A DNA stretch of 64,000 bases from positions 124,001-188,000 of the forward strand of contig NZ_JAKNUS010000002.1 in the NCBI RefSeq assembly GCF_023155745.1, written 5' to 3'. The notes under the pieces were generated by a model. That model saw only the letters and a list, made by a program, of their open reading frames with translations. It was not told where the DNA came from and did not search any database. Of this stretch, positions 1 to 64,000 are shown in pieces (within the stretch, counting starts at the first letter, position 1; each line of letters starts with the position of its first letter). Source of the DNA: Microbacterium kunmingense. GTDB lineage: Bacteria; Actinomycetota; Actinomycetes; Actinomycetales; Microbacteriaceae. The translations under genes and the position numbers were made by a program.

Positions 1-1
1 A

Positions 2-580
2 GGAGCGGCCCGGGAGCGCGTCGTTCATGACGTGTCGGCGTGGACGGCGCCGCTGCGGGATGAGCTCGCGACGGCCGAAGCCGAGGGGCGTGTCGCCCAG
101 TGGTCGAGCGACGGCATGTCGGTGTGGGCGGAGCGGCCCTGGAACGCCGAAGGCAAGCGTCTCGCGCCCGTCTTCCACGCCGCCGTCACGGTGACCGCGA
201 CCTTCACCGACTTCGACGCCCTCTCGGCCTGGGCGAGCGAGGTCATCGCCCGGGAGGGGGTGCAGTTCTCCGGCCTCGAGTGGCGCCTCTCGCCGCTGAC
301 CAAGGCCGCACTCGAACGGTCCGTCGCCGCCGAGGCCGTCACCGTCGCCGTCGAACGCGCGACCGCCTACGCCCGCGCGCTCGGGCTGAGCGCCGTCAGC
401 GCCGTCGAGATCGCCGATGCCGGGATGCTCAGCGACGATCGCGGCGGGCGGGGTGAGTCGGCGCGGCCGCTCATGGCGCGCGCGGCGTTCAGCGGCGACG
501 CCGGCGGTGCCGACATCCGGCTGCAGCCGGCGGACGTGGTCGTCAGCGCCACCGTCGACGCGCGATTCATCGCGCGCTGA
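2..580 (+). CDS. SIMPL domain-containing protein (DUF541), 5' end outside window
   Basis: Open from the first bases of the window with no stop in frame, so the gene starts upstream. A GTG at 32 could serve as a start, but the reading frame before it is also open and looks coding. The visible ~190 residues match the SIMPL/DUF541 style: alternating hydrophobic strands, an 'AVTVTATFTDFDALSAWASEV' type strand-helix segment near the middle, and a C-terminal 'VVVSATVDARF' strand, the usual last strand of this fold. Family members are periplasmic or surface proteins of unclear role. It converges on smpB with a gap of only 3 bases. Family call is moderately sure; function is unknown. Confidence 0.7.
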   Translation, partial: GAARERVVHDVSAWTAPLRDELATAEAEGRVAQWSSDGMSVWAERPWNAEGKRLAPVFHAAVTVTATFTDFDALSAWASEVIAREGVQFSGLEWRLSPLTKAALERSVAAEAVTVAVERATAYARALGLSAVSAVEIADAGMLSDDRGGRGESARPLMARAAFSGDAGGADIRLQPADVVVSATVDARFIAR

Positions 581-583
581 AGA

Positions 584-1060
584 TCAGTCGCCGAGTCGAT
601 TGCGGGTGCGCATCGCCCGCTCCGCCTCGCGGCGATCCTGACGTTCCCGCAGGGTCTGCCGTTTGTCGAACTCGCGCTTGCCCTTCGCCACCGCGATCTC
701 CACCTTCGCCCGACCGTCGGAGAAGTACAGACGCAGCGGCACGAGGGTGTACCCCCCGGCCGAGACCGCGTGGGAGAGCTTGACGATCTCGTCCTTGTGG
801 AGGAGGAGCTTGCGGGTGCGCTTGGCCGCGTGGTTGGTCCAGTGCCCCTGCGAGTACTCCGGGATGTGAACGGCATCGAGGAAGGCCTCCCCGCCGTCGA
901 TGTAGGCGTAGCCGTCGGTGAGGTTCGCCCGCCCCTGGCGCAGCGACTTCACCTCGGTACCGGTGAGGACCAGCCCCGCCTCATAGGTCTTGTCGATGAG
1001 GTAGTCGTGGCGCGCGCGACGATTCGTCGCGATGACCTTCTCACCGCGTTCGCGTGCCAT
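584..1060 (-). CDS. smpB: SsrA-binding protein SmpB
   Basis: SmpB binds tmRNA and brings it to stalled ribosomes for trans-translation. The 158-residue product has the family landmarks: N-terminal '[10 protein letters not shown]', then '[19 protein letters not shown]', 'HIPEYSQG' and the basic C-terminal tail '[19 protein letters not shown]' that enters the mRNA channel. Length is normal. It follows ftsX and ftsE on the same strand, the usual actinobacterial order. No tmRNA gene was found next to it in this window. Confidence 0.97.
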
Positions 1061-1140
1061 GCTCGCTCTCCTCCTTCAGGGCCGCGCGGCAGCATCCGAT
1101 CATCCGGGTCGCGCACGGCAGCCCGCCAGTTTAGCAAGCT

Positions 1141-2055
1141 TCAGGTGCGAAGCCAGCGGCGGATGGCGAAGCTGGCCGACAGCGCTGCCAGAACGACCCC
1201 GATCGTGACGATGACGGGGATCACCACGGCGACGTCGCCGCCGTCGACCCAGGTCGTGACGAACTGGACCCGGCCGCGGAGCTCTTCGACGCCGAAATGC
1301 AGTCCCACGATGACCGTCACACTGGCGAGGACCGAGCCGATCAGGGCGGCGAAGACGCCCTCCAGGACGAACGGGGTCTGGATGAATCGGTTCGACGCGC
1401 CCACCATGCGCATGATCCCGAGCTCGCGGCGCCGGGCGAATGCCGAGAGCCGGATCGTCGTGGCGATGAGCAGGACCGCGGCGATGAGCATGAGCGCGGC
1501 GATGCCCACGGCGATGTAGGTCGCCACGGTCAGCGCCGAGAACAGCGGATCGAGGTACTGCAGCTGATCCTCGACGACTTCGACGCCCTCCATGCCCTGG
1601 AAGGCCTCGATGATGACGTCGGAGCGTCGATGATCGACGAGGTTGATCCGGAAGGTCTCGTTCAGCTGGTCGGGGGTGATGACGCTGGCGTAGTCCTCGC
1701 CGAGGAGGTCGATGACGTTCTGGTAGGCCTCGTCCCGGTTCTCGAAGCGCACCGCGTCGATGAGGGGCGCGATGGCGGGGCTGTCGAGCTGGCTCTGCAC
1801 GGCGGCGATCTGGTCCTCGGTGGCCACCCCGCCGGCACACGTCCCCTCCTGGGTCGACACCGAGGTGCACATGCTGATCGCCACCTGCGCGCGGTCGGCC
1901 CAGAAGCTCTCCATCTTGCCGATCTGCATCTGCATGAGGATGGCCGCTCCCACGAAGGTCAGGGAGACGAAGGTGACGAGCACCACCGAGATGACCATCG
2001 ACGCGTTGCGGCGAAGCCCCGTGAAGGCCTCGGCCAGCACCAGACCGACCCTCAT
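1141..2055 (-). CDS. ftsX: Cell division ABC transporter permease FtsX
   Basis: FtsX is the membrane partner of FtsE; in actinobacteria the pair controls peptidoglycan hydrolases at the division site. The 304-residue protein has a transmembrane helix at about residues 20-45, a long extracytoplasmic domain with two cysteines ('SMCTSVSTQEGTCAGG', about 83-95), and three more C-terminal helices, giving the four-helix FtsX topology. Its ATG overlaps the ftsE stop by 4 bases (ATGA), so the two genes are translationally coupled. The long external domain is where hydrolase adaptors bind in studied homologues. Confidence 0.95.
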   Translation of the reverse strand: MRVGLVLAEAFTGLRRNASMVISVVLVTFVSLTFVGAAILMQMQIGKMESFWADRAQVAISMCTSVSTQEGTCAGGVATEDQIAAVQSQLDSPAIAPLIDAVRFENRDEAYQNVIDLLGEDYASVITPDQLNETFRINLVDHRRSDVIIEAFQGMEGVEVVEDQLQYLDPLFSALTVATYIAVGIAALMLIAAVLLIATTIRLSAFARRRELGIMRMVGASNRFIQTPFVLEGVFAALIGSVLASVTVIVGLHFGVEELRGRVQFVTTWVDGGDVAVVIPVIVTIGVVLAALSASFAIRRWLRT

Positions 2056-3104
2056 GAGGTCGGTCCCACTTCATCGTCGCGATCGCGGCGGCCGAGCCCC
2101 AAGCGGTCGGCGACGCCGAGCTCGGCGACCTCCACCTCCGGGATGTCCTGGACGGGCACCGGTTGCGTCTGCGGCCGCGTGATCTCGCGCGGCGGGGCGG
2201 CGTCGGGCTGCCGGTCTGCGTCGGCCCGAGCGGCCGGAACCGCCACGGGCTCGGGTGTCAGGTCTCGGCCCTCCCCCGCCCAGGGCGGGGCGACGGAGTC
2301 GACCGGCAGACTCGTGCCGGCCATCGCCGCAGCTTCCCGCTGCAGTTCGAGCACCGCCGTCAGGGCCGCCACCGCCGCGGCGCCGCGCTCGGGTTCGGGG
2401 GCGAGACTCGGAATCGCCGAGGTGTCGCCGTACCCGCCATGGCGCTCGTCACGGACCATCTCGCCGTTCTTCAGCTCGATCACACGCCGCTTCATCTGGT
2501 CGACGAAACCCGCCTCGTGGGTGGCCATCACGACCGTGGTGCCGTTGGCGTTGATGCGGGCGAGCAGCTGCATGATGTCCACCGAGGTGGCCGGGTCGAG
2601 GTTCCCGGTCGGTTCGTCGGCGAGGAGCACCTGGGGCCGGTTCGCCAGGGCGCGCGCGATGGCGACACGCTGCTGCTCCCCGCCGGAGAGTTCGTGCGGG
2701 AACCGCTTCTCCTTGCCGGCCAGGCCCACCAGCGCCAGCACCTCGGGAACGGCCTGCTGGATGAAGGCGCGGGATGACCCGATCACCTGCAGTGTGAACG
2801 CGACGTTCTGGAAGACCGTCTTCGACGGCAAGAGGCGGAAGTCCTGGAACACCGCCCCGATGTGGCGGCGGAAGTACGGAACCTTGCGATTGGAGAGCGT
2901 TCGGACGTCGCGGCCGAGCACGACCACCCGCCCGTCGCTGGGAACGTCCTCTCGCAGGATCAAGCGCAGGCACGAGGACTTCCCCGACCCCGACGCCCCG
3001 ACGAGGAAGACGAATTCGCCGCGGAGCACCTCGAAGTCCACCTTGTTCAGGGCAGGGCGGGAGGTGCCGCGATAGTGCTTCGTGACGTTCTCGAACCGGA
3101 TCAT
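2052..3104 (-). CDS. ftsE: Cell division ATP-binding protein FtsE with long C-terminal extension
   Basis: ABC ATPase of the FtsEX complex. Walker A 'GASGSGKS' is at about residues 36-43, the signature 'LSGGEQQR' near 140, and Walker B 'VLLADEP' near 160. The ATPase core ends at about residue 230, the length of a typical FtsE. Here the protein continues to 350 residues with an Ala/Pro/acidic tail of low complexity ('RADADRQPDAAPPREI' and similar) that shows no fold. The tail is in frame, runs directly into the 4-base overlap with ftsX, and shows no frameshift sign, so it seems real. Function of the tail is unknown. Confidence 0.95.
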   Translation of the reverse strand: MIRFENVTKHYRGTSRPALNKVDFEVLRGEFVFLVGASGSGKSSCLRLILREDVPSDGRVVVLGRDVRTLSNRKVPYFRRHIGAVFQDFRLLPSKTVFQNVAFTLQVIGSSRAFIQQAVPEVLALVGLAGKEKRFPHELSGGEQQRVAIARALANRPQVLLADEPTGNLDPATSVDIMQLLARINANGTTVVMATHEAGFVDQMKRRVIELKNGEMVRDERHGGYGDTSAIPSLAPEPERGAAAVAALTAVLELQREAAAMAGTSLPVDSVAPPWAGEGRDLTPEPVAVPAARADADRQPDAAPPREITRPQTQPVPVQDIPEVEVAELGVADRLGLGRRDRDDEVGPTS

Positions 3105-3169
3105 GGCGTCACGAGCCTAAGCGGCGGTTCGCGCAAGGCGCCCAGCGACACCCGGCGCGGCGTCATCCG

Positions 3170-4282
3170 TCAGGCGTCGTCGTCCTTGCGCTTGCGCCAC
3201 CGAATGCCGGCGGCGATGAAGCCGTCGATGTCGCCGTCGAAGACCGGTGCGGGGTTTCCCACCTCGTGGCCGGTGCGGAGGTCCTTGACGAGCTGCTGCC
3301 CGTACAGGAAGTAGGAGCGCATCTGATCGCCCCAGCTCGCCGTGATGGTGCCGGCGAGCTCCTTCTTCTTCGCCGCCTCCTCCTCGCGCTTGAGCAGGAG
3401 CAGGCGCGTCTGCAGGACGCGCATCGCGGCGGCTCGGTTCTGGATCTGCGACTTCTCGTTCTGCATCGACACCACGATCCCGGTGGGGAGGTGGGTGATC
3501 CGCACCGCCGAGTCGGTGGTGTTGACCGACTGCCCCCCGGGACCGGACGAGCGGAACACGTCGACGCGGATGTCACCCTCGGGGATGTCGACCTCGACGG
3601 CCTCCTCCATCACCGGGATCACCTCGACCGCGGCGAACGAGGTCTGACGCTTGTCGGCGGCGCCGAACGGGCTGATCCGGGCGAGGCGATGAGTCCCCGC
3701 CTCCACCGAGAGCGTGCCGTAGGCGTACGGCGCATCGATCTCGAACGTGGCCGACTTGATGCCGGCGCCCTCGGCGTAAGAGGTGTCCATCACCTTTACG
3801 GGATATTTGTGCCGCTCGGCCCACCGCAGGTACATGCGCATCAGCATCTCGGCGAAGTCTGTCGCATCGTCGCCGCCGGCGCCGGAGCGGATCGTGACGA
3901 CGGCGGAGCGATCGTCGTACTCGCCGTCGAGCAGCGTCTGCACCTCGAGCTGACCGATGACGTCTTCCAGCTCGGCGATCTCGTGGCGGGCCTCTTCGGC
4001 CGAATCCTCGTCGTCCATCTCGTTGGCGAGCTCTACGAGGACCTCGAGGTCGTCGAGGCGCTGCTCGATGTCGGTGATGCGCTTCAGCTCGCTCTGGCGG
4101 TGGCTGAGGGCGCTGGTGACCTTCTGCGCCTTGTCCACGTCGTCCCAGAGGTCGGGGGCGCCGGCTTCTTCGCTGAGGCGCGCGATCTCGGACTCCAGGG
4201 CGTCGACGTCCACGACGGCCTTGATGTCGGAGAACGTGGACCGGAGGGCCTTGATGTCGTCGGACGGATCGAATTCGAGCAT
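3170..4282 (-). CDS. prfB: Peptide chain release factor 2
   Basis: RF2 recognises UGA and UAA stop codons and triggers peptidyl-tRNA hydrolysis through its GGQ loop. The 370-residue product shows '[17 protein letters not shown]', with GGQ at about residue 250, plus the '[16 protein letters not shown]' domain and an N-terminal helical bundle. The frame is continuous from ATG to stop; there is no in-frame UGA near codon 25, so the autoregulatory +1 frameshift known from E. coli prfB is absent. It lies upstream of ftsE on the same strand and diverges from the MFS gene with only 20 bases between. Confidence 0.97.
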
Positions 4283-4302
4283 GACACTCCAGACTAACGT
4301 GG

Positions 4303-5634
4303 ATGACCGTGCCAGATCTTCCGCCCCGCTCCCCCGGCGCGGCGGCGGTGCTCGGCCGCTTCGCGCCGATGATCTACGGGCCGACCCTGCTCTTCGCGCT
4401 GGGCGAGGGTGCGATCCTGCCGCTCATCCCGGTCATCGCCGCACGGCTGGGCGCCGACGTGGCCACGGCGGCGCTCGTCGCATCCGCCCTCGTCGTCGGG
4501 CAGCTCTGCGGCAACATCCCCGCCGGATACGCCGTCGCGCGCATCGGAGAACGTCTCACGATGGTCATCGCGGGCCTGCTCTCCCTCGCGGGCGTGGTGG
4601 GGATGGCGCTCGCGCCGGGGCTCGGTGTCTTCGCCACCTCGGTCTTCCTCATCGGCTTCTGTGCCGCGGCCTTCGGCCTCGCGCGCCACTCGTTCATGAC
4701 CACCCGGGTGCCGCTGTCGTTCCGCGCGCGGGCCCTGTCGCTCCTGGGCGGCACCTTCCGGCTCGGGATGTTCGTGGGTCCCTTCGTCTCCGCCGGTCTC
4801 ATCGCCCTCTTCGGCGGCGAGGCGGCGAGCATCTGGTTCTTCGGCGTGTGTCTCGCCGCCGTCATCGCGCTCGTCCTCCTCGGCCCCGACCCCGAGCGTG
4901 CACTCGTCATCGCCGACGCGCGCGCCGATGCGTCGCGTCCGGCCCCCCGCGCCGGCGATGGGGGCGGCGGTGAGACCGACACCGGTGAGCCGGTCGCCAC
5001 GGGACCGGTGCCCGTACGGGGCGCCCACGGGCCGCGTGAGGGGGTGTTCCGCACGATGTGGCGCCACCGCGCCGTGCTGTCGCGGCTCGGCGTCGCCGCG
5101 GCATCCCTCTCCGCCGTCCGGTCGGCGCGGCAGGTCGTGCTCCCGCTGTGGGGGGTCTCGATCGGCCTGGATGCCCAGACGATCGCGCTGGTCGTGGGGG
5201 TCTCGGGCGCGATCGATTTCGCCCTCTTCTACGCCAGCGGCCAGGTGATGGACCGCTTCGGCAGACTGTGGGCGGCCCTCCCCGCGATGCTCCTCATGGG
5301 GGCGGGGTTCCTCGCCCTGTCCTTCACGCACGACCTCGCCTCCGCCGATATGTGGTTCGCGATGTTCGGGGCGGTGCTCGGGGTCGGCAACGGCCTGTCC
5401 AGCGGGATCCTGCTGACCCTGGGCGCGGACGCGGCGCCACCGGAGGATCCCGCACCGTTCCTGGGCTCGTGGCGCACACTCACGGACGCCGGTGGTGCGC
5501 TCGCACCCCTCGCCGTCTCGGCGATCGCAGCGGCGGCGTCGCTGTCGGTGGCGGCAGCGGTCATCGGGGTCGTCGGCTTCGTGGGAGCGGGGGCGTTCGC
5601 GCGCTGGGTGCCGCGGTTCGTGCCGCGTCCCTGA
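4303..5634 (+). CDS. MFS transporter
   Basis: 443-residue multi-pass membrane protein with two blocks of about six hydrophobic helices separated by a polar central loop of roughly 50 residues (about 205-250, rich in Asp, Gly and Pro). The '[17 protein letters not shown]' segment after helix 2 resembles the MFS loop 2-3 motif. The usual fold exports or imports small molecules by proton coupling; the substrate cannot be told from sequence. The ATG at 4303 leaves only 20 bases to the divergent prfB start, so the two promoters must overlap or the transcript is leaderless. Confidence 0.85.
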
Positions 5635-5664
5635 CCTCCGGCGCGGTGGGCGTACCCTCGGGAC

Positions 5665-6054
5665 ATGGTCGTCGCAGGTCTCGTCTTCGCAGCTGTCGCT
5701 GCGCTCATCCACCTCTACATCTTCGTGATGGAGTCGCTGACCTGGACCAGCGCCCGCACGCGCGCGACCTTCGGCATCCGCAGCCTCGAGGAGGCGCAGA
5801 CGACGAAGGCGATGGCGTTCAACCAGGGCTTCTACAACCTGTTCCTCGCCGTCGCGGCGCTTCTGGGCATCGTGCTCGTCGCCGCCGGCATCACCGTCGT
5901 CGGGGCGACGCTGGTCTTCGTCGGCACCGGATCGATGGTCGCGGCGGGCCTCGTGCTGCTGCTGTCGAATCGTCGGATGCTGCGACCCGCCGCCATCCAG
6001 GCGGTGCCGCCGCTGATCGCGATCATCCTGCTCGCCCTCGGGCTCGCCGTCTGA
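5665..6054 (+). CDS. DUF1304 domain-containing membrane protein
   Basis: 129 residues with four predicted membrane helices. The pattern 'HLYIFVMESLTW', 'FGI...AMAFNQGFYNLFLA' and a C-terminal 'AIQAVPPLIAIILLALGL' is that of the small DUF1304 family. No biochemical role is established. It lies 30 bases after the MFS gene on the same strand and may be co-transcribed with it. It converges on the tad operon with a 19-base gap. Confidence 0.85.
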   Translation: MVVAGLVFAAVAALIHLYIFVMESLTWTSARTRATFGIRSLEEAQTTKAMAFNQGFYNLFLAVAALLGIVLVAAGITVVGATLVFVGTGSMVAAGLVLLLSNRRMLRPAAIQAVPPLIAIILLALGLAV

Positions 6055-6073
6055 CGGCGCGGCGCCGCGCGGG

Positions 6074-6520
6074 TCAGCGCAGCGCGGTGCGACTGGTCGC
6101 GGTCGCCTCGAGGGCGACCCCGTCGGGGACGAAGAGCGTCGCGACCGGGGGGCGCCACGTACCCGCGACCCGCACCCGGGCCGATGTGCCGTCGGGCGTG
6201 CCTGCCGAGACGATCCGCAGATCACCGCCCCACTGATCGATCAGGGACGTGGCGAGTTCCGCGACCTCGTCATCGGTGAGGAGGGCGCGCGGCTCGCCGT
6301 CGTCGACGACCAGCTCGAAGCCGTCGGCGCCCGCGAGGGCGGCCGCGTCGGCAGCGGCATCGACCCGCTTCTGCGCGAGGTAGAGACTCGTCGCGTCCAC
6401 GCAGACGAGGACGACCACCAGCGCCAGGATCGCGTAGCCGAGCGTCAGGAGCAGGACGCTGCCGGTGTCGTCCGAGGACTCGGCAGAGCCGCCGGCGATC
6501 CGTCGCGCCTTCGCGATCAT
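6074..6520 (-). CDS. Rv3654c/TadG-like pilus-associated protein
   Basis: 148 residues from the ATG at 6520, which overlaps the previous stop by 4 bases; the much longer upstream extension has no such support and reads as low-complexity Arg/Pro. A single N-terminal membrane helix ('TLGYAILALVVVLVCVDA') is followed by 'YLAQKRVDAAADAAALAGADG', the hallmark of TadG/Rv3654c-like pseudopilin-type proteins. It is the last gene of the tad operon. Known relatives are exported minor components of Flp-type pili. Confidence 0.85.
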   Translation of the reverse strand: MIAKARRIAGGSAESSDDTGSVLLLTLGYAILALVVVLVCVDATSLYLAQKRVDAAADAAALAGADGFELVVDDGEPRALLTDDEVAELATSLIDQWGGDLRIVSAGTPDGTSARVRVAGTWRPPVATLFVPDGVALEATATSRTALR

Positions 6521-6993
6521 CCGCCCTCCCAGAAGCGCGAGACCCGCTGGGCGGCCGTCGCCTCGACGGGGACGGCGGCGACGCGGTCGAGCCCGAAGAC
6601 AGGGGGAACGAGGGGAAGCGGGACGGTGCTGCGCAGGCGCACGAGGAGCGTCGCACCCGCCCGTGGGCACGCCGCGCCGGAGGGCGCGCACTCGACGGAG
6701 AGGTCGATCCGGCTGGGATCGATGCCGTACTCGTCGGAGACCGACGCCAGGACGCGCTCGGCGCGCCGGTCGGCGTCCTCGGGGTCGCTCGCGCCCGCGA
6801 CGGCGCGGGCGACGTGACGAGCGCCTGCTTCCGCTCCGAGAGCTTGACTCTGGATGAGCCCGAGGGTGACCACGACATAGACGAGCGGAACGAGGAGGAG
6901 CAGACCGATCACGATGAACTCCAGCGCCGCGGAGCCCCGGTCGTCGGGGTCGTCGTCTCGTGTCCGTTCAGTCGAAGGACTCCACCGGAGCAT
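6517..6993 (-). CDS. tadE: TadE-family minor pseudopilin
   Basis: 158 residues. After a charged N-terminus comes 'DRGSAALEFIVIGLLLLVPLVYVVVTLG', the conserved TadE prepilin-like helix with the Glu at position 5 of the mature hydrophobic stretch. The rest is extracytoplasmic with two cysteines ('CAPSGAAC'), possibly a disulfide. It overlaps its downstream neighbour by 4 bases, and its start lies within the 3' end of the upstream TadE gene. Acts as a minor subunit of the Flp pilus. Confidence 0.88.
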   Translation of the reverse strand: MLRWSPSTERTRDDDPDDRGSAALEFIVIGLLLLVPLVYVVVTLGLIQSQALGAEAGARHVARAVAGASDPEDADRRAERVLASVSDEYGIDPSRIDLSVECAPSGAACPRAGATLLVRLRSTVPLPLVPPVFGLDRVAAVPVEATAAQRVSRFWEGG

Positions 6994-7399
6994 GCGCGCT
7001 CACCTCCATCGCGCCGGGAAGACCGAGGAGGCCGATCACCGGAAGAGGCGCCCGCACGGTGACCTCGACCGCCGGGTACCCGAGGGCGGAGGTCTCGGCG
7101 ACGGCGATGTCGCCCGCGTAGGCGGCGCCGACGGTGCGGGTGACGATCTGCGAGGTGCGGTCGACGCCGTCGCGCAGCGACGTATCCGCTAGGGCGGCGT
7201 GATACGCGCCCTCGACGGCGGCGTCGTGGACGACGTTTCTGACGTAGATGCCGAGCCCGAGCTGCAGGACGGCCAGCGTGAGCGCGGTCAGCATCACCCC
7301 GACCAGCACGAACTCCACCGGCGCGGAGCCGCGTTCGTCCGTGTCATCCGTCCTCGGGGAATCGATCCCCCGACGGATGCCGCGCGTCACCGCGATCAC
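6968..7399 (-). CDS. tadE: TadE-family minor pseudopilin
   Basis: 143 residues. 'ERGSAPVEFVLVGVMLTALTLAVLQLGLGIYVRN' is a TadE-type signal/helix with a Glu near the start of the hydrophobic run, followed by an extracytoplasmic domain. Its 3' end overlaps the next tadE gene by 26 bases. It lies 1 base after the stop of the Flp-like pilin gene. Two TadE paralogues and one Rv3654c-like gene in a row match the usual actinobacterial tad layout. Confidence 0.88.
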   Translation of the reverse strand: MIAVTRGIRRGIDSPRTDDTDERGSAPVEFVLVGVMLTALTLAVLQLGLGIYVRNVVHDAAVEGAYHAALADTSLRDGVDRTSQIVTRTVGAAYAGDIAVAETSALGYPAVEVTVRAPLPVIGLLGLPGAMEVSAHAPVESFD

Positions 7400-7400
7400 G

Positions 7401-7601
7401 TCAGAAGCCTGAGACCCGCTCGATGGCCTGCTCGAACAGTCCTGCGAGCGCCGGACCGGCGAGGGCCCAGATCACCACGACCAGCCCTGCGGTCATGAGC
7501 GTGATCAGCACCCAGCCGGGGACGTCGCCGCGCTCATCCCCCGTGAGCTCGCCGAACGCGGTTCGCGCGCGGGTCCAGCTTCGGCGTGCGAGCTCGCGCA
7601 T
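7401..7601 (-). CDS. Flp-like pilin/DUF4244-type small membrane protein of the tad locus
   Basis: 66 residues from the ATG at 7601, which has an AAAGGAG ribosome site 6 bases upstream on the minus strand; an earlier in-frame start at 7667 is unlikely, as it adds an Arg/Pro-rich segment. The core 'TGDERGDVPGWVLITLMTAGLVVVIWALAGPAL' is one membrane helix preceded by a charged stretch, as in actinobacterial Flp/DUF4244 pilin-like proteins. Position between tadC and tadE supports the role as the major pilin. Confidence 0.8.
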   Translation of the reverse strand: MRELARRSWTRARTAFGELTGDERGDVPGWVLITLMTAGLVVVIWALAGPALAGLFEQAIERVSGF

Positions 7602-7663
7602 ACCGTTCTCCTTTCGTCGTGGGCGTCCCCGCCCTGTGATTCCGGGCGCGTGTCGGGTCGGGG

Positions 7664-7756
7664 TCATCCGATCCCCAACCGCAGGAGGAAGATCCCGGGG
7701 AACACCGCGAACAGCACGCTCAGCGGCAGGATGAGGAAGACCAGCGGCACGAGCAC
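7664..7756 (-). pseudogene. tadC: 3' fragment of tadC, separated by element insertion
   Basis: On the minus strand these 93 bases read as V-L-V-P followed by 'LVFLILPLSVLFAVFPGIFL' and a final L-R-L-G-I-G and stop. That is the C-terminal membrane helix of a TadC/type II secretion F protein. It has no start codon. It continues exactly from the 'IAMLVP' at the end of the other tadC fragment 12 kb to the right. The join lies inside the 12-base repeat shared by the two element ends. Seen directly; the fragment cannot be translated on its own. Confidence 0.9.
7744..7755. repeat. Left attachment-site repeat (attL)
   Basis: GCGGCACGAGCA, matching 19978-19989 with one mismatch (C/T at position 5). 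Left of it lies tadC 3' coding sequence; right of it, 19 bases away, starts the integrase. A short imperfect core is normal for large serine recombinases, which need only a 2-base crossover. The exact crossover dinucleotide cannot be fixed by reading. Confidence 0.75.
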
Positions 7757-7762
7757 TTGGTA

Positions 7763-7775
7763 TAGATTCTCCCTA
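7763..7775 (+). promoter_or_regulatory. Possible leaderless promoter of the integrase gene
   Basis: TAGATT (7763-7768) fits the actinobacterial -10 pattern TANNNT and ends 6 bases before the integrase ATG at 7775, the spacing expected when transcription starts on the A of ATG. No clear ribosome site precedes the ATG. Any -35 would fall in the attachment site itself, so integration and excision would change the upstream half of this promoter. Confidence 0.4.
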
Positions 7776-9211
7776 TGACCTCAACGCAGACACAGATGGC
7801 GGTGATCTACTGCCGCATCAGCGACGACCCCACCGGCCGCGCAGCTGGCGTCGATCGCCAGCGGGATGAATGCGCAGCGCTCGCCAATGCCAAGGGCGTC
7901 GAGGTCATCGACACGCTGGTCGACAACGACCTCAGCGCCACGACCGGGAAACGTCGCCCCGGGTTCGAGCGGGTCCTCGAGATGATCCGCGCCGGCCGCA
8001 TCGACACCATCGTCGTCTGGCACACCGACCGCCTCTACCGGCTCCCCCGCGACCTCGAGCCGATCATCGACCTCGCCGAGGGGCGACGCCTCCGGTTCCT
8101 CACCGTCGAAGCGTCAGAGATCGACCTGAACACCCCCGCCGGGCGCATGGCTGCGCGCATCCTCGCCGCAGTATCGGCGAACGAGGTCGAGCACAAGGCG
8201 CAACGCCAACGGTCCGCAGGTGATCAGCGGGCGGCGCGTGGGATGCCCACCTCACGCCCCGGGTACGGGTACCGCCGTGTTGACGGTCGCGACGTGATCA
8301 ACGAAGACGAAGCCGCGGTCATCACCGAGGCAGCACGCCGGGTGTTGAACGGCGAATCCCTCCGCTCGATCGCCGCCGACTGCAACATGCGCAAGATCCC
8401 CTCCCCCGCCGGCGCACCGTGGCAGCCCGTCACGCTCCGACAGCTCATTCAACGCCCGAGCCTCGCAGGGCTACGCACACACCGCGGGAAGGTTGTCGGA
8501 GACTTCGACCCCACCCTGCACCCAGCGATCCTTGACCGTGATACCCACGACCGTCTCGTTGCGTTCCTCACCGACCCGACACGGAGGACGGCAAACGTGG
8601 GCCACCCACCGAAGCACTTGCTGTCGGGCATCGCGATGTGTGGCCTGTGCGGTGACTCTCTGGGCGGGAAGATGAAGCGACTACCGCCGTGGACGCCGAA
8701 GCCGGGGCAGAAGTCGAAGCCGGTGAAGGCGGCGTACGCGTGCGACACCTGCCACAAGGTGAGGCGCCTGCAGGAACCTGTCGACGAGTTCGTGACCGAG
8801 GTGCTGCTGCGCAGGCTCGAGCGGGTCGACGCCGCGGAACTGTTCAGCACCGGCGACGCCGACGCAGCGAGGGAAGCACGCGACGCGATCGCCGCTGTCA
8901 ACGCACGCCTGGCGTCCGCTGCGGACTTGTTCGCTGACGGTTCGATCGACGCGGCCCAGCTGGAGCGCATTACCGCGCGTGGTCGTGCAGACCGGGAGCA
9001 GCTCGAGAGAGAGCTCGCCGCGGCGATGCCGCCGGCCATCCCGATGGAGGCGGTCGGTGAACGTGCCCGGGAGGTGTGGGCCGTGCTGGACGCTGAGAGA
9101 CGAAGAGCGATCGTGTCCGCGCTGATGCGGGTGACGATCATGCCGGCCGGGTCCGGCACCAGTTTCAACCCCGAACTCGTCCACATCGAGTGGGTGTCGG
9201 ACGGGCCGTAG
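7775..9211 (+). CDS. Large serine recombinase (site-specific integrase)
   Basis: 478 residues. The N-terminal resolvase domain has 'AVIYCRISDDPTGRAAGVDRQ', with the catalytic serine at residue 16, and Arg residues in 'DRLYRLPRDL'. A recombinase domain follows ('GYGYRRV...' at about 165), then a zinc-ribbon-like segment with CGLC and CDTC pairs at about residues 289-330, and a C-terminal coiled coil. This order is that of phage-type large serine integrases. The gene starts 19 bases from attL, as usual for these enzymes, which act on attP x attB and need a directionality factor to excise. Weak ribosome site; possibly leaderless. Confidence 0.95.
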   Translation: MTSTQTQMAVIYCRISDDPTGRAAGVDRQRDECAALANAKGVEVIDTLVDNDLSATTGKRRPGFERVLEMIRAGRIDTIVVWHTDRLYRLPRDLEPIIDLAEGRRLRFLTVEASEIDLNTPAGRMAARILAAVSANEVEHKAQRQRSAGDQRAARGMPTSRPGYGYRRVDGRDVINEDEAAVITEAARRVLNGESLRSIAADCNMRKIPSPAGAPWQPVTLRQLIQRPSLAGLRTHRGKVVGDFDPTLHPAILDRDTHDRLVAFLTDPTRRTANVGHPPKHLLSGIAMCGLCGDSLGGKMKRLPPWTPKPGQKSKPVKAAYACDTCHKVRRLQEPVDEFVTEVLLRRLERVDAAELFSTGDADAAREARDAIAAVNARLASAADLFADGSIDAAQLERITARGRADREQLERELAAAMPPAIPMEAVGERAREVWAVLDAERRRAIVSALMRVTIMPAGSGTSFNPELVHIEWVSDGP

Positions 9212-9228
9212 AGACTTGCGCTGTCGTC

Positions 9229-9343
9229 ATTCGGAGATTCCGAATCAGCGACGGTGCTTGAGGAGGAGACACCTGTCTCCTCCAGACGTCGGAAAGAGTT
9301 TCCGACGTCAACAGAAAATGCCCCCGCCGACTGGACCTCGGCG
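9229..9343. other. Cluster of four strong inverted repeats between integrase and next gene
   Basis: Four hairpin-forming units in 115 bases: ATTCGGA-gat-TCCGAAT (9229-9245), GGAGGAGACA-cc-TGTCTCCTCC (9262-9283), GACGTCGGAAA-gag-TTTCCGACGTC (9285-9309, 11 perfect pairs, 3-base loop), and CGCCGA...TCGGCG (9325-9343). None is followed by a T-run, so a simple intrinsic terminator is not obvious, though the last unit, GC-rich and just after AAAATG, could end transcription. They lie within the untranslated leader of the gene at 9377. Confidence 0.7.
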
Positions 9344-9376
9344 AGGGCGGGCGATCACATCGAAAGGGAAATGATC

Positions 9377-9745
9377 ATGAGCGACATTACCGAAGCAGAA
9401 CTGCTGGAGGAGTACTTCCGCGAGAAGGCGGTCGACGACGCCAAGGAAGCCGCGTACGTCGCGGCGAACCCGGAGATCCTGGCAGCCAAGCCGCACTGGG
9501 CGGAGAGCTACTGGCTCGAGGTGTCCGCGGACGACCGGTCCGCGGCGGGTGAGTGGACAATCGAGTTCGGTGTTGGGTGGCTGCACCAGGACTTCACCTA
9601 CGCTGACGGCGCGGTCACGACGTCCGGGGAAATTCGGGTGACGTTCGAGGACAAGCAGACCGGGGTTACGGCCGCGATGGTCCGGGAGTGGGCGACGGGG
9701 CTGACACGTGTGGCCGACCGTCTCGAAGAAGGTGCGGGGCGATGA
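9377..9745 (+). CDS. Hypothetical protein of the element
   Basis: 122 residues, not recognised. The ATG at 9377 is preferred because AAAGGGA lies 7 bases upstream; a second ATG is 6 bases earlier. The N-terminal third is an acidic helix ('ITEAELLEEYFREKAVDDAKEAAYVA'), the rest looks like beta-strand with several Trp. A short C-terminal helix has 'TAAMVREWATGLTRVADRLEE'. The stop overlaps the next ATG by 4 bases, so both genes are coupled. No signal peptide or membrane helix. Confidence 0.7.
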   Translation: MSDITEAELLEEYFREKAVDDAKEAAYVAANPEILAAKPHWAESYWLEVSADDRSAAGEWTIEFGVGWLHQDFTYADGAVTTSGEIRVTFEDKQTGVTAAMVREWATGLTRVADRLEEGAGR

Positions 9746-10308
9746 TCACCGCCGACATCGCCTCTTCAGCGGCTGAAAAGCTCGCCGAGATCAAGTCGGA
9801 GATCAACGATCTCGTGCGGCGCCGAGAGCAGCTGTTGGCGTCCGCGCTCGCCGAGCTCATTGCTCACCAGGTGCCCGCGCGGGTGATCAGCATGAAGGGC
9901 TGGACCGGGAACGCGTCGGCTGGTGACCGCGTCTACGTGCTGGATGCGTACGACAACGTCGGCCCACGACTGCGGACGCACACGAACCTGTTCAGCGTCG
10001 ACTCGGCATACCGGAGGAACTGGGGTCCGGAGGCGTACAACCTCGGCGTCCTCGTTCACCGTGGCCTGCACGAGGTGCTCCTCGTCGACGGCACCGACAT
10101 CCTCGCGGTCGCGATCGAAGAAGTCAGCGACGCCGACCACCGACGCGCGGTGCAACGACTCCGAACCGCCGCGCGCTACGACGGCATCCGTGTCCACGTC
10201 CGCGACCGCGAGGTGACGCTCGACGACGGGATGGGCAACACCCTGCACACGGGCGACGTCGAGTCCGCCTTCCACTGGTTGTTCAACATCGACCCGAACG
10301 AGAGGTGA
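9742..10308 (+). CDS. Hypothetical protein with N-terminal coiled coil
   Basis: 188 residues from the ATG at 9742, which overlaps the upstream stop (ATGA); the in-frame GTG further upstream lies inside the preceding gene and is not needed. Residues 5-35 form an amphipathic helix ('AAEKLAEIKSEINDLVRRREQLL'), likely a coiled coil. The remainder is mixed alpha/beta and soluble with no motif I recognise. It is followed directly by the hairpin array and tRNA-Arg. Confidence 0.7.
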   Translation: MITADIASSAAEKLAEIKSEINDLVRRREQLLASALAELIAHQVPARVISMKGWTGNASAGDRVYVLDAYDNVGPRLRTHTNLFSVDSAYRRNWGPEAYNLGVLVHRGLHEVLLVDGTDILAVAIEEVSDADHRRAVQRLRTAARYDGIRVHVRDREVTLDDGMGNTLHTGDVESAFHWLFNIDPNER

Positions 10309-10318
10309 CCGACCCGGG

Positions 10319-10397
10319 TGCAGGTGTCCAATCTGGACAGGTGGAAAGACTTTCCACCTGGTGCGATGCACCACCTGTTCAAGACTGAACACCTGCA
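10319..10397. other. Multi-hairpin array enclosed by a long outer stem
   Basis: Outer stem TGCAGGTGT (10319-10327) pairs perfectly with ACACCTGCA (10389-10397). Inside it are four short perfect hairpins with loops of 3-4 bases: GTCCA-atc-TGGAC (10326-10338), AGGTGGAAA-gac-TTTCCACCT (10339-10359), GGTGC-gat-GCACC (10360-10372), and GTTCA-agac-TGAAC (10377-10390). Almost every base is paired. The array ends 8 bases before tRNA-Arg. It resembles no terminator, riboswitch or attachment site I know. Could be a structured RNA, a tRNA processing signal, or a DNA site for replication or packaging. Confidence 0.75.
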
Positions 10398-10405
10398 TCC
10401 CCCTC

Positions 10406-10477
10406 CCCCGTGTAGCTCAACGGATAGAGCAAGGATCTTCTACATCCTTTGTGCTGGTTCGAATCCAGCCGCGGGGA
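10406..10477 (+). tRNA. tRNA-Arg (anticodon UCU)
   Basis: Full cloverleaf by hand: acceptor CCCCGTG pairs with CGCGGGG (one G-T), D stem GCTC/GAGC, anticodon stem AGGAT/ATCCT around loop CTTCTAC with anticodon TCT, 4-base variable loop, T stem GCTGG/CCAGC around TTCGAAT, discriminator A. CCA is not encoded. It reads AGA, a codon expected to be rare in this high-G+C host. Location inside the integrated element, right after the hairpin array, makes it element-borne. No separate promoter is evident. Confidence 0.93.
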
Positions 10478-10489
10478 CTTGGCGACACG

Positions 10490-10563
10490 CCGTAAGTGGT
10501 GTGCTGCTCCAAAACGGAACACCACAACACTTAGACCGAGACCAGACCACAACACTTACGGAG
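10490..10563 (+). promoter_or_regulatory. Structured leader with direct repeats and paired ribosome site
   Basis: CCGTAAGTG (10490-10498) pairs perfectly with CACTTACGG (10553-10561), whose end is part of the CGGAGG ribosome site of the gene at 10570. Inside lies a second stem GTGGTGT (10496-10502)/ACACCAC (10519-10525), so alternative foldings compete. The 13-base word ACCACAACACTTA occurs twice (10521-10533 and 10546-10558). The repeats could be protein sites; the stems could control translation. Confidence 0.6.
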
Positions 10564-10569
10564 GTCACC

Positions 10570-10839
10570 ATGTCGAGAGGACCAGGCATCTGGCAACGAC
10601 AGATCCTCGACCGGATAGACGCCGGGAAGGTCGTCATCCTCACCAGCCCCGACCACACCCACGCGGAACAGAACGCCATCCGTCGCGCAGCGAACACGCT
10701 CGAGGCCAAGGGTGCGCTCAAGATCATCGCTGAGCGGGTCGACGGTCGGTCACGTCTCGTCGCCTGCCCGGTCGATATGAAGACGCCGCCATTCCGGACC
10801 CTGACGGGTTTAGACGGCAAGAAGTACAGGACGAAATGA
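10570..10839 (+). CDS. Small hypothetical protein, winged-helix-like
   Basis: 89 residues. The ATG at 10570 has GGAGG 6 bases upstream. The in-frame upstream extension runs through the tRNA gene and is not real. The sequence 'GIWQRQILDRIDAGKVVILTSPDHTHAEQNAIRRAANTLEAKGALKII' followed by 'SRLVACPVDM' has the helix-helix-wing rhythm of a small winged-helix protein. That is inference; no family was recognised. Stop overlaps the next ATG by 4 bases. Confidence 0.7.
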   Translation: MSRGPGIWQRQILDRIDAGKVVILTSPDHTHAEQNAIRRAANTLEAKGALKIIAERVDGRSRLVACPVDMKTPPFRTLTGLDGKKYRTK

Positions 10840-11288
10840 CTCGCACGCCTGGCGCGACGAAGGCGCGCCTCCACCGATATCAGCAGAACCTTCCGAGCAG
10901 CCTGCAGAACAGCCCGCCGCTCGTGACATGGCGCCACGACGCATGCAACAGCCGCATCCTCCGCCTCTACCTCCTCCCGGCAGGATGGCTCCTCGTCAGC
11001 GACGACGTCCGCGTTCCCCTTGCTGAGTGGATCGAGCGCGCCGGCGTGGACTACACCGTCGACGACTTCCGAGAAGGTCGCGTCGCTGCGTTCAACAAGC
11101 GGGAGGTGAAGGGGCACGAACGCCTACTCCCCCATGACGTGGACGAGTGGCCCGCCGGTGTCTTCGAGATCGGATGCCGAAAGCACGGCTTAGGGACTTA
11201 CCAGCTGAGCGATCTGGCAACCGACGCGCGGGAGGCTCGTGAGACACGCCGACGAGTTGAGCGGGCGAAGAGTCCGTCCCCCGTGTAA
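10836..11288 (+). CDS. Hypothetical protein of the element
   Basis: 150 residues, start overlapping the previous stop (ATGA). Soluble; no signal peptide. The middle has 'RLYLLPAGWLLVSDDVRVPLAEWIERAG' and the C-terminus is basic ('ARETRRRVERAKS'). Two cysteines, widely spaced. No motif recognised. Its position in the left-arm operon between tRNA-Arg and the replication gene suggests an early or regulatory role, by inference only. Confidence 0.65.
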   Translation: MTRTPGATKARLHRYQQNLPSSLQNSPPLVTWRHDACNSRILRLYLLPAGWLLVSDDVRVPLAEWIERAGVDYTVDDFREGRVAAFNKREVKGHERLLPHDVDEWPAGVFEIGCRKHGLGTYQLSDLATDAREARETRRRVERAKSPSPV

Positions 11289-11317
11289 CTTGTACTCCAA
11301 GACGTAGTGCCGCAAGG

Positions 11318-11369
11318 CCAACCACTCCGACGGGTTAGAGCGGAGAAAGCCCCAAGAAGGGCTGGTTGG
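11318..11369 (+). promoter_or_regulatory. Three-way-junction RNA leader over the ribosome site of the next gene
   Basis: Outer stem CCAACCA (11318-11324) pairs with TGGTTGG (11363-11369). It encloses CTCCG/CGGAG (11325-11329 with 11341-11345, 11-base loop) and GCCC/GGGC (11349-11352 with 11359-11362, loop caagaa). The stems abut as in a compact three-way junction. The only ribosome-site candidate, AGAAGGG, is held in the loop and stem of the second hairpin, 10 bases before the ATG at 11372. A translational switch is plausible. Confidence 0.55.
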
Positions 11370-11371
11370 TC

Positions 11372-11638
11372 ATGTCCGAAGTTCTACAGGCCCGCTCCCG
11401 CAAAGCCGTCGCCGTTCGTCTCGGCGACGCACGCGCGGTCGAGGAAGCCTCACGGAATCTCGCTGCCGCAAAGATCGAGCAGTACATCCAGAAGGTCGTC
11501 GCCGAGGCGCCGCCGCTGAGCGCTGAACAGCGCGACCGGCTCGCGGGCCTCCTCCGCACCGCGGAACCCGCGGCCAAGGTGCTGCGCCGCCCCACCACCG
11601 TCAACGAGCGAATCATCTCGGGCGGTGACGTCGAGTGA
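11372..11638 (+). CDS. Hypothetical small helical protein
   Basis: 88 residues from the ATG at 11372; a GTG two codons earlier is possible. Mostly helical and charged ('DARAVEEASRNLAAAKIEQYIQKVVAEAPPLSAEQRDRLAGLLR'). The central 'PPLSAEQRDRLAGLLR' is a common ending of small actinophage and actinobacterial-island proteins of unknown function. Its leader folds into a three-way junction. GTGA overlap with the next gene. Confidence 0.7.
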   Translation: MSEVLQARSRKAVAVRLGDARAVEEASRNLAAAKIEQYIQKVVAEAPPLSAEQRDRLAGLLRTAEPAAKVLRRPTTVNERIISGGDVE

Positions 11639-11961
11639 GCCCAAATGAAAATCGCCCCGCGGCCAACGAGGCGATCTCCGAAAACAACAACCTCCCTCAG
11701 GATACGGCTGCTCATGGCGCGGTGAAGGAACTTTCTGCCTGGCTCCGCGGACGCATCTACGACGCCGTCAGGGCATGGCAGGACGCGGGATTCCCGGCGC
11801 GTATCGTCGCCACTCTCGGTGACTCCCCCGACAGCTGCTGCAGGTGCGGCGCTGCTTCACGGCGTCCCCTCCTCGTCACAGCGTCCACACCGGCCGGTCA
11901 GCTGCTGGTGTGCGGGATGCTCTGCCAGGCCTGCCACGAGCTCGAGGCGGTGACCCTGTGA
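11635..11961 (+). CDS. Small protein with paired cysteines (zinc-finger-like)
   Basis: 108 residues, GTG start overlapping the previous stop. The C-terminal half has CCRC at about residue 68 and 'CGMLCQACHE' at about 93-102, a C-x2-C / C-x2-C arrangement suited to one zinc ion. Between them is a beta-hairpin-like 'RPLLVTASTPAGQLLVCG'. The N-terminal half is helical and polar. Directly upstream of the replication gene and overlapping it by 4 bases, so likely a partner or regulator of it. Confidence 0.7.
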   Translation: MSPNENRPAANEAISENNNLPQDTAAHGAVKELSAWLRGRIYDAVRAWQDAGFPARIVATLGDSPDSCCRCGAASRRPLLVTASTPAGQLLVCGMLCQACHELEAVTL

Positions 11962-14201
11962 GCGCGCCTTTCGACACCGCCTGGAAGGCGTACCACGGCG
12001 CCGGGTGGCCCGTACTCCCACTCCCTGCGGGGCAGAAGACTCCCCCCCCGACCGGGACCACCGGAACAGGTGGCCTCCGCCTCACCACCCAGCAGCTTGA
12101 GCAGCACGTCGGTCGTGGGCTCAACATCGGGGTGCGGATGCCGAAACACATCATCGGCATCGACGTCGACCAGTACGGCAACAAGCACGGCTGGGACAAC
12201 CTCGAAGCGTTCCGAATCGTGCACGACCTCCCTCCGCTGCCCGCGACATGGCGGTCGACCTCGCGAGGCGTCGACAACCCGTCCGGGATCCGCTGGTATC
12301 GCGTGCCCGCCGGGTTCGTCACGTCCGGCGAGATCGTCGCCGGGGTCGAGACCATCCAGAATCACCACCGGTACGCGGTCGCCCCGCCGAGCGTCCACCC
12401 CGAGGGCCGCGCGTATCAGTGGGTCGACGACTCCGACACCGTCATCGAGGGCATGGTGCCGCCGTTCGCACTCCTCGCCGTCCTCCCCGACGAGTGGGTG
12501 CAGACACTCGACCCGCGCACCGCGGAGCAACGCGAGGAGACAGCGGCGCGAGAGAACAGTCCGCGGGCGCGAGCACTCCCCCACGAGCTCGCGGAGGCGT
12601 ACCGGTCATGGGTCGACGGGCTCGATGACGACGAACCGTGCGGGCTGGTGGCGGGCATCACCAAGAAGGCCACCCGCGGGCTCAGCAGCGACGACGGACG
12701 GTCACGCCACGACCAAGCCCTCGCCGCAACGGCAGCCCTCGTCAAATGCGCCTCAGAAGGCCACCACGGCGTCAAACGTGCCCTCGCCGACCTCCGGGAA
12801 GCGTTCGTCCTCACAGTCACGGAGGACGGCTCACGAGAGCCCCAGGAGGCGGAAGCTGAATGGTTGCGGCTCTTTGCGAACGACGACTATCGAACGGCGA
12901 TCGCGGGCGATCTGCCCGACCCGTGCGACGAAGACCTCCGGGAGCTGATCGGCAATCCCCCCACCTCTTCGGCCCCGGGTAGTTCGTCGCGTGACGACGA
13001 TCTACGGACCTCCGCAGACGACGACCTCGAGGCAGACATCGCCGAACAGGTCCGCCGGCTCCTCGTCAACGCGGAAGCACGCACACGGTTCGACCAAATC
13101 AACGCCGGACGCAAACAGGCCGACCCGCCGCACGTGCAACGCCTCGACGCGTTCCTCGCCGAACCAGACGAAGACACCGCCTACCGGATCGACGGATGCT
13201 TCCCCACCGGCGGGAACCTCGTCCTCGCCGCCCAATACAAAGCGGGCAAATCCACCCTCGTCGGGAACCTGCTGCACTCCCTCGCGGACGGCACAGACTT
13301 CCTCGGCACCTGGGCAACCAACCCTGCCGCGCGGATCGTGCTGCTCGACAACGAGCTCGACCCCCGCACCCTCCGCCGATGGTTGCGCGCCCACCAGATC
13401 CAGCACCCCGAACGCATCGACGTCGTCTCACTCCGCGGCGCCCTCTCCACGTTCGACATCCTGGACGCCACCACACGGGCAACATGGGCGGAACGCATCG
13501 GTCACGCCGACGTCCTCATCCTCGACTGCCTACGCCCCGTCCTCGACGCGCTCGGTCTCGACGAGAACCACGACGCCGGGCGGTTCCTCGTCGCGTTCGA
13601 CGAACTCCGCGCCGCCGCCGGTATCGACGAGTCCGTCATCGTCCACCACATGGGGCACAGCGGGGAACGCTCACGAGGTGACTCCCGCATCCTCGACTGG
13701 CCCGACGCCACCTGGAGGATCGTCCGCGAATCCGAAGACCCCGCCTCGCCGCGGTACTTCTCCGCCCTCGGACGCGACGTCAACGTGACAGAGGGGCTCC
13801 TGCAGTACGACCACGACACTCGGACGCTCACCTATGTCGGCGGCACGCGGCACCAGACGCGCGACGAGGGCGCCACGCTGCGAGCTGTCGACGCGGTCGC
13901 CGAGTTCGTGCGCAAGAGCCCCGGGTCATCAGGTGAAGCGATCAGGGCCGGAGTCGAGGGATTCGCGCGTAACATCCTCACCCGCGCACGAGAGATCGCC
14001 ACCGAGCGAGGCCTCATCGAGAAGCGGGCAAGGGAAGGTCGCGGCGGCGGATTCGCCTACTACCCCCCAACCCCGCCTAACCCCGCCGCAACCCCGCCCG
14101 GCGGAGTTCCAAACCCCGCCAACCCCGTATATAAGGCGGGGTTGGGGTTGGAGAAGTTCGAACACGAACCCCGCCCGGACGAAAACGAGGCGGAAGCATG
14201 A
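11958..14201 (+). CDS. Bifunctional prim-pol / RepA-like ATPase replication protein
   Basis: 747 residues; the GTG start at 11958 overlaps the upstream stop, and the longer ORF upstream is out of coding phase. Residues 1-170 match the prim-pol domain (PF09250 type): 'GWPVLPLPAGQKTPP', 'HIIGIDVDQYG' with catalytic Asp residues, and 'HHRYAVAPPSVHPEG'. At about 425 comes Walker A 'AQYKAGKST', at about 518 Walker B 'VLILDCLRP', then 'VIVHHMGHSGERSRGDSRI' as in RepA-type hexameric helicases (AAA_25). The C-terminus may be a winged helix. Such fusions replicate plasmids, ICEs and phage satellites. It implies an autonomous replication phase. Confidence 0.9.
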   Translation: MSAPFDTAWKAYHGAGWPVLPLPAGQKTPPPTGTTGTGGLRLTTQQLEQHVGRGLNIGVRMPKHIIGIDVDQYGNKHGWDNLEAFRIVHDLPPLPATWRSTSRGVDNPSGIRWYRVPAGFVTSGEIVAGVETIQNHHRYAVAPPSVHPEGRAYQWVDDSDTVIEGMVPPFALLAVLPDEWVQTLDPRTAEQREETAARENSPRARALPHELAEAYRSWVDGLDDDEPCGLVAGITKKATRGLSSDDGRSRHDQALAATAALVKCASEGHHGVKRALADLREAFVLTVTEDGSREPQEAEAEWLRLFANDDYRTAIAGDLPDPCDEDLRELIGNPPTSSAPGSSSRDDDLRTSADDDLEADIAEQVRRLLVNAEARTRFDQINAGRKQADPPHVQRLDAFLAEPDEDTAYRIDGCFPTGGNLVLAAQYKAGKSTLVGNLLHSLADGTDFLGTWATNPAARIVLLDNELDPRTLRRWLRAHQIQHPERIDVVSLRGALSTFDILDATTRATWAERIGHADVLILDCLRPVLDALGLDENHDAGRFLVAFDELRAAAGIDESVIVHHMGHSGERSRGDSRILDWPDATWRIVRESEDPASPRYFSALGRDVNVTEGLLQYDHDTRTLTYVGGTRHQTRDEGATLRAVDAVAEFVRKSPGSSGEAIRAGVEGFARNILTRAREIATERGLIEKRAREGRGGGFAYYPPTPPNPAATPPGGVPNPANPVYKAGLGLEKFEHEPRPDENEAEA

Positions 14202-14470
14202 ACCAAGGCGACCGCGCATACCGAGCCCTGCACCTCGCGCTCGCGGACGCTGACGCACCCGAGTGCAGCGGCGACCCGCGCTTCATCCTCGAGCACCGCC
14301 AGCTCGCCCCTGACGAGGTCAAACACCTCAGGCTCACAGTCTGCGGACCCTGCCCCCTCCGGACCCTCTGCCGCGAGTACGGAGACGCCGCACGCCCACA
14401 GGCAGGCATCTGGGGCGGAAAGGTCTACCCGCCACCAAAACCCCGCACACGGTCGGAGGTCGACCAGTGA
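14198..14470 (+). CDS. WhiB-family transcriptional regulator
   Basis: 90 residues. Four cysteines at 23, 49, 52 and 58 give the C-x25-C-x2-C-x5-C layout that holds a 4Fe-4S cluster, followed by the G-I-W-G-G turn (residues 70-74) that contacts the sigma factor. The C-terminus is short, with only a few basic residues. WhiB-like proteins are actinobacterial, and phages carry copies that alter host transcription (for example WhiBTM4). Overlaps the replication gene by 4 bases, so it is made with it. Confidence 0.88.
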   Translation: MNQGDRAYRALHLALADADAPECSGDPRFILEHRQLAPDEVKHLRLTVCGPCPLRTLCREYGDAARPQAGIWGGKVYPPPKPRTRSEVDQ

Positions 14471-14835
14471 GCCGCCTCATCCCCAACGGCGCCGTCATCC
14501 TCACCCCCGACGACGCCCGCGTCCTGTTCCAGATCGCCAACCTCGGCGAACTCCGCAGCCGCTACCGCGTCGGCAACACACACGCCTACCAGCTGCTCAC
14601 CGACATCACCCTCGCCGCCTTCACCCCTGCCGCACCCGGCAACGAACCGCGGCAAGAGACGGCATCCGAGAAGGCTGGATACATGACAGTCCCCCAGGTA
14701 GCGAGAGCAGCACGGCAAGCAGCCCGCACGGTCCGCCTCGCCTGCCAGAACGGGGACCTCCCCGCAGAGAAGACCGGCGGCGCCTGGATCATCCGCACCA
14801 CCGACGCCCACACCTACATCACCGCCCACACCTGA
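14467..14835 (+). CDS. HTH protein, excisionase/MerR-like
   Basis: 122 residues, GTG start overlapping the WhiB-like stop. Residues 75-122 ('MTVPQVARAARQAARTVRLACQNGDLPAEKTGGAWIIRTTDAHTYI') follow the HTH_17/excisionase plan: helix-turn-helix then a wing with a conserved Trp. The N-terminal part 'RSRYRVGNTHAYQLL' may be a second DNA-binding unit. It is the best candidate for the recombination directionality factor that a serine integrase needs for excision, or for a repressor. Confidence 0.65.
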   Translation: MSRLIPNGAVILTPDDARVLFQIANLGELRSRYRVGNTHAYQLLTDITLAAFTPAAPGNEPRQETASEKAGYMTVPQVARAARQAARTVRLACQNGDLPAEKTGGAWIIRTTDAHTYITAHT

Positions 14836-14849
14836 GAGGAACCAACACC

Positions 14850-15464
14850 ATGGCGACCATCACCGTCATCGAGAACCGGATCGACGAGATCCGCAACAAG
14901 GCCACCCAGATCCGGAACACCACCGCCCAGACGATCCGGGAGGTACGCGCCGACGCCCGCACCACGGCAGACGCGAAGAACGACGCCGTCGCCGAGCTCT
15001 CGGCCCGAGCGAACACCGCCATCCAGGCCGCTCACGACGAAGAGCTCGCGCTCCTCGACACCGAGATCACCTCGAGAGAGTGGGCTCTGTTCCGTGGCCT
15101 CGGCACCACCTCGGCCGACATCATCGCCCAGCGCGACGCGGAAGACCGTGCGCGCCGCATCGACACCGAACGGGAAGCCCGCGAGATCCTCGACACCGCG
15201 GTCGCATCCGCCGACCACAGCATGGCCCTCGCCGTGTTCCGCGCAGCCATCCGACAGGGCTGGGGCAACGTCATCACCGCGTTCACCAAGCGCTACCCCG
15301 ACAAGGCCACCGCCGCCGACGAACTCGCGAACCTCACCCACTTCCGCGACAACAACGACTTCGAACGCATGGGCATCTACTTCCCCTTCAGCGCACCCAA
15401 CGACGCATCATCGTTCGCCGACCGTGGCGAGACCAGCAGCATCGGCTCGACCCCGTTCGCGTGA
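14850..15464 (+). CDS. Coiled-coil protein of unknown role
   Basis: 204 residues with a good ribosome site (GAGAGGAA, 9 bases upstream). The first ~75 residues form a long charged helix ('ENRIDEIRNKATQIRNTTAQTI' onward), a second helix covers about 95-150, and the tail is Ser/Gly-rich. Abundance of Ala, Arg, Glu and Asp and no cysteines fit a scaffold-like or nucleoid-like protein. I did not recognise a family. Separated from the next gene by 107 bases. Confidence 0.65.
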   Translation: MATITVIENRIDEIRNKATQIRNTTAQTIREVRADARTTADAKNDAVAELSARANTAIQAAHDEELALLDTEITSREWALFRGLGTTSADIIAQRDAEDRARRIDTEREAREILDTAVASADHSMALAVFRAAIRQGWGNVITAFTKRYPDKATAADELANLTHFRDNNDFERMGIYFPFSAPNDASSFADRGETSSIGSTPFA

Positions 15465-15571
15465 CGATGACACCCCTGGCACCCACCCCCCAGCCCCTAG
15501 CGCTGAGAACCTCCGGGCTTAGCCGGAATCCCTCCCCGACTCGTACGCCGTGACCATCAGGAAGGTGTGAT

Positions 15572-16027
15572 GTGACCATTCAGGGCAGGTTGCTGCACGC
15601 GGTGGAACCCCCGCCGCCCCAGGAGTCGCGCGGGAAGCCGCATTACTCGGACGTCTTCAAGTCGAGCGCGGTCGCGCGGGTGCGGAGTGGTCAGAAGATC
15701 GCGCAGGTCGCTCGTGATCTCGGGATTGCTCGGAACACGTTGAAGGCGTGGATGGGTGACCCGGACACCGTTGCGCCGCCTGTCCCGTCGCCGACGTCGG
15801 AGACGTTGCTTGAGGCTGCTCGGTCGGGCTCCCGGTTGGCGGTTCTGATCGCGCTGCGGGACGAGGTCGCTGGGAAGATCGCCGCCGGCATCGCTGCGCG
15901 GGAACTGCCCACGAACGCACGGTTGCTCGACGAGCTCATGCGGGAGATCGAAGCGCTCGAGCGGGATGACGACCCGTACGACGCGGCGCTGATCCCCGAT
16001 GAGGACTTCGACCCGAGCATGGTCTGA
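15572..16027 (+). CDS. Small terminase subunit-like HTH protein
   Basis: 151 residues from GTG 15572, ribosome site GAAGG 7 bases upstream. Residues 28-62 ('FKSSAVARVRSGQKIAQVARDLGIARNTLKAWMGD') are a helix-turn-helix of the homeodomain-like type. The second half ('SRLAVLIALRDEVAGKIAAG' then 'LLDELMREIEALERDDD') is a helical oligomerisation-like region with an acidic tail, as in small terminases of actinophages. An IS3 OrfA-like protein has a similar HTH but no such C-terminus, and no transposase follows. Small terminases select DNA for packaging; satellites use their own to redirect helper packaging. Confidence 0.55.
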   Translation: MTIQGRLLHAVEPPPPQESRGKPHYSDVFKSSAVARVRSGQKIAQVARDLGIARNTLKAWMGDPDTVAPPVPSPTSETLLEAARSGSRLAVLIALRDEVAGKIAAGIAARELPTNARLLDELMREIEALERDDDPYDAALIPDEDFDPSMV

Positions 16028-16034
16028 GGCTCTG

Positions 16035-16304
16035 ATGACAGATACCGAAAAGACGATGGTCGAACTCATCGACGGTTCACTCGATCGGCTGGGGGTGCCA
16101 GCCGCGTGCGACTTGCGGACCGCGGCTATCGCACTGGCCCGGGTGTTCGACGGTGACGATCGCGCGGGCCACATGGCGCCCGCGTCTGCTGCGCTCCTCG
16201 ATCTGATGCGGGGCACGCGGGAGATATACGGGTCGCTGTCGCTGGAGGAAGCGCTCGAGATGTGGCTGACCCCCCTGACTGATGAAGGAGACACTGATGG
16301 CTGA
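16035..16304 (+). CDS. Hypothetical protein
   Basis: 89 residues from ATG 16035, 8 bases after the upstream stop. Helical: 'TMVELIDGSLDRLGVPAACDLRTAAIALARVFDGDD', then 'SAALLDLMRGTREIYGSLSLEEALEMWL'. No motif recognised. Its 3' end overlaps the start of the next gene by 8 bases, and the next gene's AAGGAG ribosome site lies inside it, so the two are coupled. Confidence 0.7.
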   Translation: MTDTEKTMVELIDGSLDRLGVPAACDLRTAAIALARVFDGDDRAGHMAPASAALLDLMRGTREIYGSLSLEEALEMWLTPLTDEGDTDG

Positions 16305-17466
16305 ACTGTCCGTCGACATCGACGTGAACACCGGCTCCGCCGTCTCGAACGTGGAGAAGCTGGGGCAGTCGTTCAGCGACGCTGCTAGGGAACTCCTTGA
16401 GATCGTCGACGCTGGCAAGCGTGCCGGGAAATCGACCGAGGACATCGCCCGTGACATCTCGAAGAAGTACGACGTCGCTTTCGATGATGCGAAGCGTGGC
16501 GTCGAGAAGCTCGAGAACGCACTCGAGGATGTCGGCCGGGAAGGCGGCCGCGCCGGCGACAAGCTCCAGGACGCCCTGAAGGACGTGGAGCGCCGCGCCG
16601 AGGACACCGGCGACGGGATCAAGAAGGGAATCGGGGACGGGCTCAGAGAGGCCGGCGACGAAGCGAAGCAGTCGGGTCGGGAAGCGGCAGCGTCGTTCAG
16701 TGGCGAGTGGACCGACGTCGGCGACTTCATCCAGGAGACTGTCGCGAACGGGCTCGGAGGGTTCGGGCCCCTCGGTGTCGCTGCCGGCATCGCGGGCGCC
16801 GCGGGGATCGGCCTCGTTACAAACGAGATCATCAAGCAGCAGGAAGAAGCGACACGTCTCAAGGAGTACTTCGCCGACGCCTATAAGAGCGCCGCCGAGG
16901 AAGGCCGAAAGTACCTCGACACCGCGACCATCCTGGCCGAGGCCAACAGCATCATTTTCGACGACGACCGCGCCAACGAGTACAAGGAGATCCTCGAGGA
17001 GAGCAACAAGCTCAACATCGACGCGAACACCCTCGTCCTCGCCCGCGCCGGCGACCAGGAGTCCCTGAACGTCGTGCTGCAGGCCACCGCCGACAAGGAA
17101 CGTGAGGTGAAGGCCGCGGCGGAGGAGGCAGGCTCCACTGCGATCCGCCTCGCCGGTAACGAGGTTCGCGAGCTCGAGAAGATCCAGGGGCGCTATGAGA
17201 ACATCGGGCAGCTGCACGGCGAGAACGCTGGGAAGCTCGCGAATGCGACCGGGATCGCGGCTCAGTTGCACCAGCAGGAGCGGGATCAGATCAACCGCAC
17301 GGCTGACACCGCCGCGGCTCGCTATGACGGGCTCGCTCGCCAGTATGGTGTTCCGCTCCGAGGGAAGGTAGTGATGGATGTGGACGACTCAGCCGTTCGC
17401 AACTACAAGCCCCCGTCCATCCGAGGCACCGTGCGGCTCTCGCCCGGTGTCGACCAGATCGGCTGA
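16297..17466 (+). CDS. Short tape-measure-like protein
   Basis: 389 residues from ATG 16297 with AAGGAG 8 bases upstream. The N-terminus 'ELSVDIDVNTGSAVSNVEKLGQSF' followed by long charged helices is the usual opening of phage tail tape-measure proteins. A hydrophobic stretch at about residues 151-172 ('GGFGPLGVAAGIAGAAGIGL') would be the membrane-insertion part, and helices follow to residue ~360. Typical tape measures exceed 700 residues, so this is either a truncated relic or a dedicated short protein. No other tail gene is present. Confidence 0.6.
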   Translation: MAELSVDIDVNTGSAVSNVEKLGQSFSDAARELLEIVDAGKRAGKSTEDIARDISKKYDVAFDDAKRGVEKLENALEDVGREGGRAGDKLQDALKDVERRAEDTGDGIKKGIGDGLREAGDEAKQSGREAAASFSGEWTDVGDFIQETVANGLGGFGPLGVAAGIAGAAGIGLVTNEIIKQQEEATRLKEYFADAYKSAAEEGRKYLDTATILAEANSIIFDDDRANEYKEILEESNKLNIDANTLVLARAGDQESLNVVLQATADKEREVKAAAEEAGSTAIRLAGNEVRELEKIQGRYENIGQLHGENAGKLANATGIAAQLHQQERDQINRTADTAAARYDGLARQYGVPLRGKVVMDVDDSAVRNYKPPSIRGTVRLSPGVDQIG

Positions 17467-17478
17467 CCCGAGGCGACA

Positions 17479-17808
17479 ATGGCACCCATGACCAGCAACC
17501 CCGCAGACCTGGATAGGCTCATGCTTCTAGTCCTCGATTACGCGCGCGCGAATGTCACAAAGGACTTCGAGCACACGCCGGACGAAGTCCGATTCACGCT
17601 TCCCGGTGGTGATGTGCAACCTCTCGTGACGGCGGCGGGTCTGCTCGTCGCCCAGTTCGCGGCGGAGCTTGCTCTGGCGCACGACACGACCCCTGAGCAC
17701 ATCATCGACATCATCCGCGGGACGCACGAGACACCCGACGAGGCCATCGAGAAGTTCCAACGCGACCTCGACGAGTTCGGCACCGGCCCCGATACGGTGA
17801 CCCCATGA
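17479..17808 (+). CDS. Hypothetical acidic protein
   Basis: 109 residues from ATG 17479 (GAGG 5 bases upstream); a second ATG is at 17488. Helical and acidic, with 'LLVLDYARANVTKDFEHTPDEVRFTLPGGDVQPLVTAAGLLVAQFAAELA' and an acidic C-terminus. No cysteines, no signal. Not recognised. Overlaps the next gene by 4 bases. Confidence 0.65.
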   Translation: MAPMTSNPADLDRLMLLVLDYARANVTKDFEHTPDEVRFTLPGGDVQPLVTAAGLLVAQFAAELALAHDTTPEHIIDIIRGTHETPDEAIEKFQRDLDEFGTGPDTVTP

Positions 17809-18113
17809 ACGCTCACGAGCAAAGCCGGAACCCATTCACAACATTCCTCACCGTGGCCGGCGCTCTAGCGCTCACGGCTGGTGTTCTGCTCGCCGTGTAC
17901 GCCTCAAGCGAGGCGAACAGGTACTCCAGCACGATGAGCACGGTCGAGGTCGCCGCGATGGGCGCGTGGAGCGACTTCCTCCTCCTCGTCGGCATCGTCG
18001 CCCTCATCGGCGCGACGGTCCTCGCGGGCGTTAGGTGGCTGCTCAGCGTGCCGGAAGCGCAGAAGGCCCCCGCGACCGGCGCCACGGATCACACCGCAGC
18101 AGACGGGCTGTGA
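17805..18113 (+). CDS. Two-helix membrane protein
   Basis: 102 residues. Two membrane helices: about residues 14-34 ('FLTVAGALALTAGVLLAVYAS') and about 52-78 ('GAWSDFLLLVGIVALIGATVLAGVRWL'). Between them is a short polar loop; both ends are likely cytoplasmic. Role unknown; small membrane proteins in this position of islands can be superinfection-exclusion or lysis-related factors, which is speculation. ATG overlaps the upstream stop. Confidence 0.7.
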   Translation: MNAHEQSRNPFTTFLTVAGALALTAGVLLAVYASSEANRYSSTMSTVEVAAMGAWSDFLLLVGIVALIGATVLAGVRWLLSVPEAQKAPATGATDHTAADGL

Positions 18114-18259
18114 GCGCAGTGGACGAGTTCGCCCAACCCATTTGCCCCCGCTGCCATACAGTCCTCCGCGATGACCCGCGCGGGTTCGAGTGCATGACTT
18201 GCGGGATCGTCTACCAGCGCGACGGTAAGACCCTGCAGCGCGTCGTCGACGCCGGGTAG
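18110..18259 (+). CDS. Small zinc-ribbon protein
   Basis: 49 residues from the GTG at 18110, which overlaps the preceding stop; a longer upstream frame is not supported. CPRC and CMTC pairs, 17 residues apart, make a classic single zinc ribbon: 'ICPRCHTVLRDDPRGFECMTCGIVY'. Such mini-proteins are frequent in actinophages. Followed by a GGAGGAAGG ribosome site for the next gene. Confidence 0.75.
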   Translation: MSAVDEFAQPICPRCHTVLRDDPRGFECMTCGIVYQRDGKTLQRVVDAG

Positions 18260-18297
18260 AATCGACGCCTCTCGGCCGGAGGAAGGAACCCCGGCAC

Positions 18298-18613
18298 TTG
18301 GGCACCAACCGCAGATACGCGGACACCGTCGACCGTCAGATGAGCGACCGGGTCCTCGAGCGCACCGCCGCACAAGGCCCTCTGCAGACCCTCACGCGGG
18401 CGGAACTGCAGCTTGACGAGCTCCCCTGTACCACCGACCCGAAACCCCGCACAGTGCGCGCCTGGGTCAGGTTCGGGACGACACCGGTTCAGGTCGACGC
18501 GGAAGCGTGCATGTGGACACCCCGCGCCGTCGCGCTACGGTTCCGGGTCGCCCGGCAACGAATACCGATGCTGGGTGTGGTCGAGCGCTGTCGAGACCGC
18601 GTGGTCCGACTAG
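18298..18613 (+). pseudogene. Actinophage-type small protein with one-base frameshift
   Basis: TTG start after GGAGGAAGG. The opening 'GTNRRYADTVDRQMSDRVLERT' and 'LTRAELQLDELPCTTDPKPRTVRAWVRFG' match a protein family common in actinobacterial prophages and islands. At about 18551-18553 (CCC) the frame goes wrong. Skipping one base restores V-A-G-N-E-Y-R-C-W-V-W and ends at 18613, giving 104 residues. Two facts support that frame: the family usually ends with such a Trp-rich tail, and the restored stop meets the opposite-strand stop at 18610 with a 4-base tail overlap. Unshifted, the ORF would run 234 bases over that gene. A sequencing error is possible. Confidence 0.65.
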
Positions 18614-19020
18614 CTCGGGCCGCTCACGTTGGCCTTGAACCGCAACGTGGTTGGCTCAACCCCCTCGACCCGAAATTCAAGGTCGTAGACGCCTCCTGCG
18701 GGGAGCCCATACTCGAGGGGGAACGCAATCGGAAGATACGTAGGGGTATCGAGTTCAGGTGGTCCGTTGAACTCACCTGCGATATCGCCCCCGAGCATGG
18801 CGATCTGCTCACCGGCCGAGTTGGTCACCCTTATCGTGAATGACAACGAGATCGCCGTAGTCGACCCGTCGAGCTCCAGGTCCACGAGAACCGCCAAGTA
18901 GCATCCCATCGGCGCTGGGTATGCGGGCCGGTGGAGTTGAGTAACGCCGGCCGAGACGATGGTTAGGAGTCCATCTCGGACGCTCGCAAAGTCAGCGATT
19001 GTCGCGGTGGCAATCTTCAC
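18610..19020 (-). CDS. Unknown beta-rich protein, third gene of right-end cargo operon
   Basis: 136 residues. 'KIATATIADFASVRDGLLTIVSAGVTQL' at the start and alternating strands thereafter ('SLSFTIRVTNSAGEQIAML', 'GVYDLEFRVEGVEPTTLRFKANV') resemble DUF6941-type proteins, a beta-sandwich family of unknown role; that match is tentative. Start overlaps the upstream stop by 4 bases. The gene is on the opposite strand from the rest of the element. Confidence 0.7.
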   Translation of the reverse strand: MKIATATIADFASVRDGLLTIVSAGVTQLHRPAYPAPMGCYLAVLVDLELDGSTTAISLSFTIRVTNSAGEQIAMLGGDIAGEFNGPPELDTPTYLPIAFPLEYGLPAGGVYDLEFRVEGVEPTTLRFKANVSGPS

Positions 19021-19514
19021 GCGGCGACCCGGCGGTCTGCAAGCCGCACCCTTCGGAGCCCGCCGCGGGATGACCCATGGAACTGGACATGCATCTGAGA
19101 CCCAGAAGTCCGGGGTTGCACCGATGCGTGAGTCGAAAAGCCGTCCCAGTCAACGCTAAGAAAAATCAGGCGGTTCCCGTAGTCGACGTGCTCCACACGA
19201 CCGGTAGAGAGGAAGTCTCCGTCGTCGTCGGGCTGCATTGCGGTTACGAGTTCACCGACGTGGGGGACCTCGGAGACCTCTTCGAACCCCACAACAGCCC
19301 ACGAGGGGTTTCGTCTGCTCACTCGGTTCGGATTCACTGGCACGCGCTTGATCGACGAGGATACGCGTGGGCGAAGTGTATCGACGATGCGAGCGCCATC
19401 GGTGATGATGGCGCCGTCCAGGAGGGCATTGCCAATGATCACAGCATTAGTCACGGCACCTTTGATTGCAACGTTTGTCAGGGCACCGTTGAACAGGGTA
19501 CCGGCGATACTCAT
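19017..19514 (-). CDS. Unknown protein with pentapeptide-like N-terminus, second gene of cargo operon
   Basis: 165 residues. Residues about 5-43 show a hydrophobic residue every fifth position (L-T-N-V-A, I-K-G-A-V, T-N-A-V-I, I-G-N-A-L, L-D-G-A-I, I-T-D-G-A), like a short degenerate pentapeptide-repeat helix. The rest includes 'GELVTAMQPDDDGDFLSTGRVEHVDYGNRLIFLSVDWDGF', a likely small beta-barrel. C-terminus is Arg-rich. Overlaps both neighbours by 4 bases. Not recognised. Confidence 0.65.
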   Translation of the reverse strand: MSIAGTLFNGALTNVAIKGAVTNAVIIGNALLDGAIITDGARIVDTLRPRVSSSIKRVPVNPNRVSRRNPSWAVVGFEEVSEVPHVGELVTAMQPDDDGDFLSTGRVEHVDYGNRLIFLSVDWDGFSTHASVQPRTSGSQMHVQFHGSSRGGLRRVRLADRRVAA

Positions 19515-19903
19515 GAGAGCCTCTCTCTTGTCCTGGTCTCAAAGATTTGCTCTAACCTCACCATAGCGGCGTCGCTGGCTTGGCGTCCAAGGATCAGGTC
19601 GTGGTGATCTGGAGGCGGTTCCGATCTCACAAGGCGGAAACCCGCATTCGACAATTCCTTCTCGGTTACTACAGCCAGCCACCGAGCGTTGCGCGACTTC
19701 CGGATGGAGTTCTTTAGCTCATGGAGAGTGCGCTCGACGTCGCCGCCGTCGTGTGTCACGGCGAAAACCGAGATCGAGGCGGGCGGATCTGTGTCGCCTT
19801 CTGCGAGTCGGGAACGACGATCGATCTCCACGTCCTTTTCGATCTGTTCCTTCGTCCATCTCCACGCACGACCCACCAGCAACTCACCGGCGGCCAACTC
19901 CAT
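19511..19903 (-). CDS. Unknown protein, first gene of cargo operon
   Basis: 130 residues. Mixed alpha/beta: a basic/acidic helix ('WRWTKEQIEKDVEIDRRSRLAEGD'), a strand 'SISVFAVTHDGG', helix 'DVERTLHELKNSIRKSRNARWLAVVTEKELSNAGFRLV', then 'PPPDHHDLILGRQ'. No membrane helix. I do not recognise a family. It begins 75 bases inside the right attachment repeat. Its region is much poorer in G+C than the host (30 of 60 bases at 19501-19560, against 46 of 60 at 22021-22080). Confidence 0.65.
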   Translation of the reverse strand: MELAAGELLVGRAWRWTKEQIEKDVEIDRRSRLAEGDTDPPASISVFAVTHDGGDVERTLHELKNSIRKSRNARWLAVVTEKELSNAGFRLVRSEPPPDHHDLILGRQASDAAMVRLEQIFETRTRERLS

Positions 19904-19960
19904 GATTCGAGACTGTATCTCAGGACACGTAGGTAACTGGGCAGTTCGACGCTGGAAAGA

Positions 19961-20827
19961 TCAGAACTGAGTGTTGCGCGGTACGAGCATGGCGATCTCG
20001 TTCCGCCCCGCGCGTTCGATGAGGGCGCGTTTGGCCTCCTCGCGGGCGTCGAGTGCCTGCGCGTGGAGGACCTGGGCCAGCGGTGCGCCGCGGTCGATGG
20101 CGGCGACGAGATGATCGACGGCGCGGGAGACAGCGGGCGAGTCCACCCGTGAACCCAGATCGATGAGGGCATCGGAGAGGGAGGAGCCCGTTCCGACGGC
20201 GACGACCGCGGCGCGCACTTCCGCCGTCACCTCGCCTCCCTCCAGATTACCGACGCGACGCAGAGCGTCGAGCATGCCCTCACCGGCCGAGAGGCAGAGG
20301 GCGAGGAACTCCAGCACGGTGGGCAGTTCGTCCTCGATGCGGGCCCGGCGCTGCCGGGCGGCGCGCGACAGTCGCAGATCGCAGGCCATCGCTCCCCCCA
20401 CCGCGAGCAGCGGAGGGAGCACGGCCAGCGCCGCGGATCCGCGACCGGCGAGGACGAGAACGACGACGATCACGGCGCCCACGACGAGGCCCGCGAGGGC
20501 GAGCGCCAGCTGGCGTCCGCGGAAGGTCGTGACGTCGCTCGCCCACCCCGCTTGGCGGAGGCGTCGCTCGATCGCGGTCGACCCGCCCAGGCGAGCGGTG
20601 AGCGCTTCCTTCGCCTGCTGCCAAAGGGCGGCGACATCGTCGCCGAACCCTATCGTCGCGGGTGTGACGCCGATCGGATCGGTGATGTCGCGGATGTAGG
20701 GGGCGATGCGTTGACTCAGCGACGCCGAGCGCCACCGGGGAACGCGCGAGAGCAGGAGCAGAAGTCCCGCGCCGAAGGCGACGCCCAGGACGATCGCGAG
20801 CGACGCGTCGGTGAGGGCGAGGGTCAT
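19961..20827 (-). pseudogene. tadC: 5' fragment of tadC (type II secretion F domain), cut by element
   Basis: 288 codons from the ATG at 20827, which overlaps the tadB stop. The product has N-terminal membrane helices, a cytoplasmic T2SSF domain ('LPTVLEFLALCLSAGEGMLDALRRVGNLEGGEVTAEVR') and 'RAGRNEIAMLVP', then five foreign residues (R-N-T-Q-F) and a stop. The missing final 26 residues, including the last membrane helix, are at 7664-7743. The join restores a TadC of about 309 residues. The truncated product would lack its last helix and is probably inactive, so the pilus is probably off while the element is integrated. Confidence 0.9.
19978..19989. repeat. Right attachment-site repeat (attR)
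   Basis: GCGGTACGAGCA, the partner of 7744-7755. To its right the sequence is tadC coding (minus strand, ending in I-A-M-L-V-P); to its left the tadC frame runs into element DNA and stops after R-N-T-Q-F. Confidence 0.75.
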
Positions 20828-21684
20828 CGCGCCCACCTCCGGGGTTCGGGAAGGCGCCCGATGCGCAGCATGATGCGAAACGCCACCACCGAGACGACGG
20901 CCCCTCCCACAATGAGGACCATGCCTTCGCCGGTGGCGTACGCGGCGGCACCCTCGGGGCGGAGGGCGAGGAGCGCGAGGATGACCCAGGGCGCGGCGGC
21001 GCCGAGGACGGCCGCACCGCGGACCCACGACTGACGCGCGTCGACCTCCGCACGAATGGCCGCATCGGAACGAACCGACGCGGAAAGGGCGCGGAGGACC
21101 GTGGTCAGCTCCGTGCCGCCCACCTGGCGCGCCATCCGCAGCGTCTCGATGACCCGATCAGCCACGGGGTCGGCCAGGCTGTCCTTCAGCGCCAGGATCG
21201 CGGAATCGACGTGACCCGACGCCGCGAGGTCGGCGGCGAACCGCCGGAAGCTCGGCCGGAGCGGGAGCGGTGCCGACTGCCCGAGGCTCGCCACCGCATC
21301 GGGAAGCGACATCCCCGCCCGAACCGAGGCCACGAGGAGATCGCACACGTCGGGCCAGAGCGACCGCCGGGTCCTCCTCATCCGGTCGCGGCGCGCCCGC
21401 ACCCACCAGTACGGGGCGACGGCCGCCCCGGCGAGGGCGACGAGCGCGAGGGGAAGCACGGAGGTGACGAGGAACGTGACCGCGGCGACGACGACGGACA
21501 TCATCAGCGAGAGCGCCGCGAGGGCCATCGGCGTGATGCGCGCGAGGCCCGCTTCCCGGAGGAGCTTCATCGTCCTGCCGTCCCGTCGCGAGACCATGGG
21601 CTTCACCCCGGTCGCCGGCCAGAGCCAGGGAGACAGGGCGAGCAGGACCCCTGCGGCGAGCGTGCCGCCCCAGAGGAGCGTCAT
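20824..21684 (-). CDS. tadB: Tad pilus inner-membrane platform protein TadB
   Basis: 286 residues. N-terminal membrane helices, then a T2SSF domain: 'LWPDVCDLLVASVRAGMSLPDAVASLGQ' and a helical bundle, then two C-terminal helices. TadB and TadC form the platform that pilins are assembled on, driven by TadA. ATG overlaps the tadA stop and its own stop overlaps the tadC start, a tightly coupled tadABC block. Confidence 0.9.
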   Translation of the reverse strand: MTLLWGGTLAAGVLLALSPWLWPATGVKPMVSRRDGRTMKLLREAGLARITPMALAALSLMMSVVVAAVTFLVTSVLPLALVALAGAAVAPYWWVRARRDRMRRTRRSLWPDVCDLLVASVRAGMSLPDAVASLGQSAPLPLRPSFRRFAADLAASGHVDSAILALKDSLADPVADRVIETLRMARQVGGTELTTVLRALSASVRSDAAIRAEVDARQSWVRGAAVLGAAAPWVILALLALRPEGAAAYATGEGMVLIVGGAVVSVVAFRIMLRIGRLPEPRRWAR

Positions 21685-22838
21685 CGCTCCCCCGCCCGAT
21701 ACAGCGATCGGGACTCGATCGCGCCATCGCGCACACCGTTGGGCTCGATGATCTCTCCCACCCGGCGACGACCGTCGACCGCGCGTTCGCAGTGGACGAC
21801 GAGATCGACGCCCTGCGCGACCGCCGGAACGACGAAGCCGGCATCGATGTTGCGCCCCGCCAGCAACGGCAGGGTGGCGAGCTTCACCAGCGCCTCCCGC
21901 GCCGAGTTGGCGTGGATGGTCGCCGCACCCGGCACGCCGGTGTTGAGCGCGAGGAGGAGGTCGAGCGCCTCGGCGTCGCGCACCTCGCCGACGACGATGC
22001 GATCGGGCCGCATGCGCAGGGCCTCCTTCACCAGCCGCCGCAGGCTCACCTCGCCCGTGCCCTCGAGGCTCGGCTGGCGGCCCTGCATCGACACCAGGTC
22101 CGGCGCCACCACCGCCAGCTCGAAGGTCTCCTCGACGGTCACGATGCGGTGCGCTCGGGGGCTCGCGGCGACCAGCGCGCCCAATAACGTCGTCTTGCCG
22201 GCGTGGGTGGCTCCCGACACCAGCACGCTCCGCCCCTCGCCCATCGCCCGGGTGAGCAGGTCGGCGGCACCGGGCGCGAGGGAGCCCACCTCGACCAGCG
22301 CGTTCAGATCGCGGTAGGCCGGCAGGAACTTCCGGATGTTCACGGCCCAGTGTCGTCGCGTGATGTCGGGGATGACCACGTGGAGGCGACTGCCGTCGGG
22401 AAGCGAGGCATCGACGAACGGCTGGCTGAGGTCGACCCGTCGACCGGTCGCGTGCAGCATCCGCTCGACCAGGTCGCGAACAGCGGTATCGGTCAGCTGG
22501 AGCGGCACCCGCTCGGGAACGCCGCCCCGGGCGACGAACACCCGGTCGGGCGCGTTGATCCAGAGTTCCTCCACGCCCGGATCGTCGAGGTAGGCCTGGA
22601 GCGGGCCATAGCCGGTGACCTGTGCGACCACATCCCGTACGGCACCGGACTCGTCATCGATCGTCTGGAGCCCTCGCGCGAGGGCGTAGTCGTTGTGACG
22701 ACGCACCTCGTCAGCCGCGATGCGGGCCGCCGCATCCGGATCCCTGGTCGGATCCTCACTCCGAGCGCGCAGTCGATCGCGTACGCGCGCCGCGACCGCG
22801 GCGGTGGGCGCGACGTCGAGACGGGCGGCGGAAGTCAC
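21681..22838 (-). CDS. tadA: Flp pilus assembly ATPase TadA/CpaF
   Basis: 385 residues. Secretion ATPase with Walker A 'SGATHAGKTT' at about residue 208, Asp box 'TVEETFEL', Walker B 'RPDRIVVGEVRDAEALDLLLALNTG' and the His-box region 'AATIHANSA'. The N-terminal domain has 'GYGPLQAYLDDPGVEELWINAPDRVFV', typical of CpaF. It is first in the tad operon; no TadZ or prepilin-peptidase gene lies upstream here. The 132 bases before it, shared with a divergent gene, must hold the operon promoter. Confidence 0.95.
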   Translation of the reverse strand: MTSAARLDVAPTAAVAARVRDRLRARSEDPTRDPDAAARIAADEVRRHNDYALARGLQTIDDESGAVRDVVAQVTGYGPLQAYLDDPGVEELWINAPDRVFVARGGVPERVPLQLTDTAVRDLVERMLHATGRRVDLSQPFVDASLPDGSRLHVVIPDITRRHWAVNIRKFLPAYRDLNALVEVGSLAPGAADLLTRAMGEGRSVLVSGATHAGKTTLLGALVAASPRAHRIVTVEETFELAVVAPDLVSMQGRQPSLEGTGEVSLRRLVKEALRMRPDRIVVGEVRDAEALDLLLALNTGVPGAATIHANSAREALVKLATLPLLAGRNIDAGFVVPAVAQGVDLVVHCERAVDGRRRVGEIIEPNGVRDGAIESRSLYRAGER

Positions 22839-22877
22839 CGGAGCATCCTTACAAAGCCACGCCGACCGCCACGGATG

Positions 22878-22886
22878 TTATCCACA
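22878..22886 (+). promoter_or_regulatory. DnaA-box-like 9-mer in the tad promoter region
   Basis: TTATCCACA, a perfect match to the bacterial DnaA box consensus, lies between tadA and the divergent PLDc_N gene. A single box can be chance (about 1 in 130,000 per strand with equal base use). It may link tad expression to replication status; no other box was seen nearby. Confidence 0.35.
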
Positions 22887-22970
22887 GCCGGCTCGTTCTC
22901 GAAAGACGGTGCGCACAGCACCGGGACCGGGCAGGATGGGCCTGAGCGACCATCGCCCGAAGGGATGATC

Positions 22971-23246
22971 ATGACGCACACGACCGATGCGAACAGCACC
23001 ACGCGTTCTCTGAAGGACTCCCCCGCGGCCAAGGCCGCCAAGACCGCGGTCGCCGCCGCGCCGGCGGCGCGCGCCGCCCTCGGGCTCCTCGGTATCGTGC
23101 AGGCAGCCTTCGCCTTCCTGGCGTTCTGGGACCTCGCGCACCGCGACAGCCGGCAGGTCACCGGACCGAAGCCGGTATGGATTCCCGTCATCCTGGTCAA
23201 CTGGATCGGGCCTGCCGCCTACTTCCTCTTCGGCATCAAGCGCTGA
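22971..23246 (+). CDS. PLDc N-terminal domain-containing small membrane protein
   Basis: 91 residues from ATG 22971 (GAAGGG 6 bases upstream; another ATG 6 bases earlier). After a polar N-terminus come two helices, ending 'FLAFWDLAHRDSRQVTGPKPVWIPVILVNWIGPAAYFLFGIKR'. This is the PLDc_N/PF13396 pattern, seen alone in many actinobacteria and also at the N-terminus of cardiolipin synthases. Function of the stand-alone form is unknown. Confidence 0.85.
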   Translation: MTHTTDANSTTRSLKDSPAAKAAKTAVAAAPAARAALGLLGIVQAAFAFLAFWDLAHRDSRQVTGPKPVWIPVILVNWIGPAAYFLFGIKR

Positions 23247-23316
23247 CCCGAGCGCGGCAGCTCTCGGGTTATCCCCATGCTCGCCCGGGAACCGCTCGCC
23301 TAGACTGAAGCCACCC

Positions 23317-23398
23317 GCGGGAGTGGTGAAACTGGCAGACACGCAGGATTTAGGTTCCTGTGCCTCCGGGCGTGTGGGTTCAAGTCCCACCTTCCGCA
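23317..23398 (+). tRNA. tRNA-Leu (anticodon UAG)
   Basis: Acceptor GCGGGAG pairs with CTTCCGC (one G-T), anticodon stem CAGGA/TCCTG around loop TTTAGGT with anticodon TAG, a long class II variable arm (GCCTCCGGGCGT region), T stem GTGGG/CCCAC with loop TTCAAGT, discriminator A. No CCA encoded. Intact, with no integration next to it. Confidence 0.95.
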
Positions 23399-23466
23399 CG
23401 CGCATCACGCTCGTCCAACGCCGAGATGCCGCATCCCTGCCGCCGCGACCACCCGACGGGACTTCC

Positions 23467-24252
23467 GTGTACACCGTTCCCACCGCCCTCATCCCCTGGC
23501 TCGATCCCGCAGCGATCATCGCGGCCGCAGGACCCTGGGCCCTCGCCGTGGTGTGCTTCATCGTCTTCGCCGAGACGGGACTGCTCGTCGGGTTCCTGCT
23601 CCCCGGCGACACCCTGCTGATCATGGCGGGCCTGCTCTCCCACCCCTCCGAGGTGGCACCGAACGGGGTCTTCGGCATCAGTGCCTGGTGGGTGGCGCTC
23701 CTGATCGGTCTCGCCGCCTTCGTGGGCGGTGAAGTCGGGTACCTGATCGGACACAAGGGCGGGCCGGCGGTGTTCGAACGGAAGGAATCCGGCGTCTTCA
23801 GCCGCCGCAACGTCGAGCGGACCAACGCGTTCTTCGAGCGGTGGGGCGGGCTCACGATCATCCTCGCCCGCTTCGTGCCGATCGTGCGCACCTTCGCTCC
23901 GGTGGCAGCCGGCGTGGGACACATGCCCTGGCACCGCTACACGCTCTACAACTTCATCGGCGCGGTCATCTGGGGCTTCGGGTTGACGATGATCGGGTAC
24001 GGCATCGGTTTCATCCCCGGGGTCGGGCAGTTCGTGACCGACTACATCGACGTCATCCTGCTGGTCGCGGTCGGCGGCACGGTCGTGTTCATCGTCTGGC
24101 ACTACCTCGCCGAGCGCCGGAAGGCCAAGAAGGCCGCAGCGGCCGGCGAGGACACCGACACCGACGCGGTCGAGGCGCGACAGCTCGTGCTGGACCCCGA
24201 CGTCTTCCAGCGCGGTCCCGAGCACCGTCCGGGCACGACCCCCGACGCCTGA
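23467..24252 (+). CDS. DedA family membrane protein
   Basis: 261 residues from GTG 23467; the longer ORF runs back into tRNA-Leu and is not used. The DedA motifs are clear: 'FAETGLLVGFLLPGDTLL', 'GGEVGYLIGHKGG', and 'ILARFVPIVRTFAPVAAGVGHM', the latter holding the conserved Arg and Pro. The C-terminal tail is charged and probably cytoplasmic. DedA proteins act in membrane lipid handling (undecaprenyl-phosphate or phospholipid flipping in studied members). Confidence 0.9.
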   Translation: MYTVPTALIPWLDPAAIIAAAGPWALAVVCFIVFAETGLLVGFLLPGDTLLIMAGLLSHPSEVAPNGVFGISAWWVALLIGLAAFVGGEVGYLIGHKGGPAVFERKESGVFSRRNVERTNAFFERWGGLTIILARFVPIVRTFAPVAAGVGHMPWHRYTLYNFIGAVIWGFGLTMIGYGIGFIPGVGQFVTDYIDVILLVAVGGTVVFIVWHYLAERRKAKKAAAAGEDTDTDAVEARQLVLDPDVFQRGPEHRPGTTPDA

Positions 24253-24308
24253 GCGCCAACGGCGGCCCTCCCTTCCGGGCGCGGGAACGAAAGCGTACCC
24301 TCGGGCGC

Positions 24309-24893
24309 ATGACCGCCATCCACACCCCCTCCGAGGCCGAGGTCGACGGCGCCGCGGCCCGGCTGTACGCCGCCGATCGCGAGAGTCTCGGCTACGTGGC
24401 GAGCCACACCCGGGTCACGGCGCTCAATCCTGACGCTGTCGCCGCCTTCGAGCAGCTCATCCGCTCCGTCGTCCCGAGCCTCGGGATGCGCCGGTACGAG
24501 CTCGTCACGTTGGCGGCGACCGGTGCCCTGGGCTCCACCGCGTGCCGCGCCCACCATGGGCTCAAGGCGCTGGGGTTCATCGACGCGGACGAGCTGGAGC
24601 GCATCGCCCGCGACTACCGGACCGCCGGGCTTCCGCCCGAGGAAGTGGCGATGATGGCGTTCGCCGAGAGACTGAGCGGCGACTCCGCCGCGATGACCCA
24701 GGCGGATGCCGCCGAGCTGCAGCGTCTGGGATTCAGCGATCGCGAGATCGTCGACATCGCCTTCGCCGCCGCGGCGCGGAACTTCTACAGCCGATCCCTG
24801 CATGCCCTCGGCGTCGAACCCGACATCCCGCCCGCCCTGCCCACGCCGTTGCGTGACGCGCTCCTGGCGGGGATGGCCACCCGCGAGACGTGA
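24309..24893 (+). CDS. Carboxymuconolactone decarboxylase/AhpD-like peroxidase-related protein
   Basis: 194 residues from ATG 24309. The core 'MRRYELVTLAATGALGSTACRAHHGLKAL' is the AhpD/CMD signature region, but the usual C-x-x-C is C-R-A-H here, so the second cysteine is replaced by His. The C-terminal 'FSDREIVDIAFAAAARNFYSRSLHALGVEPD' matches the peroxidase-related (YciW-like) subgroup. A thiol-peroxidase activity would need to work with one cysteine, or has been lost. Confidence 0.8.
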   Translation: MTAIHTPSEAEVDGAAARLYAADRESLGYVASHTRVTALNPDAVAAFEQLIRSVVPSLGMRRYELVTLAATGALGSTACRAHHGLKALGFIDADELERIARDYRTAGLPPEEVAMMAFAERLSGDSAAMTQADAAELQRLGFSDREIVDIAFAAAARNFYSRSLHALGVEPDIPPALPTPLRDALLAGMATRET

Positions 24894-24905
24894 CGGCGGA
24901 CGGCG

Positions 24906-25805
24906 CTAGGACGCTTTGGCGGCCTTCTTCCGCGGCGTCTTCTTCTTCGCGGGGCCGCTCGATGCGGCGGAGCCGCTCGCTTTTCCCGACGGCGCGGCAT
25001 CCTTCTTCTCCGATCGTTCCGCGCGCGAGCGCTCGACACTGGCGCGCAGCGCCTCCATCAGGTCGATGACCTCGCCGCCGCCGTCCTCCTCGTCCTCGGT
25101 ACCGAAGGTCTCGGCCGTGTCGATCGCGTCGCCCTGCTCGATCTTGGCCTTGATGAGGGTGCGCAGCTCCTCCTGGTAGTCGTCGGTGAACTCGGCCGGA
25201 TCGAAGTCGCTGGCGAAGCTGTCGACGAGCGCCGCGGACAGCTCCAGTTCCTTGCCCGAGATCTTCACGTCCTCCTCCAGCGACGGGAACGCCGCCTCGC
25301 GCACCTCGTCCGACCACAGCAGGGTCTGCAGCACCAGGACATCGCCACGCACCCGCAGCGCCGCGAGCCGTGTCTTCTGCCGGAGCGAGAATCGCACGAT
25401 CGCGGTGCGATCGGTCTGCTCGAGAGTCCGCCGCAGCAGCACATAGGCCTTGGGCGACGCCGAGTCCGGCTCGAGGTAGTAGGCCTTGTCGAACAGCAGC
25501 GGGTCGACCTGATCGCTCGGTACGAATTCGACCACGTCGATCTCACGGCTCTTCTCCGCCGGCAGGGCGTCGAAGTCGTCCTTGGTGAGGATGACCGTCT
25601 GTTGGCCGTCATCGTAGGCACGGTCGATGTCGCTGTACGGGACGACCTCCCCGTCGATCTCGCAGACGCGCTGGTAGCGGATGCGACCGCCGTCCTTGTT
25701 GTGCACCTGGTGGAGCGACACATCGTGGTCCTCGGTGGCGGAATAGACCTTCACCGGAACGTTGACCAGCCCGAACGTCAGCGCGCCCTTCCAGATCGAC
25801 CTCAT
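24906..25805 (-). CDS. ku: Non-homologous end-joining protein Ku
   Basis: Bacterial Ku homodimer binds double-strand ends and recruits LigD. Product of 299 residues from ATG 25805 (a GTG at 25820 would add five). 'RSIWKGALTFGLVNVPVKVYSAT' is the standard N-terminus. The Ku core runs to about residue 250; a Lys/Ala-rich C-terminal tail (rich in 'KKK', 'PRKKAAKAS') follows, as in other actinobacterial Ku proteins, where it aids DNA binding. Divergent from ligD with about 46 bases between starts. Confidence 0.95.
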   Translation of the reverse strand: MRSIWKGALTFGLVNVPVKVYSATEDHDVSLHQVHNKDGGRIRYQRVCEIDGEVVPYSDIDRAYDDGQQTVILTKDDFDALPAEKSREIDVVEFVPSDQVDPLLFDKAYYLEPDSASPKAYVLLRRTLEQTDRTAIVRFSLRQKTRLAALRVRGDVLVLQTLLWSDEVREAAFPSLEEDVKISGKELELSAALVDSFASDFDPAEFTDDYQEELRTLIKAKIEQGDAIDTAETFGTEDEEDGGGEVIDLMEALRASVERSRAERSEKKDAAPSGKASGSAASSGPAKKKTPRKKAAKAS

Positions 25806-25851
25806 CACACCAGTGAACACCTGTCACACCGCTCGCGGCTACCCTTGCGTC

Positions 25852-28374
25852 ATGCCCGGCGATGAGCAACTGGTCCGCATCGGCGGTCGGCGGCTGCGCC
25901 TGACGAACCTCGACAAAGTGCTGTATCCCGAGACGGGCACCACCAAGGGCGAGGTCATCTCCTACTACACGCGCATCGCCCCGGTGCTGCTGCCGCACGT
26001 CGCCGGTCGACCGGTGACCCGCAAGCGGTGGCCCGACGGCGTCGGCACCGATGCCCACCCGGAGATGTCGTTCTTCGCCAAGGACCTCGAACCGGGTGCC
26101 CCTGAATGGGTTCGGCGGGTGCCGATCCCCCACTCCTCCGGCACCAAGGCGTATCCGCTCGTCGAGGATCTGCCGACTCTCGTCTACCTCGCCCAGGTGG
26201 CCAGTCTCGAACTGCACGTGCCGCAGTGGCGCTTCACGGCCGACGGCGAGCGCGGCGATGCCGACCGTCTCGTGCTCGACCTCGACCCCGGTCCGGGCGT
26301 CGGCCTCGTCGAATGCGCCGAGGTCGCACGGTGGGCGCGCGACATCCTCTCCCCGATGGGACTCGAACCCCACCCGGTGACCAGCGGCAGTAAGGGACTT
26401 CAGCTGTACTGCGCGCTGCCGCCGGGCCAGACGAGCGACAGCGCATCGCGGCTCGCCCATGAACTCGCCCGGGCGATCGAGGCCGACCACCCCGACCTCG
26501 TCGTCAGCAGCATGAAGAAGGCCGTCCGCGACGGCCGCGTGCTCATCGACTGGAGCCAGAACAACGGCTCCAAGACCACCATCGCGCCCTACTCCCTGCG
26601 CGGTCGCTCGCATCCCACGGTGGCGACGCCGCGCACGTGGGAGGAGCTGGACGACCCGGACCTGCATCACCTCCGATTCGATGAGGTCCTCGACCGTGTC
26701 GCGGAGTCCGGCGACCCCCTCGCCGCCTTGGACGCACGGGCCGCGGACCCGGCACCCGAGAGCGGTCGCCCGCTCACGGCGTACATCGCCAAACGCACCG
26801 CCGGCGCCACCCCCGAACCCGTGCCGACGGTCCCGACACCCGCGTCGTCGACTGCCGGCGCGCCCCCCCTCTTCGTCATCCAGGAGCACCACGCCTCGCG
26901 TCTGCACTGGGACCTTCGCCTCGAACACGAGGGCGTGCTCGTCAGCTGGGCGGTGCCCCGCGGCATCCCGCACTCCACCGCCCGCAACACCCTCGCCGTC
27001 ATGACCGAGGACCACCCGATGGAGTACGCGACCTTCGAGGGCACGATCCCTCCCGGCCAGTACGGCGCCGGGACGATGACGATCTGGGACACCGGTCGCT
27101 ACGAGCCGGAGAAGTGGCGCGAGGATGAGGTCATCTTCACCGCCGAGGGTCGTCCGGGCGGCCCGCTCGGTCGCGTGCGGCTGGCCCTGATCCGCACGGG
27201 CGGCGAGGGTGAGAGATCCAGTTGGCTTCTCCACCGCATGAAGACGGATGCCGCGGGCCGCCCGCAGGCCGATGCCCAGCCGGTCACGGCGTCGCCTCCT
27301 GCGCCCGCGTCCCCACCGGCCGGATCGGAGGAGATGCCCGTAGCCGGGGAGCACGACCTCGACGCTCTCCTCGTCGCCGCGCCCGACGCGGCGTGGCCGC
27401 CCCGTCCGAAGGACCTGGCGCCCATGCTCTCGACCTCTGCCACCCCGGCCCGCGCCCGCTCCGACGCCGCGCGCTGGGGCTCGGCATGGGCCGAGGCGAA
27501 GTGGGATGGGATCCGCGCCGTCGGCGTCTGGGACGGTCGGCGCCTGCGCCTGTGGGCCCGCAGCGGCAACGAGTTGACGGCGCGCTATCCCGAGATCAGC
27601 GGTGAGGACGCCGGGCTCGGCTCGACCCCGGCGATCGTCGACGGCGAGCTGGTCGCCCTCGACCACGGCCGGCCGAGCTTCCCGCTCCTCCAGACGCGCA
27701 TGAACCTCGTCCGCGAGGGCGACATCGCCCGCGCGGCGGCCCTCACCCCCGTCCACTACTACCTGTTCGACGTGCTCGTGGCCGAGGGGAAGGATGTCAC
27801 GAGCCTGCCTCTCCGGCAGCGGCGGGCGATCCTGGAGCGCCTCGCCGCGGCATCCCTTCCCGCCCTCGTCACGCCACCGGTGTTCGAAGACGTCGACATC
27901 GCGCTGGAGACGAGCGGGCGACTTCGCCTGGAGGGCGTCGTGGTGAAGGATCCCGGGTCGCCCTATCGGCGCGGCGTGCGGTCGGAGTCGTGGCTGAAGG
28001 TCAAGCTCACCCGGACGCAGGAGGTCGTCATCGCGGGGATCCGGCCCGGCCAGGGCGGACGGGCGCACACCTTCGGCTCGCTTCTCCTCGGGATCCCCGG
28101 TGAGGACGGCCTTCGCTACGCGGGGCGTGTGGGAACGGGCTTCAGTGACCGAGAACTCCGCGCGCTTCAGGAGCGCCTTGCCCCCCTGGCGACGGATCGG
28201 AACCCGCTCGTCGGCGTGCCTGCCGCCGATACCCGCGGTGTGCAATGGGTGCGACCGGAGCTCGTGGCCGAGGTCGAGTTCGGCGAATTCACGCCGACGG
28301 GAATCCTGCGGCACTCCCGCTGGCGGGGGCTGCGGCCCGACAAGGCCCCGGAAGACGTGGTCCGGGAGGACTGA
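25852..28374 (+). CDS. ligD: Multifunctional ATP-dependent DNA ligase D
   Basis: 840 residues in the order polymerase, phosphoesterase, ligase, as in mycobacterial LigD. Polymerase domain, residues about 10-300, has 'RLVLDLDPGPG' with the catalytic Asp pair. Phosphoesterase domain from about 341 has 'FVIQEHHASRLHWDLRLEHEG'. Ligase domain from about 530 has 'AEAKWDGIRAVG' with the AMP-accepting Lys at residue 550. Pro/Ala linkers separate the domains. With Ku it makes a two-gene end-joining system. ATG 25852 gives the standard start 'MPGDEQLVRIGGRRLRLTNLDKVLYP'. Confidence 0.96.
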   Translation: MPGDEQLVRIGGRRLRLTNLDKVLYPETGTTKGEVISYYTRIAPVLLPHVAGRPVTRKRWPDGVGTDAHPEMSFFAKDLEPGAPEWVRRVPIPHSSGTKAYPLVEDLPTLVYLAQVASLELHVPQWRFTADGERGDADRLVLDLDPGPGVGLVECAEVARWARDILSPMGLEPHPVTSGSKGLQLYCALPPGQTSDSASRLAHELARAIEADHPDLVVSSMKKAVRDGRVLIDWSQNNGSKTTIAPYSLRGRSHPTVATPRTWEELDDPDLHHLRFDEVLDRVAESGDPLAALDARAADPAPESGRPLTAYIAKRTAGATPEPVPTVPTPASSTAGAPPLFVIQEHHASRLHWDLRLEHEGVLVSWAVPRGIPHSTARNTLAVMTEDHPMEYATFEGTIPPGQYGAGTMTIWDTGRYEPEKWREDEVIFTAEGRPGGPLGRVRLALIRTGGEGERSSWLLHRMKTDAAGRPQADAQPVTASPPAPASPPAGSEEMPVAGEHDLDALLVAAPDAAWPPRPKDLAPMLSTSATPARARSDAARWGSAWAEAKWDGIRAVGVWDGRRLRLWARSGNELTARYPEISGEDAGLGSTPAIVDGELVALDHGRPSFPLLQTRMNLVREGDIARAAALTPVHYYLFDVLVAEGKDVTSLPLRQRRAILERLAAASLPALVTPPVFEDVDIALETSGRLRLEGVVVKDPGSPYRRGVRSESWLKVKLTRTQEVVIAGIRPGQGGRAHTFGSLLLGIPGEDGLRYAGRVGTGFSDRELRALQERLAPLATDRNPLVGVPAADTRGVQWVRPELVAEVEFGEFTPTGILRHSRWRGLRPDKAPEDVVRED

Positions 28375-29292
28375 TCAGGCGTGCGCGTCGTGCTCGACGT
28401 GCCCCGCGCCCTCGACCTGGAACGTCGAGTGCGCGACGTCGAAGTGCTCCGACAGGCAGCCCTGCAGCTCCCGCAGCACAGCGTCCGAGCGCCCCTCGGC
28501 GATCACGTCTGCGGACACGACGACGTGGGCGCTGAAGACGGGCGCGCCCCGCGTGAGCTGCCAGACGTGGACGTCGTGCACGTCGACGACGCCGGGCGTG
28601 CCGAGGATGTGCGCCCGGATGTCGCGGACCTCCATGCCCCGCGGGGCGGCCTCGCTGAGCACGGACGCGACCTCCCGGAGAAGCGCCACCGCCCGAGGCA
28701 CGATCATCGCCGCGATCGCGAGCGACGCGATCGCGTCGGCGGGCGCCCACCCGGTCAGTAGGATCACCACGGCGGCGATGATCACCGCGATCGAGCCGAG
28801 GAGGTCGCCGAGGACCTCGAGATAGGCACCGCGGACGTTGAGGTTCGTCTTCTGGGCGGCGCTCAGCAGCCACATCGCGGCACCGTTGGCGATGAGACCG
28901 ATCACCGCGACGAGGAGCATCACACCACCTGCGACCTCGACCTCCGCGGGGTTCACCAGTCGGGAGACGGCCTCGACGCCGACCCACACCGCGAGGACGA
29001 CGAGGATGACACCGTTGGCGAGGGCGCCGAAGACCTCCGCCCGCTGATAGCCGAAGGTGCGACGGTCGGTGGCGGGACGCGCGGCGACGACGGCGGCGAG
29101 GAGGGCGATGACGAGGCCCGCCGCGTCGGTGAACATGTGCGCCGCATCGGCGATGAGGGCGAGGGATCCCGAGAGGATCGCTCCGACGACCTGGACCACC
29201 ATGACCGTCGCGGTGATCCCGAGCGAGATGGTCAGGAGCCGGCGGCTCGAGGCGCTGCGCCAGCCGCCGGCGGGCTCGGGGTGAGTGTGCAC
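28375..29292 (-). CDS. Cation diffusion facilitator transporter (zinc/cobalt type)
   Basis: 305 residues, six membrane helices. The first helices carry 'GSLALIADAAHMFTDAAGLVIAL', with the H-x3-D zinc-binding pair, and helix V the matching 'LGDLLGSIAVIIAAVVILLTGW' with Asp. The C-terminal cytoplasmic domain has 'VHDVHVWQL', typical of CDF proteins. Likely exports Zn2+ (or Co2+, Cd2+) by proton antiport. Its stop abuts the ligD stop tail to tail. Confidence 0.92.
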   Translation of the reverse strand: MHTHPEPAGGWRSASSRRLLTISLGITATVMVVQVVGAILSGSLALIADAAHMFTDAAGLVIALLAAVVAARPATDRRTFGYQRAEVFGALANGVILVVLAVWVGVEAVSRLVNPAEVEVAGGVMLLVAVIGLIANGAAMWLLSAAQKTNLNVRGAYLEVLGDLLGSIAVIIAAVVILLTGWAPADAIASLAIAAMIVPRAVALLREVASVLSEAAPRGMEVRDIRAHILGTPGVVDVHDVHVWQLTRGAPVFSAHVVVSADVIAEGRSDAVLRELQGCLSEHFDVAHSTFQVEGAGHVEHDAHA

Positions 29293-29388
29293 CGTTCCAG
29301 GCTAGATCCGCGGGGGTTCCCCGTGAGCCGGGCACGCCTGTCGGGAATGAGACTCCTTTTCAGCGGATACCGGCCACGTCGTTCGGAC

Positions 29389-29988
29389 TCAGAGGGCCGA
29401 CAGCAGCGGCGCCAGACGCTCAAAAGCGCGAGCCCGATGGGAGTGCGCGTTCTTCTCCCGCGCATCCCACTCGCCGACGGTCCGCTCGGTCGCCGCGGGC
29501 TGACCGTCCGGGACGAAGATCGGATCGTAGCCGAAGCCGCCCGTCCCCCGCTCGGCCGTGGCGAGCCGCCCGGGCCAGATCCCCTCCACCGTGTGCTCCC
29601 TCCCGCTCGGCTGAACGAGGGCGATCACCGAGACGAACTGCGCTGCGCGGTTCGGGTCGCGGATGTCGGAGAGCTGGTCGAGCAGGAGCGCGCGGTTCGC
29701 GGCGTCATCCTTCCGGTGTCCCGCCCAATAGGCGGAGAACACCCCGGGGGCGCCGCCGAGCACGTCCACGCGGATGCCGGAGTCGTCGGCGAGCGCGGGG
29801 AGACCGGTGTGCGCAGCGGCCGTCCGCGCCTTGATCAGCGCGTTCGCCGCGAAAGTCACCCCGTCCTCCACGGGCTCGGGCCCGTCGTAGCCGGTGACGA
29901 CGAGGTCGGGACGAACCCGGGCCACGATCGCCTGGAACTCGGCGACCTTGTGCGCATTGTGGGTGGCGAGGACGATCGGCCGCGGCAT
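29389..29988 (-). CDS. rdgB: RdgB/HAM1 family XTP/dITP pyrophosphatase
   Basis: 199 residues. Hydrolyses non-canonical purine triphosphates so they stay out of DNA. 'IVLATHNAHKVAEF' at the N-terminus, 'GLPALADDSGIRVDVLGGAPGVFSAYWAG' in the middle and 'GTGGFGYDPIFVPDG' near the end are the family motifs. Two bases after the rph stop on the same strand, the usual actinobacterial rph-rdgB pair. Confidence 0.96.
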   Translation of the reverse strand: MPRPIVLATHNAHKVAEFQAIVARVRPDLVVTGYDGPEPVEDGVTFAANALIKARTAAAHTGLPALADDSGIRVDVLGGAPGVFSAYWAGHRKDDAANRALLLDQLSDIRDPNRAAQFVSVIALVQPSGREHTVEGIWPGRLATAERGTGGFGYDPIFVPDGQPAATERTVGEWDAREKNAHSHRARAFERLAPLLSAL

Positions 29989-29990
29989 CC

Positions 29991-30734
29991 TCAGTCCTTG
30001 CCGGCGCTCAAGGCTGCGGCCTGGATCTCACGGAGGTCGGCGCAGCCGGCCAGGGCGAGTTCGAGCAGGGCGTCGAGCTCGCGCTTGTCGAAGGGTGCAC
30101 CCTCGGCCGTTCCCTGCACTTCGACGAAGAGCCCACGGCCGGTGACGACGACGTTCATGTCGGTCTCCGCGCGCACGTCCTCCACGTACGCGAGGTCGAG
30201 CAGCGGCTCCCCGTCGACGATGCCCACCGACACGGCGGACACCGAGTCGATCAGGGGGGTCGCGCGCTGCGCGATGAACTTCTTCTCGCGTCCCCATTCG
30301 ATCGCGTCGGCCAGGGCGACGTAGGCACCGGTGATCGCGGCCGTGCGGGTGCCGCCGTCTGCCTGGAGCACGTCGCAGTCGATGACGATCGTGTTCTCGC
30401 CGAGGGCCATGGTGTCGACGACCGCGCGCAACCCCCGCCCGATGAGACGGGAGATCTCGTGAGTGCGGCCGCCGATCCGACCCTTGACGCTCTCCCGGTC
30501 ATTGCGATCGTTCGTCGCCCGGGGCAGCATGGCGTACTCGGCGGTGACCCAGCCCCTGCCTTTCCCCGTGAGCCACCGCGGGACGCCGTTGGTGAACGAG
30601 GCGGTGCACAGCACCCGCGTTCCGCCGAAGGAGATCAGCGCCGAGCCCTCGGCCTGTGTGCTCCACCCCCGTTCGATCGTGATCGGGCGGAGGTCGCCGG
30701 GGCTGCGGCCGTCGGCACGGGTGATGTCGGACAT
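29991..30734 (-). CDS. rph: Ribonuclease PH
   Basis: 247 residues. Phosphorolytic 3'-exonuclease that trims tRNA 3' ends. Shows '[19 protein letters not shown]', '[19 protein letters not shown]' and '[21 protein letters not shown]', with the phosphate-binding GGTR loop. Length is normal. Lies between murI and rdgB on the same strand, 9 bases after murI, so probably one transcript murI-rph-rdgB. Confidence 0.97.
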
Positions 30735-30743
30735 GTGTCTCCT

Positions 30744-31577
30744 TCAGGCCCGGGATGCGGGCAGGTCGATGGCGCCGGTCTGGACGAGACGGACGTCGCG
30801 CACCTCGCGTCCCATCAGTCGGTGGGCGAGGCGGACGAAGTCGTCCGCCGATGCCCCGGTGGCCTCGTAGACATGCCGCGCGACCGCATCGGGGCCGGCG
30901 AGCAGGTCACGGCTGACCAGCTGGCGGTAGACATCCTTCGCCGTCTCGGTGTCACTGGAGACCAGGCTCACGCCCTGTCCCATGACGTAGCTGATCGCGC
31001 CCTCGAGGAAGGGGTAGTGCGTGCACCCGAGCACCAGCGTGTCCACACCGGCGTGGCGGAGCGGTGCGAGGTACTCCTCGGCGGTCGCGAGGACCCGCGG
31101 CGTGTCGGTCTCCCCCGCTTCGACGAAGTCGACGAACGCGGGGCATGCCTGCGCGAACACCTCGAGCCGCGCGTTGACCTCGAGCATGTCCTGGTAGGCG
31201 CCGGACCCGATCGTGCCCGCCGTGCCGATGACACCGATCCGGCCGTTGCGCGTCGTGGACATCGCCGTCCGAACGGCGGGTCCGATCACCTCGACGACCG
31301 GGACGTCGTAGCGTTCCCGCGCGTCGCGCAGCATCGCCGCCGAGGCGGTGTTGCACGCGATGACGAGCATCTTCACACCCTCCTCGACGAGGGTGTCGAG
31401 GATCTCCAGGGCGTAGCGGCGCACATCGGCGATCGGCTTGGGCCCGTAGGGCGAGCGGGCGGTGTCGCCGATGTAGAGGATCGACTCGCGCGGCAGCTGT
31501 GCCGACACCGCGCGGGCGACGGTGAGACCGCCGACCCCCGAGTCGAAGATTCCGATCGGCGCATCGTTCACGGTCAT
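30744..31577 (-). CDS. murI: Glutamate racemase
   Basis: 277 residues from ATG 31577; an upstream in-frame start adds an unlikely Arg/Gly stretch over the divergent gene's promoter. Makes D-glutamate for peptidoglycan. '[17 protein letters not shown]' opens the protein. The catalytic cysteines sit in 'VIACNTASA' and '[13 protein letters not shown]', the catalytic Asp in 'FDSG'. Divergent from pncB with 52 bases between. Confidence 0.96.
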
Positions 31578-31629
31578 CCAGCCTACGCCGCGCCACCCGG
31601 GCCCCGTGCGCGTCGATAGAGTGACCGCC

Positions 31630-32967
31630 ATGAGCGCTTCCGCCGCGCCGTCCAGCGCGCTTCTGACCGATCGCTACGAGCTGACCATGCTCGACGCGGC
31701 CCTGCGCGACGGGACCGCCGAGAGGCGATGCGTCTTCGAGCTCTTCGGCCGGCGTCTTCCCGGCGCACGCCGATTCGGCGTCGTCGCCGGCACCGGACGC
31801 TTCCTGCAGTTGCTGGCCGATTACCGCTTCGGCGACGACGAGCTGCGGTTCCTGCGAGATCACCGCGTGGTGGATGCCACGACCCTCCGCTTCCTCGAGG
31901 AGTACCGGTTCACCGGCACGATCCACGGCTATCGCGAGGGTGAGGCCTACTTCCCGGGTTCGCCGATCCTCGTGGTCGAGGGCACCTTCGCCGAAGCGGT
32001 CGTCCTGGAAACCCTCGCGCTGAGCGTGATGAACCACGACTCCGCGGTGGCGACCGCAGCGGCCCGCATGAGCGTCGCCGCGGGTGACCGGCCCCTGGCC
32101 GAGATGGGTTCACGTCGGGCGCAGGAGCGATCGGCCGTCGCCGCGGCACGCGCCGCCTACATCGCGGGCTTCGCCGCGACGAGCAACCTCCAGGCCGGCC
32201 GCGAATGGGGGGTTCCGACGATGGGGACGGCCGCCCACGCCTGGACCCTCCTGCACGACACGGAGGAGGATGCCTTCCGCTCCCAGGTCGATGCCCTCGG
32301 CGTGGGCACCACCCTCCTCGTGGACACGTATGACATCGAGGCCGGGGTCGAGACGGCGATCCGGGTCGCCGGCTCCGAACTGGGTGGCGTGCGGATCGAT
32401 TCGGGCGATCTGCCCACGGTCGCCGCGGCGGTGCGGGATCAGCTGGACCGGCTCGGCGCGACACGGACGAAGATCACGGTCACGAGCGACCTCGATGAAT
32501 TCGCGATCGCCGCTCTCGCCGCCTCGCCGGTGGATTCCTACGGCGTCGGAACCTCCGTGGTGACCGGCTCGGGATCCCCGACCGCTGGGATGGTCTACAA
32601 GCTCGTCGCCCGGCAGGATGCGGCGGGCGCCTGGGTTCCCGTGGCGAAGGCTTCGACCGACAAGGCCTCCCGCGGTGGCCGCAAGGCCGCCTTCCGCACG
32701 CTGGAGGCGGGCACCGCGACATCCGAACTGATCGCGGTATCCGACGGGTTCGAGCGGATGGCGACCGAGGTCGATCATCCCGATGCCCGGCCGCTGCAGG
32801 TGGCATTGGTCGAGGCAGGCGAGACCGACGCGACGGCCCTCGGCCCCGAAGGCGTGGCCCGAGCTCGAGAGCACCACGCCCGCGTGCGGGAGGAGCTTCC
32901 CGTCACGGCCCTCGCGCTCAGCCGGTCCGACCCGGCACTTCCGACCGTCTTCGTCGACGTGGCGTGA
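31630..32967 (+). CDS. pncB: Nicotinate phosphoribosyltransferase
   Basis: 445 residues from ATG 31630. First step of NAD salvage from nicotinate. '[15 protein letters not shown]' at the N-terminus, '[24 protein letters not shown]', '[19 protein letters not shown]', with the His that is phosphorylated in this family, and '[10 protein letters not shown]', the phosphoribosyl-binding strand. Length normal. Monocistronic by layout. Confidence 0.95.
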
Positions 32968-32988
32968 CGGGTTGCACGTGGGGTCGGC

Positions 32989-33252
32989 TCAGACCATCGA
33001 GTCGTAGATCTCCTTGCACGTGGGGCACACCGGGAACTTCTCCGGATCACGCCCGGGTGTCCACTTCTTCCCGCACAGGGCCCGGACGGGCTTGCCGGTC
33101 ATGGCCGACTCGAGGATCTTGTCCTTCTTGACGTAGTGCGAGAACCGCTCGTGGTCTCCGGGCTCGAGGCTCTCCTCGCGAATGAGCTCTTCGAGCTCGC
33201 GGTCGAGGGTGGCGAGGCCGCCCTGGTCAGGGCTGTCGAGGGGCGTGCTCAT
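32989..33252 (-). CDS. DUF3039 domain-containing protein
   Basis: 87 residues. 'FSHYVKKDKILESAMTGKPVRALCGKKWTPGRDPEKFPVCPTCKEIYD' is the DUF3039 core, found in actinobacteria only. Three cysteines (one single, then C-x2-C) and His suggest a zinc site. Function not known. Converges on pncB. Confidence 0.92.
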   Translation of the reverse strand: MSTPLDSPDQGGLATLDRELEELIREESLEPGDHERFSHYVKKDKILESAMTGKPVRALCGKKWTPGRDPEKFPVCPTCKEIYDSMV

Positions 33253-33300
33253 GAGGTGAAAGTGTACCCGCGCGGTCGGACGCGGGGCAGGCGCCGACGC

Positions 33301-34869
33301 TCAGGACGACTCGGCGAACTCCATGATCCGGCTTCCCCGACGCTCGAAGACCGCGGCACCCACCGCGATGCCGGAGATCGCCGTGAACGCGCCGATCGCC
33401 AGACCACCCCAGAGCGCGAGGGTCGTCGCGTCCTCGTCTCGACCGAGCGAGAGCCACCCCCACCAGGCCACCGGGGCGCTCAGCAGGATCGCACCGATCA
33501 TGACGAACGCCTGCGCCAGCGCTCCCCCCGACCCGGTGCGCTGCGGCTGCTGGAAGGGGCTGTCGCCGGGGCGCGTGACCGGATACGGCCACATCGCCGA
33601 GCTGATGCTCGAAAGCCCCAGGCCGCAGAGGAAGAGCGCGGCGCAGAGTCCTGTCATCGCCGGGAGCGCCGACCACCGGCCGTGCATCGAGATGCTGATC
33701 GGGACGGCGACCGCCAGGAGGACGACGCCGATGAGGATGATGGGGACGAGGCGCCCGACGCGGTCGGAGGCGCCACGGACACCGCTGCCGATGTGCATCC
33801 AGACCGCTGTGGAGTCGTACGCGAGATCGTTGTGGGGCAGCCATCCGAAGAAGAGCGCCGCCACGGGAACGGGAACGAGCACGGCGATCTCCAGCGGCAC
33901 GCCCGCGACGAGCAGCGGCACGACGGTGAGCGCGGCGGCGATCGGGATCACGAGCACGTTGACGAGATACCGGCGGTCGGTCAGCCAATAGAGAAGGCTC
34001 CGCGCCGCGATCGCACCCCCCGGGGTGCCGGGAGCGACGGCGAACCAGCCGAGACCGCCCCGTTCGCGTCCGGTGAGCGGGCGCTCGGAGGTGGTCAGGA
34101 GAACCCGGACCAGAAGGAACCACAACCCGGTGAGGGCTGCAACGGTGAGGAAGGCCACCAGGAATGCCAGGGGCGCGGCCTCGGCGCCGGTCATGACGAG
34201 ACCAGGGAAGGCCCACGCGGCGCCGAGAGGGGTGAGCGCGAGGATCTCGATCGCCTCGGACAGCTGCGGGGGAACCGTTCCGCGCCACTCGAGCGAGGCG
34301 AGGAACACCCCGACGGGCACGACGACGACGAGCACGGCGAGGATGAACAGTCCGGTGAGCTCGCGAGAACGACGGTCGCGCAGGAAGAGGGAGGTGATGG
34401 CCATTCCGACCCGCGCGAGCAGTCCGCACGTGGTGACGGCCAGCAGGATGCCGAGCGTGACAGCCCACCACGGCGCTCCGAGCTCGCTCCAGCTGATGCC
34501 GGCTGCCACGGTCACCGCGGCGAGCGCCGCGATCGGCACGCTCACGAGTCCCGCCACCGCGAGCGTCGCGGCCAACGGCGTCGGGGCGAGTCCGAGGACG
34601 GCGAATCGGCGAGGGTCGAGCGGATCGGATACCGAGGCGACCACGGGTGCGAGCGCGAAGCCGAGGGTGACGCCGGCGCCGCCGAGGACGGTCACGGCGA
34701 GCACGACCGGTGGCCGGGCATCGGCGAGGGTCAGCAGGGCCCAGCAGGCGGCGGCGACAGCCGCGACGAGCACGATCACTCCGAGGATAATCCGGGTGGT
34801 GTGGCGCCGGTCGCCACGCAGAGCCCCGACGACGAGGGCGAGCCTCAGTCGGAGAACGTGTGCAACCAC
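33301..34869 (-). CDS. ABC-2-type membrane protein (exporter permease)
   Basis: 522 residues with about 12 hydrophobic segments and no signal peptide. Pairs with the ATPase encoded immediately upstream, whose 3' end it overlaps by 25 bases. Segments such as 'TGLFILAVLVVVVPVGVFLASLEW' are membrane helices, and the protein lacks substrate-binding domains, as in actinobacterial ABC-2-like permeases. Export substrate unknown. Confidence 0.8.
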   Translation of the reverse strand: MVAHVLRLRLALVVGALRGDRRHTTRIILGVIVLVAAVAAACWALLTLADARPPVVLAVTVLGGAGVTLGFALAPVVASVSDPLDPRRFAVLGLAPTPLAATLAVAGLVSVPIAALAAVTVAAGISWSELGAPWWAVTLGILLAVTTCGLLARVGMAITSLFLRDRRSRELTGLFILAVLVVVVPVGVFLASLEWRGTVPPQLSEAIEILALTPLGAAWAFPGLVMTGAEAAPLAFLVAFLTVAALTGLWFLLVRVLLTTSERPLTGRERGGLGWFAVAPGTPGGAIAARSLLYWLTDRRYLVNVLVIPIAAALTVVPLLVAGVPLEIAVLVPVPVAALFFGWLPHNDLAYDSTAVWMHIGSGVRGASDRVGRLVPIILIGVVLLAVAVPISISMHGRWSALPAMTGLCAALFLCGLGLSSISSAMWPYPVTRPGDSPFQQPQRTGSGGALAQAFVMIGAILLSAPVAWWGWLSLGRDEDATTLALWGGLAIGAFTAISGIAVGAAVFERRGSRIMEFAESS

Positions 34870-36359
34870 TCCAGGCCTTCCACGTCGCTCAGTCCCCCGG
34901 CGAGCTCGATGAAGCGCTGCTCCAGCGTCAGCTCGCCACGCACCTCGTCGATGGTGCCCTCGGTCAGCACCTGACCGGCGACGATGACCGCGACGCGCGA
35001 GCAGACCCGCTCGACGAACTCCATGCCGTGGCTGGACAGGATGACGGTTCCTCCGTGCGAGACGTAGGCCGACAGGATGTCGAGGATCACGGCGCTCGAC
35101 ACCGGGTCGACCGACTCGAACGGCTCATCCAGAACCAGCAGTCTCGGCGAGTGGATCAGCGCGCCGGCGAGCATGATCTTCTTGACCATTCCTGCCGAGT
35201 AGTCCGACACCACCCGGTGCAGCGCGTCGGTCAGATCGAACGCACGAGCCAGATCCGCACTGCGCGCCTCGACCACCGACGAGGGGACCCCGCGCAGCAC
35301 ACCGTAGTAGTAGAGGAGTTGGCGACCGGTCAGGCGATCGAAGGTGCGGAGCCGATCGGGGAGGACGCCCATGAGCTTCTTGGCCTGGAGCGGTTTGGCT
35401 CCCGCGTCGACATCACCGACCCGGATGGTCCCCCTGTCGGGGCGGAGCAGGCCCGCGATCATCGACAGCGTCGTCGTCTTCCCCGCACCGTTCGGACCGA
35501 CGAGCCCGTAGAACGTGCCCGCCGGAATGGTGAGGTCGATGCCGTCGACCGCCCGCGTCCCGCCGAATGACTTGGACACACCGCGCACGGTGAGGGCGGC
35601 GTGGTCGATGTCGGGCTCGGGCAGGTCGAGACTGTCGGCGAAGGTGACCGAGAGCGGTGCACTTTCCGCGTCGTCTCCGGAGGACAGGTCGACGTCGACG
35701 GCCCCCTCCGGCGTCGCCTCGACCGGCGCGTCGTCGAGCGAGGCCTCTCCCGCCGGGATGTCACCTGCGGTGGTGTCCTCGACAGTGGTTTCCTCGACAG
35801 TGGTCGCTTCGACCGGGGCCGCCTCGACAGTCGGCGCGTCGACCGGCGTCACCTCGGCCGGCGTGGTGTCGATCGGCGTTTCCTGCTGCGCGACGCTCTG
35901 AGCGGGAAGCGGCGGCAGCGGCGGACGCGGCGGGATGACGATCGCGTCGTCGGAGACGGCGGGAAGGGGAGGAATCGGCGGGATGACGACCGTGACGGCC
36001 GCCGGGGCCTGCGACTCCGGGGCCGGTTCGGCGATGCTCTGTCCGGACGGGACGGCTGCGGAGGACGTCGGCTCCGGGCGGGACGTCCGCGGCGGGGCCG
36101 GGGTCTTCCGCGCAGGGCTCTTCCGCGGCGTGGTCTTGCGCGGGGTACGCGGCGCGCGCGGTGCGCGCGGCGCGGCTTTCTCGACCTTCGCCTCACTGGT
36201 CGTGCCCGCTGACGGACGCGGATCCGTGTCATCCTCTGGCGGGGATGACACGAGGGGAGGCACCAGTCTGATCTCGACCTCACGCGCCACGACGCCGTGG
36301 TTGTCGCCGTCGGCGAGAGCCGGATCAGCGTCGTCGGGCATCGGAAGTGAGGGAGTCAC
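34845..36359 (-). CDS. ABC transporter ATPase with ~255-residue low-complexity N-terminus
   Basis: 504 residues. The ATPase domain starts at about 258: Walker A 'GPNGAGKTT' at about 288-296, signature 'SAGMVKKIMLAGAL' (divergent LSGGQ region), Walker B 'LLVLDEPFESVD'. This half is a normal ABC-2 exporter ATPase. The first 255 residues are unusual: a Pro/Lys/Arg-rich block ('PRTPRKTTPRKSPARKTPAP'), a Pro-rich block ('IPPIPPLPAV', 'IPPRPPLPPLP') and a Glu/Thr/Val repeat zone ('VEATTVEETTVEDTT'). It stays in frame with no stop. A later start is possible, but coding composition favours the long form. Confidence 0.85.
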   Translation of the reverse strand: MTPSLPMPDDADPALADGDNHGVVAREVEIRLVPPLVSSPPEDDTDPRPSAGTTSEAKVEKAAPRAPRAPRTPRKTTPRKSPARKTPAPPRTSRPEPTSSAAVPSGQSIAEPAPESQAPAAVTVVIPPIPPLPAVSDDAIVIPPRPPLPPLPAQSVAQQETPIDTTPAEVTPVDAPTVEAAPVEATTVEETTVEDTTAGDIPAGEASLDDAPVEATPEGAVDVDLSSGDDAESAPLSVTFADSLDLPEPDIDHAALTVRGVSKSFGGTRAVDGIDLTIPAGTFYGLVGPNGAGKTTTLSMIAGLLRPDRGTIRVGDVDAGAKPLQAKKLMGVLPDRLRTFDRLTGRQLLYYYGVLRGVPSSVVEARSADLARAFDLTDALHRVVSDYSAGMVKKIMLAGALIHSPRLLVLDEPFESVDPVSSAVILDILSAYVSHGGTVILSSHGMEFVERVCSRVAVIVAGQVLTEGTIDEVRGELTLEQRFIELAGGLSDVEGLEWLHTFSD

Positions 36360-36452
36360 TGCATCACGCTATCAAGCGCAACCGATTCGGCGAACGGGTT
36401 GTGAGCGAACCGTCATCGTTCGATATATCACAAAGCTGCAACGACGGGAAGG

Positions 36453-36524
36453 TATTATGCCCTCTCCCAGGGGACATGGCTACCATCAGATGGGCACAAC
36501 GGAGTGTCCAGTCGGTTAACCGAC
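36453..36524 (+). promoter_or_regulatory. Possible promoter and 14-base palindrome before the nucleotidyltransferase
   Basis: TATTAT (36453-36458) is a possible -10 in a locally AT-rich stretch; no good -35 lies 16-18 bases upstream. GTCGGTTAACCGAC (36511-36524) is a perfect 14-base palindrome, ending 28 bases before the TTG start at 36553. It would suit a dimeric repressor. The distance to the -10 places it downstream of the start point. Confidence 0.4.
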
Positions 36525-36552
36525 AGTGAATCGCACACTCCAGGAGCAGATC

Positions 36553-37245
36553 TTGACCGTTCAGACCGTTATTCTCGCCGCGGGCATGGGCTCGCGACTC
36601 GGCCGCAGCCTGCCCAAGCCCCTCACGGAGTTGAACGACGGCCGCAGCATCATGCAGCAGCAGCATGACAACATCCGCGCTGCCTTCGGCACCGACGCGC
36701 GCATCACCACGGTCGTCGGGTACCGCGCCGAAGCCATCGTCGATGCCTTCCCCGACGTGGATTACGTGCACAACGATCGCTACGACCAGACCAACACGTC
36801 GAAGTCGCTCCTGCGCGCCCTCACCGCGACCGGTAAGGGCGGGGTGCTCTGGATGAACGGCGATGTCGTCTTCGATCCTCGTGTCCTCGGCCGCGCCATC
36901 GAGTTCATCGAGAACGATCGCTCCTTCGTCACGGTCAACACCGCCAAGGTGTCGGACGAGGAAGTCAAGTACACGCTGGACGAGGCGGGTTTTGTGAAGG
37001 AGCTGTCCAAGACGGTCACGGGCGGCATCGGCGAAGCCGTCGGCATCAACTACATCTCCAGCCGCGACAAGCGCGCCTTCATCCGCCAGCTGAATCGCGT
37101 CGCGGATCAGGATTACTTCGAGCGTGCCCTCGAACTGGCGATCCTCGAGGACGGGTTGCAGCTGCGCGTTATGGACATCTCCGACCTGTACGCCGTGGAA
37201 GTGGATTTCGCCGAGGACCTGGAGCGCGCGAACCTCTTCGTGTGA
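36553..37245 (+). CDS. Sugar/alcohol-phosphate nucleotidyltransferase, CTP:phosphocholine cytidylyltransferase-like
   Basis: 230 residues from TTG 36553, chosen because AGGAG lies 6 bases upstream; a GTG at 36526 has no ribosome site. N-terminal 'TVILAAGMGSRLGRSLPKPLTELNDG' is the nucleotide-binding loop of the NTP-transferase (MobA/GlmU-like) fold; 'GGVLWMNGDVVFDPRVLG' holds the metal-binding Asp. Closest in style to phosphocholine or CDP-alditol cytidylyltransferases. It may supply CDP-linked groups to the glycerophosphotransferase-like genes 3 kb downstream (inference). Confidence 0.8.
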   Translation: MTVQTVILAAGMGSRLGRSLPKPLTELNDGRSIMQQQHDNIRAAFGTDARITTVVGYRAEAIVDAFPDVDYVHNDRYDQTNTSKSLLRALTATGKGGVLWMNGDVVFDPRVLGRAIEFIENDRSFVTVNTAKVSDEEVKYTLDEAGFVKELSKTVTGGIGEAVGINYISSRDKRAFIRQLNRVADQDYFERALELAILEDGLQLRVMDISDLYAVEVDFAEDLERANLFV

Positions 37246-37334
37246 GTCCGCGGGAGCTGTGAGGCACCCGCTCCCCTTCGCCACAGGCGTCAACACTCAG
37301 AACGTGCGGGGCGTCGAGACGGAGGATCGCCGAC

Positions 37335-38267
37335 ATGGCTGAGAAGGTGCATCGCATCCACTCGATGACGGATGACGCGCCCTGGCGAGGGGGACTCCCC
37401 CCGGTGGGCTCCGAGGAGCATCCGCATGTCGTCCGGCTCCTGGACCGCGTTCTCGCTATTCAGCGTCCCGTGGTCCTTGCGCATCTGCGCAGCATCCGCC
37501 TTCGTCACCCGGATGCGACACCTGCCCAGATCATCCGGGTGCTCGAGCGGCGCTATTTGGCCGCCGTCACGACCGGCGGAGCAGCCGTCGGCGCGACCGC
37601 TGTCATACCCGGTGTCGGCACCGGCGTCACGCTCGCCCTGAGCGGCGTGGAAACGGTCGGTTTTCTCGAGGCGACGACGTTGTTCGCTCAGTCCGTCGCG
37701 GAGGTGCACGGGATCGCGGTGACGGACCCGGACCGGGCCCGCGCCCTCGTTCTCACCCTCATGCTCGGCACAGAGGGCGTCGATCTTCTGCGGCAGCTCG
37801 CGCAGCAGGCGGGCGGCAAAGGTCCCGGCCGCGATTCGTACTGGGGAGAGATCATCACCAAGACACTCCCCCGCGCCGCGGTCGGGCCGCTGGTCGATCG
37901 GCTGAAGTCGACATTCGTCAGACAGTTCGCCACCCGTGGCGGCGCGAGCTGGCTGGGCAAGGCGTTGCCGTTCGGCATCGGCGCCGCCGTCGGCGGAGCC
38001 GGGAACCACATCCTCGGCCGACGCGTCCTCGTGGGCTCACGCCGCGCCTTCGGGCTTCCGCCGGCGAGCGTTCCGCCGGACGTCGAGCCCAAGCCCGGAG
38101 CGCAGCGATGGGAATCTGCGGCGACCCGTGGCGTTCGACGTGCGGGCGCGGTCGTCGCCGGCGCGACCGGAGCCGTTGCGCGGACGATCTCCCCCGTGCA
38201 CCGGACTCGGCGCGACGGGCGTGAAGAGGTCGCACACGATCCGAGCGGCCGCGCCTCCCTCGATTGA
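37335..38267 (+). CDS. EcsC-like protein
   Basis: 310 residues. Glycine-rich hydrophobic hairpins ('AAVTTGGAAVGATAVIPGVGTGVTLALSGVE' and 'FGIGAAVGGAGNHILGRRVLVGSRRAFG') bracket a helical part, the layout of EcsC-family membrane-associated proteins. The last 60 residues are polar and basic. Role unknown in actinobacteria; in Bacillus EcsC is encoded with an ABC transporter. Confidence 0.6.
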   Translation: MAEKVHRIHSMTDDAPWRGGLPPVGSEEHPHVVRLLDRVLAIQRPVVLAHLRSIRLRHPDATPAQIIRVLERRYLAAVTTGGAAVGATAVIPGVGTGVTLALSGVETVGFLEATTLFAQSVAEVHGIAVTDPDRARALVLTLMLGTEGVDLLRQLAQQAGGKGPGRDSYWGEIITKTLPRAAVGPLVDRLKSTFVRQFATRGGASWLGKALPFGIGAAVGGAGNHILGRRVLVGSRRAFGLPPASVPPDVEPKPGAQRWESAATRGVRRAGAVVAGATGAVARTISPVHRTRRDGREEVAHDPSGRASLD

Positions 38268-38354
38268 GGGCGCTACGTCTCGCCTTGATTCGGGTTCAAC
38301 CTCTGGTTGAGGGTTTCGGGTGTGGATGTCGGAGGGTGGTGGGATGCTTCATAC

Positions 38355-39743
38355 ATGCGTTCGAACCCGCGGCTCACCCTCCTCAGCGACGAGGACCGCT
38401 CGGAGCTGAGCGGGGTGCTCACCCGGGTGGAGGCCGCGCAGGTGGCGCTCGCGGCTGCCGAAGCTGAGCAGGCGCGGGCGCTGGCTGAGGCGGGTGCGTT
38501 CGCGGCGCGGTTGGCGGAGGGGTCGTCCGCGGTCGTGCGGGACCGGGATATGGCGTTGCGGGGTGTGGCGGCGGAGATCGCGGCGGCGGTGCGGGTGTCC
38601 GACCGTGCGGTGCAACGCCAGATCGACTCCGCCTACACGCTGGTCAACGACTATCCCGCGACGGTGCACTGCCTGGAGAAGGGGTTGCTCACTAGGGCGC
38701 ATGTGGCGGTGGTGGAGGACATCGGCCGACGTATCCCCACCGGGCTGAAGGGTGAGTTCGATCAGCTCGCCGCGGAGATCTGCCTCGACGAGACACCGGG
38801 CCGTGCCCGGGCGGAGTTGGAGATCCTCGCCGAGCGGATGAACCCGCGCACCCTCACCGAACGGCACGAGGAGGCGTTTCGGGGGCGGAAGATCGTCCGG
38901 TACACAATCGGGGAGGGGATGTCGGAGCTGCGGTCTGCGCACTCCTCGGTGTTGATCGAGGGGATCTTCCAACGCGTCACCGAGCAGGCCAACGCCGTCA
39001 TCGCCGTTCGGGAACCGGGATCGGGTGACACCCGGTCCCTGGACGAGGTCCGTGCCGACCTGTTCGCCGACATGCTCCTCACCGCCATCCCCACCATCGA
39101 CCCCACCGGTGACCCCGTCGGTCCCGGTGGACGGCCGGGCGGGCTCGGCGCGATCAAAGCGAAGGTGCAGGTCGTGATCCCCGTCATGGCCCTCATGGGT
39201 CAGAGCGATGTCCCCTGCGACCTCGCCGGGGTGGGCCCGATCGATGCGGGAACCGCGAGGCTGCTGGCGGGGAACAGTTACGACACGTGGGAGCGGCTCC
39301 TCGTCCACCCGATCACCGGGTTGACGATGGCGGTGGACACCTACCAGCGCACCACAGCCATGGACCGGTTCCTCAAAGGTCGCGACAGGCACTGCCGGTG
39401 GCCCGGATGCCGCATGCCCGCCCGCAAGTGCGAGGTCGACCACAACCACGACGCCGCGCTGGGTGGGAAGACGGAGATCTGCAACCTGTGCTGCCTGTGT
39501 CAACGACACCACAGCATGAAACAGTTCACCGCCTGGAAAGTGAAACAACTCGACGGCGGGGTGATCGAGTGGACCTCCCCGACCGGGCGGGTCTACATCG
39601 ACAACCCACCCGGACACGGGGTCCACTTCACCCCGGAAGAAGACCTCCCCGACGACCTTTGGGCGACATGGACGAACCCGGGCATCAAGTTCCGCATCAC
39701 CCGCGAACACCCCGACGACCCCCGAAAACCCCCACCCTTCTGA
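38355..39743 (+). CDS. DUF222 / HNH endonuclease domain protein
   Basis: 462 residues from ATG 38355, with no clear ribosome site. DUF222 covers about residues 20-320. The C-terminal HNH domain is 'RHCRWPGCRMPARKCEVDHNHDAALGGKTEICNLCCLCQRHH', with C-x4-C and C-x2-C zinc pairs and the catalytic HNH. These genes occur in many diverged copies in actinobacteria, often flanked by unrelated genes, and may behave as selfish or defence nucleases; that is unproven. A TCAACC-tct-GGTTGA repeat lies 45 bases upstream (38296-38310). Confidence 0.9.
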   Translation: MRSNPRLTLLSDEDRSELSGVLTRVEAAQVALAAAEAEQARALAEAGAFAARLAEGSSAVVRDRDMALRGVAAEIAAAVRVSDRAVQRQIDSAYTLVNDYPATVHCLEKGLLTRAHVAVVEDIGRRIPTGLKGEFDQLAAEICLDETPGRARAELEILAERMNPRTLTERHEEAFRGRKIVRYTIGEGMSELRSAHSSVLIEGIFQRVTEQANAVIAVREPGSGDTRSLDEVRADLFADMLLTAIPTIDPTGDPVGPGGRPGGLGAIKAKVQVVIPVMALMGQSDVPCDLAGVGPIDAGTARLLAGNSYDTWERLLVHPITGLTMAVDTYQRTTAMDRFLKGRDRHCRWPGCRMPARKCEVDHNHDAALGGKTEICNLCCLCQRHHSMKQFTAWKVKQLDGGVIEWTSPTGRVYIDNPPGHGVHFTPEEDLPDDLWATWTNPGIKFRITREHPDDPRKPPPF

Positions 39744-39794
39744 CGACCCGCATGCCTCTAGGAGGAATGCGGCGACCACCCTTCGGCGTGAGCC

Positions 39795-41087
39795 CTAGTC
39801 GAGTTCGTCCTCGCCCTCGCGGTCCGGTGAGTCCTGCACATCGTCCTCGTCGTCGTCCACATCCGCCGAGCGCAGATGCCACTCCTCCCACGACGCCATG
39901 AGGTCGGCCACAGCGGTGTGGAAGCGCGCCGTCGCCGCGCCCGGGGTCGTATCGCCGAAGTAGTGGTGCACCCAGTGCTGGAGACGCGACACCGCCTCGG
40001 GATCCCGCAGCACGCGATCGGTCTCGGCGACGACGTCGGACGCGCGGTCGGCGTCGAGCCACTCGCAGGCCGAGAGGTATCCATGCGGGTCCACGGCGGC
40101 GGCCGGATCGGCCGGTCGAGTGATCAGGAGGGGCTTTCCGGCAGCAAGTCGGTCGTACACCATCGCGGAGATGTCGACGATGGCGATGTCGGATGCCGCG
40201 AGCTGCCACCCCAATTCGGGTCGATCGTCGTGGACGTGGTGGGCGGACGGGTCCGCGGCGTTGGCCGCGCCGAGAGCCGCGACGATACGCCGATGGGCCG
40301 CGCCGTATTCAGGATCGACGACGCCCGACCGGGGATGGGGGCGGTACACGATGCGGTGGCGTCCGGTGTCCAGCAGCGCGGTGACGAGAGCCTCCCCGTG
40401 GGTACGTATCGACCCGTAGTGCGCGGAGGGACGATCGCCCTCCCAGGTCGGCGCGTAGAGCACCACGGTGCGGTCGTCGGAGGGATAGGGCACCGAACCC
40501 GAGTAGTGATCAGCCTGTGGCCTGCCGATCTGCCGCGTGCGTCGGTCGAGGTCGTAGTCCCACAGCACCCGCGACAGCCGGTCGCGGGCGGCGTCGCCCG
40601 CGATGAATGCCACGTCGTACGCCTTGTACTGGTTGGTGGTCATGTACATCTTGTCGGACTCGCCGTGGTTGATGAACACGTGCCAGCGCCGGCCGTAGCG
40701 GAACATCTGGAAGTTCCTCGTGTTCTGGTTGACGTAGAACACGATCCGGATGTCCTCCGCGATGAGGAACTGCTCCAGATCACGCACGGTGGGAACGAAG
40801 GCCACCGGCAGGGCGTCATCCTCCAGCAGCGCCCGCGCACCGGTGACCGCCCGGCTGAGGACGACGACGGGCCAGGTGCGCGCCAGCTCCTGCAGCGGGC
40901 GGTACCACTGCCGCATCTGATACATGTTCACCGCGCCGTCGGCGAAGTACACCGCGATCCGGTAATGATCCGTGGGATGCGGCGCAGAGGCCGCCAGCCG
41001 TCGCCGGACATCTGCCACGGCGGCTCGATTGTCCAGAGCTCGCCGCACCAGGGCGAGCGCCTTCCCCGCGTCGGACACCCACTTCAC
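39795..41087 (-). CDS. CDP-glycerol glycerophosphotransferase family protein
   Basis: 430 residues, TagF/TarF-like GT-B fold: 'VFINHGESDKMYMTTNQYKAYDVAFIAGDAA' then 'VVLYAPTWEGDRPSAHYGSIRTHG' and 'ELGWQLAASDIAIVDISAMVYDRLAAGKPLL', the last being the substrate-binding domain. Such enzymes add glycerol- or other polyol-phosphate units to cell-wall polymers. The last 25 residues are strongly acidic. No membrane anchor. Divergent from the GT2 gene with 40 bases between. Confidence 0.85.
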   Translation of the reverse strand: MKWVSDAGKALALVRRALDNRAAVADVRRRLAASAPHPTDHYRIAVYFADGAVNMYQMRQWYRPLQELARTWPVVVLSRAVTGARALLEDDALPVAFVPTVRDLEQFLIAEDIRIVFYVNQNTRNFQMFRYGRRWHVFINHGESDKMYMTTNQYKAYDVAFIAGDAARDRLSRVLWDYDLDRRTRQIGRPQADHYSGSVPYPSDDRTVVLYAPTWEGDRPSAHYGSIRTHGEALVTALLDTGRHRIVYRPHPRSGVVDPEYGAAHRRIVAALGAANAADPSAHHVHDDRPELGWQLAASDIAIVDISAMVYDRLAAGKPLLITRPADPAAAVDPHGYLSACEWLDADRASDVVAETDRVLRDPEAVSRLQHWVHHYFGDTTPGAATARFHTAVADLMASWEEWHLRSADVDDDEDDVQDSPDREGEDELD

Positions 41088-41127
41088 CCACCCAGACTAG
41101 CCAGCGGTCGCGTGACATGATCGACGG

Positions 41128-42222
41128 GTGCAGGCTGACGAGCGGAAGCGACGGGAAGCGCCCGCCGTCCCCTCCGGCGCCGGAGTGTCCTTCGTCATGC
41201 CGGTTCTGAACGAGCGGGACTATCTCGCACGCGCGGTCGACACGGTTCTGACGCAGGACGTCGACGCGCCGATCGAATTGATCATCGCCCTCGCGCCGTC
41301 GAGCGACGGCACCACCGAGCTCGCTACGGAGCTCGCCGCCCGCGACCCACGCATCGTGCTGGTCGACAACCCGGCGGCAGACATCCCGGTTGGCTTGAAC
41401 ATCGCCATCCGCGCGAGTCGCTACCCCACCATCGTGCGGGTCGACGCGCACTCCGAACTCGAACGCGGCTACACCCGTCGTGCTCTGGAGACGCTGACGC
41501 GGGTGGGAGCGGCGAACGTCGGCGGCGTGATGCGGGCCGACGGCCGTACCCCGTTTCAGCGCGCCGTCGCGCGGGCCTACAACTCCCGGATCGGCCTCGG
41601 CGGCGGAGCGTACCACGGCGGAGCCGACGAGGGCGATGCCGAGTCGGCGTACCTCGGGGTCATGCGCCGCGCGGTCCTCGAGGAGGTGGGGCTGTTCGAC
41701 GAATCCATCCGACGCGGCGAGGACTGGGAGCTGAACCTCCGCATCCGTCGCGCCGGATACCGGGTGTGGTTCGATCCGACCCTGTCGGTGACCTACTGGC
41801 CGCGCGAAAGCTGGACCCGCCTCGCGCGGCAGTTCTTCGCCACCGGACGATGGCGCGGCGAGCTCGTGCGGCGCTACGGCCTCGTGAATTCTCTCCGCTT
41901 CTTCGCACCGCCCGCACTCGTCATCGACACGGTCGCCGCCCTGGTGGTCGCCGTCCTCCAGCTCACCGCTGTCCTCAGCGGCATCCCTGCTCTCGTCGCC
42001 TCTCTCGTGCACCTGCCCGTGCTGGCCTACGTGGCGCTTATCGTGGTCGTGGCGGCGGGCCCCGGCGGCGGCGCGGGATGGCGCGACAAACTGTGGACGC
42101 TGGCCGTGCTGCCGACGATGCACTTCTCCTGGGGCACGGGATTCCTCATCGGCCTCATCCGCGGCGCCGACGACACCGTCGACACCTCACGCATCGGTGA
42201 TCGCAACACGCCGCTCCCCTGA
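41128..42222 (+). CDS. Glycosyltransferase family 2 with C-terminal membrane helices
   Basis: 364 residues from GTG 41128. 'VSFVMPVLNERDYLARAVDTVL' is the GT-A nucleotide-binding start; 'VRVDAHSELERGYTRRALETL' has the DXD-equivalent; 'FDESIRRGEDWELNLRIRRAGYRVWFDP' is the acceptor-site motif with the ED pair. Residues about 255-330 hold three membrane helices. Likely adds a sugar to a lipid-linked wall or capsule precursor. It sits within the glycerophosphotransferase-like cluster. Confidence 0.88.
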   Translation: MQADERKRREAPAVPSGAGVSFVMPVLNERDYLARAVDTVLTQDVDAPIELIIALAPSSDGTTELATELAARDPRIVLVDNPAADIPVGLNIAIRASRYPTIVRVDAHSELERGYTRRALETLTRVGAANVGGVMRADGRTPFQRAVARAYNSRIGLGGGAYHGGADEGDAESAYLGVMRRAVLEEVGLFDESIRRGEDWELNLRIRRAGYRVWFDPTLSVTYWPRESWTRLARQFFATGRWRGELVRRYGLVNSLRFFAPPALVIDTVAALVVAVLQLTAVLSGIPALVASLVHLPVLAYVALIVVVAAGPGGGAGWRDKLWTLAVLPTMHFSWGTGFLIGLIRGADDTVDTSRIGDRNTPLP

Positions 42223-42238
42223 GCGACGGCGGCGTCAC

Positions 42239-43687
42239 TCACGCGCGTGCGATGAGACCCTGATCCAGGATGCGGTGGACGACGCGTTCGGCGGCATGCC
42301 CGTCGTCGCGGGCGTTGAAGGTCCGCCGCCACGCCTCGTACTTCTCGGCGTAGACGGCCGCATCCTCCGCCGTGATCGCCGTGATCAGCTCCTGCTGCGT
42401 GCGCACCACCGGCCCGGGCGCGCGCGCCGCGAGGTCGAAATAGAAGCCGCGCAGGGTCCCGCGATAGTGGTCCATATCGGGCACGAGAAAGTACATCGGC
42501 TTGCCGGTGACACTGAAGTCGAACATCACCGACGAGTAGTCGGTGACGAGGGCATCCGCCGCCAGCAGAAGCGCCGAGGTGTCGGGGAACCCGGTGACAT
42601 CGATCACCCGGGGGCCGGCGAGATCGTGACCGGGCTGAAGGGTGCGGGAGTGCCCGCGGACCAGCACGACGGAGCCGGTGTCGGCGGCCAGGCTCGCGGG
42701 ATCGACGAAGTCGACGATCTCTTCCCGATCGTCCCGCCACGTGGGGGCGTAGAGGATGACGCGCTCATCGGCGGCGATGCCCAGCGCCTCACGTGTGGCG
42801 GCGCCGTCCCCCGTGACGAGGACGTCGTTGCGCGGATATCCCTCGACCCAGACGGGCCGACGCAGGAACGCGTAGGCCTTCCGCAGCACCCGTGCGGCAT
42901 AAGGGTTCTGGGCGAGCAGGATGTCCCAGCGGAACGATTCGCGGACGACCGCCGCCGCCCGCCGCGGGTCGAAGCCCGGGCGGTGAAGGGCGAGGCGTTT
43001 GAGCGGTGTGCCGTGCCATGTCTGGAGGACGACCTGCCCGCCTCGGCGTGAGAAGCGGCGGCGGAGCCAGTCGTTGACGATCAGCAGGCGCGAGACGCCG
43101 CGGGCGCGCCACCACTCCGGGCTTCCCTCCACCACCGCGACGGCGCCGTCGGGCACGACCACGGACAGATCCGCGACGCTCCAATACCGCGTCACCCCCG
43201 GAACCTGCCGCGCGAGCTCGCGATCGATCGCCAGCGGGTTGCAGCTGGCGTTTCGCCCGTAGAAGCTCTCGAAGAACACCGCGTTCTCGAGTTCCCCCGC
43301 TCGGGTGGCGTATCGACGTTCGAGGGCGGCCTGACCTTCGCCGGAGTCGTACACCGGATCGATCGGCGGGCCGACGATGACCGCACCGCCGCGCAGTTCC
43401 GCGCGGAGGCTGCCGAGGAGACTCAGCGCGACATCCGGAACCTCGTCCTCCGCCCCCGCTCCGCCGGTCAGACGCAACGCATACGACCCACGAGGCAGCG
43501 GGAGGTCCGGACCACCCCAGCGTGCGACGTGCAGCGGCACCTCGACCTTCCAGCCCTGGTCGTCCACCATGACGTCCGCGGTGACACGCGCTCGCGGCCC
43601 GTCCAGACGCGCACGCTGCGGTGCGGGTCCGGTACCGGAGAGAACGAGCGAAGGCGCGGGGTCGGCATGGAATCGGGCGTCGGTCAT
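42239..43687 (-). CDS. CDP-glycerol glycerophosphotransferase family protein
   Basis: 482 residues. The first ~120 residues are beta-rich ('APSLVLSGTGPAPQRARLDG'), an extra N-terminal domain. The catalytic part has 'VLQTWHGTPLKRLALHRPGFD', 'VILYAPTWRDDREEIVDFVDP' and 'LLLAADALVTDYSSVMFDFSVTGKPMYFLVPDMDHYRG', the full set of TagF/TagB-like motifs, with catalytic His and Asp-Tyr-Ser-Ser. Stop codon is 17 bases from the GT2 stop; start overlaps the upstream gene by 4 bases. Confidence 0.92.
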   Translation of the reverse strand: MTDARFHADPAPSLVLSGTGPAPQRARLDGPRARVTADVMVDDQGWKVEVPLHVARWGGPDLPLPRGSYALRLTGGAGAEDEVPDVALSLLGSLRAELRGGAVIVGPPIDPVYDSGEGQAALERRYATRAGELENAVFFESFYGRNASCNPLAIDRELARQVPGVTRYWSVADLSVVVPDGAVAVVEGSPEWWRARGVSRLLIVNDWLRRRFSRRGGQVVLQTWHGTPLKRLALHRPGFDPRRAAAVVRESFRWDILLAQNPYAARVLRKAYAFLRRPVWVEGYPRNDVLVTGDGAATREALGIAADERVILYAPTWRDDREEIVDFVDPASLAADTGSVVLVRGHSRTLQPGHDLAGPRVIDVTGFPDTSALLLAADALVTDYSSVMFDFSVTGKPMYFLVPDMDHYRGTLRGFYFDLAARAPGPVVRTQQELITAITAEDAAVYAEKYEAWRRTFNARDDGHAAERVVHRILDQGLIARA

Positions 43688-44955
43688 CTGCGTCCTCTCG
43701 TGCGGCCGTCGGTCATGGCGGCGCCCGTGGCGTTCAGGATGGCACGGTGGACCCGTGCGGTGTTGCCTCCATCACGGAAGGCGTGAACCCGGGCGCTGCG
43801 CGCCGCGGAGCGATCGGCGAGGCGGGCGCGCTCGGGACCCTCGGTCAGCGCCCCGCCGAGTCGCTCGCTGATGTCCGCCCAACTCGACGCGACATCGCCT
43901 CGGGCGATCTCGTCGAACGAGCCGTAGAAGCCGCGTCGGGCGGCGTAGTCCTCGACATCCGGCGCGAGGAAGAGGACGGGTGTGCCGTTCAGGCCGGCGT
44001 CGAACACCAGCGATGAGTAGTCGGTGATGAGCAGGTCCACTCCGGGGAGGGCCGGGGTGACGTCCCGCAGGACGTCGCTGCCGAGCATCCGGATGCGCGC
44101 GCTCGGACGCGGCGGCGTGTACTCCCCCGCGCCGAGCGGGTGGGAGCGGACGAGCAGGATGGCGTCCTGCGCCTCGAGGGTGTCGCCGATCCTCCGCCAG
44201 TCCGCCGCCGTCGGCACCGCCGGATCGGGCGCACCGTCACGCCAGGTCGGTGCGTAGAGGATCACCCGCGCCGAATCCCCGATCGCCCCTGTCGTGGATG
44301 ACAGCAGAGCGCGGGCCCGAGCACGACGCTCCTCGGCCGAACCCCGCGACAGCACGTCGACGCGCGGCTCTCCGGTCACCGGGACCCGCTCGTCGGGGAG
44401 GGAGAACGCCGACTCCAGGCGACCTCGCACCACGTGCGACGCGGCGGGGATCAGGCCGATCCGGCGGGTCGCGCCGCGGTACATGGCTCGGATGAGGGCG
44501 CGCATGGCGCGAGAGTGGGGAAGGATGCTGCTGCGCAGCGTCTCGGGTGAATCCAGGCCGATGCGCTTGAGCGGAATGCCGTGCCACAGCTGCACGGTGA
44601 ATGCGCCGCCGGTGGCGTACCGGTTCACATCGCCGAAGCCGTGGGTGACCACGAGGACGCCCGCGCGAGCGGTGAGCCAGAGGCCGCGGAGCGAGGACTT
44701 CCTCGCCGTCGGGATGCCTCTCGCCGCGGCATCCCGATCCTCGTCCGGCGACGCGGTCAGCCACACGGCGGATCGGCCGTGCGTCGCCGCTTCCTCCCAG
44801 AGCGCGAGCGCCCCGTCGGCGATGCCGACCGCGCACCCGAACACCCAGAGATCGCGGCGCCGCGGGACCACGAGCGTCAGCACGCGACCGAGCGCGTACA
44901 GCGGAATGCTCGCGACCTTGCGTGCATTCCCCGCGCCGAACGAGAAGGACGCCAT
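43684..44955 (-). CDS. CDP-glycerol glycerophosphotransferase family protein
   Basis: 423 residues with the TagF/TagB motifs 'VQLWHGIPLKRIGLDSPETLR', 'RVILYAPTWRDGAPDPAVPT' and 'VDLLITDYSSLVFDAGLNGTPVLFLAPDVEDYAARRGFY'. Its N-terminus has a hydrophobic helix ('IPLYALGRVLTLVVP'), perhaps for membrane contact. First gene of the coupled pair. Three such enzymes near one GT2 suggest a polyol-phosphate glycopolymer with at least two linkages. Confidence 0.92.
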   Translation of the reverse strand: MASFSFGAGNARKVASIPLYALGRVLTLVVPRRRDLWVFGCAVGIADGALALWEEAATHGRSAVWLTASPDEDRDAAARGIPTARKSSLRGLWLTARAGVLVVTHGFGDVNRYATGGAFTVQLWHGIPLKRIGLDSPETLRSSILPHSRAMRALIRAMYRGATRRIGLIPAASHVVRGRLESAFSLPDERVPVTGEPRVDVLSRGSAEERRARARALLSSTTGAIGDSARVILYAPTWRDGAPDPAVPTAADWRRIGDTLEAQDAILLVRSHPLGAGEYTPPRPSARIRMLGSDVLRDVTPALPGVDLLITDYSSLVFDAGLNGTPVLFLAPDVEDYAARRGFYGSFDEIARGDVASSWADISERLGGALTEGPERARLADRSAARSARVHAFRDGGNTARVHRAILNATGAAMTDGRTRGRR

Positions 44956-44997
44956 CCCGCGAGCCTATCGCGGGATGGCGTCCGAACCCGGGAGTCC

Positions 44998-46410
44998 CTA
45001 CTGCTGCAGCTCTCCCAGAGTCACATCGGCGGTTTCGTTCTGACCGTCGCGCACGTAGGTCAGCGAGACCTCGCTGCCCGCAGCGAGCGCACGCACCTGG
45101 GCCGTGAGGTCGACCGAATCGGTGATCGGCACCCCGTTGAACTCGGTGACGATGTCGCCCGCCCGAAGCCCGGCAGCCTCGGCCGCACCGCCCGAGGTCA
45201 CCTCGGCGATGTAGGCGCCGGTGATGTCGGCATCCTCGACATAGGCCGCCGACTGGACGTTGGCGCCGAGCAGCCCGTGCGTCGCCGATCCGTTCTCGAT
45301 CAGCTCGTCGGTGACCCGCTGGACGATATCGGAGGGGATCGCGAAGCCGACGCCGATGTTCCCCTGGGTCGACGAGCTCCCGCCCGCTGAGGCGATGGCG
45401 ACGTTGACGCCGATGAGGCGGCCCTGCGAATCGACCAGCGCACCTCCGGAGTTCCCGGGGTTGATCGCCGCATCCGTCTGGATGACCGCGATCTTGATCG
45501 ATTCCGCCGGCTGACCGGACTGCTGGCCCTGGCCGAAGTCGAACGAGAACGGCGGCGCCTCGCCCTGGTTCTCCTCCGTGTCGCCCTCGTCGGGAGCGGC
45601 GGACGAGGCGATCTCGATCGAACGGTTCAACGCGCTGACGATGCCGGTGGTGACGGTGTTGGACAGTCCCAGGGGCGCACCGACGGCGGTGGTCTCGTCA
45701 CCGACGTTCAGCTGGGACGAATCGGCGAACTCGATCGGAGTGAGGCCCTCGGCGTCCTGGAGCTTGATCACGGCGAGGTCGTAGAGCGGATCGGTGCCGA
45801 CGATCTCGGCATCGAAGACCCGCCCGTCGGAGGTGGTCACCCGGATGGCGGCGTCCGCGGTGGCGCCGTCGAGGGTGACGACGTGGGTGTTGGTCACGAC
45901 GTACCCGTCGCTGGAGAGGATGACGCCCGATCCGGTGCCGCTGCCGGCGCCGCCTGCCGCCTCGATGGTCACCACGCTCGGGACCACCTTCGCGGCGATC
46001 GCCGTGGTCTGGTTGACCTCATCGGTGTCGTTGACGGTCACGCTGGTGGGGCCGGTCGCCGTGGTCGCCGTCGAGGTCGGCTGGAACAGCGACACACCGG
46101 CGTAGGCGCCACCGAGCCCCGCGGCGCCTCCGACGACGGCGGCGGCCACGAGGAGGCCGGCCACACGTGCGGCACCGGACGTGCGCTTCGCCGGCGGCGA
46201 GGCGGGTGCGGGCTCGCCGAGGGGAAGCGTGGGCTGGGTCGCGTGTGCGGACGTGGGGTACGCCGCCGCCACGGTCGGGGGTGCGGGTCGCGGCGGGACG
46301 TGCCACCCCGCCGGCGGGGTGTGCTGGGCCGCCGGGACGGCGGGCTTCTCCGGCACAGGCGGCATCGCCGGGGTCTCCTCCGCGGGGCGGTCGCTGTTGT
46401 TCTCGCTCAT
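44998..46410 (-). CDS. Membrane-anchored HtrA-type serine protease with PDZ domain
   Basis: 470 residues from ATG 46410 (AGGAGG upstream). Residues 1-80 are Pro-rich and cytoplasmic; a membrane helix follows ('GLLVAAAVVGGAAGLGGAYAG'). The trypsin-like domain has His in 'VVTNTHVV', Asp in 'YDLAVIKL' and Ser in 'NPGNSGGAL'. A PDZ domain is at the C-terminus ('GAYIAEVTSGGAAEAAGLRAGDIVTEFNGVPI'). Degrades misfolded exported proteins in studied homologues. A 20-residue Glu/Gly-rich insert in the protease domain ('DEGDTEENQGEAPPFSFDF') may be a regulatory loop. Confidence 0.94.
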   Translation of the reverse strand: MSENNSDRPAEETPAMPPVPEKPAVPAAQHTPPAGWHVPPRPAPPTVAAAYPTSAHATQPTLPLGEPAPASPPAKRTSGAARVAGLLVAAAVVGGAAGLGGAYAGVSLFQPTSTATTATGPTSVTVNDTDEVNQTTAIAAKVVPSVVTIEAAGGAGSGTGSGVILSSDGYVVTNTHVVTLDGATADAAIRVTTSDGRVFDAEIVGTDPLYDLAVIKLQDAEGLTPIEFADSSQLNVGDETTAVGAPLGLSNTVTTGIVSALNRSIEIASSAAPDEGDTEENQGEAPPFSFDFGQGQQSGQPAESIKIAVIQTDAAINPGNSGGALVDSQGRLIGVNVAIASAGGSSSTQGNIGVGFAIPSDIVQRVTDELIENGSATHGLLGANVQSAAYVEDADITGAYIAEVTSGGAAEAAGLRAGDIVTEFNGVPITDSVDLTAQVRALAAGSEVSLTYVRDGQNETADVTLGELQQ

Positions 46411-46570
46411 CTTCGTTCCTCCTCGGGCCGCAGGCCCCTTGAAACCGTCGATCGCGTCTCTGGCCGATCTGTGAACAAGCGTGGTCACCGATCCTGTGGG
46501 TTTCTTATGATCCGCCCGCGATGCGCCTATGCAATGCTGAGGAACCCGTGCAGGAGGGATGCCACGACCG

Positions 46571-47782
46571 ATGCCCCGAACGATTCCCGGCCCCTGGCGG
46601 CGTGTCGCCGACGGCGCCGGGCTGCTGTCCGCCGACGGGACGACCCGCCCCACCATCTTCGCCGACATGTCGGCCCTTGCGGCCCGCACCGGCGCGATCA
46701 ATCTCGGTCAGGGATTCCCCGACGAAGACGGACCTGCTGTCGTTCTCGACACGGCCCGGGACGCGATCGCCCACGGTGTCAACCAGTATCCGCCCGGCCG
46801 CGGCGTCGCCGAACTGCGCGAGGCGATCGCCGCCCACCAGCAGCGGTTCTACGGTCTCCACCTCGATCCCGATCGTCATGTCCTGGTGACCGCCGGCGCG
46901 ACCGAGGCCCTGGCCGCTTCCCTGTTGGCACTGGTCGACGGCCCCGACGATGAGGTCGTCGTCTTCGAGCCCTATTACGACGCGTACGCGGCGCTCGTCG
47001 CCCTGGCGGGTGCACGCCTCGTCACCGTTCCCCTCCGCTTCCCCGATTTCCAGCCCGACCCGCAGGCGCTCCGTGACGCGGTGAGCGCTCGCACCCGCGT
47101 CATCCTTGTGAACGATCCGCACAATCCCACCGGGTCGGTGTTCTCCGAGGAACTCCGCACCGAGGTGGTGCGCCTGGCCCACGAGCACGACGCCTGGATC
47201 GTGACGGACGAGGTCTACGAGCACCTCGTCTTCCAAGGGCGGCACGAGCCCATCGCGGCGATGCCGGGAGCGTGGGAGCGCACCGTGTCGATCTCATCGG
47301 GGGGCAAGACGTTCTCGACCACCGGGTGGAAAGTGGGCTGGGCGACCGGGCCGGCCGATCTCATCGAGGCCGTCCTCGCCGTCAAGCAGTACCTGACATA
47401 CACCGGCGGCGCGCCCTTCCAGCCGGCCATCGCCGCGGGACTGGCCCTCACCGACGACTGGTTCGCCTCGCTGTCTGACACCCTTCGCGTCAAACGCGAT
47501 CTGCTGGGTCGAGGATTGCGCGCCGCGGGCTTCGACGTGTCGGTTCCCGCCGCGACGTACTTCACGGTCGTCGACGCGAGGGCGGTCGACGTCGTCGACG
47601 CCGACCGCTTCTGTCGCGAGATGGCGGAGAGCGTCGGCGTCGTCGGCGTGCCCCTCACCGCGTTCGTGCGTCCCGAGGAACGTCCCGCCGTCGCGAGTCT
47701 CATCCGGTTCGCCGCCTGCAAGCGGGCGCCCGTCCTCGAGGAGGCCGTGGGCCGCCTGTCGCAGCTGCAGCCTCGAGACTAG
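46571..47782 (+). CDS. Class I/II aminotransferase (PLP)
   Basis: 403 residues from ATG 46571; an ATG at 46559 is only 1 base from the AGGAGG (46552-46557), so the second is preferred. 'INLGQGFPDEDGPAVVL' and 'SSGGKTFSTTGWKVGWATG' with the PLP Lys mark the aspartate-aminotransferase fold, subgroup of YbdL/kynurenine-aminotransferase-like enzymes that use methionine or glutamine as donors. TATGAT (46506-46511) is a possible -10. Substrate cannot be told. Stop overlaps the opposite-strand nitrilase stop by 4 bases. Confidence 0.88.
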   Translation: MPRTIPGPWRRVADGAGLLSADGTTRPTIFADMSALAARTGAINLGQGFPDEDGPAVVLDTARDAIAHGVNQYPPGRGVAELREAIAAHQQRFYGLHLDPDRHVLVTAGATEALAASLLALVDGPDDEVVVFEPYYDAYAALVALAGARLVTVPLRFPDFQPDPQALRDAVSARTRVILVNDPHNPTGSVFSEELRTEVVRLAHEHDAWIVTDEVYEHLVFQGRHEPIAAMPGAWERTVSISSGGKTFSTTGWKVGWATGPADLIEAVLAVKQYLTYTGGAPFQPAIAAGLALTDDWFASLSDTLRVKRDLLGRGLRAAGFDVSVPAATYFTVVDARAVDVVDADRFCREMAESVGVVGVPLTAFVRPEERPAVASLIRFAACKRAPVLEEAVGRLSQLQPRD

Positions 47783-48585
47783 GAGTCTGCGACAACCCGG
47801 AAACGGCGCAGCCGAAGAGCGGGGTTCTGCTCGCGGACCCGATCGATGACGTCCGCATCCAGGTCCGCCAGGGCGAGACCCGTTCCCGAGCCGACACCGG
47901 CGAGGATGACGCCCTGCGGATCGATGACCGCGGACAGTCCCACTCCCAGGGGCGGCGGGTGATCGGCCGCGACGACATAGGCGGTGTTCTCGATGGCGCG
48001 TGCCTGCAGGAGCGTCTGCCAGTGATGATCCTTGAGCGGACCGCGGACCCACTCCGCGGGGACGAGGATGGCGGTCGCCCCGGCGTCGGCGAGCACGCGG
48101 CCGATCTCGGGGAATCTCAGGTCGTAGCAGGTCATCAGACCGAAACGGATGCCGCCGACGGCGAACGTCTCCGGTGGCGAGGTCTCGCCCCGCTGGATCC
48201 AATCGGACTCCCGCTGGCCGAAGGCGTCGTACAGATGCAGCTTGCGGTAGACCGCGACGGGCCCGGTGTCGGTCACCGCCACGACGGTGTTGCGCACGCG
48301 ACCCTCCTCGCCCCGCTCGAGCATCCCGGCGACGATGTGGGTCCCGGTCTGGGCGGCGAGGCTCTGGAGTGCCGCGACGAAGGGCCCGTCGAGGGTCTCG
48401 GCGTGCACTCCCACCGATGCGTCGAAGGGGTCGACGAAGTAGTTGGAGTACTCGGGGAGGACGACGACCCGCGCCCCTCGCCCCGCCGCGGTGCGCACGA
48501 GTCCGTCCACGGCTAGACGATTGGCCTCGGGATCGGCGCGGGGGCGGAACTGCGCCGCCGCGATGGTGAGGGGGACGATGGTCAC
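47779..48585 (-). CDS. Carbon-nitrogen hydrolase (nitrilase superfamily)
   Basis: 268 residues. Catalytic Glu in 'VVVLPEYSNYF', Lys in 'VYRKLHLYDAFG', Cys in 'GLMTCYDLRFPEIGR'. 'EWVRGPLKDHHWQTLLQARAIENTAYVVAAD' is typical of omega-amidase/deaminated-glutathione-amidase-type members. Convergent with an aminotransferase of the kind that makes alpha-keto amides, so the two could act on the same compound: transamination then amide hydrolysis, as in the methionine/glutamine transaminase-omega-amidase pathway (inference). Confidence 0.9.
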   Translation of the reverse strand: MTIVPLTIAAAQFRPRADPEANRLAVDGLVRTAAGRGARVVVLPEYSNYFVDPFDASVGVHAETLDGPFVAALQSLAAQTGTHIVAGMLERGEEGRVRNTVVAVTDTGPVAVYRKLHLYDAFGQRESDWIQRGETSPPETFAVGGIRFGLMTCYDLRFPEIGRVLADAGATAILVPAEWVRGPLKDHHWQTLLQARAIENTAYVVAADHPPPLGVGLSAVIDPQGVILAGVGSGTGLALADLDADVIDRVREQNPALRLRRFRVVADS

Positions 48586-49115
48586 TGCGGAAGACCTTCC
48601 GGACTCGGCTCGGTACCGTCGCGCTTGCGGAGGCGCACGACCGCCGGCACCACGACCCAGAGCACGACGACGAGAAGGACCAGCCCTCCGGCGGAAAGGA
48701 GGGCACCGGTGGTGCCGATGACGACATCGAACACGAATGCGACGACCCCGGACAGCAGCAGCGCGACGATGGTGAGGGCCGTCAGCAGCGCGACATGCCC
48801 GAAACGGACGACCGTCGCCTTGCGCCCCCGGCCGAAGAGCACACGGTGCAGCGCGACAGGCGCGAGAGCGATGATGGCGCTCAGCGCCGAGAGCACGACG
48901 AGCACGAGATAGAACCCGCGTTGCGCGGCGCTGAGCTCGGCGAAGGCGGGCTGGAAGGCCAGAGCGAGCAGGAAGCCGGTGAGGATCTGCGTGCCGGTCT
49001 GCAGGACGCGAAGCTCCTGCAGAACCTCGTTCCAGTTGCGATCGGCGCGCTCGGTGGGAGACTCGTCGCGCCCGTCGGGCCTGTCGTCTACGGCGTTCTC
49101 GGGCGGCGCGGGCAT
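48582..49115 (-). CDS. DUF6328 family membrane protein
   Basis: 177 residues from ATG 49115. After a polar N-terminus, 'NWNEVLQELRVLQTGTQILTGFLLALAFQPAFAEL' opens the conserved domain, followed by four hydrophobic helices in all. Stop overlaps the nitrilase start by 4 bases. Function not known. Divergent from initiator tRNA-Met. Confidence 0.85.
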   Translation of the reverse strand: MPAPPENAVDDRPDGRDESPTERADRNWNEVLQELRVLQTGTQILTGFLLALAFQPAFAELSAAQRGFYLVLVVLSALSAIIALAPVALHRVLFGRGRKATVVRFGHVALLTALTIVALLLSGVVAFVFDVVIGTTGALLSAGGLVLLVVVLWVVVPAVVRLRKRDGTEPSPEGLPQ

Positions 49116-49209
49116 GGAGCTACCCTGCCCGGCAGGAGGGCCTGTCGGCAACCGATGCCCACGCCGGTTCGACGTCGCGAACCACGCATGCTAGGCTTTT
49201 CTCTTGTGC

Positions 49210-49286
49210 CGCGGGGTGGAGCAGTTCGGTAGCTCGCTGGGCTCATAACCCAGAGGTCGTAGGTTCAAATCCTGCCCCCGCAACCA
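49210..49286 (+). tRNA. Initiator tRNA-Met (CAU)
   Basis: CGCGGGG pairs with CCCCGCA except for C1-A72, the mismatch that marks initiator tRNA. The anticodon stem CTGGG/CCCAG gives the three G-C pairs of initiators, with loop CTCATAA. T stem GTAGG/CCTGC, loop TTCAAAT, discriminator A, encoded CCA. The gene is followed within 2 bases by a terminator. Confidence 0.95.
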
Positions 49287-49288
49287 AG

Positions 49289-49318
49289 AAGAAGGCGTCC
49301 CGGAAGGGGCGCCTTCTT
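49289..49318 (+). terminator. Terminator after initiator tRNA
   Basis: AAGAAGGCGTCCC (49289-49301) pairs with GGGGCGCCTTCTT (49306-49318), 13 pairs including one G-T, loop GGAA, followed by GCTTTC. A strong rho-independent-type hairpin with a weak T-run, as often seen in high-G+C genomes. Confidence 0.8.
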
Positions 49319-49482
49319 GCTTTCGCCGCACCGGGTGTCCGTCCCCCACCGTGCGACACGCCTGGTCCTGTTCCGCTTACGCGTCCCGCGCCGTCGTTCC
49401 AGGGCAACATGGAAAGCGCGGACGTCTGGGGCGTCCGCGGCCGCCGCGCCCGCGGGGGTGCCGGAGCAGCGAGGGTGCCGTG

Positions 49483-49543
49483 TAGACACCCTCACAGCCT
49501 CCCTGTATCATCGACCAACCGATATCGCTAGGAAAACTAGCGA
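49483..49543 (+). promoter_or_regulatory. Carotenoid operon promoter and operator-like inverted repeat
   Basis: TAGACA (49483-49488), 17 bases, TATCAT (49506-49511) is a good housekeeping-type promoter. TCGCTAG-gaaaa-CTAGCGA (49525-49543), two 7-base arms around a 5-base spacer, lies just after the expected start point and 7 bases before the AGGAGG of idi. A repressor bound here would block transcription; MarR-type CrtR regulates crt genes this way in Corynebacterium. No regulator gene is adjacent here. Confidence 0.6.
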
Positions 49544-49560
49544 ACTGCTCAGGAGGTGCC

Positions 49561-50112
49561 ATGACGGAGATCGACCACGTCGTCCTTCTCGACGAGGCCG
49601 GCCGCGCCATCGGCACCGCCCCGAAGTCGAGTGTGCACGGCAGTGACACCGCACTTCACCTGGCCTTCTCCTGCCACGTCGTCAATGACGCCGGCGAGGT
49701 GCTCGTCACCCGTCGCGCCCTGACGAAGAAGACCTGGCCGGGCGTCTGGACCAACTCCTTCTGCGGCCACCCCCGGCCTGCCGAGCCGGTGCTGTCCGCC
49801 GTCCGGCGCCACGCTGAATCGGAGCTCGGGCTCGTCCTGAGCGACATCCAGCTCGCACTGCCCCTGTTCCGCTATCGCGCCACCGATGCCAGCGGCGTGG
49901 TGGAGTACGAGGTCTGCCCGGTCTACACCGCGCGCGCCGAACGCGAACCCGTGCTCAACCCCGCCGAGGTGATGGATGCCCGCTGGGTCGACCCCGCAGA
50001 TCTCGCGTCGTCCCTCGTGAGCACACCGTGGGCCTTCAGCCCCTGGCTCGTGCTCCAGGCGCAGCAGCTTCACCTTTTCGACGCCGCAGAACCTCGACGA
50101 CGAGCCTCATGA
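49561..50112 (+). CDS. idi: Isopentenyl-diphosphate delta-isomerase
   Basis: 183 residues, type I (Nudix fold). Interconverts IPP and DMAPP. Catalytic Cys in 'VWTNSFCGHPRPAE' and Glu in 'EYEVCPVYTA', with Nudix-like 'AVRRHAESELGLVL'. AGGAGG 5 bases before the ATG. First gene of the carotenoid operon; its stop overlaps the idsA start (ATGA). Confidence 0.96.
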   Translation: MTEIDHVVLLDEAGRAIGTAPKSSVHGSDTALHLAFSCHVVNDAGEVLVTRRALTKKTWPGVWTNSFCGHPRPAEPVLSAVRRHAESELGLVLSDIQLALPLFRYRATDASGVVEYEVCPVYTARAEREPVLNPAEVMDARWVDPADLASSLVSTPWAFSPWLVLQAQQLHLFDAAEPRRRAS

Positions 50113-51164
50113 TCCCCGCCGCCACCAGTGCCGAGATCGACCTCGCCATCGACTCGGCGGTGCAGCGCATCAGCGACCGCGCCGCGCGCCTGGGTGACGG
50201 TTTCTGCGTCCTCGGCGAAGCCATCGCCCGGGCGGCCTCGGGCGGGAAGCGGCTGCGCCCCACGCTCGTCGTGGCGTCCTTCCACGCCTTCGACGGTGAC
50301 GACGCCCAGTTGCCGACCGTCTACCGCGTCGCCGCGGCGTTCGAGCTGCTGCACACCGCATTCGTCGTCCACGACGATGTGATCGACCACGACCTCATCC
50401 GCCGCGGCATCCCCAACGTCGGCGGGGAGTTCCGACTGCGCGCGCTCACCGCGGGCGCGAGCCCCGGTGGAGCGGCGACCCTCGGAGATGCGGCGGGAAT
50501 CCTCGCCGGCGACCTTCTGCTCCACGAAGCCGGGCGACTCATCGCCACCTCCGATGCGACCTCGCAGGCGCGCGAGGCGCTGTTCGGCCTCCTCGACGAC
50601 GCCGTCTTCGTCTCGGCAGCCGGGGAGCTCGCCGACGTCGAGAACGCGGTGGTCCCCGATCTCGCCGAGGACGCGGCGCTGATCGCCGCTGCGCGCGACA
50701 AGACCGCTGTCTACTCCTTCAGCGCCCCCCTGCAGGCCGGGGCTGTTCTCGCGGGAGCCGACGAGGCCTCGATCGCCGCTCTGGGCGATGCCGGTGCACG
50801 TATCGGCTTGGCGTTCCAGCTCGTCGACGACCTGATCGGCGCGTTCGGGACCGCCGATCAGGCGGGGAAGGAGGAGGGCGGCGACCTTCGGGAGGCGAAG
50901 CGCACCCCGCTCATCGCCTTCGCCCGACAGACCGCCGCATGGTCTCGGGTCAACGACGCCCTCGCCGTGGCCCACACCGGACCGATCGCCATCCGCGAGG
51001 CCCAGGAGGCCCTGGAGGCCAGCGGAGCGCGTACCCGGCTGCGCGAGCTGATCGACGACACGCTCGCCGGTGCGGGAAAGCACTCCGCCGCCCGAGAGCT
51101 CCCCGTCGCTGCGAGAATGCTGTTGCAGGACCTCTGCGTCCGCATTCAGGAGAGGATTCCGTGA
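50109..51164 (+). CDS. idsA: Geranylgeranyl (polyprenyl) diphosphate synthase
   Basis: 351 residues from ATG 50109. Builds the C20 chain for phytoene. First Asp-rich motif 'VVHDDVIDHDLIRRG', second 'LVDDLIGAFGT', and 'ASGGKRLRPTL' for IPP binding. Second Asp motif is short (DDLIG), as in the CrtE/IdsA group of actinobacteria. Overlaps both neighbours by 4 bases. Confidence 0.93.
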   Translation: MIPAATSAEIDLAIDSAVQRISDRAARLGDGFCVLGEAIARAASGGKRLRPTLVVASFHAFDGDDAQLPTVYRVAAAFELLHTAFVVHDDVIDHDLIRRGIPNVGGEFRLRALTAGASPGGAATLGDAAGILAGDLLLHEAGRLIATSDATSQAREALFGLLDDAVFVSAAGELADVENAVVPDLAEDAALIAAARDKTAVYSFSAPLQAGAVLAGADEASIAALGDAGARIGLAFQLVDDLIGAFGTADQAGKEEGGDLREAKRTPLIAFARQTAAWSRVNDALAVAHTGPIAIREAQEALEASGARTRLRELIDDTLAGAGKHSAARELPVAARMLLQDLCVRIQERIP

Positions 51165-52042
51165 CCGCATCCGGCGATCGTCCCACCGGGCTCGCACAGT
51201 ACGACCGCACGGCTGAGGACGCGTCCGCTGCCGTCATCGCCGCGTATTCCACCTCCTTCGGCCTTGCGACCCGGCTCCTGGGCCCCCGACCGCGCCCGCA
51301 CGTGCGCAACGTCTACGCGCTGGTGCGCGTGGCCGACGAGATCGTCGACGGCCCCGCCCACGAGGCAGGTCTGGATCCCGAGGCGGAGCGCGCTGTGCTG
51401 GACGATCTCGAAGCGGAGACGATGGCCGCGATCGACCGCGGCTTCAGCTCGAACCTCGTCGTCCATGCCTTCGCCCGCACCGCGCGGGAATGCCTCATCG
51501 GCGCCGACCTCATCGCTCCCTTCTTCCAGTCGATGCGCACCGACCTCACCGTCGCCAATCACGACGACGCGTCGCACGACTCCTACGTCTACGGCTCGGC
51601 GGAGGTGGTGGGTCTGATGTGCCTCCACGTGTTCGTCAACGCCGACAACCCCCGACCCGCCCTTCCCGACCCGTCGCTCGTCGAAGGGGCCAGGCGTCTG
51701 GGTGCGGCGTTCCAGGACGTCAACTTCCTTCGCGACCTCTTCCACGACGAAGGCGCGCTGGGTCGCGATTACCTCGGCGTCACCACCGGCCGGCGCAGCC
51801 GCACCGACGTCCTCGACCGGATCGACGCCGACCTCGCGGCCGCCGCCGCGACCATCCCGTCCCTTCCCGCCGACTGCCGGCGCGCCGTAACGGTCGCACA
51901 CGACCTGTTCGCCGAGCTCTCCCGGCGACTCCGCCGCGAGGGTGACGACAGCCGCACCCGGGTCCGCGTACCCGACACCGTGAAAGCCGCCCTCGCCGCG
52001 CGCGCGATGCTGGGGCTGCACCCGAGAGGAGCTCGTGCATGA
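51161..52042 (+). CDS. crtB: Phytoene synthase
   Basis: 293 residues from GTG 51161. Joins two GGPP into phytoene. Asp-rich sites 'VADEIVDGPAHEAGLD' and 'FQDVNFLRDLFHDEGALGRDYLG' bind the diphosphate-Mg. 'YALVRVADE' and 'YSTSFGLATRLL' are typical of squalene/phytoene synthases. Start and stop both overlap neighbours. Confidence 0.95.
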   Translation: MTASGDRPTGLAQYDRTAEDASAAVIAAYSTSFGLATRLLGPRPRPHVRNVYALVRVADEIVDGPAHEAGLDPEAERAVLDDLEAETMAAIDRGFSSNLVVHAFARTARECLIGADLIAPFFQSMRTDLTVANHDDASHDSYVYGSAEVVGLMCLHVFVNADNPRPALPDPSLVEGARRLGAAFQDVNFLRDLFHDEGALGRDYLGVTTGRRSRTDVLDRIDADLAAAAATIPSLPADCRRAVTVAHDLFAELSRRLRREGDDSRTRVRVPDTVKAALAARAMLGLHPRGARA

Positions 52043-53613
52043 CCGCCGAACGAACCGTGGTGATCGGCGGCGGCATCGCCGGACTCGCCACCGCGGCACT
52101 GCTCGCCGTCGAGGGACACGAGGTCACCGTCCTGGAGGCCCGGGGCGACGTCGGGGGCCGAGCCGGATCGTGGGAGAGCGACGGCTTCCGCTTCGACACC
52201 GGCCCGAGCTGGTACCTCATGCCCGAGGTGTTCGACCACTTCTTCCGGCTCGTGGGAACCACCGCCGACGCAGAGCTCGACCTGATCAAACTCGACCCCG
52301 CATATCGCGTCTACCGCGAGCCGGCGTCCTCCGGCGCCGCCGGCGAGTCGGTCGATGTCCGCTCCGGGCGTGCGGAGGCGACGGCCCTGTTCGAATCCCT
52401 CGAGCCGGGCGCAGGGGAAAAGCTCGCCACCTATCTCGATTCGGCCGGCAACGCCTACGACCTCGCGGTCTCGCGATTCCTGTACGACACGTACGAGACC
52501 ACGGCGGGCTTGCGCGATCCGGCACTGCTGAAGCGTCTGCCTCAGCTGCTGCCGCTGCTGACAACGACCCTCGCCCGATTCGTCGACCAGCGGTTCCGCG
52601 AGCCGATGCTGCGGCAGATCCTGGAGTACCCCGCGGTGTTCCTCGGCGGCTCACCCTACGGCGTGCCGAGTCTCTACCACCTCATGAGCCACCTCGATCT
52701 CGACGACCGCGTCCTCTACCCCCGGGGTGGGTTCACCGAGGTCATCCGCGCTGTCGAGCGGGTCGCCCGGCGTCACGGTGTGACGATCCGCACCGACGCC
52801 GAGGTCTCGGCCATCGTCACCGCGGACGATGCCGGCCCGGTCCGGGCGACCGGCGTGCGCCTGCAGGACGGCGAAGTGATCCACGCCGACCTGGTGGTGT
52901 CGGCTGCGGATCTGCACCACACCGAGACCGCACTGCTCCCCCGGGAGCTGCAGACCTACCCCGAGGAGTGGTGGACCCGCAAGCAGCCGAGTCCCGGTGC
53001 GCTCCTCCTCCTTCTCGGCGTCGAGGGCGAACTCCCCGAGCTCGCCCACCACACGCTGATGTTCGTCGACCGGTGGAAGGCGAACTTCGAGGCCATCTTC
53101 GGCACCGACGCCCACATCCCCGATCCCGCGTCCATCTACATCTGCCGACCGAGCGCCACCGATGAGACCGTGGCTCCCGCCGGTCACGAGAATCTGTTCG
53201 TGCTCGTTCCCATTCCCGCCGACCCCTCCCTCGGACGTGGCGGGATCGAAGGCGACGGCGACCCGCGCATCGAGGCGGCCGCCGATCAGGTCATCGCGCA
53301 GATCTCCGAGTGGGCGGGGATCCCCGATCTCGCCGACCGTATCGTCGTGCGTCGCACGATCACCCCCGGCGACTTCCTCCACGATCTCCACGCCTGGCGC
53401 GGGAACTCGCTCGGGCTCGCGCACACCCTCAACCAGAGCGCGGTCTTCCGGCCGCGCAACGCATCCAAGAAGGTGCGCGGACTGGTCTACGCGGGGGCAT
53501 CCACGCTTCCGGGTATCGGTCTGCCGATGTGCCTCATCTCGGCCGAGCTGGTGCTCAAGCGGCTGCGCGGCGATCGCAGCCCGGGGCCGCTCCCCGAGCC
53601 TGCGAGGGTGTGA
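52039..53613 (+). CDS. crtI: Phytoene desaturase
   Basis: 524 residues, FAD-dependent. N-terminal 'VVIGGGIAGLATAALLAVEGHEVTVLEARGDVGGRAGSW' is the FAD fold; 'LVYAGASTLPGIGLPMCLISAELVLKRL' is the carotenoid-desaturase C-terminal signature. Converts phytoene to lycopene in four steps. ATG overlaps the crtB stop. Confidence 0.97.
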   Translation: MTAERTVVIGGGIAGLATAALLAVEGHEVTVLEARGDVGGRAGSWESDGFRFDTGPSWYLMPEVFDHFFRLVGTTADAELDLIKLDPAYRVYREPASSGAAGESVDVRSGRAEATALFESLEPGAGEKLATYLDSAGNAYDLAVSRFLYDTYETTAGLRDPALLKRLPQLLPLLTTTLARFVDQRFREPMLRQILEYPAVFLGGSPYGVPSLYHLMSHLDLDDRVLYPRGGFTEVIRAVERVARRHGVTIRTDAEVSAIVTADDAGPVRATGVRLQDGEVIHADLVVSAADLHHTETALLPRELQTYPEEWWTRKQPSPGALLLLLGVEGELPELAHHTLMFVDRWKANFEAIFGTDAHIPDPASIYICRPSATDETVAPAGHENLFVLVPIPADPSLGRGGIEGDGDPRIEAAADQVIAQISEWAGIPDLADRIVVRRTITPGDFLHDLHAWRGNSLGLAHTLNQSAVFRPRNASKKVRGLVYAGASTLPGIGLPMCLISAELVLKRLRGDRSPGPLPEPARV

Positions 53614-53614
53614 G

Positions 53615-53968
53615 GTGCCCGGGCTCTACCTCCTGGCGATCGTTTTCTCCGGCGCGGGAATGGCCGTGATCGACGCGCGCTATCGTCTCGCCCTGTGGCG
53701 CACTCCCCTGGCCACCATCGTCTCGGTCGCCGTGGGCGTGATCTTCTTCCTCGCCTGGGACGTCGTCGGCATCATCACGGGGGTGTTCTTCCAGGGGGAC
53801 AGTCCGCTGTTCATCGGGATCTCGGTCGCGCCCGAGCTGCCGCTGGAGGAGGTCTTCTTCCTCACCTTCCTCTGCTATCTTGCGGTGCTCTTCTACAGCG
53901 CGGCGCTGCGCCTGGGAGAGCACCGGGCCAGGCGTCGCCGCACACGGGAAGACGAGGCACGATCGTGA
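53615..53968 (+). CDS. crtYe: Lycopene epsilon-cyclase subunit (CrtYe-type)
   Basis: 117 residues from GTG 53615. Three membrane helices with 'GDSPLFIGISVAPELPLEEVFFLTFLCYLAVLF', the conserved P-(L)EE-x2-F motif of heterodimeric CrtYc/CrtYe cyclases. The partner CrtYf follows directly. In C50 pathways these add the end rings during or after elongation. Confidence 0.92.
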   Translation: MPGLYLLAIVFSGAGMAVIDARYRLALWRTPLATIVSVAVGVIFFLAWDVVGIITGVFFQGDSPLFIGISVAPELPLEEVFFLTFLCYLAVLFYSAALRLGEHRARRRRTREDEARS

Positions 53969-54285
53969 CCTACGTGCTGATCAACATCCCGTTCCTCCTC
54001 GTCGCCGCCGCAGTGACGCTGGCCACCGTGCGACTGCCGCGATTCCGCGAGAGGATGGTCGCATCCCTCGCCGGTGCGGTGGTGCTCGTCATCCTCACCG
54101 CGATCTTCGACAACGTCATCATCGGAACAGGACTCGTGGCCTACGACGAAGAACATCGCAGCGGCATTCTCATCGGGCTGGCCCCCATCGAGGACTTCGC
54201 GTACGCGGTGGCCGCCGCCTTCCTGGTCCCCGCCGTCCACACCCTGGTGACGAGCGGTCGCCACCGCCGGGAGCAGACCTCATGA
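53965..54285 (+). CDS. crtYf: Lycopene cyclase subunit (CrtYf-type)
   Basis: 106 residues from GTG 53965, overlapping crtYe. Membrane helices with 'FDNVIIGTGLVAYDEEHRSGILIGLAPIEDFAYAVAAAFLVPAV'; the 'PIEDFAY' box is the family marker. With CrtYe forms the heterodimer that cyclises the C50 chain (decaprenoxanthin-type) or C40 ends. Confidence 0.92.
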   Translation: MTYVLINIPFLLVAAAVTLATVRLPRFRERMVASLAGAVVLVILTAIFDNVIIGTGLVAYDEEHRSGILIGLAPIEDFAYAVAAAFLVPAVHTLVTSGRHRREQTS

Positions 54286-55178
54286 CCACCCCGACTCCGC
54301 TGCGCACGGGTCGCGTGATCCGACAGCTCTTCGTCTCCTCCCGTCCGGTCAGCTGGATCAACACGGCCTATCCGTTCGCCGCGGCGTATCTGCTGGCCAC
54401 GCGTCAGGTCGATCTCACCCTCATCCTGGGTGCTCTGTTCTTCCTCATCCCCTACAACGTCGCGATGTACGGCATCAACGACGTCTTCGACTACGAATCC
54501 GACCTGCGCAACCCCCGGAAGGGCGGCGCGCACGGCGCGGTGCTCGATCAACGGCTCCACGCCCTCACCCTGTGGGTGTCGGGGTTGCTGTGCCTGCCGT
54601 TCGTGGCCTACCTGGTGTGGGTCGGCTCACCGGCCTCCTGGCTGGTGCTGGCGGCGAGCCTGTTCTTCGTGGTGTTCTACAGCGCCCCGCCGCTGCGGTT
54701 GAAGGAGCGGCCGTTCGCCGACTCGCTCACCAGCAGCATCCACTTCTTCTCCCCCGCCGTGTACGCGCTCGTCCTGGCCGGGGTCGCCTGGACCTGGCAG
54801 CTCGTCGCCGTCATCGTCGCCTTCGCCCTCTGGGGGATCGCCTCCCACGCCTTCGGCGCCGTCCAGGACGTCCTCGCCGACCGAGCGGCGGGCATCAGCT
54901 CCATCGCGACGGCACGCGGTGCGCGGTGGACCGTCCGGTTCGCCCTCGCCTGCTACTTCGCCGCGGGCCTGGTGATCCTCGCGACAGCGTGGCCGGGTCC
55001 GTTGGCGGTGATCGCCGTGCTGCCCTACATCGCGATCGTGTGGCCGTACCGTTCGGTCACTGATGAGACCGCGGAAAAGGCGACGATCGGCTGGCGCCGT
55101 TTCCTGTGGATCAACCAGATCGCGGGCTTCATCGTCACGGTGCTGCTGATCTCCTACGGACTCCTCGCTGCCGCCTGA
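54282..55178 (+). CDS. crtEb: Lycopene elongase (UbiA-type prenyltransferase)
   Basis: 298 residues, about eight helices. Asp-rich motifs 'NDVFDYESDLRNPRKGG' and 'QDVLADRAAGISSIAT' bind the prenyl diphosphate. Adds two C5 units to lycopene, making C50 flavuxanthin, which CrtYe/Yf cyclise to decaprenoxanthin. Its presence fixes the pathway as C50. Last gene of a seven-gene operon, each joined to the next by 4-base overlaps or a 1-base gap. Confidence 0.93.
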   Translation: MTTPTPLRTGRVIRQLFVSSRPVSWINTAYPFAAAYLLATRQVDLTLILGALFFLIPYNVAMYGINDVFDYESDLRNPRKGGAHGAVLDQRLHALTLWVSGLLCLPFVAYLVWVGSPASWLVLAASLFFVVFYSAPPLRLKERPFADSLTSSIHFFSPAVYALVLAGVAWTWQLVAVIVAFALWGIASHAFGAVQDVLADRAAGISSIATARGARWTVRFALACYFAAGLVILATAWPGPLAVIAVLPYIAIVWPYRSVTDETAEKATIGWRRFLWINQIAGFIVTVLLISYGLLAAA

Positions 55179-55220
55179 CCAGCGCATGGTAGAGCCGCCC
55201 GCAACGGGCGACACATGACG

Positions 55221-55268
55221 GATGCCCCGGACCGGCGCCCCTCGGAAGGGACGCGGTGCCGGGGCATT
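55221..55268. terminator. Terminator between crtEb and UPF0182
   Basis: ATGCCCCGG (55222-55230) pairs with CCGGGGCAT (55259-55267), with further pairing inside (GGCGcCCC.. GGG..GCG). It lies between convergent genes and can serve both strands. No long T-run. Confidence 0.75.
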
Positions 55269-55295
55269 CGCGTGTGGTGCGTCGCCAGTGGCGCG

Positions 55296-58223
55296 CTACT
55301 GCTGGTCGCCGAGCTCGATGAGCCGCTCCACCGCTGCCGTCAGCCGCGCATCGGCTTCGCCGTACGCCGCCCAGTCCGCCGCCTGGAGAGCCGCCTGACG
55401 ATCCATCATCGCGTCCTGCGCCTCCTGCAGCGCCGCCTGGTATTCATCGGCGGGCGGAACGGTGGGCGCGGGCGTCTCGCCGGCATCTCCAGTCTCGGAC
55501 GGCGTGGGCGTCGGAGTCGGGCTCGGCGCAGGGTTCGCGTCCGGCGGCACGTCCGTGTCACCGGCCGTGGCCCCCGAGTCACCGCCGAACAGGGTGTCCA
55601 GCGCTTCGTTGAGGGTGTTCTCGAACGCGATCCGGTCACCGAAGGCGACGAGCACGCGCTGCAGTGTCGGCAGCTGCGTGCCACCGGAGGACTGCACGAA
55701 CACCGGCTGGACGTAGAGCAGACCGCCGCCGACGGGGAGCGTCAGGAGGTTGCCGTTGAGCACGTCGGACTGTCCCTGCGAGAGGATGTTGATCTGCGCC
55801 GAGACGGTGGGGTCGGCGTCGAAGGTGTTCTGCACCTGGCCGGGGCCGGGCACGGGGGTCTCCGCGTCGATCTCCAGCATCCGAAGCTTGCCGTAGTCCT
55901 CGCTCTTCACGCCCGCCTCGGATCCGGCATTGGAGTCGACCGCGAGATACCCCATCAGGACATTCCGGCTCGCCCCGCCCTCGGACGAGGGGATGAAGGT
56001 CGTGAACATCGAGTAGCTCGGCGCCGCCTGGCCCGGCATCTGGATCGTGGAGTAGTACGGCGGCTGGAAGCTGCCGGGATCCTGGGGGTCCTCCGGGGTC
56101 GCCCAGGCGTTGTCGCGCTGGTAGAAGGCCCGCGCGTCGTCCACGTGGTAGACACCGAGCATGGCGCGCTGGATCTTGAACAGATCGGTCGGGTAGCGCA
56201 CGTGGCTCATCAGGTCTGCGGACATCTCGCTGATCGGCTGCACGGTGGAGGGGTAGACCTTCTGCCAGGCCTGCAGGATCGGGTCCTCGTCGTCCCACGC
56301 ATAGAGCGTGACGGAACCGTCGTACGCGTCGACGGTGGCCTTGACGGAGTTGCGCACGTAGTTGATGTCGTCGATGGCGAATCGCGGCTGGACGTTGTTG
56401 GCATCGGCGATCGCCTGCTGCAGGCTCACCGTCGTGGAGTAGGGGTAGTTCGCACTCAGGGTGTACCCGTCGACGATCCACACGATCCGGCCGTCCACGA
56501 CGCTCGGGTAGGGGTCGCTGTCGAGCGTGAGGTACGGCGCGACCTTCTCCACCCGGGTGAGCGGATCGCGGTCGTAGAGGATCTGCGATTCCTCGTTGAC
56601 GAAGTCGGAGAAGAGGATCTGCTCCGACTGGAACTTCAGTGCGTAGATGAGGCGGTTGAAGACGTTGCCGACGCTCGGCCCACCGTCGCCGGTGAAGGTG
56701 TACCGGGTCTCGCTCTCGCCGTCCCCACCGGACGGGTAGTCGAGCTCGAACGGCTCCGTTCCCTCCGGAGCGCCGACGATCGAGTAGGGCGGGGAGTTCT
56801 CGCCGAAGTAGATCCTCGGCTGATACTCCTCTTCCTCGGTGAGGACACCGGAGACCGGGATCCCACGCTCGATGAATTCGGGGAAGCCCTCGACGGTCCG
56901 CGCGTTACCGCGCGCTGCGACCATGCCGTAGCCGTGGGTGTACACCACCGTGGTGTTCTGCCAGGTCGAAGCCTGGCCGAGACGGTCCACGTCCAACTCG
57001 CGTACCGAGACGATGGTGTCCTGGGACTGCCCGTCGATCTCGTACCGGTCCACGTCCAGCGTCTCGGGGAACTGATAGAACGCGCGGTACTGCTCCTGCT
57101 GCCGTACGGTCGGACTGATGATGGCGGGGTCCATGATGCGGATGGATGCGGTCGTCTCCGCATCCTCGCGCAGCTGACCGGGCTCGACGTCGGTGACGGC
57201 GGAGAAGTCGGTCTTCTCCAGCCCGTCGATGCCGTAGGCCATCTTCGTCATGTCGATGTTGCGCTGGTAGTACTCGCTCTCGAGTGTGAGCTGGTTCGGC
57301 CGAACCTGGAAGGTGTTGAGCACCCACGGGTACCCGACGCCGACCACGATGGCGGAGATCACCAGGAGCGCCGTGGCGATGAGGGGGTAGCGCCAGCGTC
57401 CGATGACGGCTGTGACGAAGAAGAGGATGGCGACGATCGCCGCGACGATGGCGAGGATCGTCTGACCGGGGATGATCGCGTTGACACCGGTGTACCCGGG
57501 GCCGGTGATGCGGTCGTACGGTTCGACGAGCGTCCGGTAGCGGTCCAGCCACAGGCTTCCCGCCTGAACCAGGATGTACAGTCCCGCGATGACCGCGAGC
57601 TGGATGCGCGCGGCCTTGGAGATGCGCAGCTCCCGCTGCCCGACCCGGACCGAGCCGTAGAGGTAGGACACCAGTCCCGAGACGAGCAGGCACACCAGGA
57701 GGACCGCGGAGGCGAAGCCGAGGACCGAGCCGTAGAACGGCATGGCGAACATGTAGAACCCGGTGTCCAGGCCGAACTCGGGGTCGGTCACCGTGGTCTG
57801 CACGCCGTTGAACCACAGCCAGGTCGTCTCCCACTGGGTCGAGGCGGCGAACCCGGCGAAGAAGCCGAAGAACACCGGGATCCCCCACATCGCCAGACGG
57901 CGCAGCGGCTCGACGACCTCCTGGTAGCGGTCGAGCTGGGAGCTCAGGCGCGCATACACCGGCCGGAGCCGATAGGCGAGCTGGATCGCGAGCCAGACCG
58001 GGATGCCCATCGCGAAGAAGCCGACGGCGAACATCACCACGCGCGCGACCCACTGGGTCACGAGCACCGAGGTGAATTCGAGCTGCTCGTACCAGAGCCA
58101 GTCGGCGTAGAGGTTGGCGAAGATGAAGAAGGCCGCCACGAGTGCCGCGATCACGGCAAGGGTGATGGCGATCGCCCGTCGGGATCGGGAGGGTGCGGCC
58201 TGCGGCGCGGGGGTCGTGGTCAC
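55296..58223 (-). CDS. UPF0182 family (COG1615) membrane protein
   Basis: 975 residues. Seven N-terminal membrane helices (to about residue 330), then a large extracytoplasmic part with 'YYQRNIDMTKMAYGIDGLEKTDFSAV' and 'VFVQSSGGTQLPTLQRVLVAFGDRIAFENTLNEALDTLFG', all typical of UPF0182. The last ~85 residues are Pro/Thr/Ala-rich. Found across actinobacteria; function not settled. Confidence 0.95.
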   Translation of the reverse strand: MTTTPAPQAAPSRSRRAIAITLAVIAALVAAFFIFANLYADWLWYEQLEFTSVLVTQWVARVVMFAVGFFAMGIPVWLAIQLAYRLRPVYARLSSQLDRYQEVVEPLRRLAMWGIPVFFGFFAGFAASTQWETTWLWFNGVQTTVTDPEFGLDTGFYMFAMPFYGSVLGFASAVLLVCLLVSGLVSYLYGSVRVGQRELRISKAARIQLAVIAGLYILVQAGSLWLDRYRTLVEPYDRITGPGYTGVNAIIPGQTILAIVAAIVAILFFVTAVIGRWRYPLIATALLVISAIVVGVGYPWVLNTFQVRPNQLTLESEYYQRNIDMTKMAYGIDGLEKTDFSAVTDVEPGQLREDAETTASIRIMDPAIISPTVRQQEQYRAFYQFPETLDVDRYEIDGQSQDTIVSVRELDVDRLGQASTWQNTTVVYTHGYGMVAARGNARTVEGFPEFIERGIPVSGVLTEEEEYQPRIYFGENSPPYSIVGAPEGTEPFELDYPSGGDGESETRYTFTGDGGPSVGNVFNRLIYALKFQSEQILFSDFVNEESQILYDRDPLTRVEKVAPYLTLDSDPYPSVVDGRIVWIVDGYTLSANYPYSTTVSLQQAIADANNVQPRFAIDDINYVRNSVKATVDAYDGSVTLYAWDDEDPILQAWQKVYPSTVQPISEMSADLMSHVRYPTDLFKIQRAMLGVYHVDDARAFYQRDNAWATPEDPQDPGSFQPPYYSTIQMPGQAAPSYSMFTTFIPSSEGGASRNVLMGYLAVDSNAGSEAGVKSEDYGKLRMLEIDAETPVPGPGQVQNTFDADPTVSAQINILSQGQSDVLNGNLLTLPVGGGLLYVQPVFVQSSGGTQLPTLQRVLVAFGDRIAFENTLNEALDTLFGGDSGATAGDTDVPPDANPAPSPTPTPTPSETGDAGETPAPTVPPADEYQAALQEAQDAMMDRQAALQAADWAAYGEADARLTAAVERLIELGDQQ

Positions 58224-58302
58224 GGTCTCAATCCTAAGAGGGCGTTTCCCGGCGCACGCGCGGGCCGGGTGTGGTCAGGGCGAACGCTCAGCCCGCTGTC
58301 GG

Positions 58303-59445
58303 TCAGCCAGCCGCGGTCGCCGTCGCGGTGCAGGTGGGAAGCGTGTCGAGATCGCCGCCTTCGGCGAGGGTCTCCACGGCGGTCAGCGCGTCGTCGAGAT
58401 CCTCGACGGCGAAGACGCGCAGGCCGTCCGGGACGTGCCCGACCACCTCGTCGCAGTTCGCCTGCGGCGCGAGGAACCACTCCGCACCGGCCCCCACCGC
58501 GCCCCACATCTTCTGACGGATGCCGCCGATCGGCCCGACCACGCCGTCGGCCGTGATGGTCCCGGTTCCGGCGACGTCCTCTCCGCCGGTCAGGTCCCCG
58601 GGGCTGAGCAGGTCGACGATGCCCAGTGCGAACATCATTCCGGCGCTCGGACCGCCGACGTTGTTCAACTGGATCTCCACGTCGATGGGGAAGTCGAACC
58701 GTCTCTGCAGGACCACGCCGATCACCCACGACGTCGTCCCGTCCTCCGCGACCGTCTCGGTGGGTGAGACCGACACGGTCTCCTCCTCGCCGTCCCGCAG
58801 GATCGTCAGCTCCACGTCGTCGCCCTCGCCGTCGTTGATGATGCGACGCAGATCGTCCACGCCCTCGATCGGAGTGCCGTTCGCGGCGAGGATCATGTCA
58901 TCGACCTGAAGGACCCCTTCGGAGGCGGAGTCGGGCGAGAACTCGTAGACCACGATGTCGGAGGGCACGTCGAACCCCGCCTCGGTGAGGGCGGCGGCGG
59001 TAGCGTCCTGCTGCGAGTTGACCATCAACGTGGTGCTCTGCGTCCGGCGCTCCTCGGTGGTCTGTCCCGCGGGGAAGACCGACTCGAGGGGAAGGACCGC
59101 CCGCGTACGGTCGAACCACGCACCGGCGAGCTCGAGCCACGACGGTGTCCGCTGCGGATTGCCGACCACCTGCACGGTGAGGAGGTCCAGCGATCCGTCG
59201 GTGGCGTAGGTCTCCGCGCCGTCGATCGTGATGAGCGGCACATCCTCGCCGTCGGCGTTCTGCGCGGTGCCGAGGGTGTTGTAGACCGGACCCGGCTGCT
59301 GGATCACGTAGGCGGTCGGCAGGAAGGTGAGCACGAGCAGAACGACGAGTGCGACCACAAGCGCCCAGATGCCCGCCAGCGCGGCGCGGCTCATCGGCCG
59401 CCGCGGCGGCGGCGTGACCGTCACCTTCTCGTCGAACAGCACCAC
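58303..59445 (-). CDS. YlbL/PDZ-Lon (S16) family membrane protease
   Basis: 380 residues, GTG start. One membrane helix (about 20-42), a PDZ domain (about 165-210: 'GVLQVDDMILAANGTPIEGVDDLRR'), and a Lon-type proteolytic domain with Ser in 'NNVGGPSAGMMFALGI' (about 266) and Lys in 'GGIRQKMWGAVGAG' (about 310). No ATPase domain. Homologues cleave exported or membrane proteins. Confidence 0.93.
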   Translation of the reverse strand: MVLFDEKVTVTPPPRRPMSRAALAGIWALVVALVVLLVLTFLPTAYVIQQPGPVYNTLGTAQNADGEDVPLITIDGAETYATDGSLDLLTVQVVGNPQRTPSWLELAGAWFDRTRAVLPLESVFPAGQTTEERRTQSTTLMVNSQQDATAAALTEAGFDVPSDIVVYEFSPDSASEGVLQVDDMILAANGTPIEGVDDLRRIINDGEGDDVELTILRDGEEETVSVSPTETVAEDGTTSWVIGVVLQRRFDFPIDVEIQLNNVGGPSAGMMFALGIVDLLSPGDLTGGEDVAGTGTITADGVVGPIGGIRQKMWGAVGAGAEWFLAPQANCDEVVGHVPDGLRVFAVEDLDDALTAVETLAEGGDLDTLPTCTATATAAG

Positions 59446-59596
59446 CGGTGTCCCTGCTTCCTGCCTGATCCTCGTGCCGATGTCGCTGTTCGTTCGCGAC
59501 CGGCGTAAGGGTGCGCCCGGTCTGTTCGGAGAGTGCGATCATCCGTGGCACTAGCGTAGACACCACGTCTTTGACCCGGCTGAGAGGGCGATTCAC

Positions 59597-61003
59597 GTGC
59601 CAGACGACGACCGCAGCCCCGAGGATGAGTTCCAGGAGCTCATGCGTCAACTGTTCGGCGGGGGTGGCGGCGCTCCCGATCCCGAGGCGCTCGCGCGCCT
59701 GTCGGGGATGAACATCGACCCCGCCATGATGCAGACCATCATGTCTCAGCTCCAGGGCGCCTTCGCCGCCGGGAGCGAGGGGATTCCCTGGGAGACGACC
59801 AGACGCGGAGCCCTCCACATCGCCAATCAGGACGGGCTGAGCGTCACCGGCGGTCAGCGCTCCGATCTGGATCAGGCATTCTCCCTCGCGAACCTCTGGC
59901 TCGGGGAGGCCACGGCGGTGTCGGACCTTGCGACCACGCCGAAGGTGATCACGCGCGGAGCCTGGGTCGAGTCCACCCTGCCGGTGTGGCAGGAACTGGC
60001 CGAGCCGGTGGCATCGAGCATCACCGACGCGCTCACCCGAGCCCTCAGCGAGCAGGCTCCCGAAGAGATGAGGGCGCTCGTCGAGGGCGCCGGCCGACTC
60101 ATGCGGACCGTCGGCGGATCGCTGTTCGCCTCGCAGCTCGGCCAGGTCGTCGGCAACCTCTCCAAGGAGGTCGTCAGCGGCGGCGATGTGGGAATCCCGC
60201 TCATGCCCGACGGGGAAGCGGCGATCCTCCCCCAGAACTTCGCCGACTTCGGACGGGACCTCGAGATCCCCGACGACCAGCTCGCGCTGTACGTCGCCGC
60301 CCGGGAGCTCGCGCACGCGCGCCTGTTCCGCCACGCCCGCTGGCTGCGCCTGCACGTCATCTCACAGGTCACCGAGTTCGCCCGCGCGATCCACGTCGAC
60401 ACCGATGCGCTCGAAGACCTGGCGACCCGATTCGACCCCTCCGAACCGGAGGAGCTTCGACGCGCTCTCGAGAGCGGCGCGCTCCTCCCCCCGCGCACCG
60501 AGGCCCAGAACGCGGCGCTGGCGCGCCTGGAGAACCTCCTGGCGACCGTCGAGGGGTGGGTGGATGTCGTGACCGAGGACGCCACCTCTCGCCTGCCTTC
60601 CGCGGCCCGGATCGCCGAGGCGGTTCGTCGCCGCCGTGCGGTCGGGGGGCCGGCCGAGCGTGCACTCGGTTCGCTCGTCGGACTGGAGCTGCGCCCCCGG
60701 CGCATGCGCGAAGCCGCGGCGATGTGGCGTGCGGTGACGGACGCGGTCGGGATCGCGGGTCGGGACGCCCTGTGGGACTACCCCGATCTGATGCCGGGAG
60801 CCGACGACATCGACGACCCCTCGGCACTTGTCTCCCGACTGCAGGCGCGCGCGCGGGGCGAGGAACCGGTGCGCGACGAGATGGATGACGCGCTGGAGCG
60901 CCTGCTGTCTGGTGAGGCGGGCGACGGTGAGGCGGGCGACGGCGACGCCGTCGAGGCGGACGATGACGACACCGACGGACCGGAGGGACCCCGGCCGGTG
61001 TGA
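59597..61003 (+). CDS. DUF2342 zinc-metalloprotease-like protein
   Basis: 468 residues, GTG start. 'LALYVAARELAHARLFRHARWLRLHVISQVTEFARAI' lies where the zinc motif is expected, but shows R-E-L-A-H rather than H-E-x-x-H; the family as a whole has this altered form. The N-terminal 'PEDEFQELMRQLFGGGGG' and long acidic C-terminus are typical of the actinobacterial group. Annotated as hydrolase in many genomes; activity unproven. Confidence 0.88.
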   Translation: MPDDDRSPEDEFQELMRQLFGGGGGAPDPEALARLSGMNIDPAMMQTIMSQLQGAFAAGSEGIPWETTRRGALHIANQDGLSVTGGQRSDLDQAFSLANLWLGEATAVSDLATTPKVITRGAWVESTLPVWQELAEPVASSITDALTRALSEQAPEEMRALVEGAGRLMRTVGGSLFASQLGQVVGNLSKEVVSGGDVGIPLMPDGEAAILPQNFADFGRDLEIPDDQLALYVAARELAHARLFRHARWLRLHVISQVTEFARAIHVDTDALEDLATRFDPSEPEELRRALESGALLPPRTEAQNAALARLENLLATVEGWVDVVTEDATSRLPSAARIAEAVRRRRAVGGPAERALGSLVGLELRPRRMREAAAMWRAVTDAVGIAGRDALWDYPDLMPGADDIDDPSALVSRLQARARGEEPVRDEMDDALERLLSGEAGDGEAGDGDAVEADDDDTDGPEGPRPV

Positions 61004-61101
61004 CGCGCGGCCTCTCCTGCACAGGGGAGGATGATCCCCCGAGGCGGCACCCGGCCTGTGGACAGCCACCACGGAGAGGTCTCGGCGACGAGGATCGGGG
61101 C

Positions 61102-61929
61102 ATGCTCCGATTGGACCCGGCCTATCCCCCGCTCTGGCGCTCCCCCTGGGATCTGCAATTCGGGCTGGAGCCGGTCGTGACCCTGACCGCCCCGAGCGTC
61201 TGGCAGGAGCGGCTGATCACCGAGCTGGGAACCGGGCTCCCCGCGGCGGCGATCCCCCTCGTCGCCGCGTCGTGGGGCGCACCCGTCGGGGCCTGCGACG
61301 ACCTCCTGGATGTCCTCTCCCCCGCGCTCCTGCGCGAATCACAGGCGCTGCCTCGCCGGGCCGTCCTCCAGGTCGCGGATGACGTCGCTCCCGCGGTCGT
61401 CGAGACGATCATCGGCGCAATGGCCTGCGCAGGCCTCAGGCTCGAGCGATCGGTCTGGCCCGCGCAGTCGACGGGTGATCCCGGAGCGCCGGTGATCGCG
61501 CTCGCCGCACACCTCGTCCACCCCGCGCGTGCCGCAGCGCTGATGGCGTCCGACCTGGTCCATCTGCCGTTCGTGGTGGCAGGCAGCCGCGTGCGGGTCG
61601 GCCCCCTCGTCGTTCCGGGCGCCACCGCATGCCTGAGCTGCCTCGCCCTCACCGCTACCGATGCGGACAGCGGATGGCCGCTCCTGGCGGCGCAGCTGTG
61701 CGGGAGAACGGTGTCGGCGGTCCCGGGGGCGCTCCTCGTCGAGGCTGCGGCGCACGCGGTGCGCCTGCTCAGCGGCGAGGGGAGGGAACGGTCGACGACG
61801 ACGGAGATCGTCCTGTCTGCGGCGCCCGCCCCCCGGGTGCTCCGGCACGACCCGCACGAACGCTGCGGGTGCCGATCTCCTGCAGGAACCGCGACGGACG
61901 TCGGTCGCGCGAGCCGCGCGACCAGCTGA
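61102..61929 (+). CDS. Orphan cyclodehydratase/ThiF-like (TOMM-type) protein
   Basis: 275 residues from ATG 61102. 'VGPLVVPGATACLSCLALTATDADSGWPLLAAQLCGR' resembles the partner-binding region of azoline-forming cyclodehydratases: 'P-G-x-T-x-C-x-x-C' followed by the Asp-Trp-Pro element. Precursor peptide, YcaO or dehydrogenase genes are absent nearby. Such orphan copies are common next to uvrD2-like genes in actinobacteria. It overlaps the 3' end of the opposite-strand helicase gene by 161 bases. Confidence 0.7.
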   Translation: MLRLDPAYPPLWRSPWDLQFGLEPVVTLTAPSVWQERLITELGTGLPAAAIPLVAASWGAPVGACDDLLDVLSPALLRESQALPRRAVLQVADDVAPAVVETIIGAMACAGLRLERSVWPAQSTGDPGAPVIALAAHLVHPARAAALMASDLVHLPFVVAGSRVRVGPLVVPGATACLSCLALTATDADSGWPLLAAQLCGRTVSAVPGALLVEAAAHAVRLLSGEGRERSTTTEIVLSAAPAPRVLRHDPHERCGCRSPAGTATDVGRASRATS

Positions 61930-63538
61930 GGTCCAGGGTCCGCACGGCCCGGGTGACGCCGACGTAGGTCAGTCGTCGCTCCTCGTCGATCGCGTCGAAC
62001 GTCTGCGCCCACGAGATCGGCAGCAGTCCCTCGGCCAGGCCGATGAGGTGGACGTGGTCCCATTCCAGACCCTTCGCCGCGTGCAGGGTGGCCAGGGTCA
62101 CCGTCCGCAGGGTCGGCTCCTCGTGTCCCTTCGCGCGCCGGAGCAGCTCGTCGGCGAACTCGCGCAGGGTCGTGCCCTCCGGCGCCTCTTCCGCCAGGCG
62201 CAGCAGAGCGGCCCGAGCCTCCCATGCGTCCCGCACGGCCCCGCCGGCCGGCGGCGGGTCGTCGGTCAGTCCGAGCGAGCGCAGCACGTCTCGAACCGCC
62301 TCGACGAAAGTACCCGTCTGGGGGGCCACGGCGGCCGCGCGCAAGGCCATCACCGCCTGCCGGACCTCCGGGACGTCGAAGAACCGTCGGCCGCCGAGCA
62401 CATTCGCGGCGATCCCCTCATCCGCGAGCGCTCGCAGCAGTTCGGCCGATTGGGCATGAGCTCGGTAGAGCACGGCGATCGCGGCGGGGTCGATCCCCTC
62501 ATCGATGCGGGCACGGATCCGTGCGGCCACCCCGCGAGCCTCGTCCCGCTCGTCGTCGTAGGCGGTGACAGTCGAAAGACCGGCGTCGACCGGCGGCGCG
62601 TCCACCCTTTCGACGCGTGCGGGGACGAGCCGCAGAGCGCCGGGACGATCTCGCATCAGCGCGTTGGCGACATCGAGGATCGGGGGCGCCGAGCGATAGT
62701 TGCGCTCCAGACGGACGACGCGCGCATCGGCGTGGCGCCGTTCGAATTCGAGGAGGAACCGCGGGTCGGCGCCCGCGAAGGAATAGATGGTCTGACTGGC
62801 GTCGCCGACGACGCACAGATCCTTTCGGTCTCCGAGCCACAGCTCGAGCAGGCGAGCCTGGAGCGGTGAGACGTCCTGGTACTCATCGACCGTGAAGTGG
62901 CGGTACTGCTCGTGGATGGTCGCCGCGACCCGCGGCTCGGCCTCGATCATTCCCGCGCAGGCCAGGAGCACATCTTCGAAGTCGATCTGCCGGCGCTGAT
63001 CCTTCAGGTCCTCGTAGGCGCGCTGGAGACGGATGACGCGCTCGACGTCCAAGCCTCCCGCGCCCTGCGGCCGGTCACGGGCGTACTCCTCGATCGATCG
63101 CAGGGAGACCTTGCGCCACTCGATCTCCGACGCGATGTCCCGGAGGGTCGCCGTGTCGGGCTCGAGCCCGATTCCGTCGGCGGCGTGGGCGAGGAGGCGC
63201 ACCTTGTTGTCGACGATCGACGGCATGGCGTCACCCGCGAGCGTCGGCCAGAAGTAGTTCAGCTGCGCGAGCGCGGTGGCGTGGAACGTGCGCGCCGAGA
63301 CCCCGTCCACGCCGAGGGCGCGCAGGCGCGCCCGCATCTCCCCGGCTGCCTTCGTGGTGAAGGTGACGGCCATCACCCGACCCGGTGAGTACGCGCCGGT
63401 GTCGACACCGTGCGCGATGCGGTGGGTGATGACGCGCGTCTTCCCCGTTCCCGCTCCTGCGAGGACGACGACGGGTCCGCGCAGCGCCGTGACCGCCGCG
63501 CGCTGCTGTTCGTCGAGGTTCTCCAGAGGACCGATCAC
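61769..63538 (-). CDS. UvrD/PcrA-type superfamily I helicase (UvrD2-like)
   Basis: 589 residues. Motifs in order: Q-motif 'LNLDEQQRAAVTAL' type, Walker A 'AGAGTGKTRVITHRI', Ia 'AVTFTTKAAGEMRARL', II 'FTVDEYQDVSPLQARLLELW', III 'VVGDASQTIYSFAGAD', IV 'LERNYRSAPPILDVANAL', V 'VTLATLHAAKGLEWDHVHLIG', VI 'EERRLTYVGVTRA'. Unwinds DNA in repair. The last ~50 residues ('RAGAPGGRAPQTGRSPSSSTVPSPRR') are low-complexity, lie over the convergent gene and replace the HRDC domain of longer UvrD2s. Start overlaps the nudC stop. Confidence 0.92.
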   Translation of the reverse strand: MIGPLENLDEQQRAAVTALRGPVVVLAGAGTGKTRVITHRIAHGVDTGAYSPGRVMAVTFTTKAAGEMRARLRALGVDGVSARTFHATALAQLNYFWPTLAGDAMPSIVDNKVRLLAHAADGIGLEPDTATLRDIASEIEWRKVSLRSIEEYARDRPQGAGGLDVERVIRLQRAYEDLKDQRRQIDFEDVLLACAGMIEAEPRVAATIHEQYRHFTVDEYQDVSPLQARLLELWLGDRKDLCVVGDASQTIYSFAGADPRFLLEFERRHADARVVRLERNYRSAPPILDVANALMRDRPGALRLVPARVERVDAPPVDAGLSTVTAYDDERDEARGVAARIRARIDEGIDPAAIAVLYRAHAQSAELLRALADEGIAANVLGGRRFFDVPEVRQAVMALRAAAVAPQTGTFVEAVRDVLRSLGLTDDPPPAGGAVRDAWEARAALLRLAEEAPEGTTLREFADELLRRAKGHEEPTLRTVTLATLHAAKGLEWDHVHLIGLAEGLLPISWAQTFDAIDEERRLTYVGVTRAVRTLDLSWSRGSRDRRPSRFLQEIGTRSVRAGRAGAPGGRAPQTGRSPSSSTVPSPRR

Positions 63539-64000
63539 GACGCTCCCCCCGCATACCAGCCGCTGATGAGGCGATGCGCGATGGATGCGGGTCCGGGAAG
63601 GAGGAGGTCGCCACGGCCGGCGAGCCCCTCTCCGATCTCATCGCGACCGAACCACCGCACGCTGAGGATCTCCTCGCCGTCGGGCCGGGCCGCGCCGGCG
63701 TCGACGGCCTGGGCGGTGAACCCCACCATGAGCGAACGCGGATACGGCCAGGCCTGCGAGGCCTGGTAGCGCACCTCGTCGACCTCGACGCCGGCTTCTT
63801 CGCGCACCTCCCGACGGACGGTGTTCTCGAGCGACTCGCCCGCCTCGACGAATCCCGCGAAGCACGAATAGCGTCCGTCGGCCCATGCCGCGTTCGAGCC
63901 CAGCAGCAGGCGGTCCGGGTCGTGGCGGTGGGTGACGGCGACGATCACCGCCGGGTCGGTGCGCGGGAAGTGCTCCCGCCCGCAGGAGGGGCAGCGACGC
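63535..64000 (-). CDS. nudC: NAD+ diphosphatase NudC, 5' end beyond window
   Basis: Open past 64000. Visible: a zinc-ribbon half 'C-P-S-C-G-R-E-H-F-P-R-T-D-P' near the window edge, then the Nudix box 'GFVEAGESLENTVRREVREEAGVEVDE', followed by 'SQAWPYPRSLMVGFTAQA', the S-Q-P-W-P-F-P-x-S motif that marks NudC. Cleaves NADH to NMNH and AMP and can remove NAD caps from RNA. The frame runs on without stop beyond the first visible GTG, so the visible part is the C-terminal two-thirds or so. Confidence 0.93.
   Translation of the reverse strand, partial: RRCPSCGREHFPRTDPAVIVAVTHRHDPDRLLLGSNAAWADGRYSCFAGFVEAGESLENTVRREVREEAGVEVDEVRYQASQAWPYPRSLMVGFTAQAVDAGAARPDGEEILSVRWFGRDEIGEGLAGRGDLLLPGPASIAHRLISGWYAGGAS

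Follow-up and report, generated by a model that had tools for sequence, protein, structure and literature searches.

The window, a stretch of 64,000 nt from Microbacterium kunmingense, contains an integrated element that encodes, as judged from its sequence, a full-length tape-measure protein (TMP) belonging to the mini-siphophage family; no further tail or head gene was recognized in it. With moderate confidence, we explain the element as an actinobacterial phage satellite that diverts packaging to its own DNA and makes virions with chimeric tails, a mechanism that we infer from its genes, as we do the existence of a helper.

Borders and gene content of the element

The tadC gene was found to be split in two by the cores GGCACGAGCA and GGTACGAGCA (Table 1). 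Its main part is enclosed in an ORF (19961-21028) that matched T2SSF at 1.1e-11. The joined 156-nt flanks were used as the query against 58 genomes, and a junction match was counted if it started at query position 30 or earlier and ended at position 120 or later. An uninterrupted tadC site was found in 27 of the 57 genomes beyond the window's own. These matches across the junction mean that 12,234 bp have been inserted precisely at this site. The only tadC occupants seen were related islands (L081 and L107). The sequence shows integration of the element in tadC at a short core and a replication gene of its own.

Table 1. Features of the element and its insertion site in the window
Feature	Positions	Strand	Evidence or remarks
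Element	7756-19989		12,234 bp (12.2 kb) insert in tadC; core positions and uninterrupted sites
tadC 3' end LVFLILPLSVLFAVFPGIFLLRLGIG	7667-7744	-
Left core (attL) GGCACGAGCA	7746-7755		sequence; within tadC
Large serine integrase, 478 aa	7775-9211	+	PF00239 7.8e-30, PF07508 4.7e-12, phrog_95 1.1e-96; 92% to G100 element, 75% to Microbacterium sp. SZ1
g2, no assigned function	9371-9745	+	33% to G100 element
g3, no assigned function	9742-10308	+	53% to G100 element
tRNA-Arg (TCT)	10406-10478	+	ARAGORN; also in G100 element
g4, small conserved protein	10570-10839	+	93% to G100 element, dN/dS 0.07
g5, no assigned function	10836-11288	+
g6, small protein	11372-11638	+	common to integrase relatives L107, L108, L109, L112
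g7, small Cys-containing protein	11635-11961	+	92% to G100 element
Prim-pol and RepA-type ATPase (replication)	11958-14201	+	PF09250 (Prim-Pol) 2.1e-18, PF13481 (AAA_25) 1.6e-22
WhiB-like regulator	14198-14470	+	PF02467 1.3e-5; 90% to G100 element
Excisionase/RDF-like (Xis-like) HTH_17 protein	14467-14835	+	PF12728 1.1e-5 (slightly below Pfam cut-off); phrog_10045 3.5e-4
g10, no assigned function	14850-15464	+	34% to G100 element
Small terminase (TerS)	15572-16027	+	phrog_1459 1.7e-8
g12, small protein, candidate assembly partner	16035-16304	+	between TerS and TMP
TMP, 389 aa	16297-17466	+	homology to mini-siphophage TMPs
g14, small protein	17488-17808	+	immediately 3' of TMP
g15, small protein	17805-18113	+	membrane by eye; homologues in L087, L091, L099
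Cargo protein, DUF6941	18610-19020	-	PF22091 9.1e-8
Cargo protein, no assigned function	19017-19514	-	matches no family
Cargo protein, no assigned function	19511-19903	-	no significant family match
Right core (attR) GGTACGAGCA	19980-19989		sequence
tadC main part	19961-20827	-	gene call

The original prediction had recognized a block of integrase, replication and packaging-like genes, which was confirmed with the borders given above. The serine integrase, the prim-pol/RepA ATPase and the excisionase-like protein were all borne out by family matches. The predicted absence of large terminase (TerL), portal, capsid, protease, lysis and conjugation genes also held, and none of these families was found in the element proteins scanned against Pfam and PHROG. 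The WhiB-like gene, the tRNA-Arg (TCT) and the three minus-strand genes (18610-19903) had been overlooked. A second match to the tRNA was searched for in the host genome, and none was found. No Pfam family was matched by the U gene or by g4, the latter scanned in Pfam and PADLOC only, and no homologue of g5 was found in the G100 element. PADLOC detected no defence system in 10 element proteins, g10 alone having a weak ZorA-like match (E 0.033).

The tape-measure protein and its neighbours

A short tape-measure-like protein had been predicted. Its identity was upheld by homology to the TMPs of mini-siphophages, and far from being a minor component, it turned out to be the most interesting gene of the element. 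It had no PHROG match at E<=0.1, and its Pfam matches were all under the model cut-offs. It was homologous to annotated TMPs of phages of 15-17 kb (Corgi, 7e-4; PensacolaC28, 0.03) and to many mini-prophage TMPs, and its relatives are the TMPs of very small siphophages of this size.

The two genes flanking the TMP gene, g12 and g14, had no PHROG match. The g12 protein is 55-57% identical to that of the G100 element (dN/dS 0.22); its AlphaFold model was weak (pLDDT 68.5), and Foldseek gave no fold match at E<=0.001. Profile comparisons supported neither g12 as a mini-phage TerS (E 0.42) nor a relationship between g12 and g14 (E 0.14). A gene matching the g14 profile was present in 6 of 8 elements with a lone TMP, and five of these six belonged to the profile's own seed; support for g14 is therefore weak by sequence and comes mainly from its position. 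Either g12 or g14 may be a partner of the TMP, with a putative role in tail assembly.

The small terminase stems from a different phage lineage

The small terminase claimed in the original prediction withstood comparison with terminase families, as its residues 73-149 matched phrog_1459, "terminase small subunit". The N-terminus matched HTH_Tnp_1 (3e-7). The TerS of Kumotta is 43% identical over half the protein, and 49% and 48% identity was found to genes directly upstream of TerL in the G042 and G188 prophages, respectively. Because these prophage relatives adjoin TerL directly on its upstream side, comparison supports the view that the protein is a real small terminase of a true phage lineage, carried without TerL. 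A TerL of the matching type was not found in G000 or G100. A profile comparison with the gene preceding TerL in L017, L087 and L091 gave no support for a relationship (E 0.28). The AlphaFold model of TerS was weak (pLDDT 66.8), and no Foldseek match was obtained with it at E<=0.001.

Phages of this TerS lineage have genomes of about 38-40 kb (Kumotta 40.3 kb, Shoya 37.8 kb), and their TMPs are long (about 1,055 residues in the G042 prophage and 1,142 in Kumotta). The TMP of the element resembles those of 15-17 kb phages and its TerS those of phages of about 38-40 kb, and thus two lineages are represented.

The same block occurs at the same site in a second genome

In G100, the same block was found at the same site, with the conserved order int...TerS-g12-TMP-g14 and with a different primase/helicase in place of the prim-pol/RepA protein (at most 10 candidates for relatives of this type were scored per genome). 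This second occurrence shows that the element is no fresh deletion. A longer prophage in relatives was looked for, and G100, the one related genome among the matches listed, has the short form; TerL, portal and capsid genes were absent from the block both in the window and in L081. The dN/dS values were below 0.6 in 10 of the 12 genes compared (int 0.10, TerS 0.34, g12 0.22, TMP 0.59) and high in g10 (about 1.0) and xis (about 0.8). The original classification of the element as a phage satellite, and as neither a prophage nor an ICE, was supported, and it withstood both checks that had been set for it: the match of TerS to a terminase family and the short form of the block in G100.

Lone tape-measure genes in other elements

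At least 60 loci with TMP homologues exist (at most five candidates were scored per genome), and their genes were called with our own codon-usage script, not a standard gene finder. Of the 60 loci examined, 48 adjoin TerL, portal and capsid genes, and eight are satellite-like elements with a lone TMP. The 60 include L207, another prophage without a TMP-profile match, L024 (G071), which is outside the genus, and three loci (L088, L092 and L201, two of them at contig ends) with a capsid piece where TerL and portal were not seen; the two rows listed for G041 represent one gene.

In a TMP tree of 59 of the 60 loci, the satellite TMPs were scattered among phage TMPs, with seven label changes, at least six of which were forced by well-supported branches. 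This scatter indicates repeated movement of TMP genes between satellites and phages. The TMPs of satellites (344-476 aa) and phages (345-563 aa) are similar in length, and the former retain mini-phage-like N- and C-terminal regions. One mini-phage TerL query had no match in 7 of the 8 satellite hosts, and each of these seven had a single TMP match among the at most five candidates scored per genome. Other lone-TMP elements have different integrases and conserved genes of their own. Two relatives by integrase (L107 and L109) and the element L188 contain a capsid gene, and TerL and portal were not seen in them. Scans of viral contigs yielded no confirmed relatives for the prim-pol, the TerS or the U gene; the integrase retrieved six distant ones, none of which matched the TMP profile or the TerS of the element.

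A likely mini-phage cos sequence was found in three other satellites, exactly in L097 and L196 and as a variant in L015. For PensacolaC28, a phage that has been isolated, the record terminates in this sequence, and Corgi lacks it. It was absent from the window element at up to three mismatches, and a single two-mismatch match elsewhere in the window is at chance level. The window element has TerS in place of the cos sequence.

A proposed satellite with a chimeric tail, and alternative explanations

We propose that a helper phage would induce the satellite, which would be excised by the integrase and the Xis-like protein and replicated by the prim-pol/RepA protein. The satellite TerS would dock on the helper TerL and thereby redirect packaging to satellite DNA. 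The satellite TMP, perhaps together with g12 or g14, would take the place of the helper TMP, and the resulting virion would have a chimeric tail in which the satellite TMP is surrounded by the tube and tip proteins of the helper. An experimental precedent, by analogy, is the TMP of the PLE11 satellite in chimeric tails (PMC12987554). More tentatively, "tail-rewriting" satellites may make up a broad class in actinobacteria, repeatedly capturing mini-siphophage TMPs and swapping them like cassettes, which would give them control over the tails, and hence the hosts, available to them. Its members would be built differently, with serine or tyrosine integrases, TerS- or cos-based packaging and, in some cases, a capsid gene of their own; the window element would then join the TerS of 40-kb phages to the TMP of 15-kb phages.

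Alternatively, the TMP could be a weapon, a decoy that is produced either in the lysogen or while the helper grows, poisons helper tail assembly and stays outside satellite virions. We regard this as rather unlikely, although satellite interference with tail assembly is documented for Tai (PMC11364771) and Rta (PMC12987554): a weapon would not need a phage-like length and both mini-phage-like ends, a weak argument since a decoy might also be full-length.

The phage descent of both TerS and TMP and the fast evolution of g10 and xis would fit a decayed prophage in which most structural genes were deleted and terS and the TMP gene were left by chance. However, the two genes stem from different phage lineages, two species share the block at the same site under mostly purifying selection, other lone-TMP elements have other integrases and conserved genes of their own, and the mini-phage TerL query matched only one of eight satellite hosts. 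Decay is thus improbable, and it was rejected as the main reading.

There is a similarly slight chance that one Kumotta-like phage of about 40 kb is the helper for both tail and packaging, so that the satellite TMP would lead to much shorter tails. The relatives of TerS in such phages agree with this, as does the size of the element, about one third of such a genome, but the TMP matches in the phage collection were 15-17 kb phages only, and the Kumotta-like G042 prophage was not among the TMP matches listed (at most five candidates scored per genome). A conjugative AICE-like element with phage genes as passengers is very improbable: prim-pol, Xis and integrase are parts of AICEs, but so is a TraB/FtsK-type translocase, and neither this nor any other conjugation family was found in the element proteins scanned.

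Comparison with known systems

The element resembles PICIs in its size of about 12 kb, its integrase, replication module, HTH regulator and TerS, and in the absence of recognized lytic genes. PICIs have been delineated by the organisation of integrase, replication module and master regulator, a size of about 12-15 kb, an att site never occupied by prophages, phage-dependent induction, helper interference and packaging, and the published screen demands the absence of phage structural genes (PMC6092414). The element falls within this size range at 12,234 bp and has the integrase, prim-pol/RepA, HTH_17 and WhiB proteins; no master regulator was identified. As it adds a virion structural gene, the TMP, the original label "PICI-type" was not supported as stated.

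The cf-PICIs and Mulch/Flayer likewise have partial sets of virion genes, and actinobacterial cases are known (PMC10690885). Their sets include capsid and portal genes together with those for the large and the small terminase subunit, whereas the element has only TerS and TMP. The small siphophages (Corgi, Microbacterium Cluster EE and PensacolaC28) share its TMP family, and PensacolaC28, but not Corgi, shares the likely cos with related satellites; in contrast to the element, they are complete phages with TerL, portal, a protease-capsid fusion and lysis genes.

In the literature searched, with subscription papers and preprints beyond its scope, PLE and Tai were found and no actinobacterial TMP satellite; a conference report on novel mycobacterial satellite phages, as far as its text was available, does not mention a TMP (PMC12908700). 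The closest likeness is to PLE of Vibrio cholerae (PLE11), which also encodes a TMP without a full tail module. In 2026, PLE was presented as the first family of satellites known to remodel the tails of a helper by means of a TMP of their own, and the same paper pointed out putative tmp genes in PLE-like elements and in cf-PICIs (PMC12987554). The helper of PLE is lytic and has contractile tails, and PLE carries TAC and BhuB genes and a TMP that shares about 20% identity with the helper TMP (PMC12987554), whereas the element has an actinobacterial host, a serine integrase, TerS, a mini-siphophage-type TMP and no recognized TAC or BhuB. Here, a gene of this kind occurs outside the phylum of PLE and, within a single genus, in several islands that differ in build. 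There are traces of its repeated capture from small phages that can be named, and three other satellites share a likely packaging sequence with these phages. Control of tails by satellites can thereby be tested in soil bacteria that are grown in the laboratory and have small phages of known sequence.

Insertion site and gene content of the element

In the window, tadC is interrupted by a precise insert of 12,234 bp, measured from core to core. Of 57 other genomes searched, 27 have an uninterrupted tadC site that matches the joined flanks, at identities of no more than 86%, and an element of the same type occurs in a second species (genome G100, locus L081). The original prediction of a phage satellite with a serine integrase is supported. 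Family matches were obtained for the serine integrase, Prim-Pol plus AAA_25, WhiB, HTH_17, the small terminase (TerS) and DUF6941. As predicted, family searches revealed no large terminase (TerL), portal, capsid, protease, lysis or conjugation families among the element's proteins. We regard it as a real satellite of ordinary size that carries an unusual gene.

Coordinates of features in the window element and other loci
Feature	Locus	Position	Strand
Insert in tadC	window	between 7746 and 19989	
Recognised genes, integrase to g15	window		+
tRNA-Arg(TCT)	window	10406-10478	
tRNA-Arg(TCT)	L081	8335-8407	
Prim-pol/RepA	window	11958-14201	
Primase/helicase	L081	10015-12000	
DUF6941 gene and two others, right end	window	18610-19903	-
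Capsid gene (phrog_10)	L107 (in tadC), Microbacterium sp. SZ1	14231-15412	
Capsid gene (phrog_10)	L109, Terrabacter	15365-16477	
Serine-integrase island	L129, Microbacterium sp. ASV81	14583-17517	
Tad locus, integrase relative	L108	1-10243	
Mini-prophage	G000:C3	~21.6-38.6 kb	
Capsid protein, head protease, TMP	L188	7354-10553	
Fic/DOC-family protein	L095	11399-12346	
Fic/DOC-family protein	L015	8389-9765	
Cos-like sequence	L097	8295	
Cos-like sequence	L196	10368	
Cos-like sequence	L211, PensacolaC28 record	end	

The G100 element occupies the same tadC site with the same gene order. Identities to the window element were 92% for the integrase, 90-93% for g4, g7 and WhiB, 69% for TerS, 57% for g12, 45% for the tape-measure protein (TMP; N-terminal two thirds) and 29% for g14, compared with 75% for the host tadC genes. 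The replication gene is swapped between the otherwise syntenic elements, L081 encoding a different primase/helicase. By a simple counting method, dS varied between genes from 0.24 to 1.83, as expected of mosaic elements. The three minus-strand genes were not seen in the G100 element and are likely variable cargo. A tRNA-Arg(TCT) gene, which had no second match in the window's host genome (G000), lies at the same place in both elements; it may help to read AGA codons, or it may be the trace of an old integration event.

Among 35 integrase relatives in genome_contigs, of which part of the genes were covered, no match to the TMP or small-gene profiles was found. The nearest named carrier, Microbacterium sp. 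SZ1 (integrase identity 75%), has a capsid gene, as does Terrabacter (40%). In the ASV81 island, a TerS (phrog_1496, 5.1e-15) accompanies a TMP of 713 aa from another family (phrog_305, 4.4e-45), and no capsid or portal was seen. Portal and protease-capsid genes are present in L112 (Prescottella), which may be a prophage. One contig labelled Stenotrophomonas maltophilia carries a tad locus that by eye is of actinobacterial type, with an integrase relative (48%), and is probably contamination.

The small terminase

The predicted small-terminase-like protein was supported by a match of its C-terminal half to terminase family phrog_1459 (1.7e-8; 3.6e-12 for the G100 copy). TerS of Arthrobacter phage Kumotta matched half of the protein at 43%; a fold search did not help toward its identity. 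At E<=0.001, with at most 10 candidates scored for each genome, matches occurred in at least 73 of the 366 genomes of the genus. Among the matches listed, E values fell below 1e-10 at just five places: the window, G100, a prophage each in G042 and G188, and G252, where the match is short and lacks the support of a called gene on the contig. The many weak matches span mainly the N-terminal HTH region, and most are read as transposase-type HTH proteins. In both prophages the TerS-matching gene lies directly upstream of TerL. The block recurs in G100, and TerL is absent beside TerS there and in the window; TerL of the G042/G188 type had no match in G000, G100 or G252.

Tape-measure proteins with and without a phage cassette

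The window TMP was not recognised by PHROGs or Pfam, and its predicted function was substantiated by homology to annotated TMPs of 15-17 kb phages. Matches were found in at least 51 of the 366 genomes, with at most five candidates scored for each. Up to 20 kb was fetched around each match, which gave 59 separate loci; one more from outside the genus brought the set, the window included, to 60. Profiles for mini-phage TerL, portal and capsid were built from four loci. All three genes lay near the TMP in 48 loci, only a capsid piece in three, and one locus was another prophage. Capsid genes of the cassettes encode 464-642 aa in 47 of 48 cases (389 aa in L085), in keeping with the fusion of protease, scaffold and capsid that PMC7302621 describes in small actinobacteriophages. 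In the remaining eight loci all three were absent: the window, L081, L015 (G011), L095 (G357), L097 (G099), L196 (G360), L203 (G173) and L188 (G315).

The elements with a lone TMP have the look of genuine units. L015, L095, L097, L196 and L203 all have a conserved gene, U, whose product bears a Cys-rich motif at its C terminus, and a g14-profile gene follows the TMP in six of the eight. The profile seeds came from some of the same members; matches outside the seeds were U in L196 (6e-28) and L203 (8e-25) and a g14-type small gene in L196 (6.9e-6). The five U-bearing loci also contain a Phage_integrase-domain gene, adjoined by a tRNA gene in L095, L097 and L196; the integrase of L203 (249 aa, with insertion-sequence-like genes close by) is perhaps truncated. 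Fic/DOC-family proteins are possible cargo of L095 (Pfam 6.3e-13) and L015 (8.6e-11). No integrase was detected in L188, where two Xis-like genes adjoin a cluster of tRNA genes. Its capsid and protease genes, of another family, lie beside the lone mini-phage-type TMP. TerL and portal were not found in this small element, which reads as a putative capsid-plus-TMP satellite.

Could these elements be fragments of resident phages? In seven of the eight hosts, a search with one divergent mini-phage TerL found nothing, and each of the seven has a single TMP match among the matches listed, which argues against this for most of the elements. The eighth host, G000, contains a mini-prophage with TerL, portal, capsid, tail and recombinase genes.

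Exchange of TMPs between satellites and phages

In a tree of 59 TMPs (428 of 874 gappy alignment columns kept), the eight satellite TMPs do not form a single group. Satellite and phage labels change seven times, at least six changes being forced by well-supported branches, and satellite labels were no more clustered than shuffled ones (159 of 500 shuffles as low). TMPs have thus been exchanged repeatedly. The TMPs of the window and L015 form a pair on long branches (99/86), and the G100 TMP is joined to the phage TMP of L208 (97/68). Individual placements are rough because of the gappy columns, the long L095 branch and probable recombination of TMPs. Over the first 100 residues, the TMPs of the window and G100 agree at 75 positions, against 77 of 267 in the remainder, suggesting replacement of the body behind a retained N-terminal domain.

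A cos-like sequence and the putative helpers

A noncoding stretch with the core CCCCCGCCTTCGGCTC is common to satellites L097 and L196 and to mini-prophages. With up to two mismatches, 23 of 48 cassettes have this core in the 700 nt that precede TerL (11 exact), the resident G000 mini-prophage being one of them, and 25 do not. In 200 rounds each, shuffled regions averaged 0.08 (maximum 2) and stretches drawn at random from the same loci 0.5 (maximum 5). In the record of PensacolaC28, an isolated Microbacterium phage, TerL lies at the first bases and HNH at the end, and the end itself falls inside this sequence; Arthrobacter phage Corgi has no such end. Because of its position before TerL and the PensacolaC28 end, the sequence is most likely cos.

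Exact copies in L097 and L196 compare with 5e-5 and 6e-5 expected from base composition. L015 has a variant with three mismatches in a similar setting; at this level about one match occurs per shuffled locus of about 20 kb, so the variant rests on its setting. At up to three mismatches, the match of L203 falls within its TMP gene, and none was found in the window, L081, L095 or L188. The shared sequence supports mini-phages as candidate helpers of the cos-bearing satellites and, indirectly via these, of the window element.

Comparison with known satellites

PICI criteria are given in PMC6092414, and Mulch/Flayer are treated in PMC10690885. Satellites also block tail assembly, by Tai (PMC11364771). 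For the window element we infer a helper, redirected packaging and a chimeric tail; membership among the PLEs is not claimed. In PLE11, the satellite TMP leads to chimeric tails, and loss of tmp lowers transfer by some 96, 99 and 99.9% in PLE1, PLE4 and PLE11, respectively (PMC12987554). Among the systems compared, this is the closest precedent for the window element.
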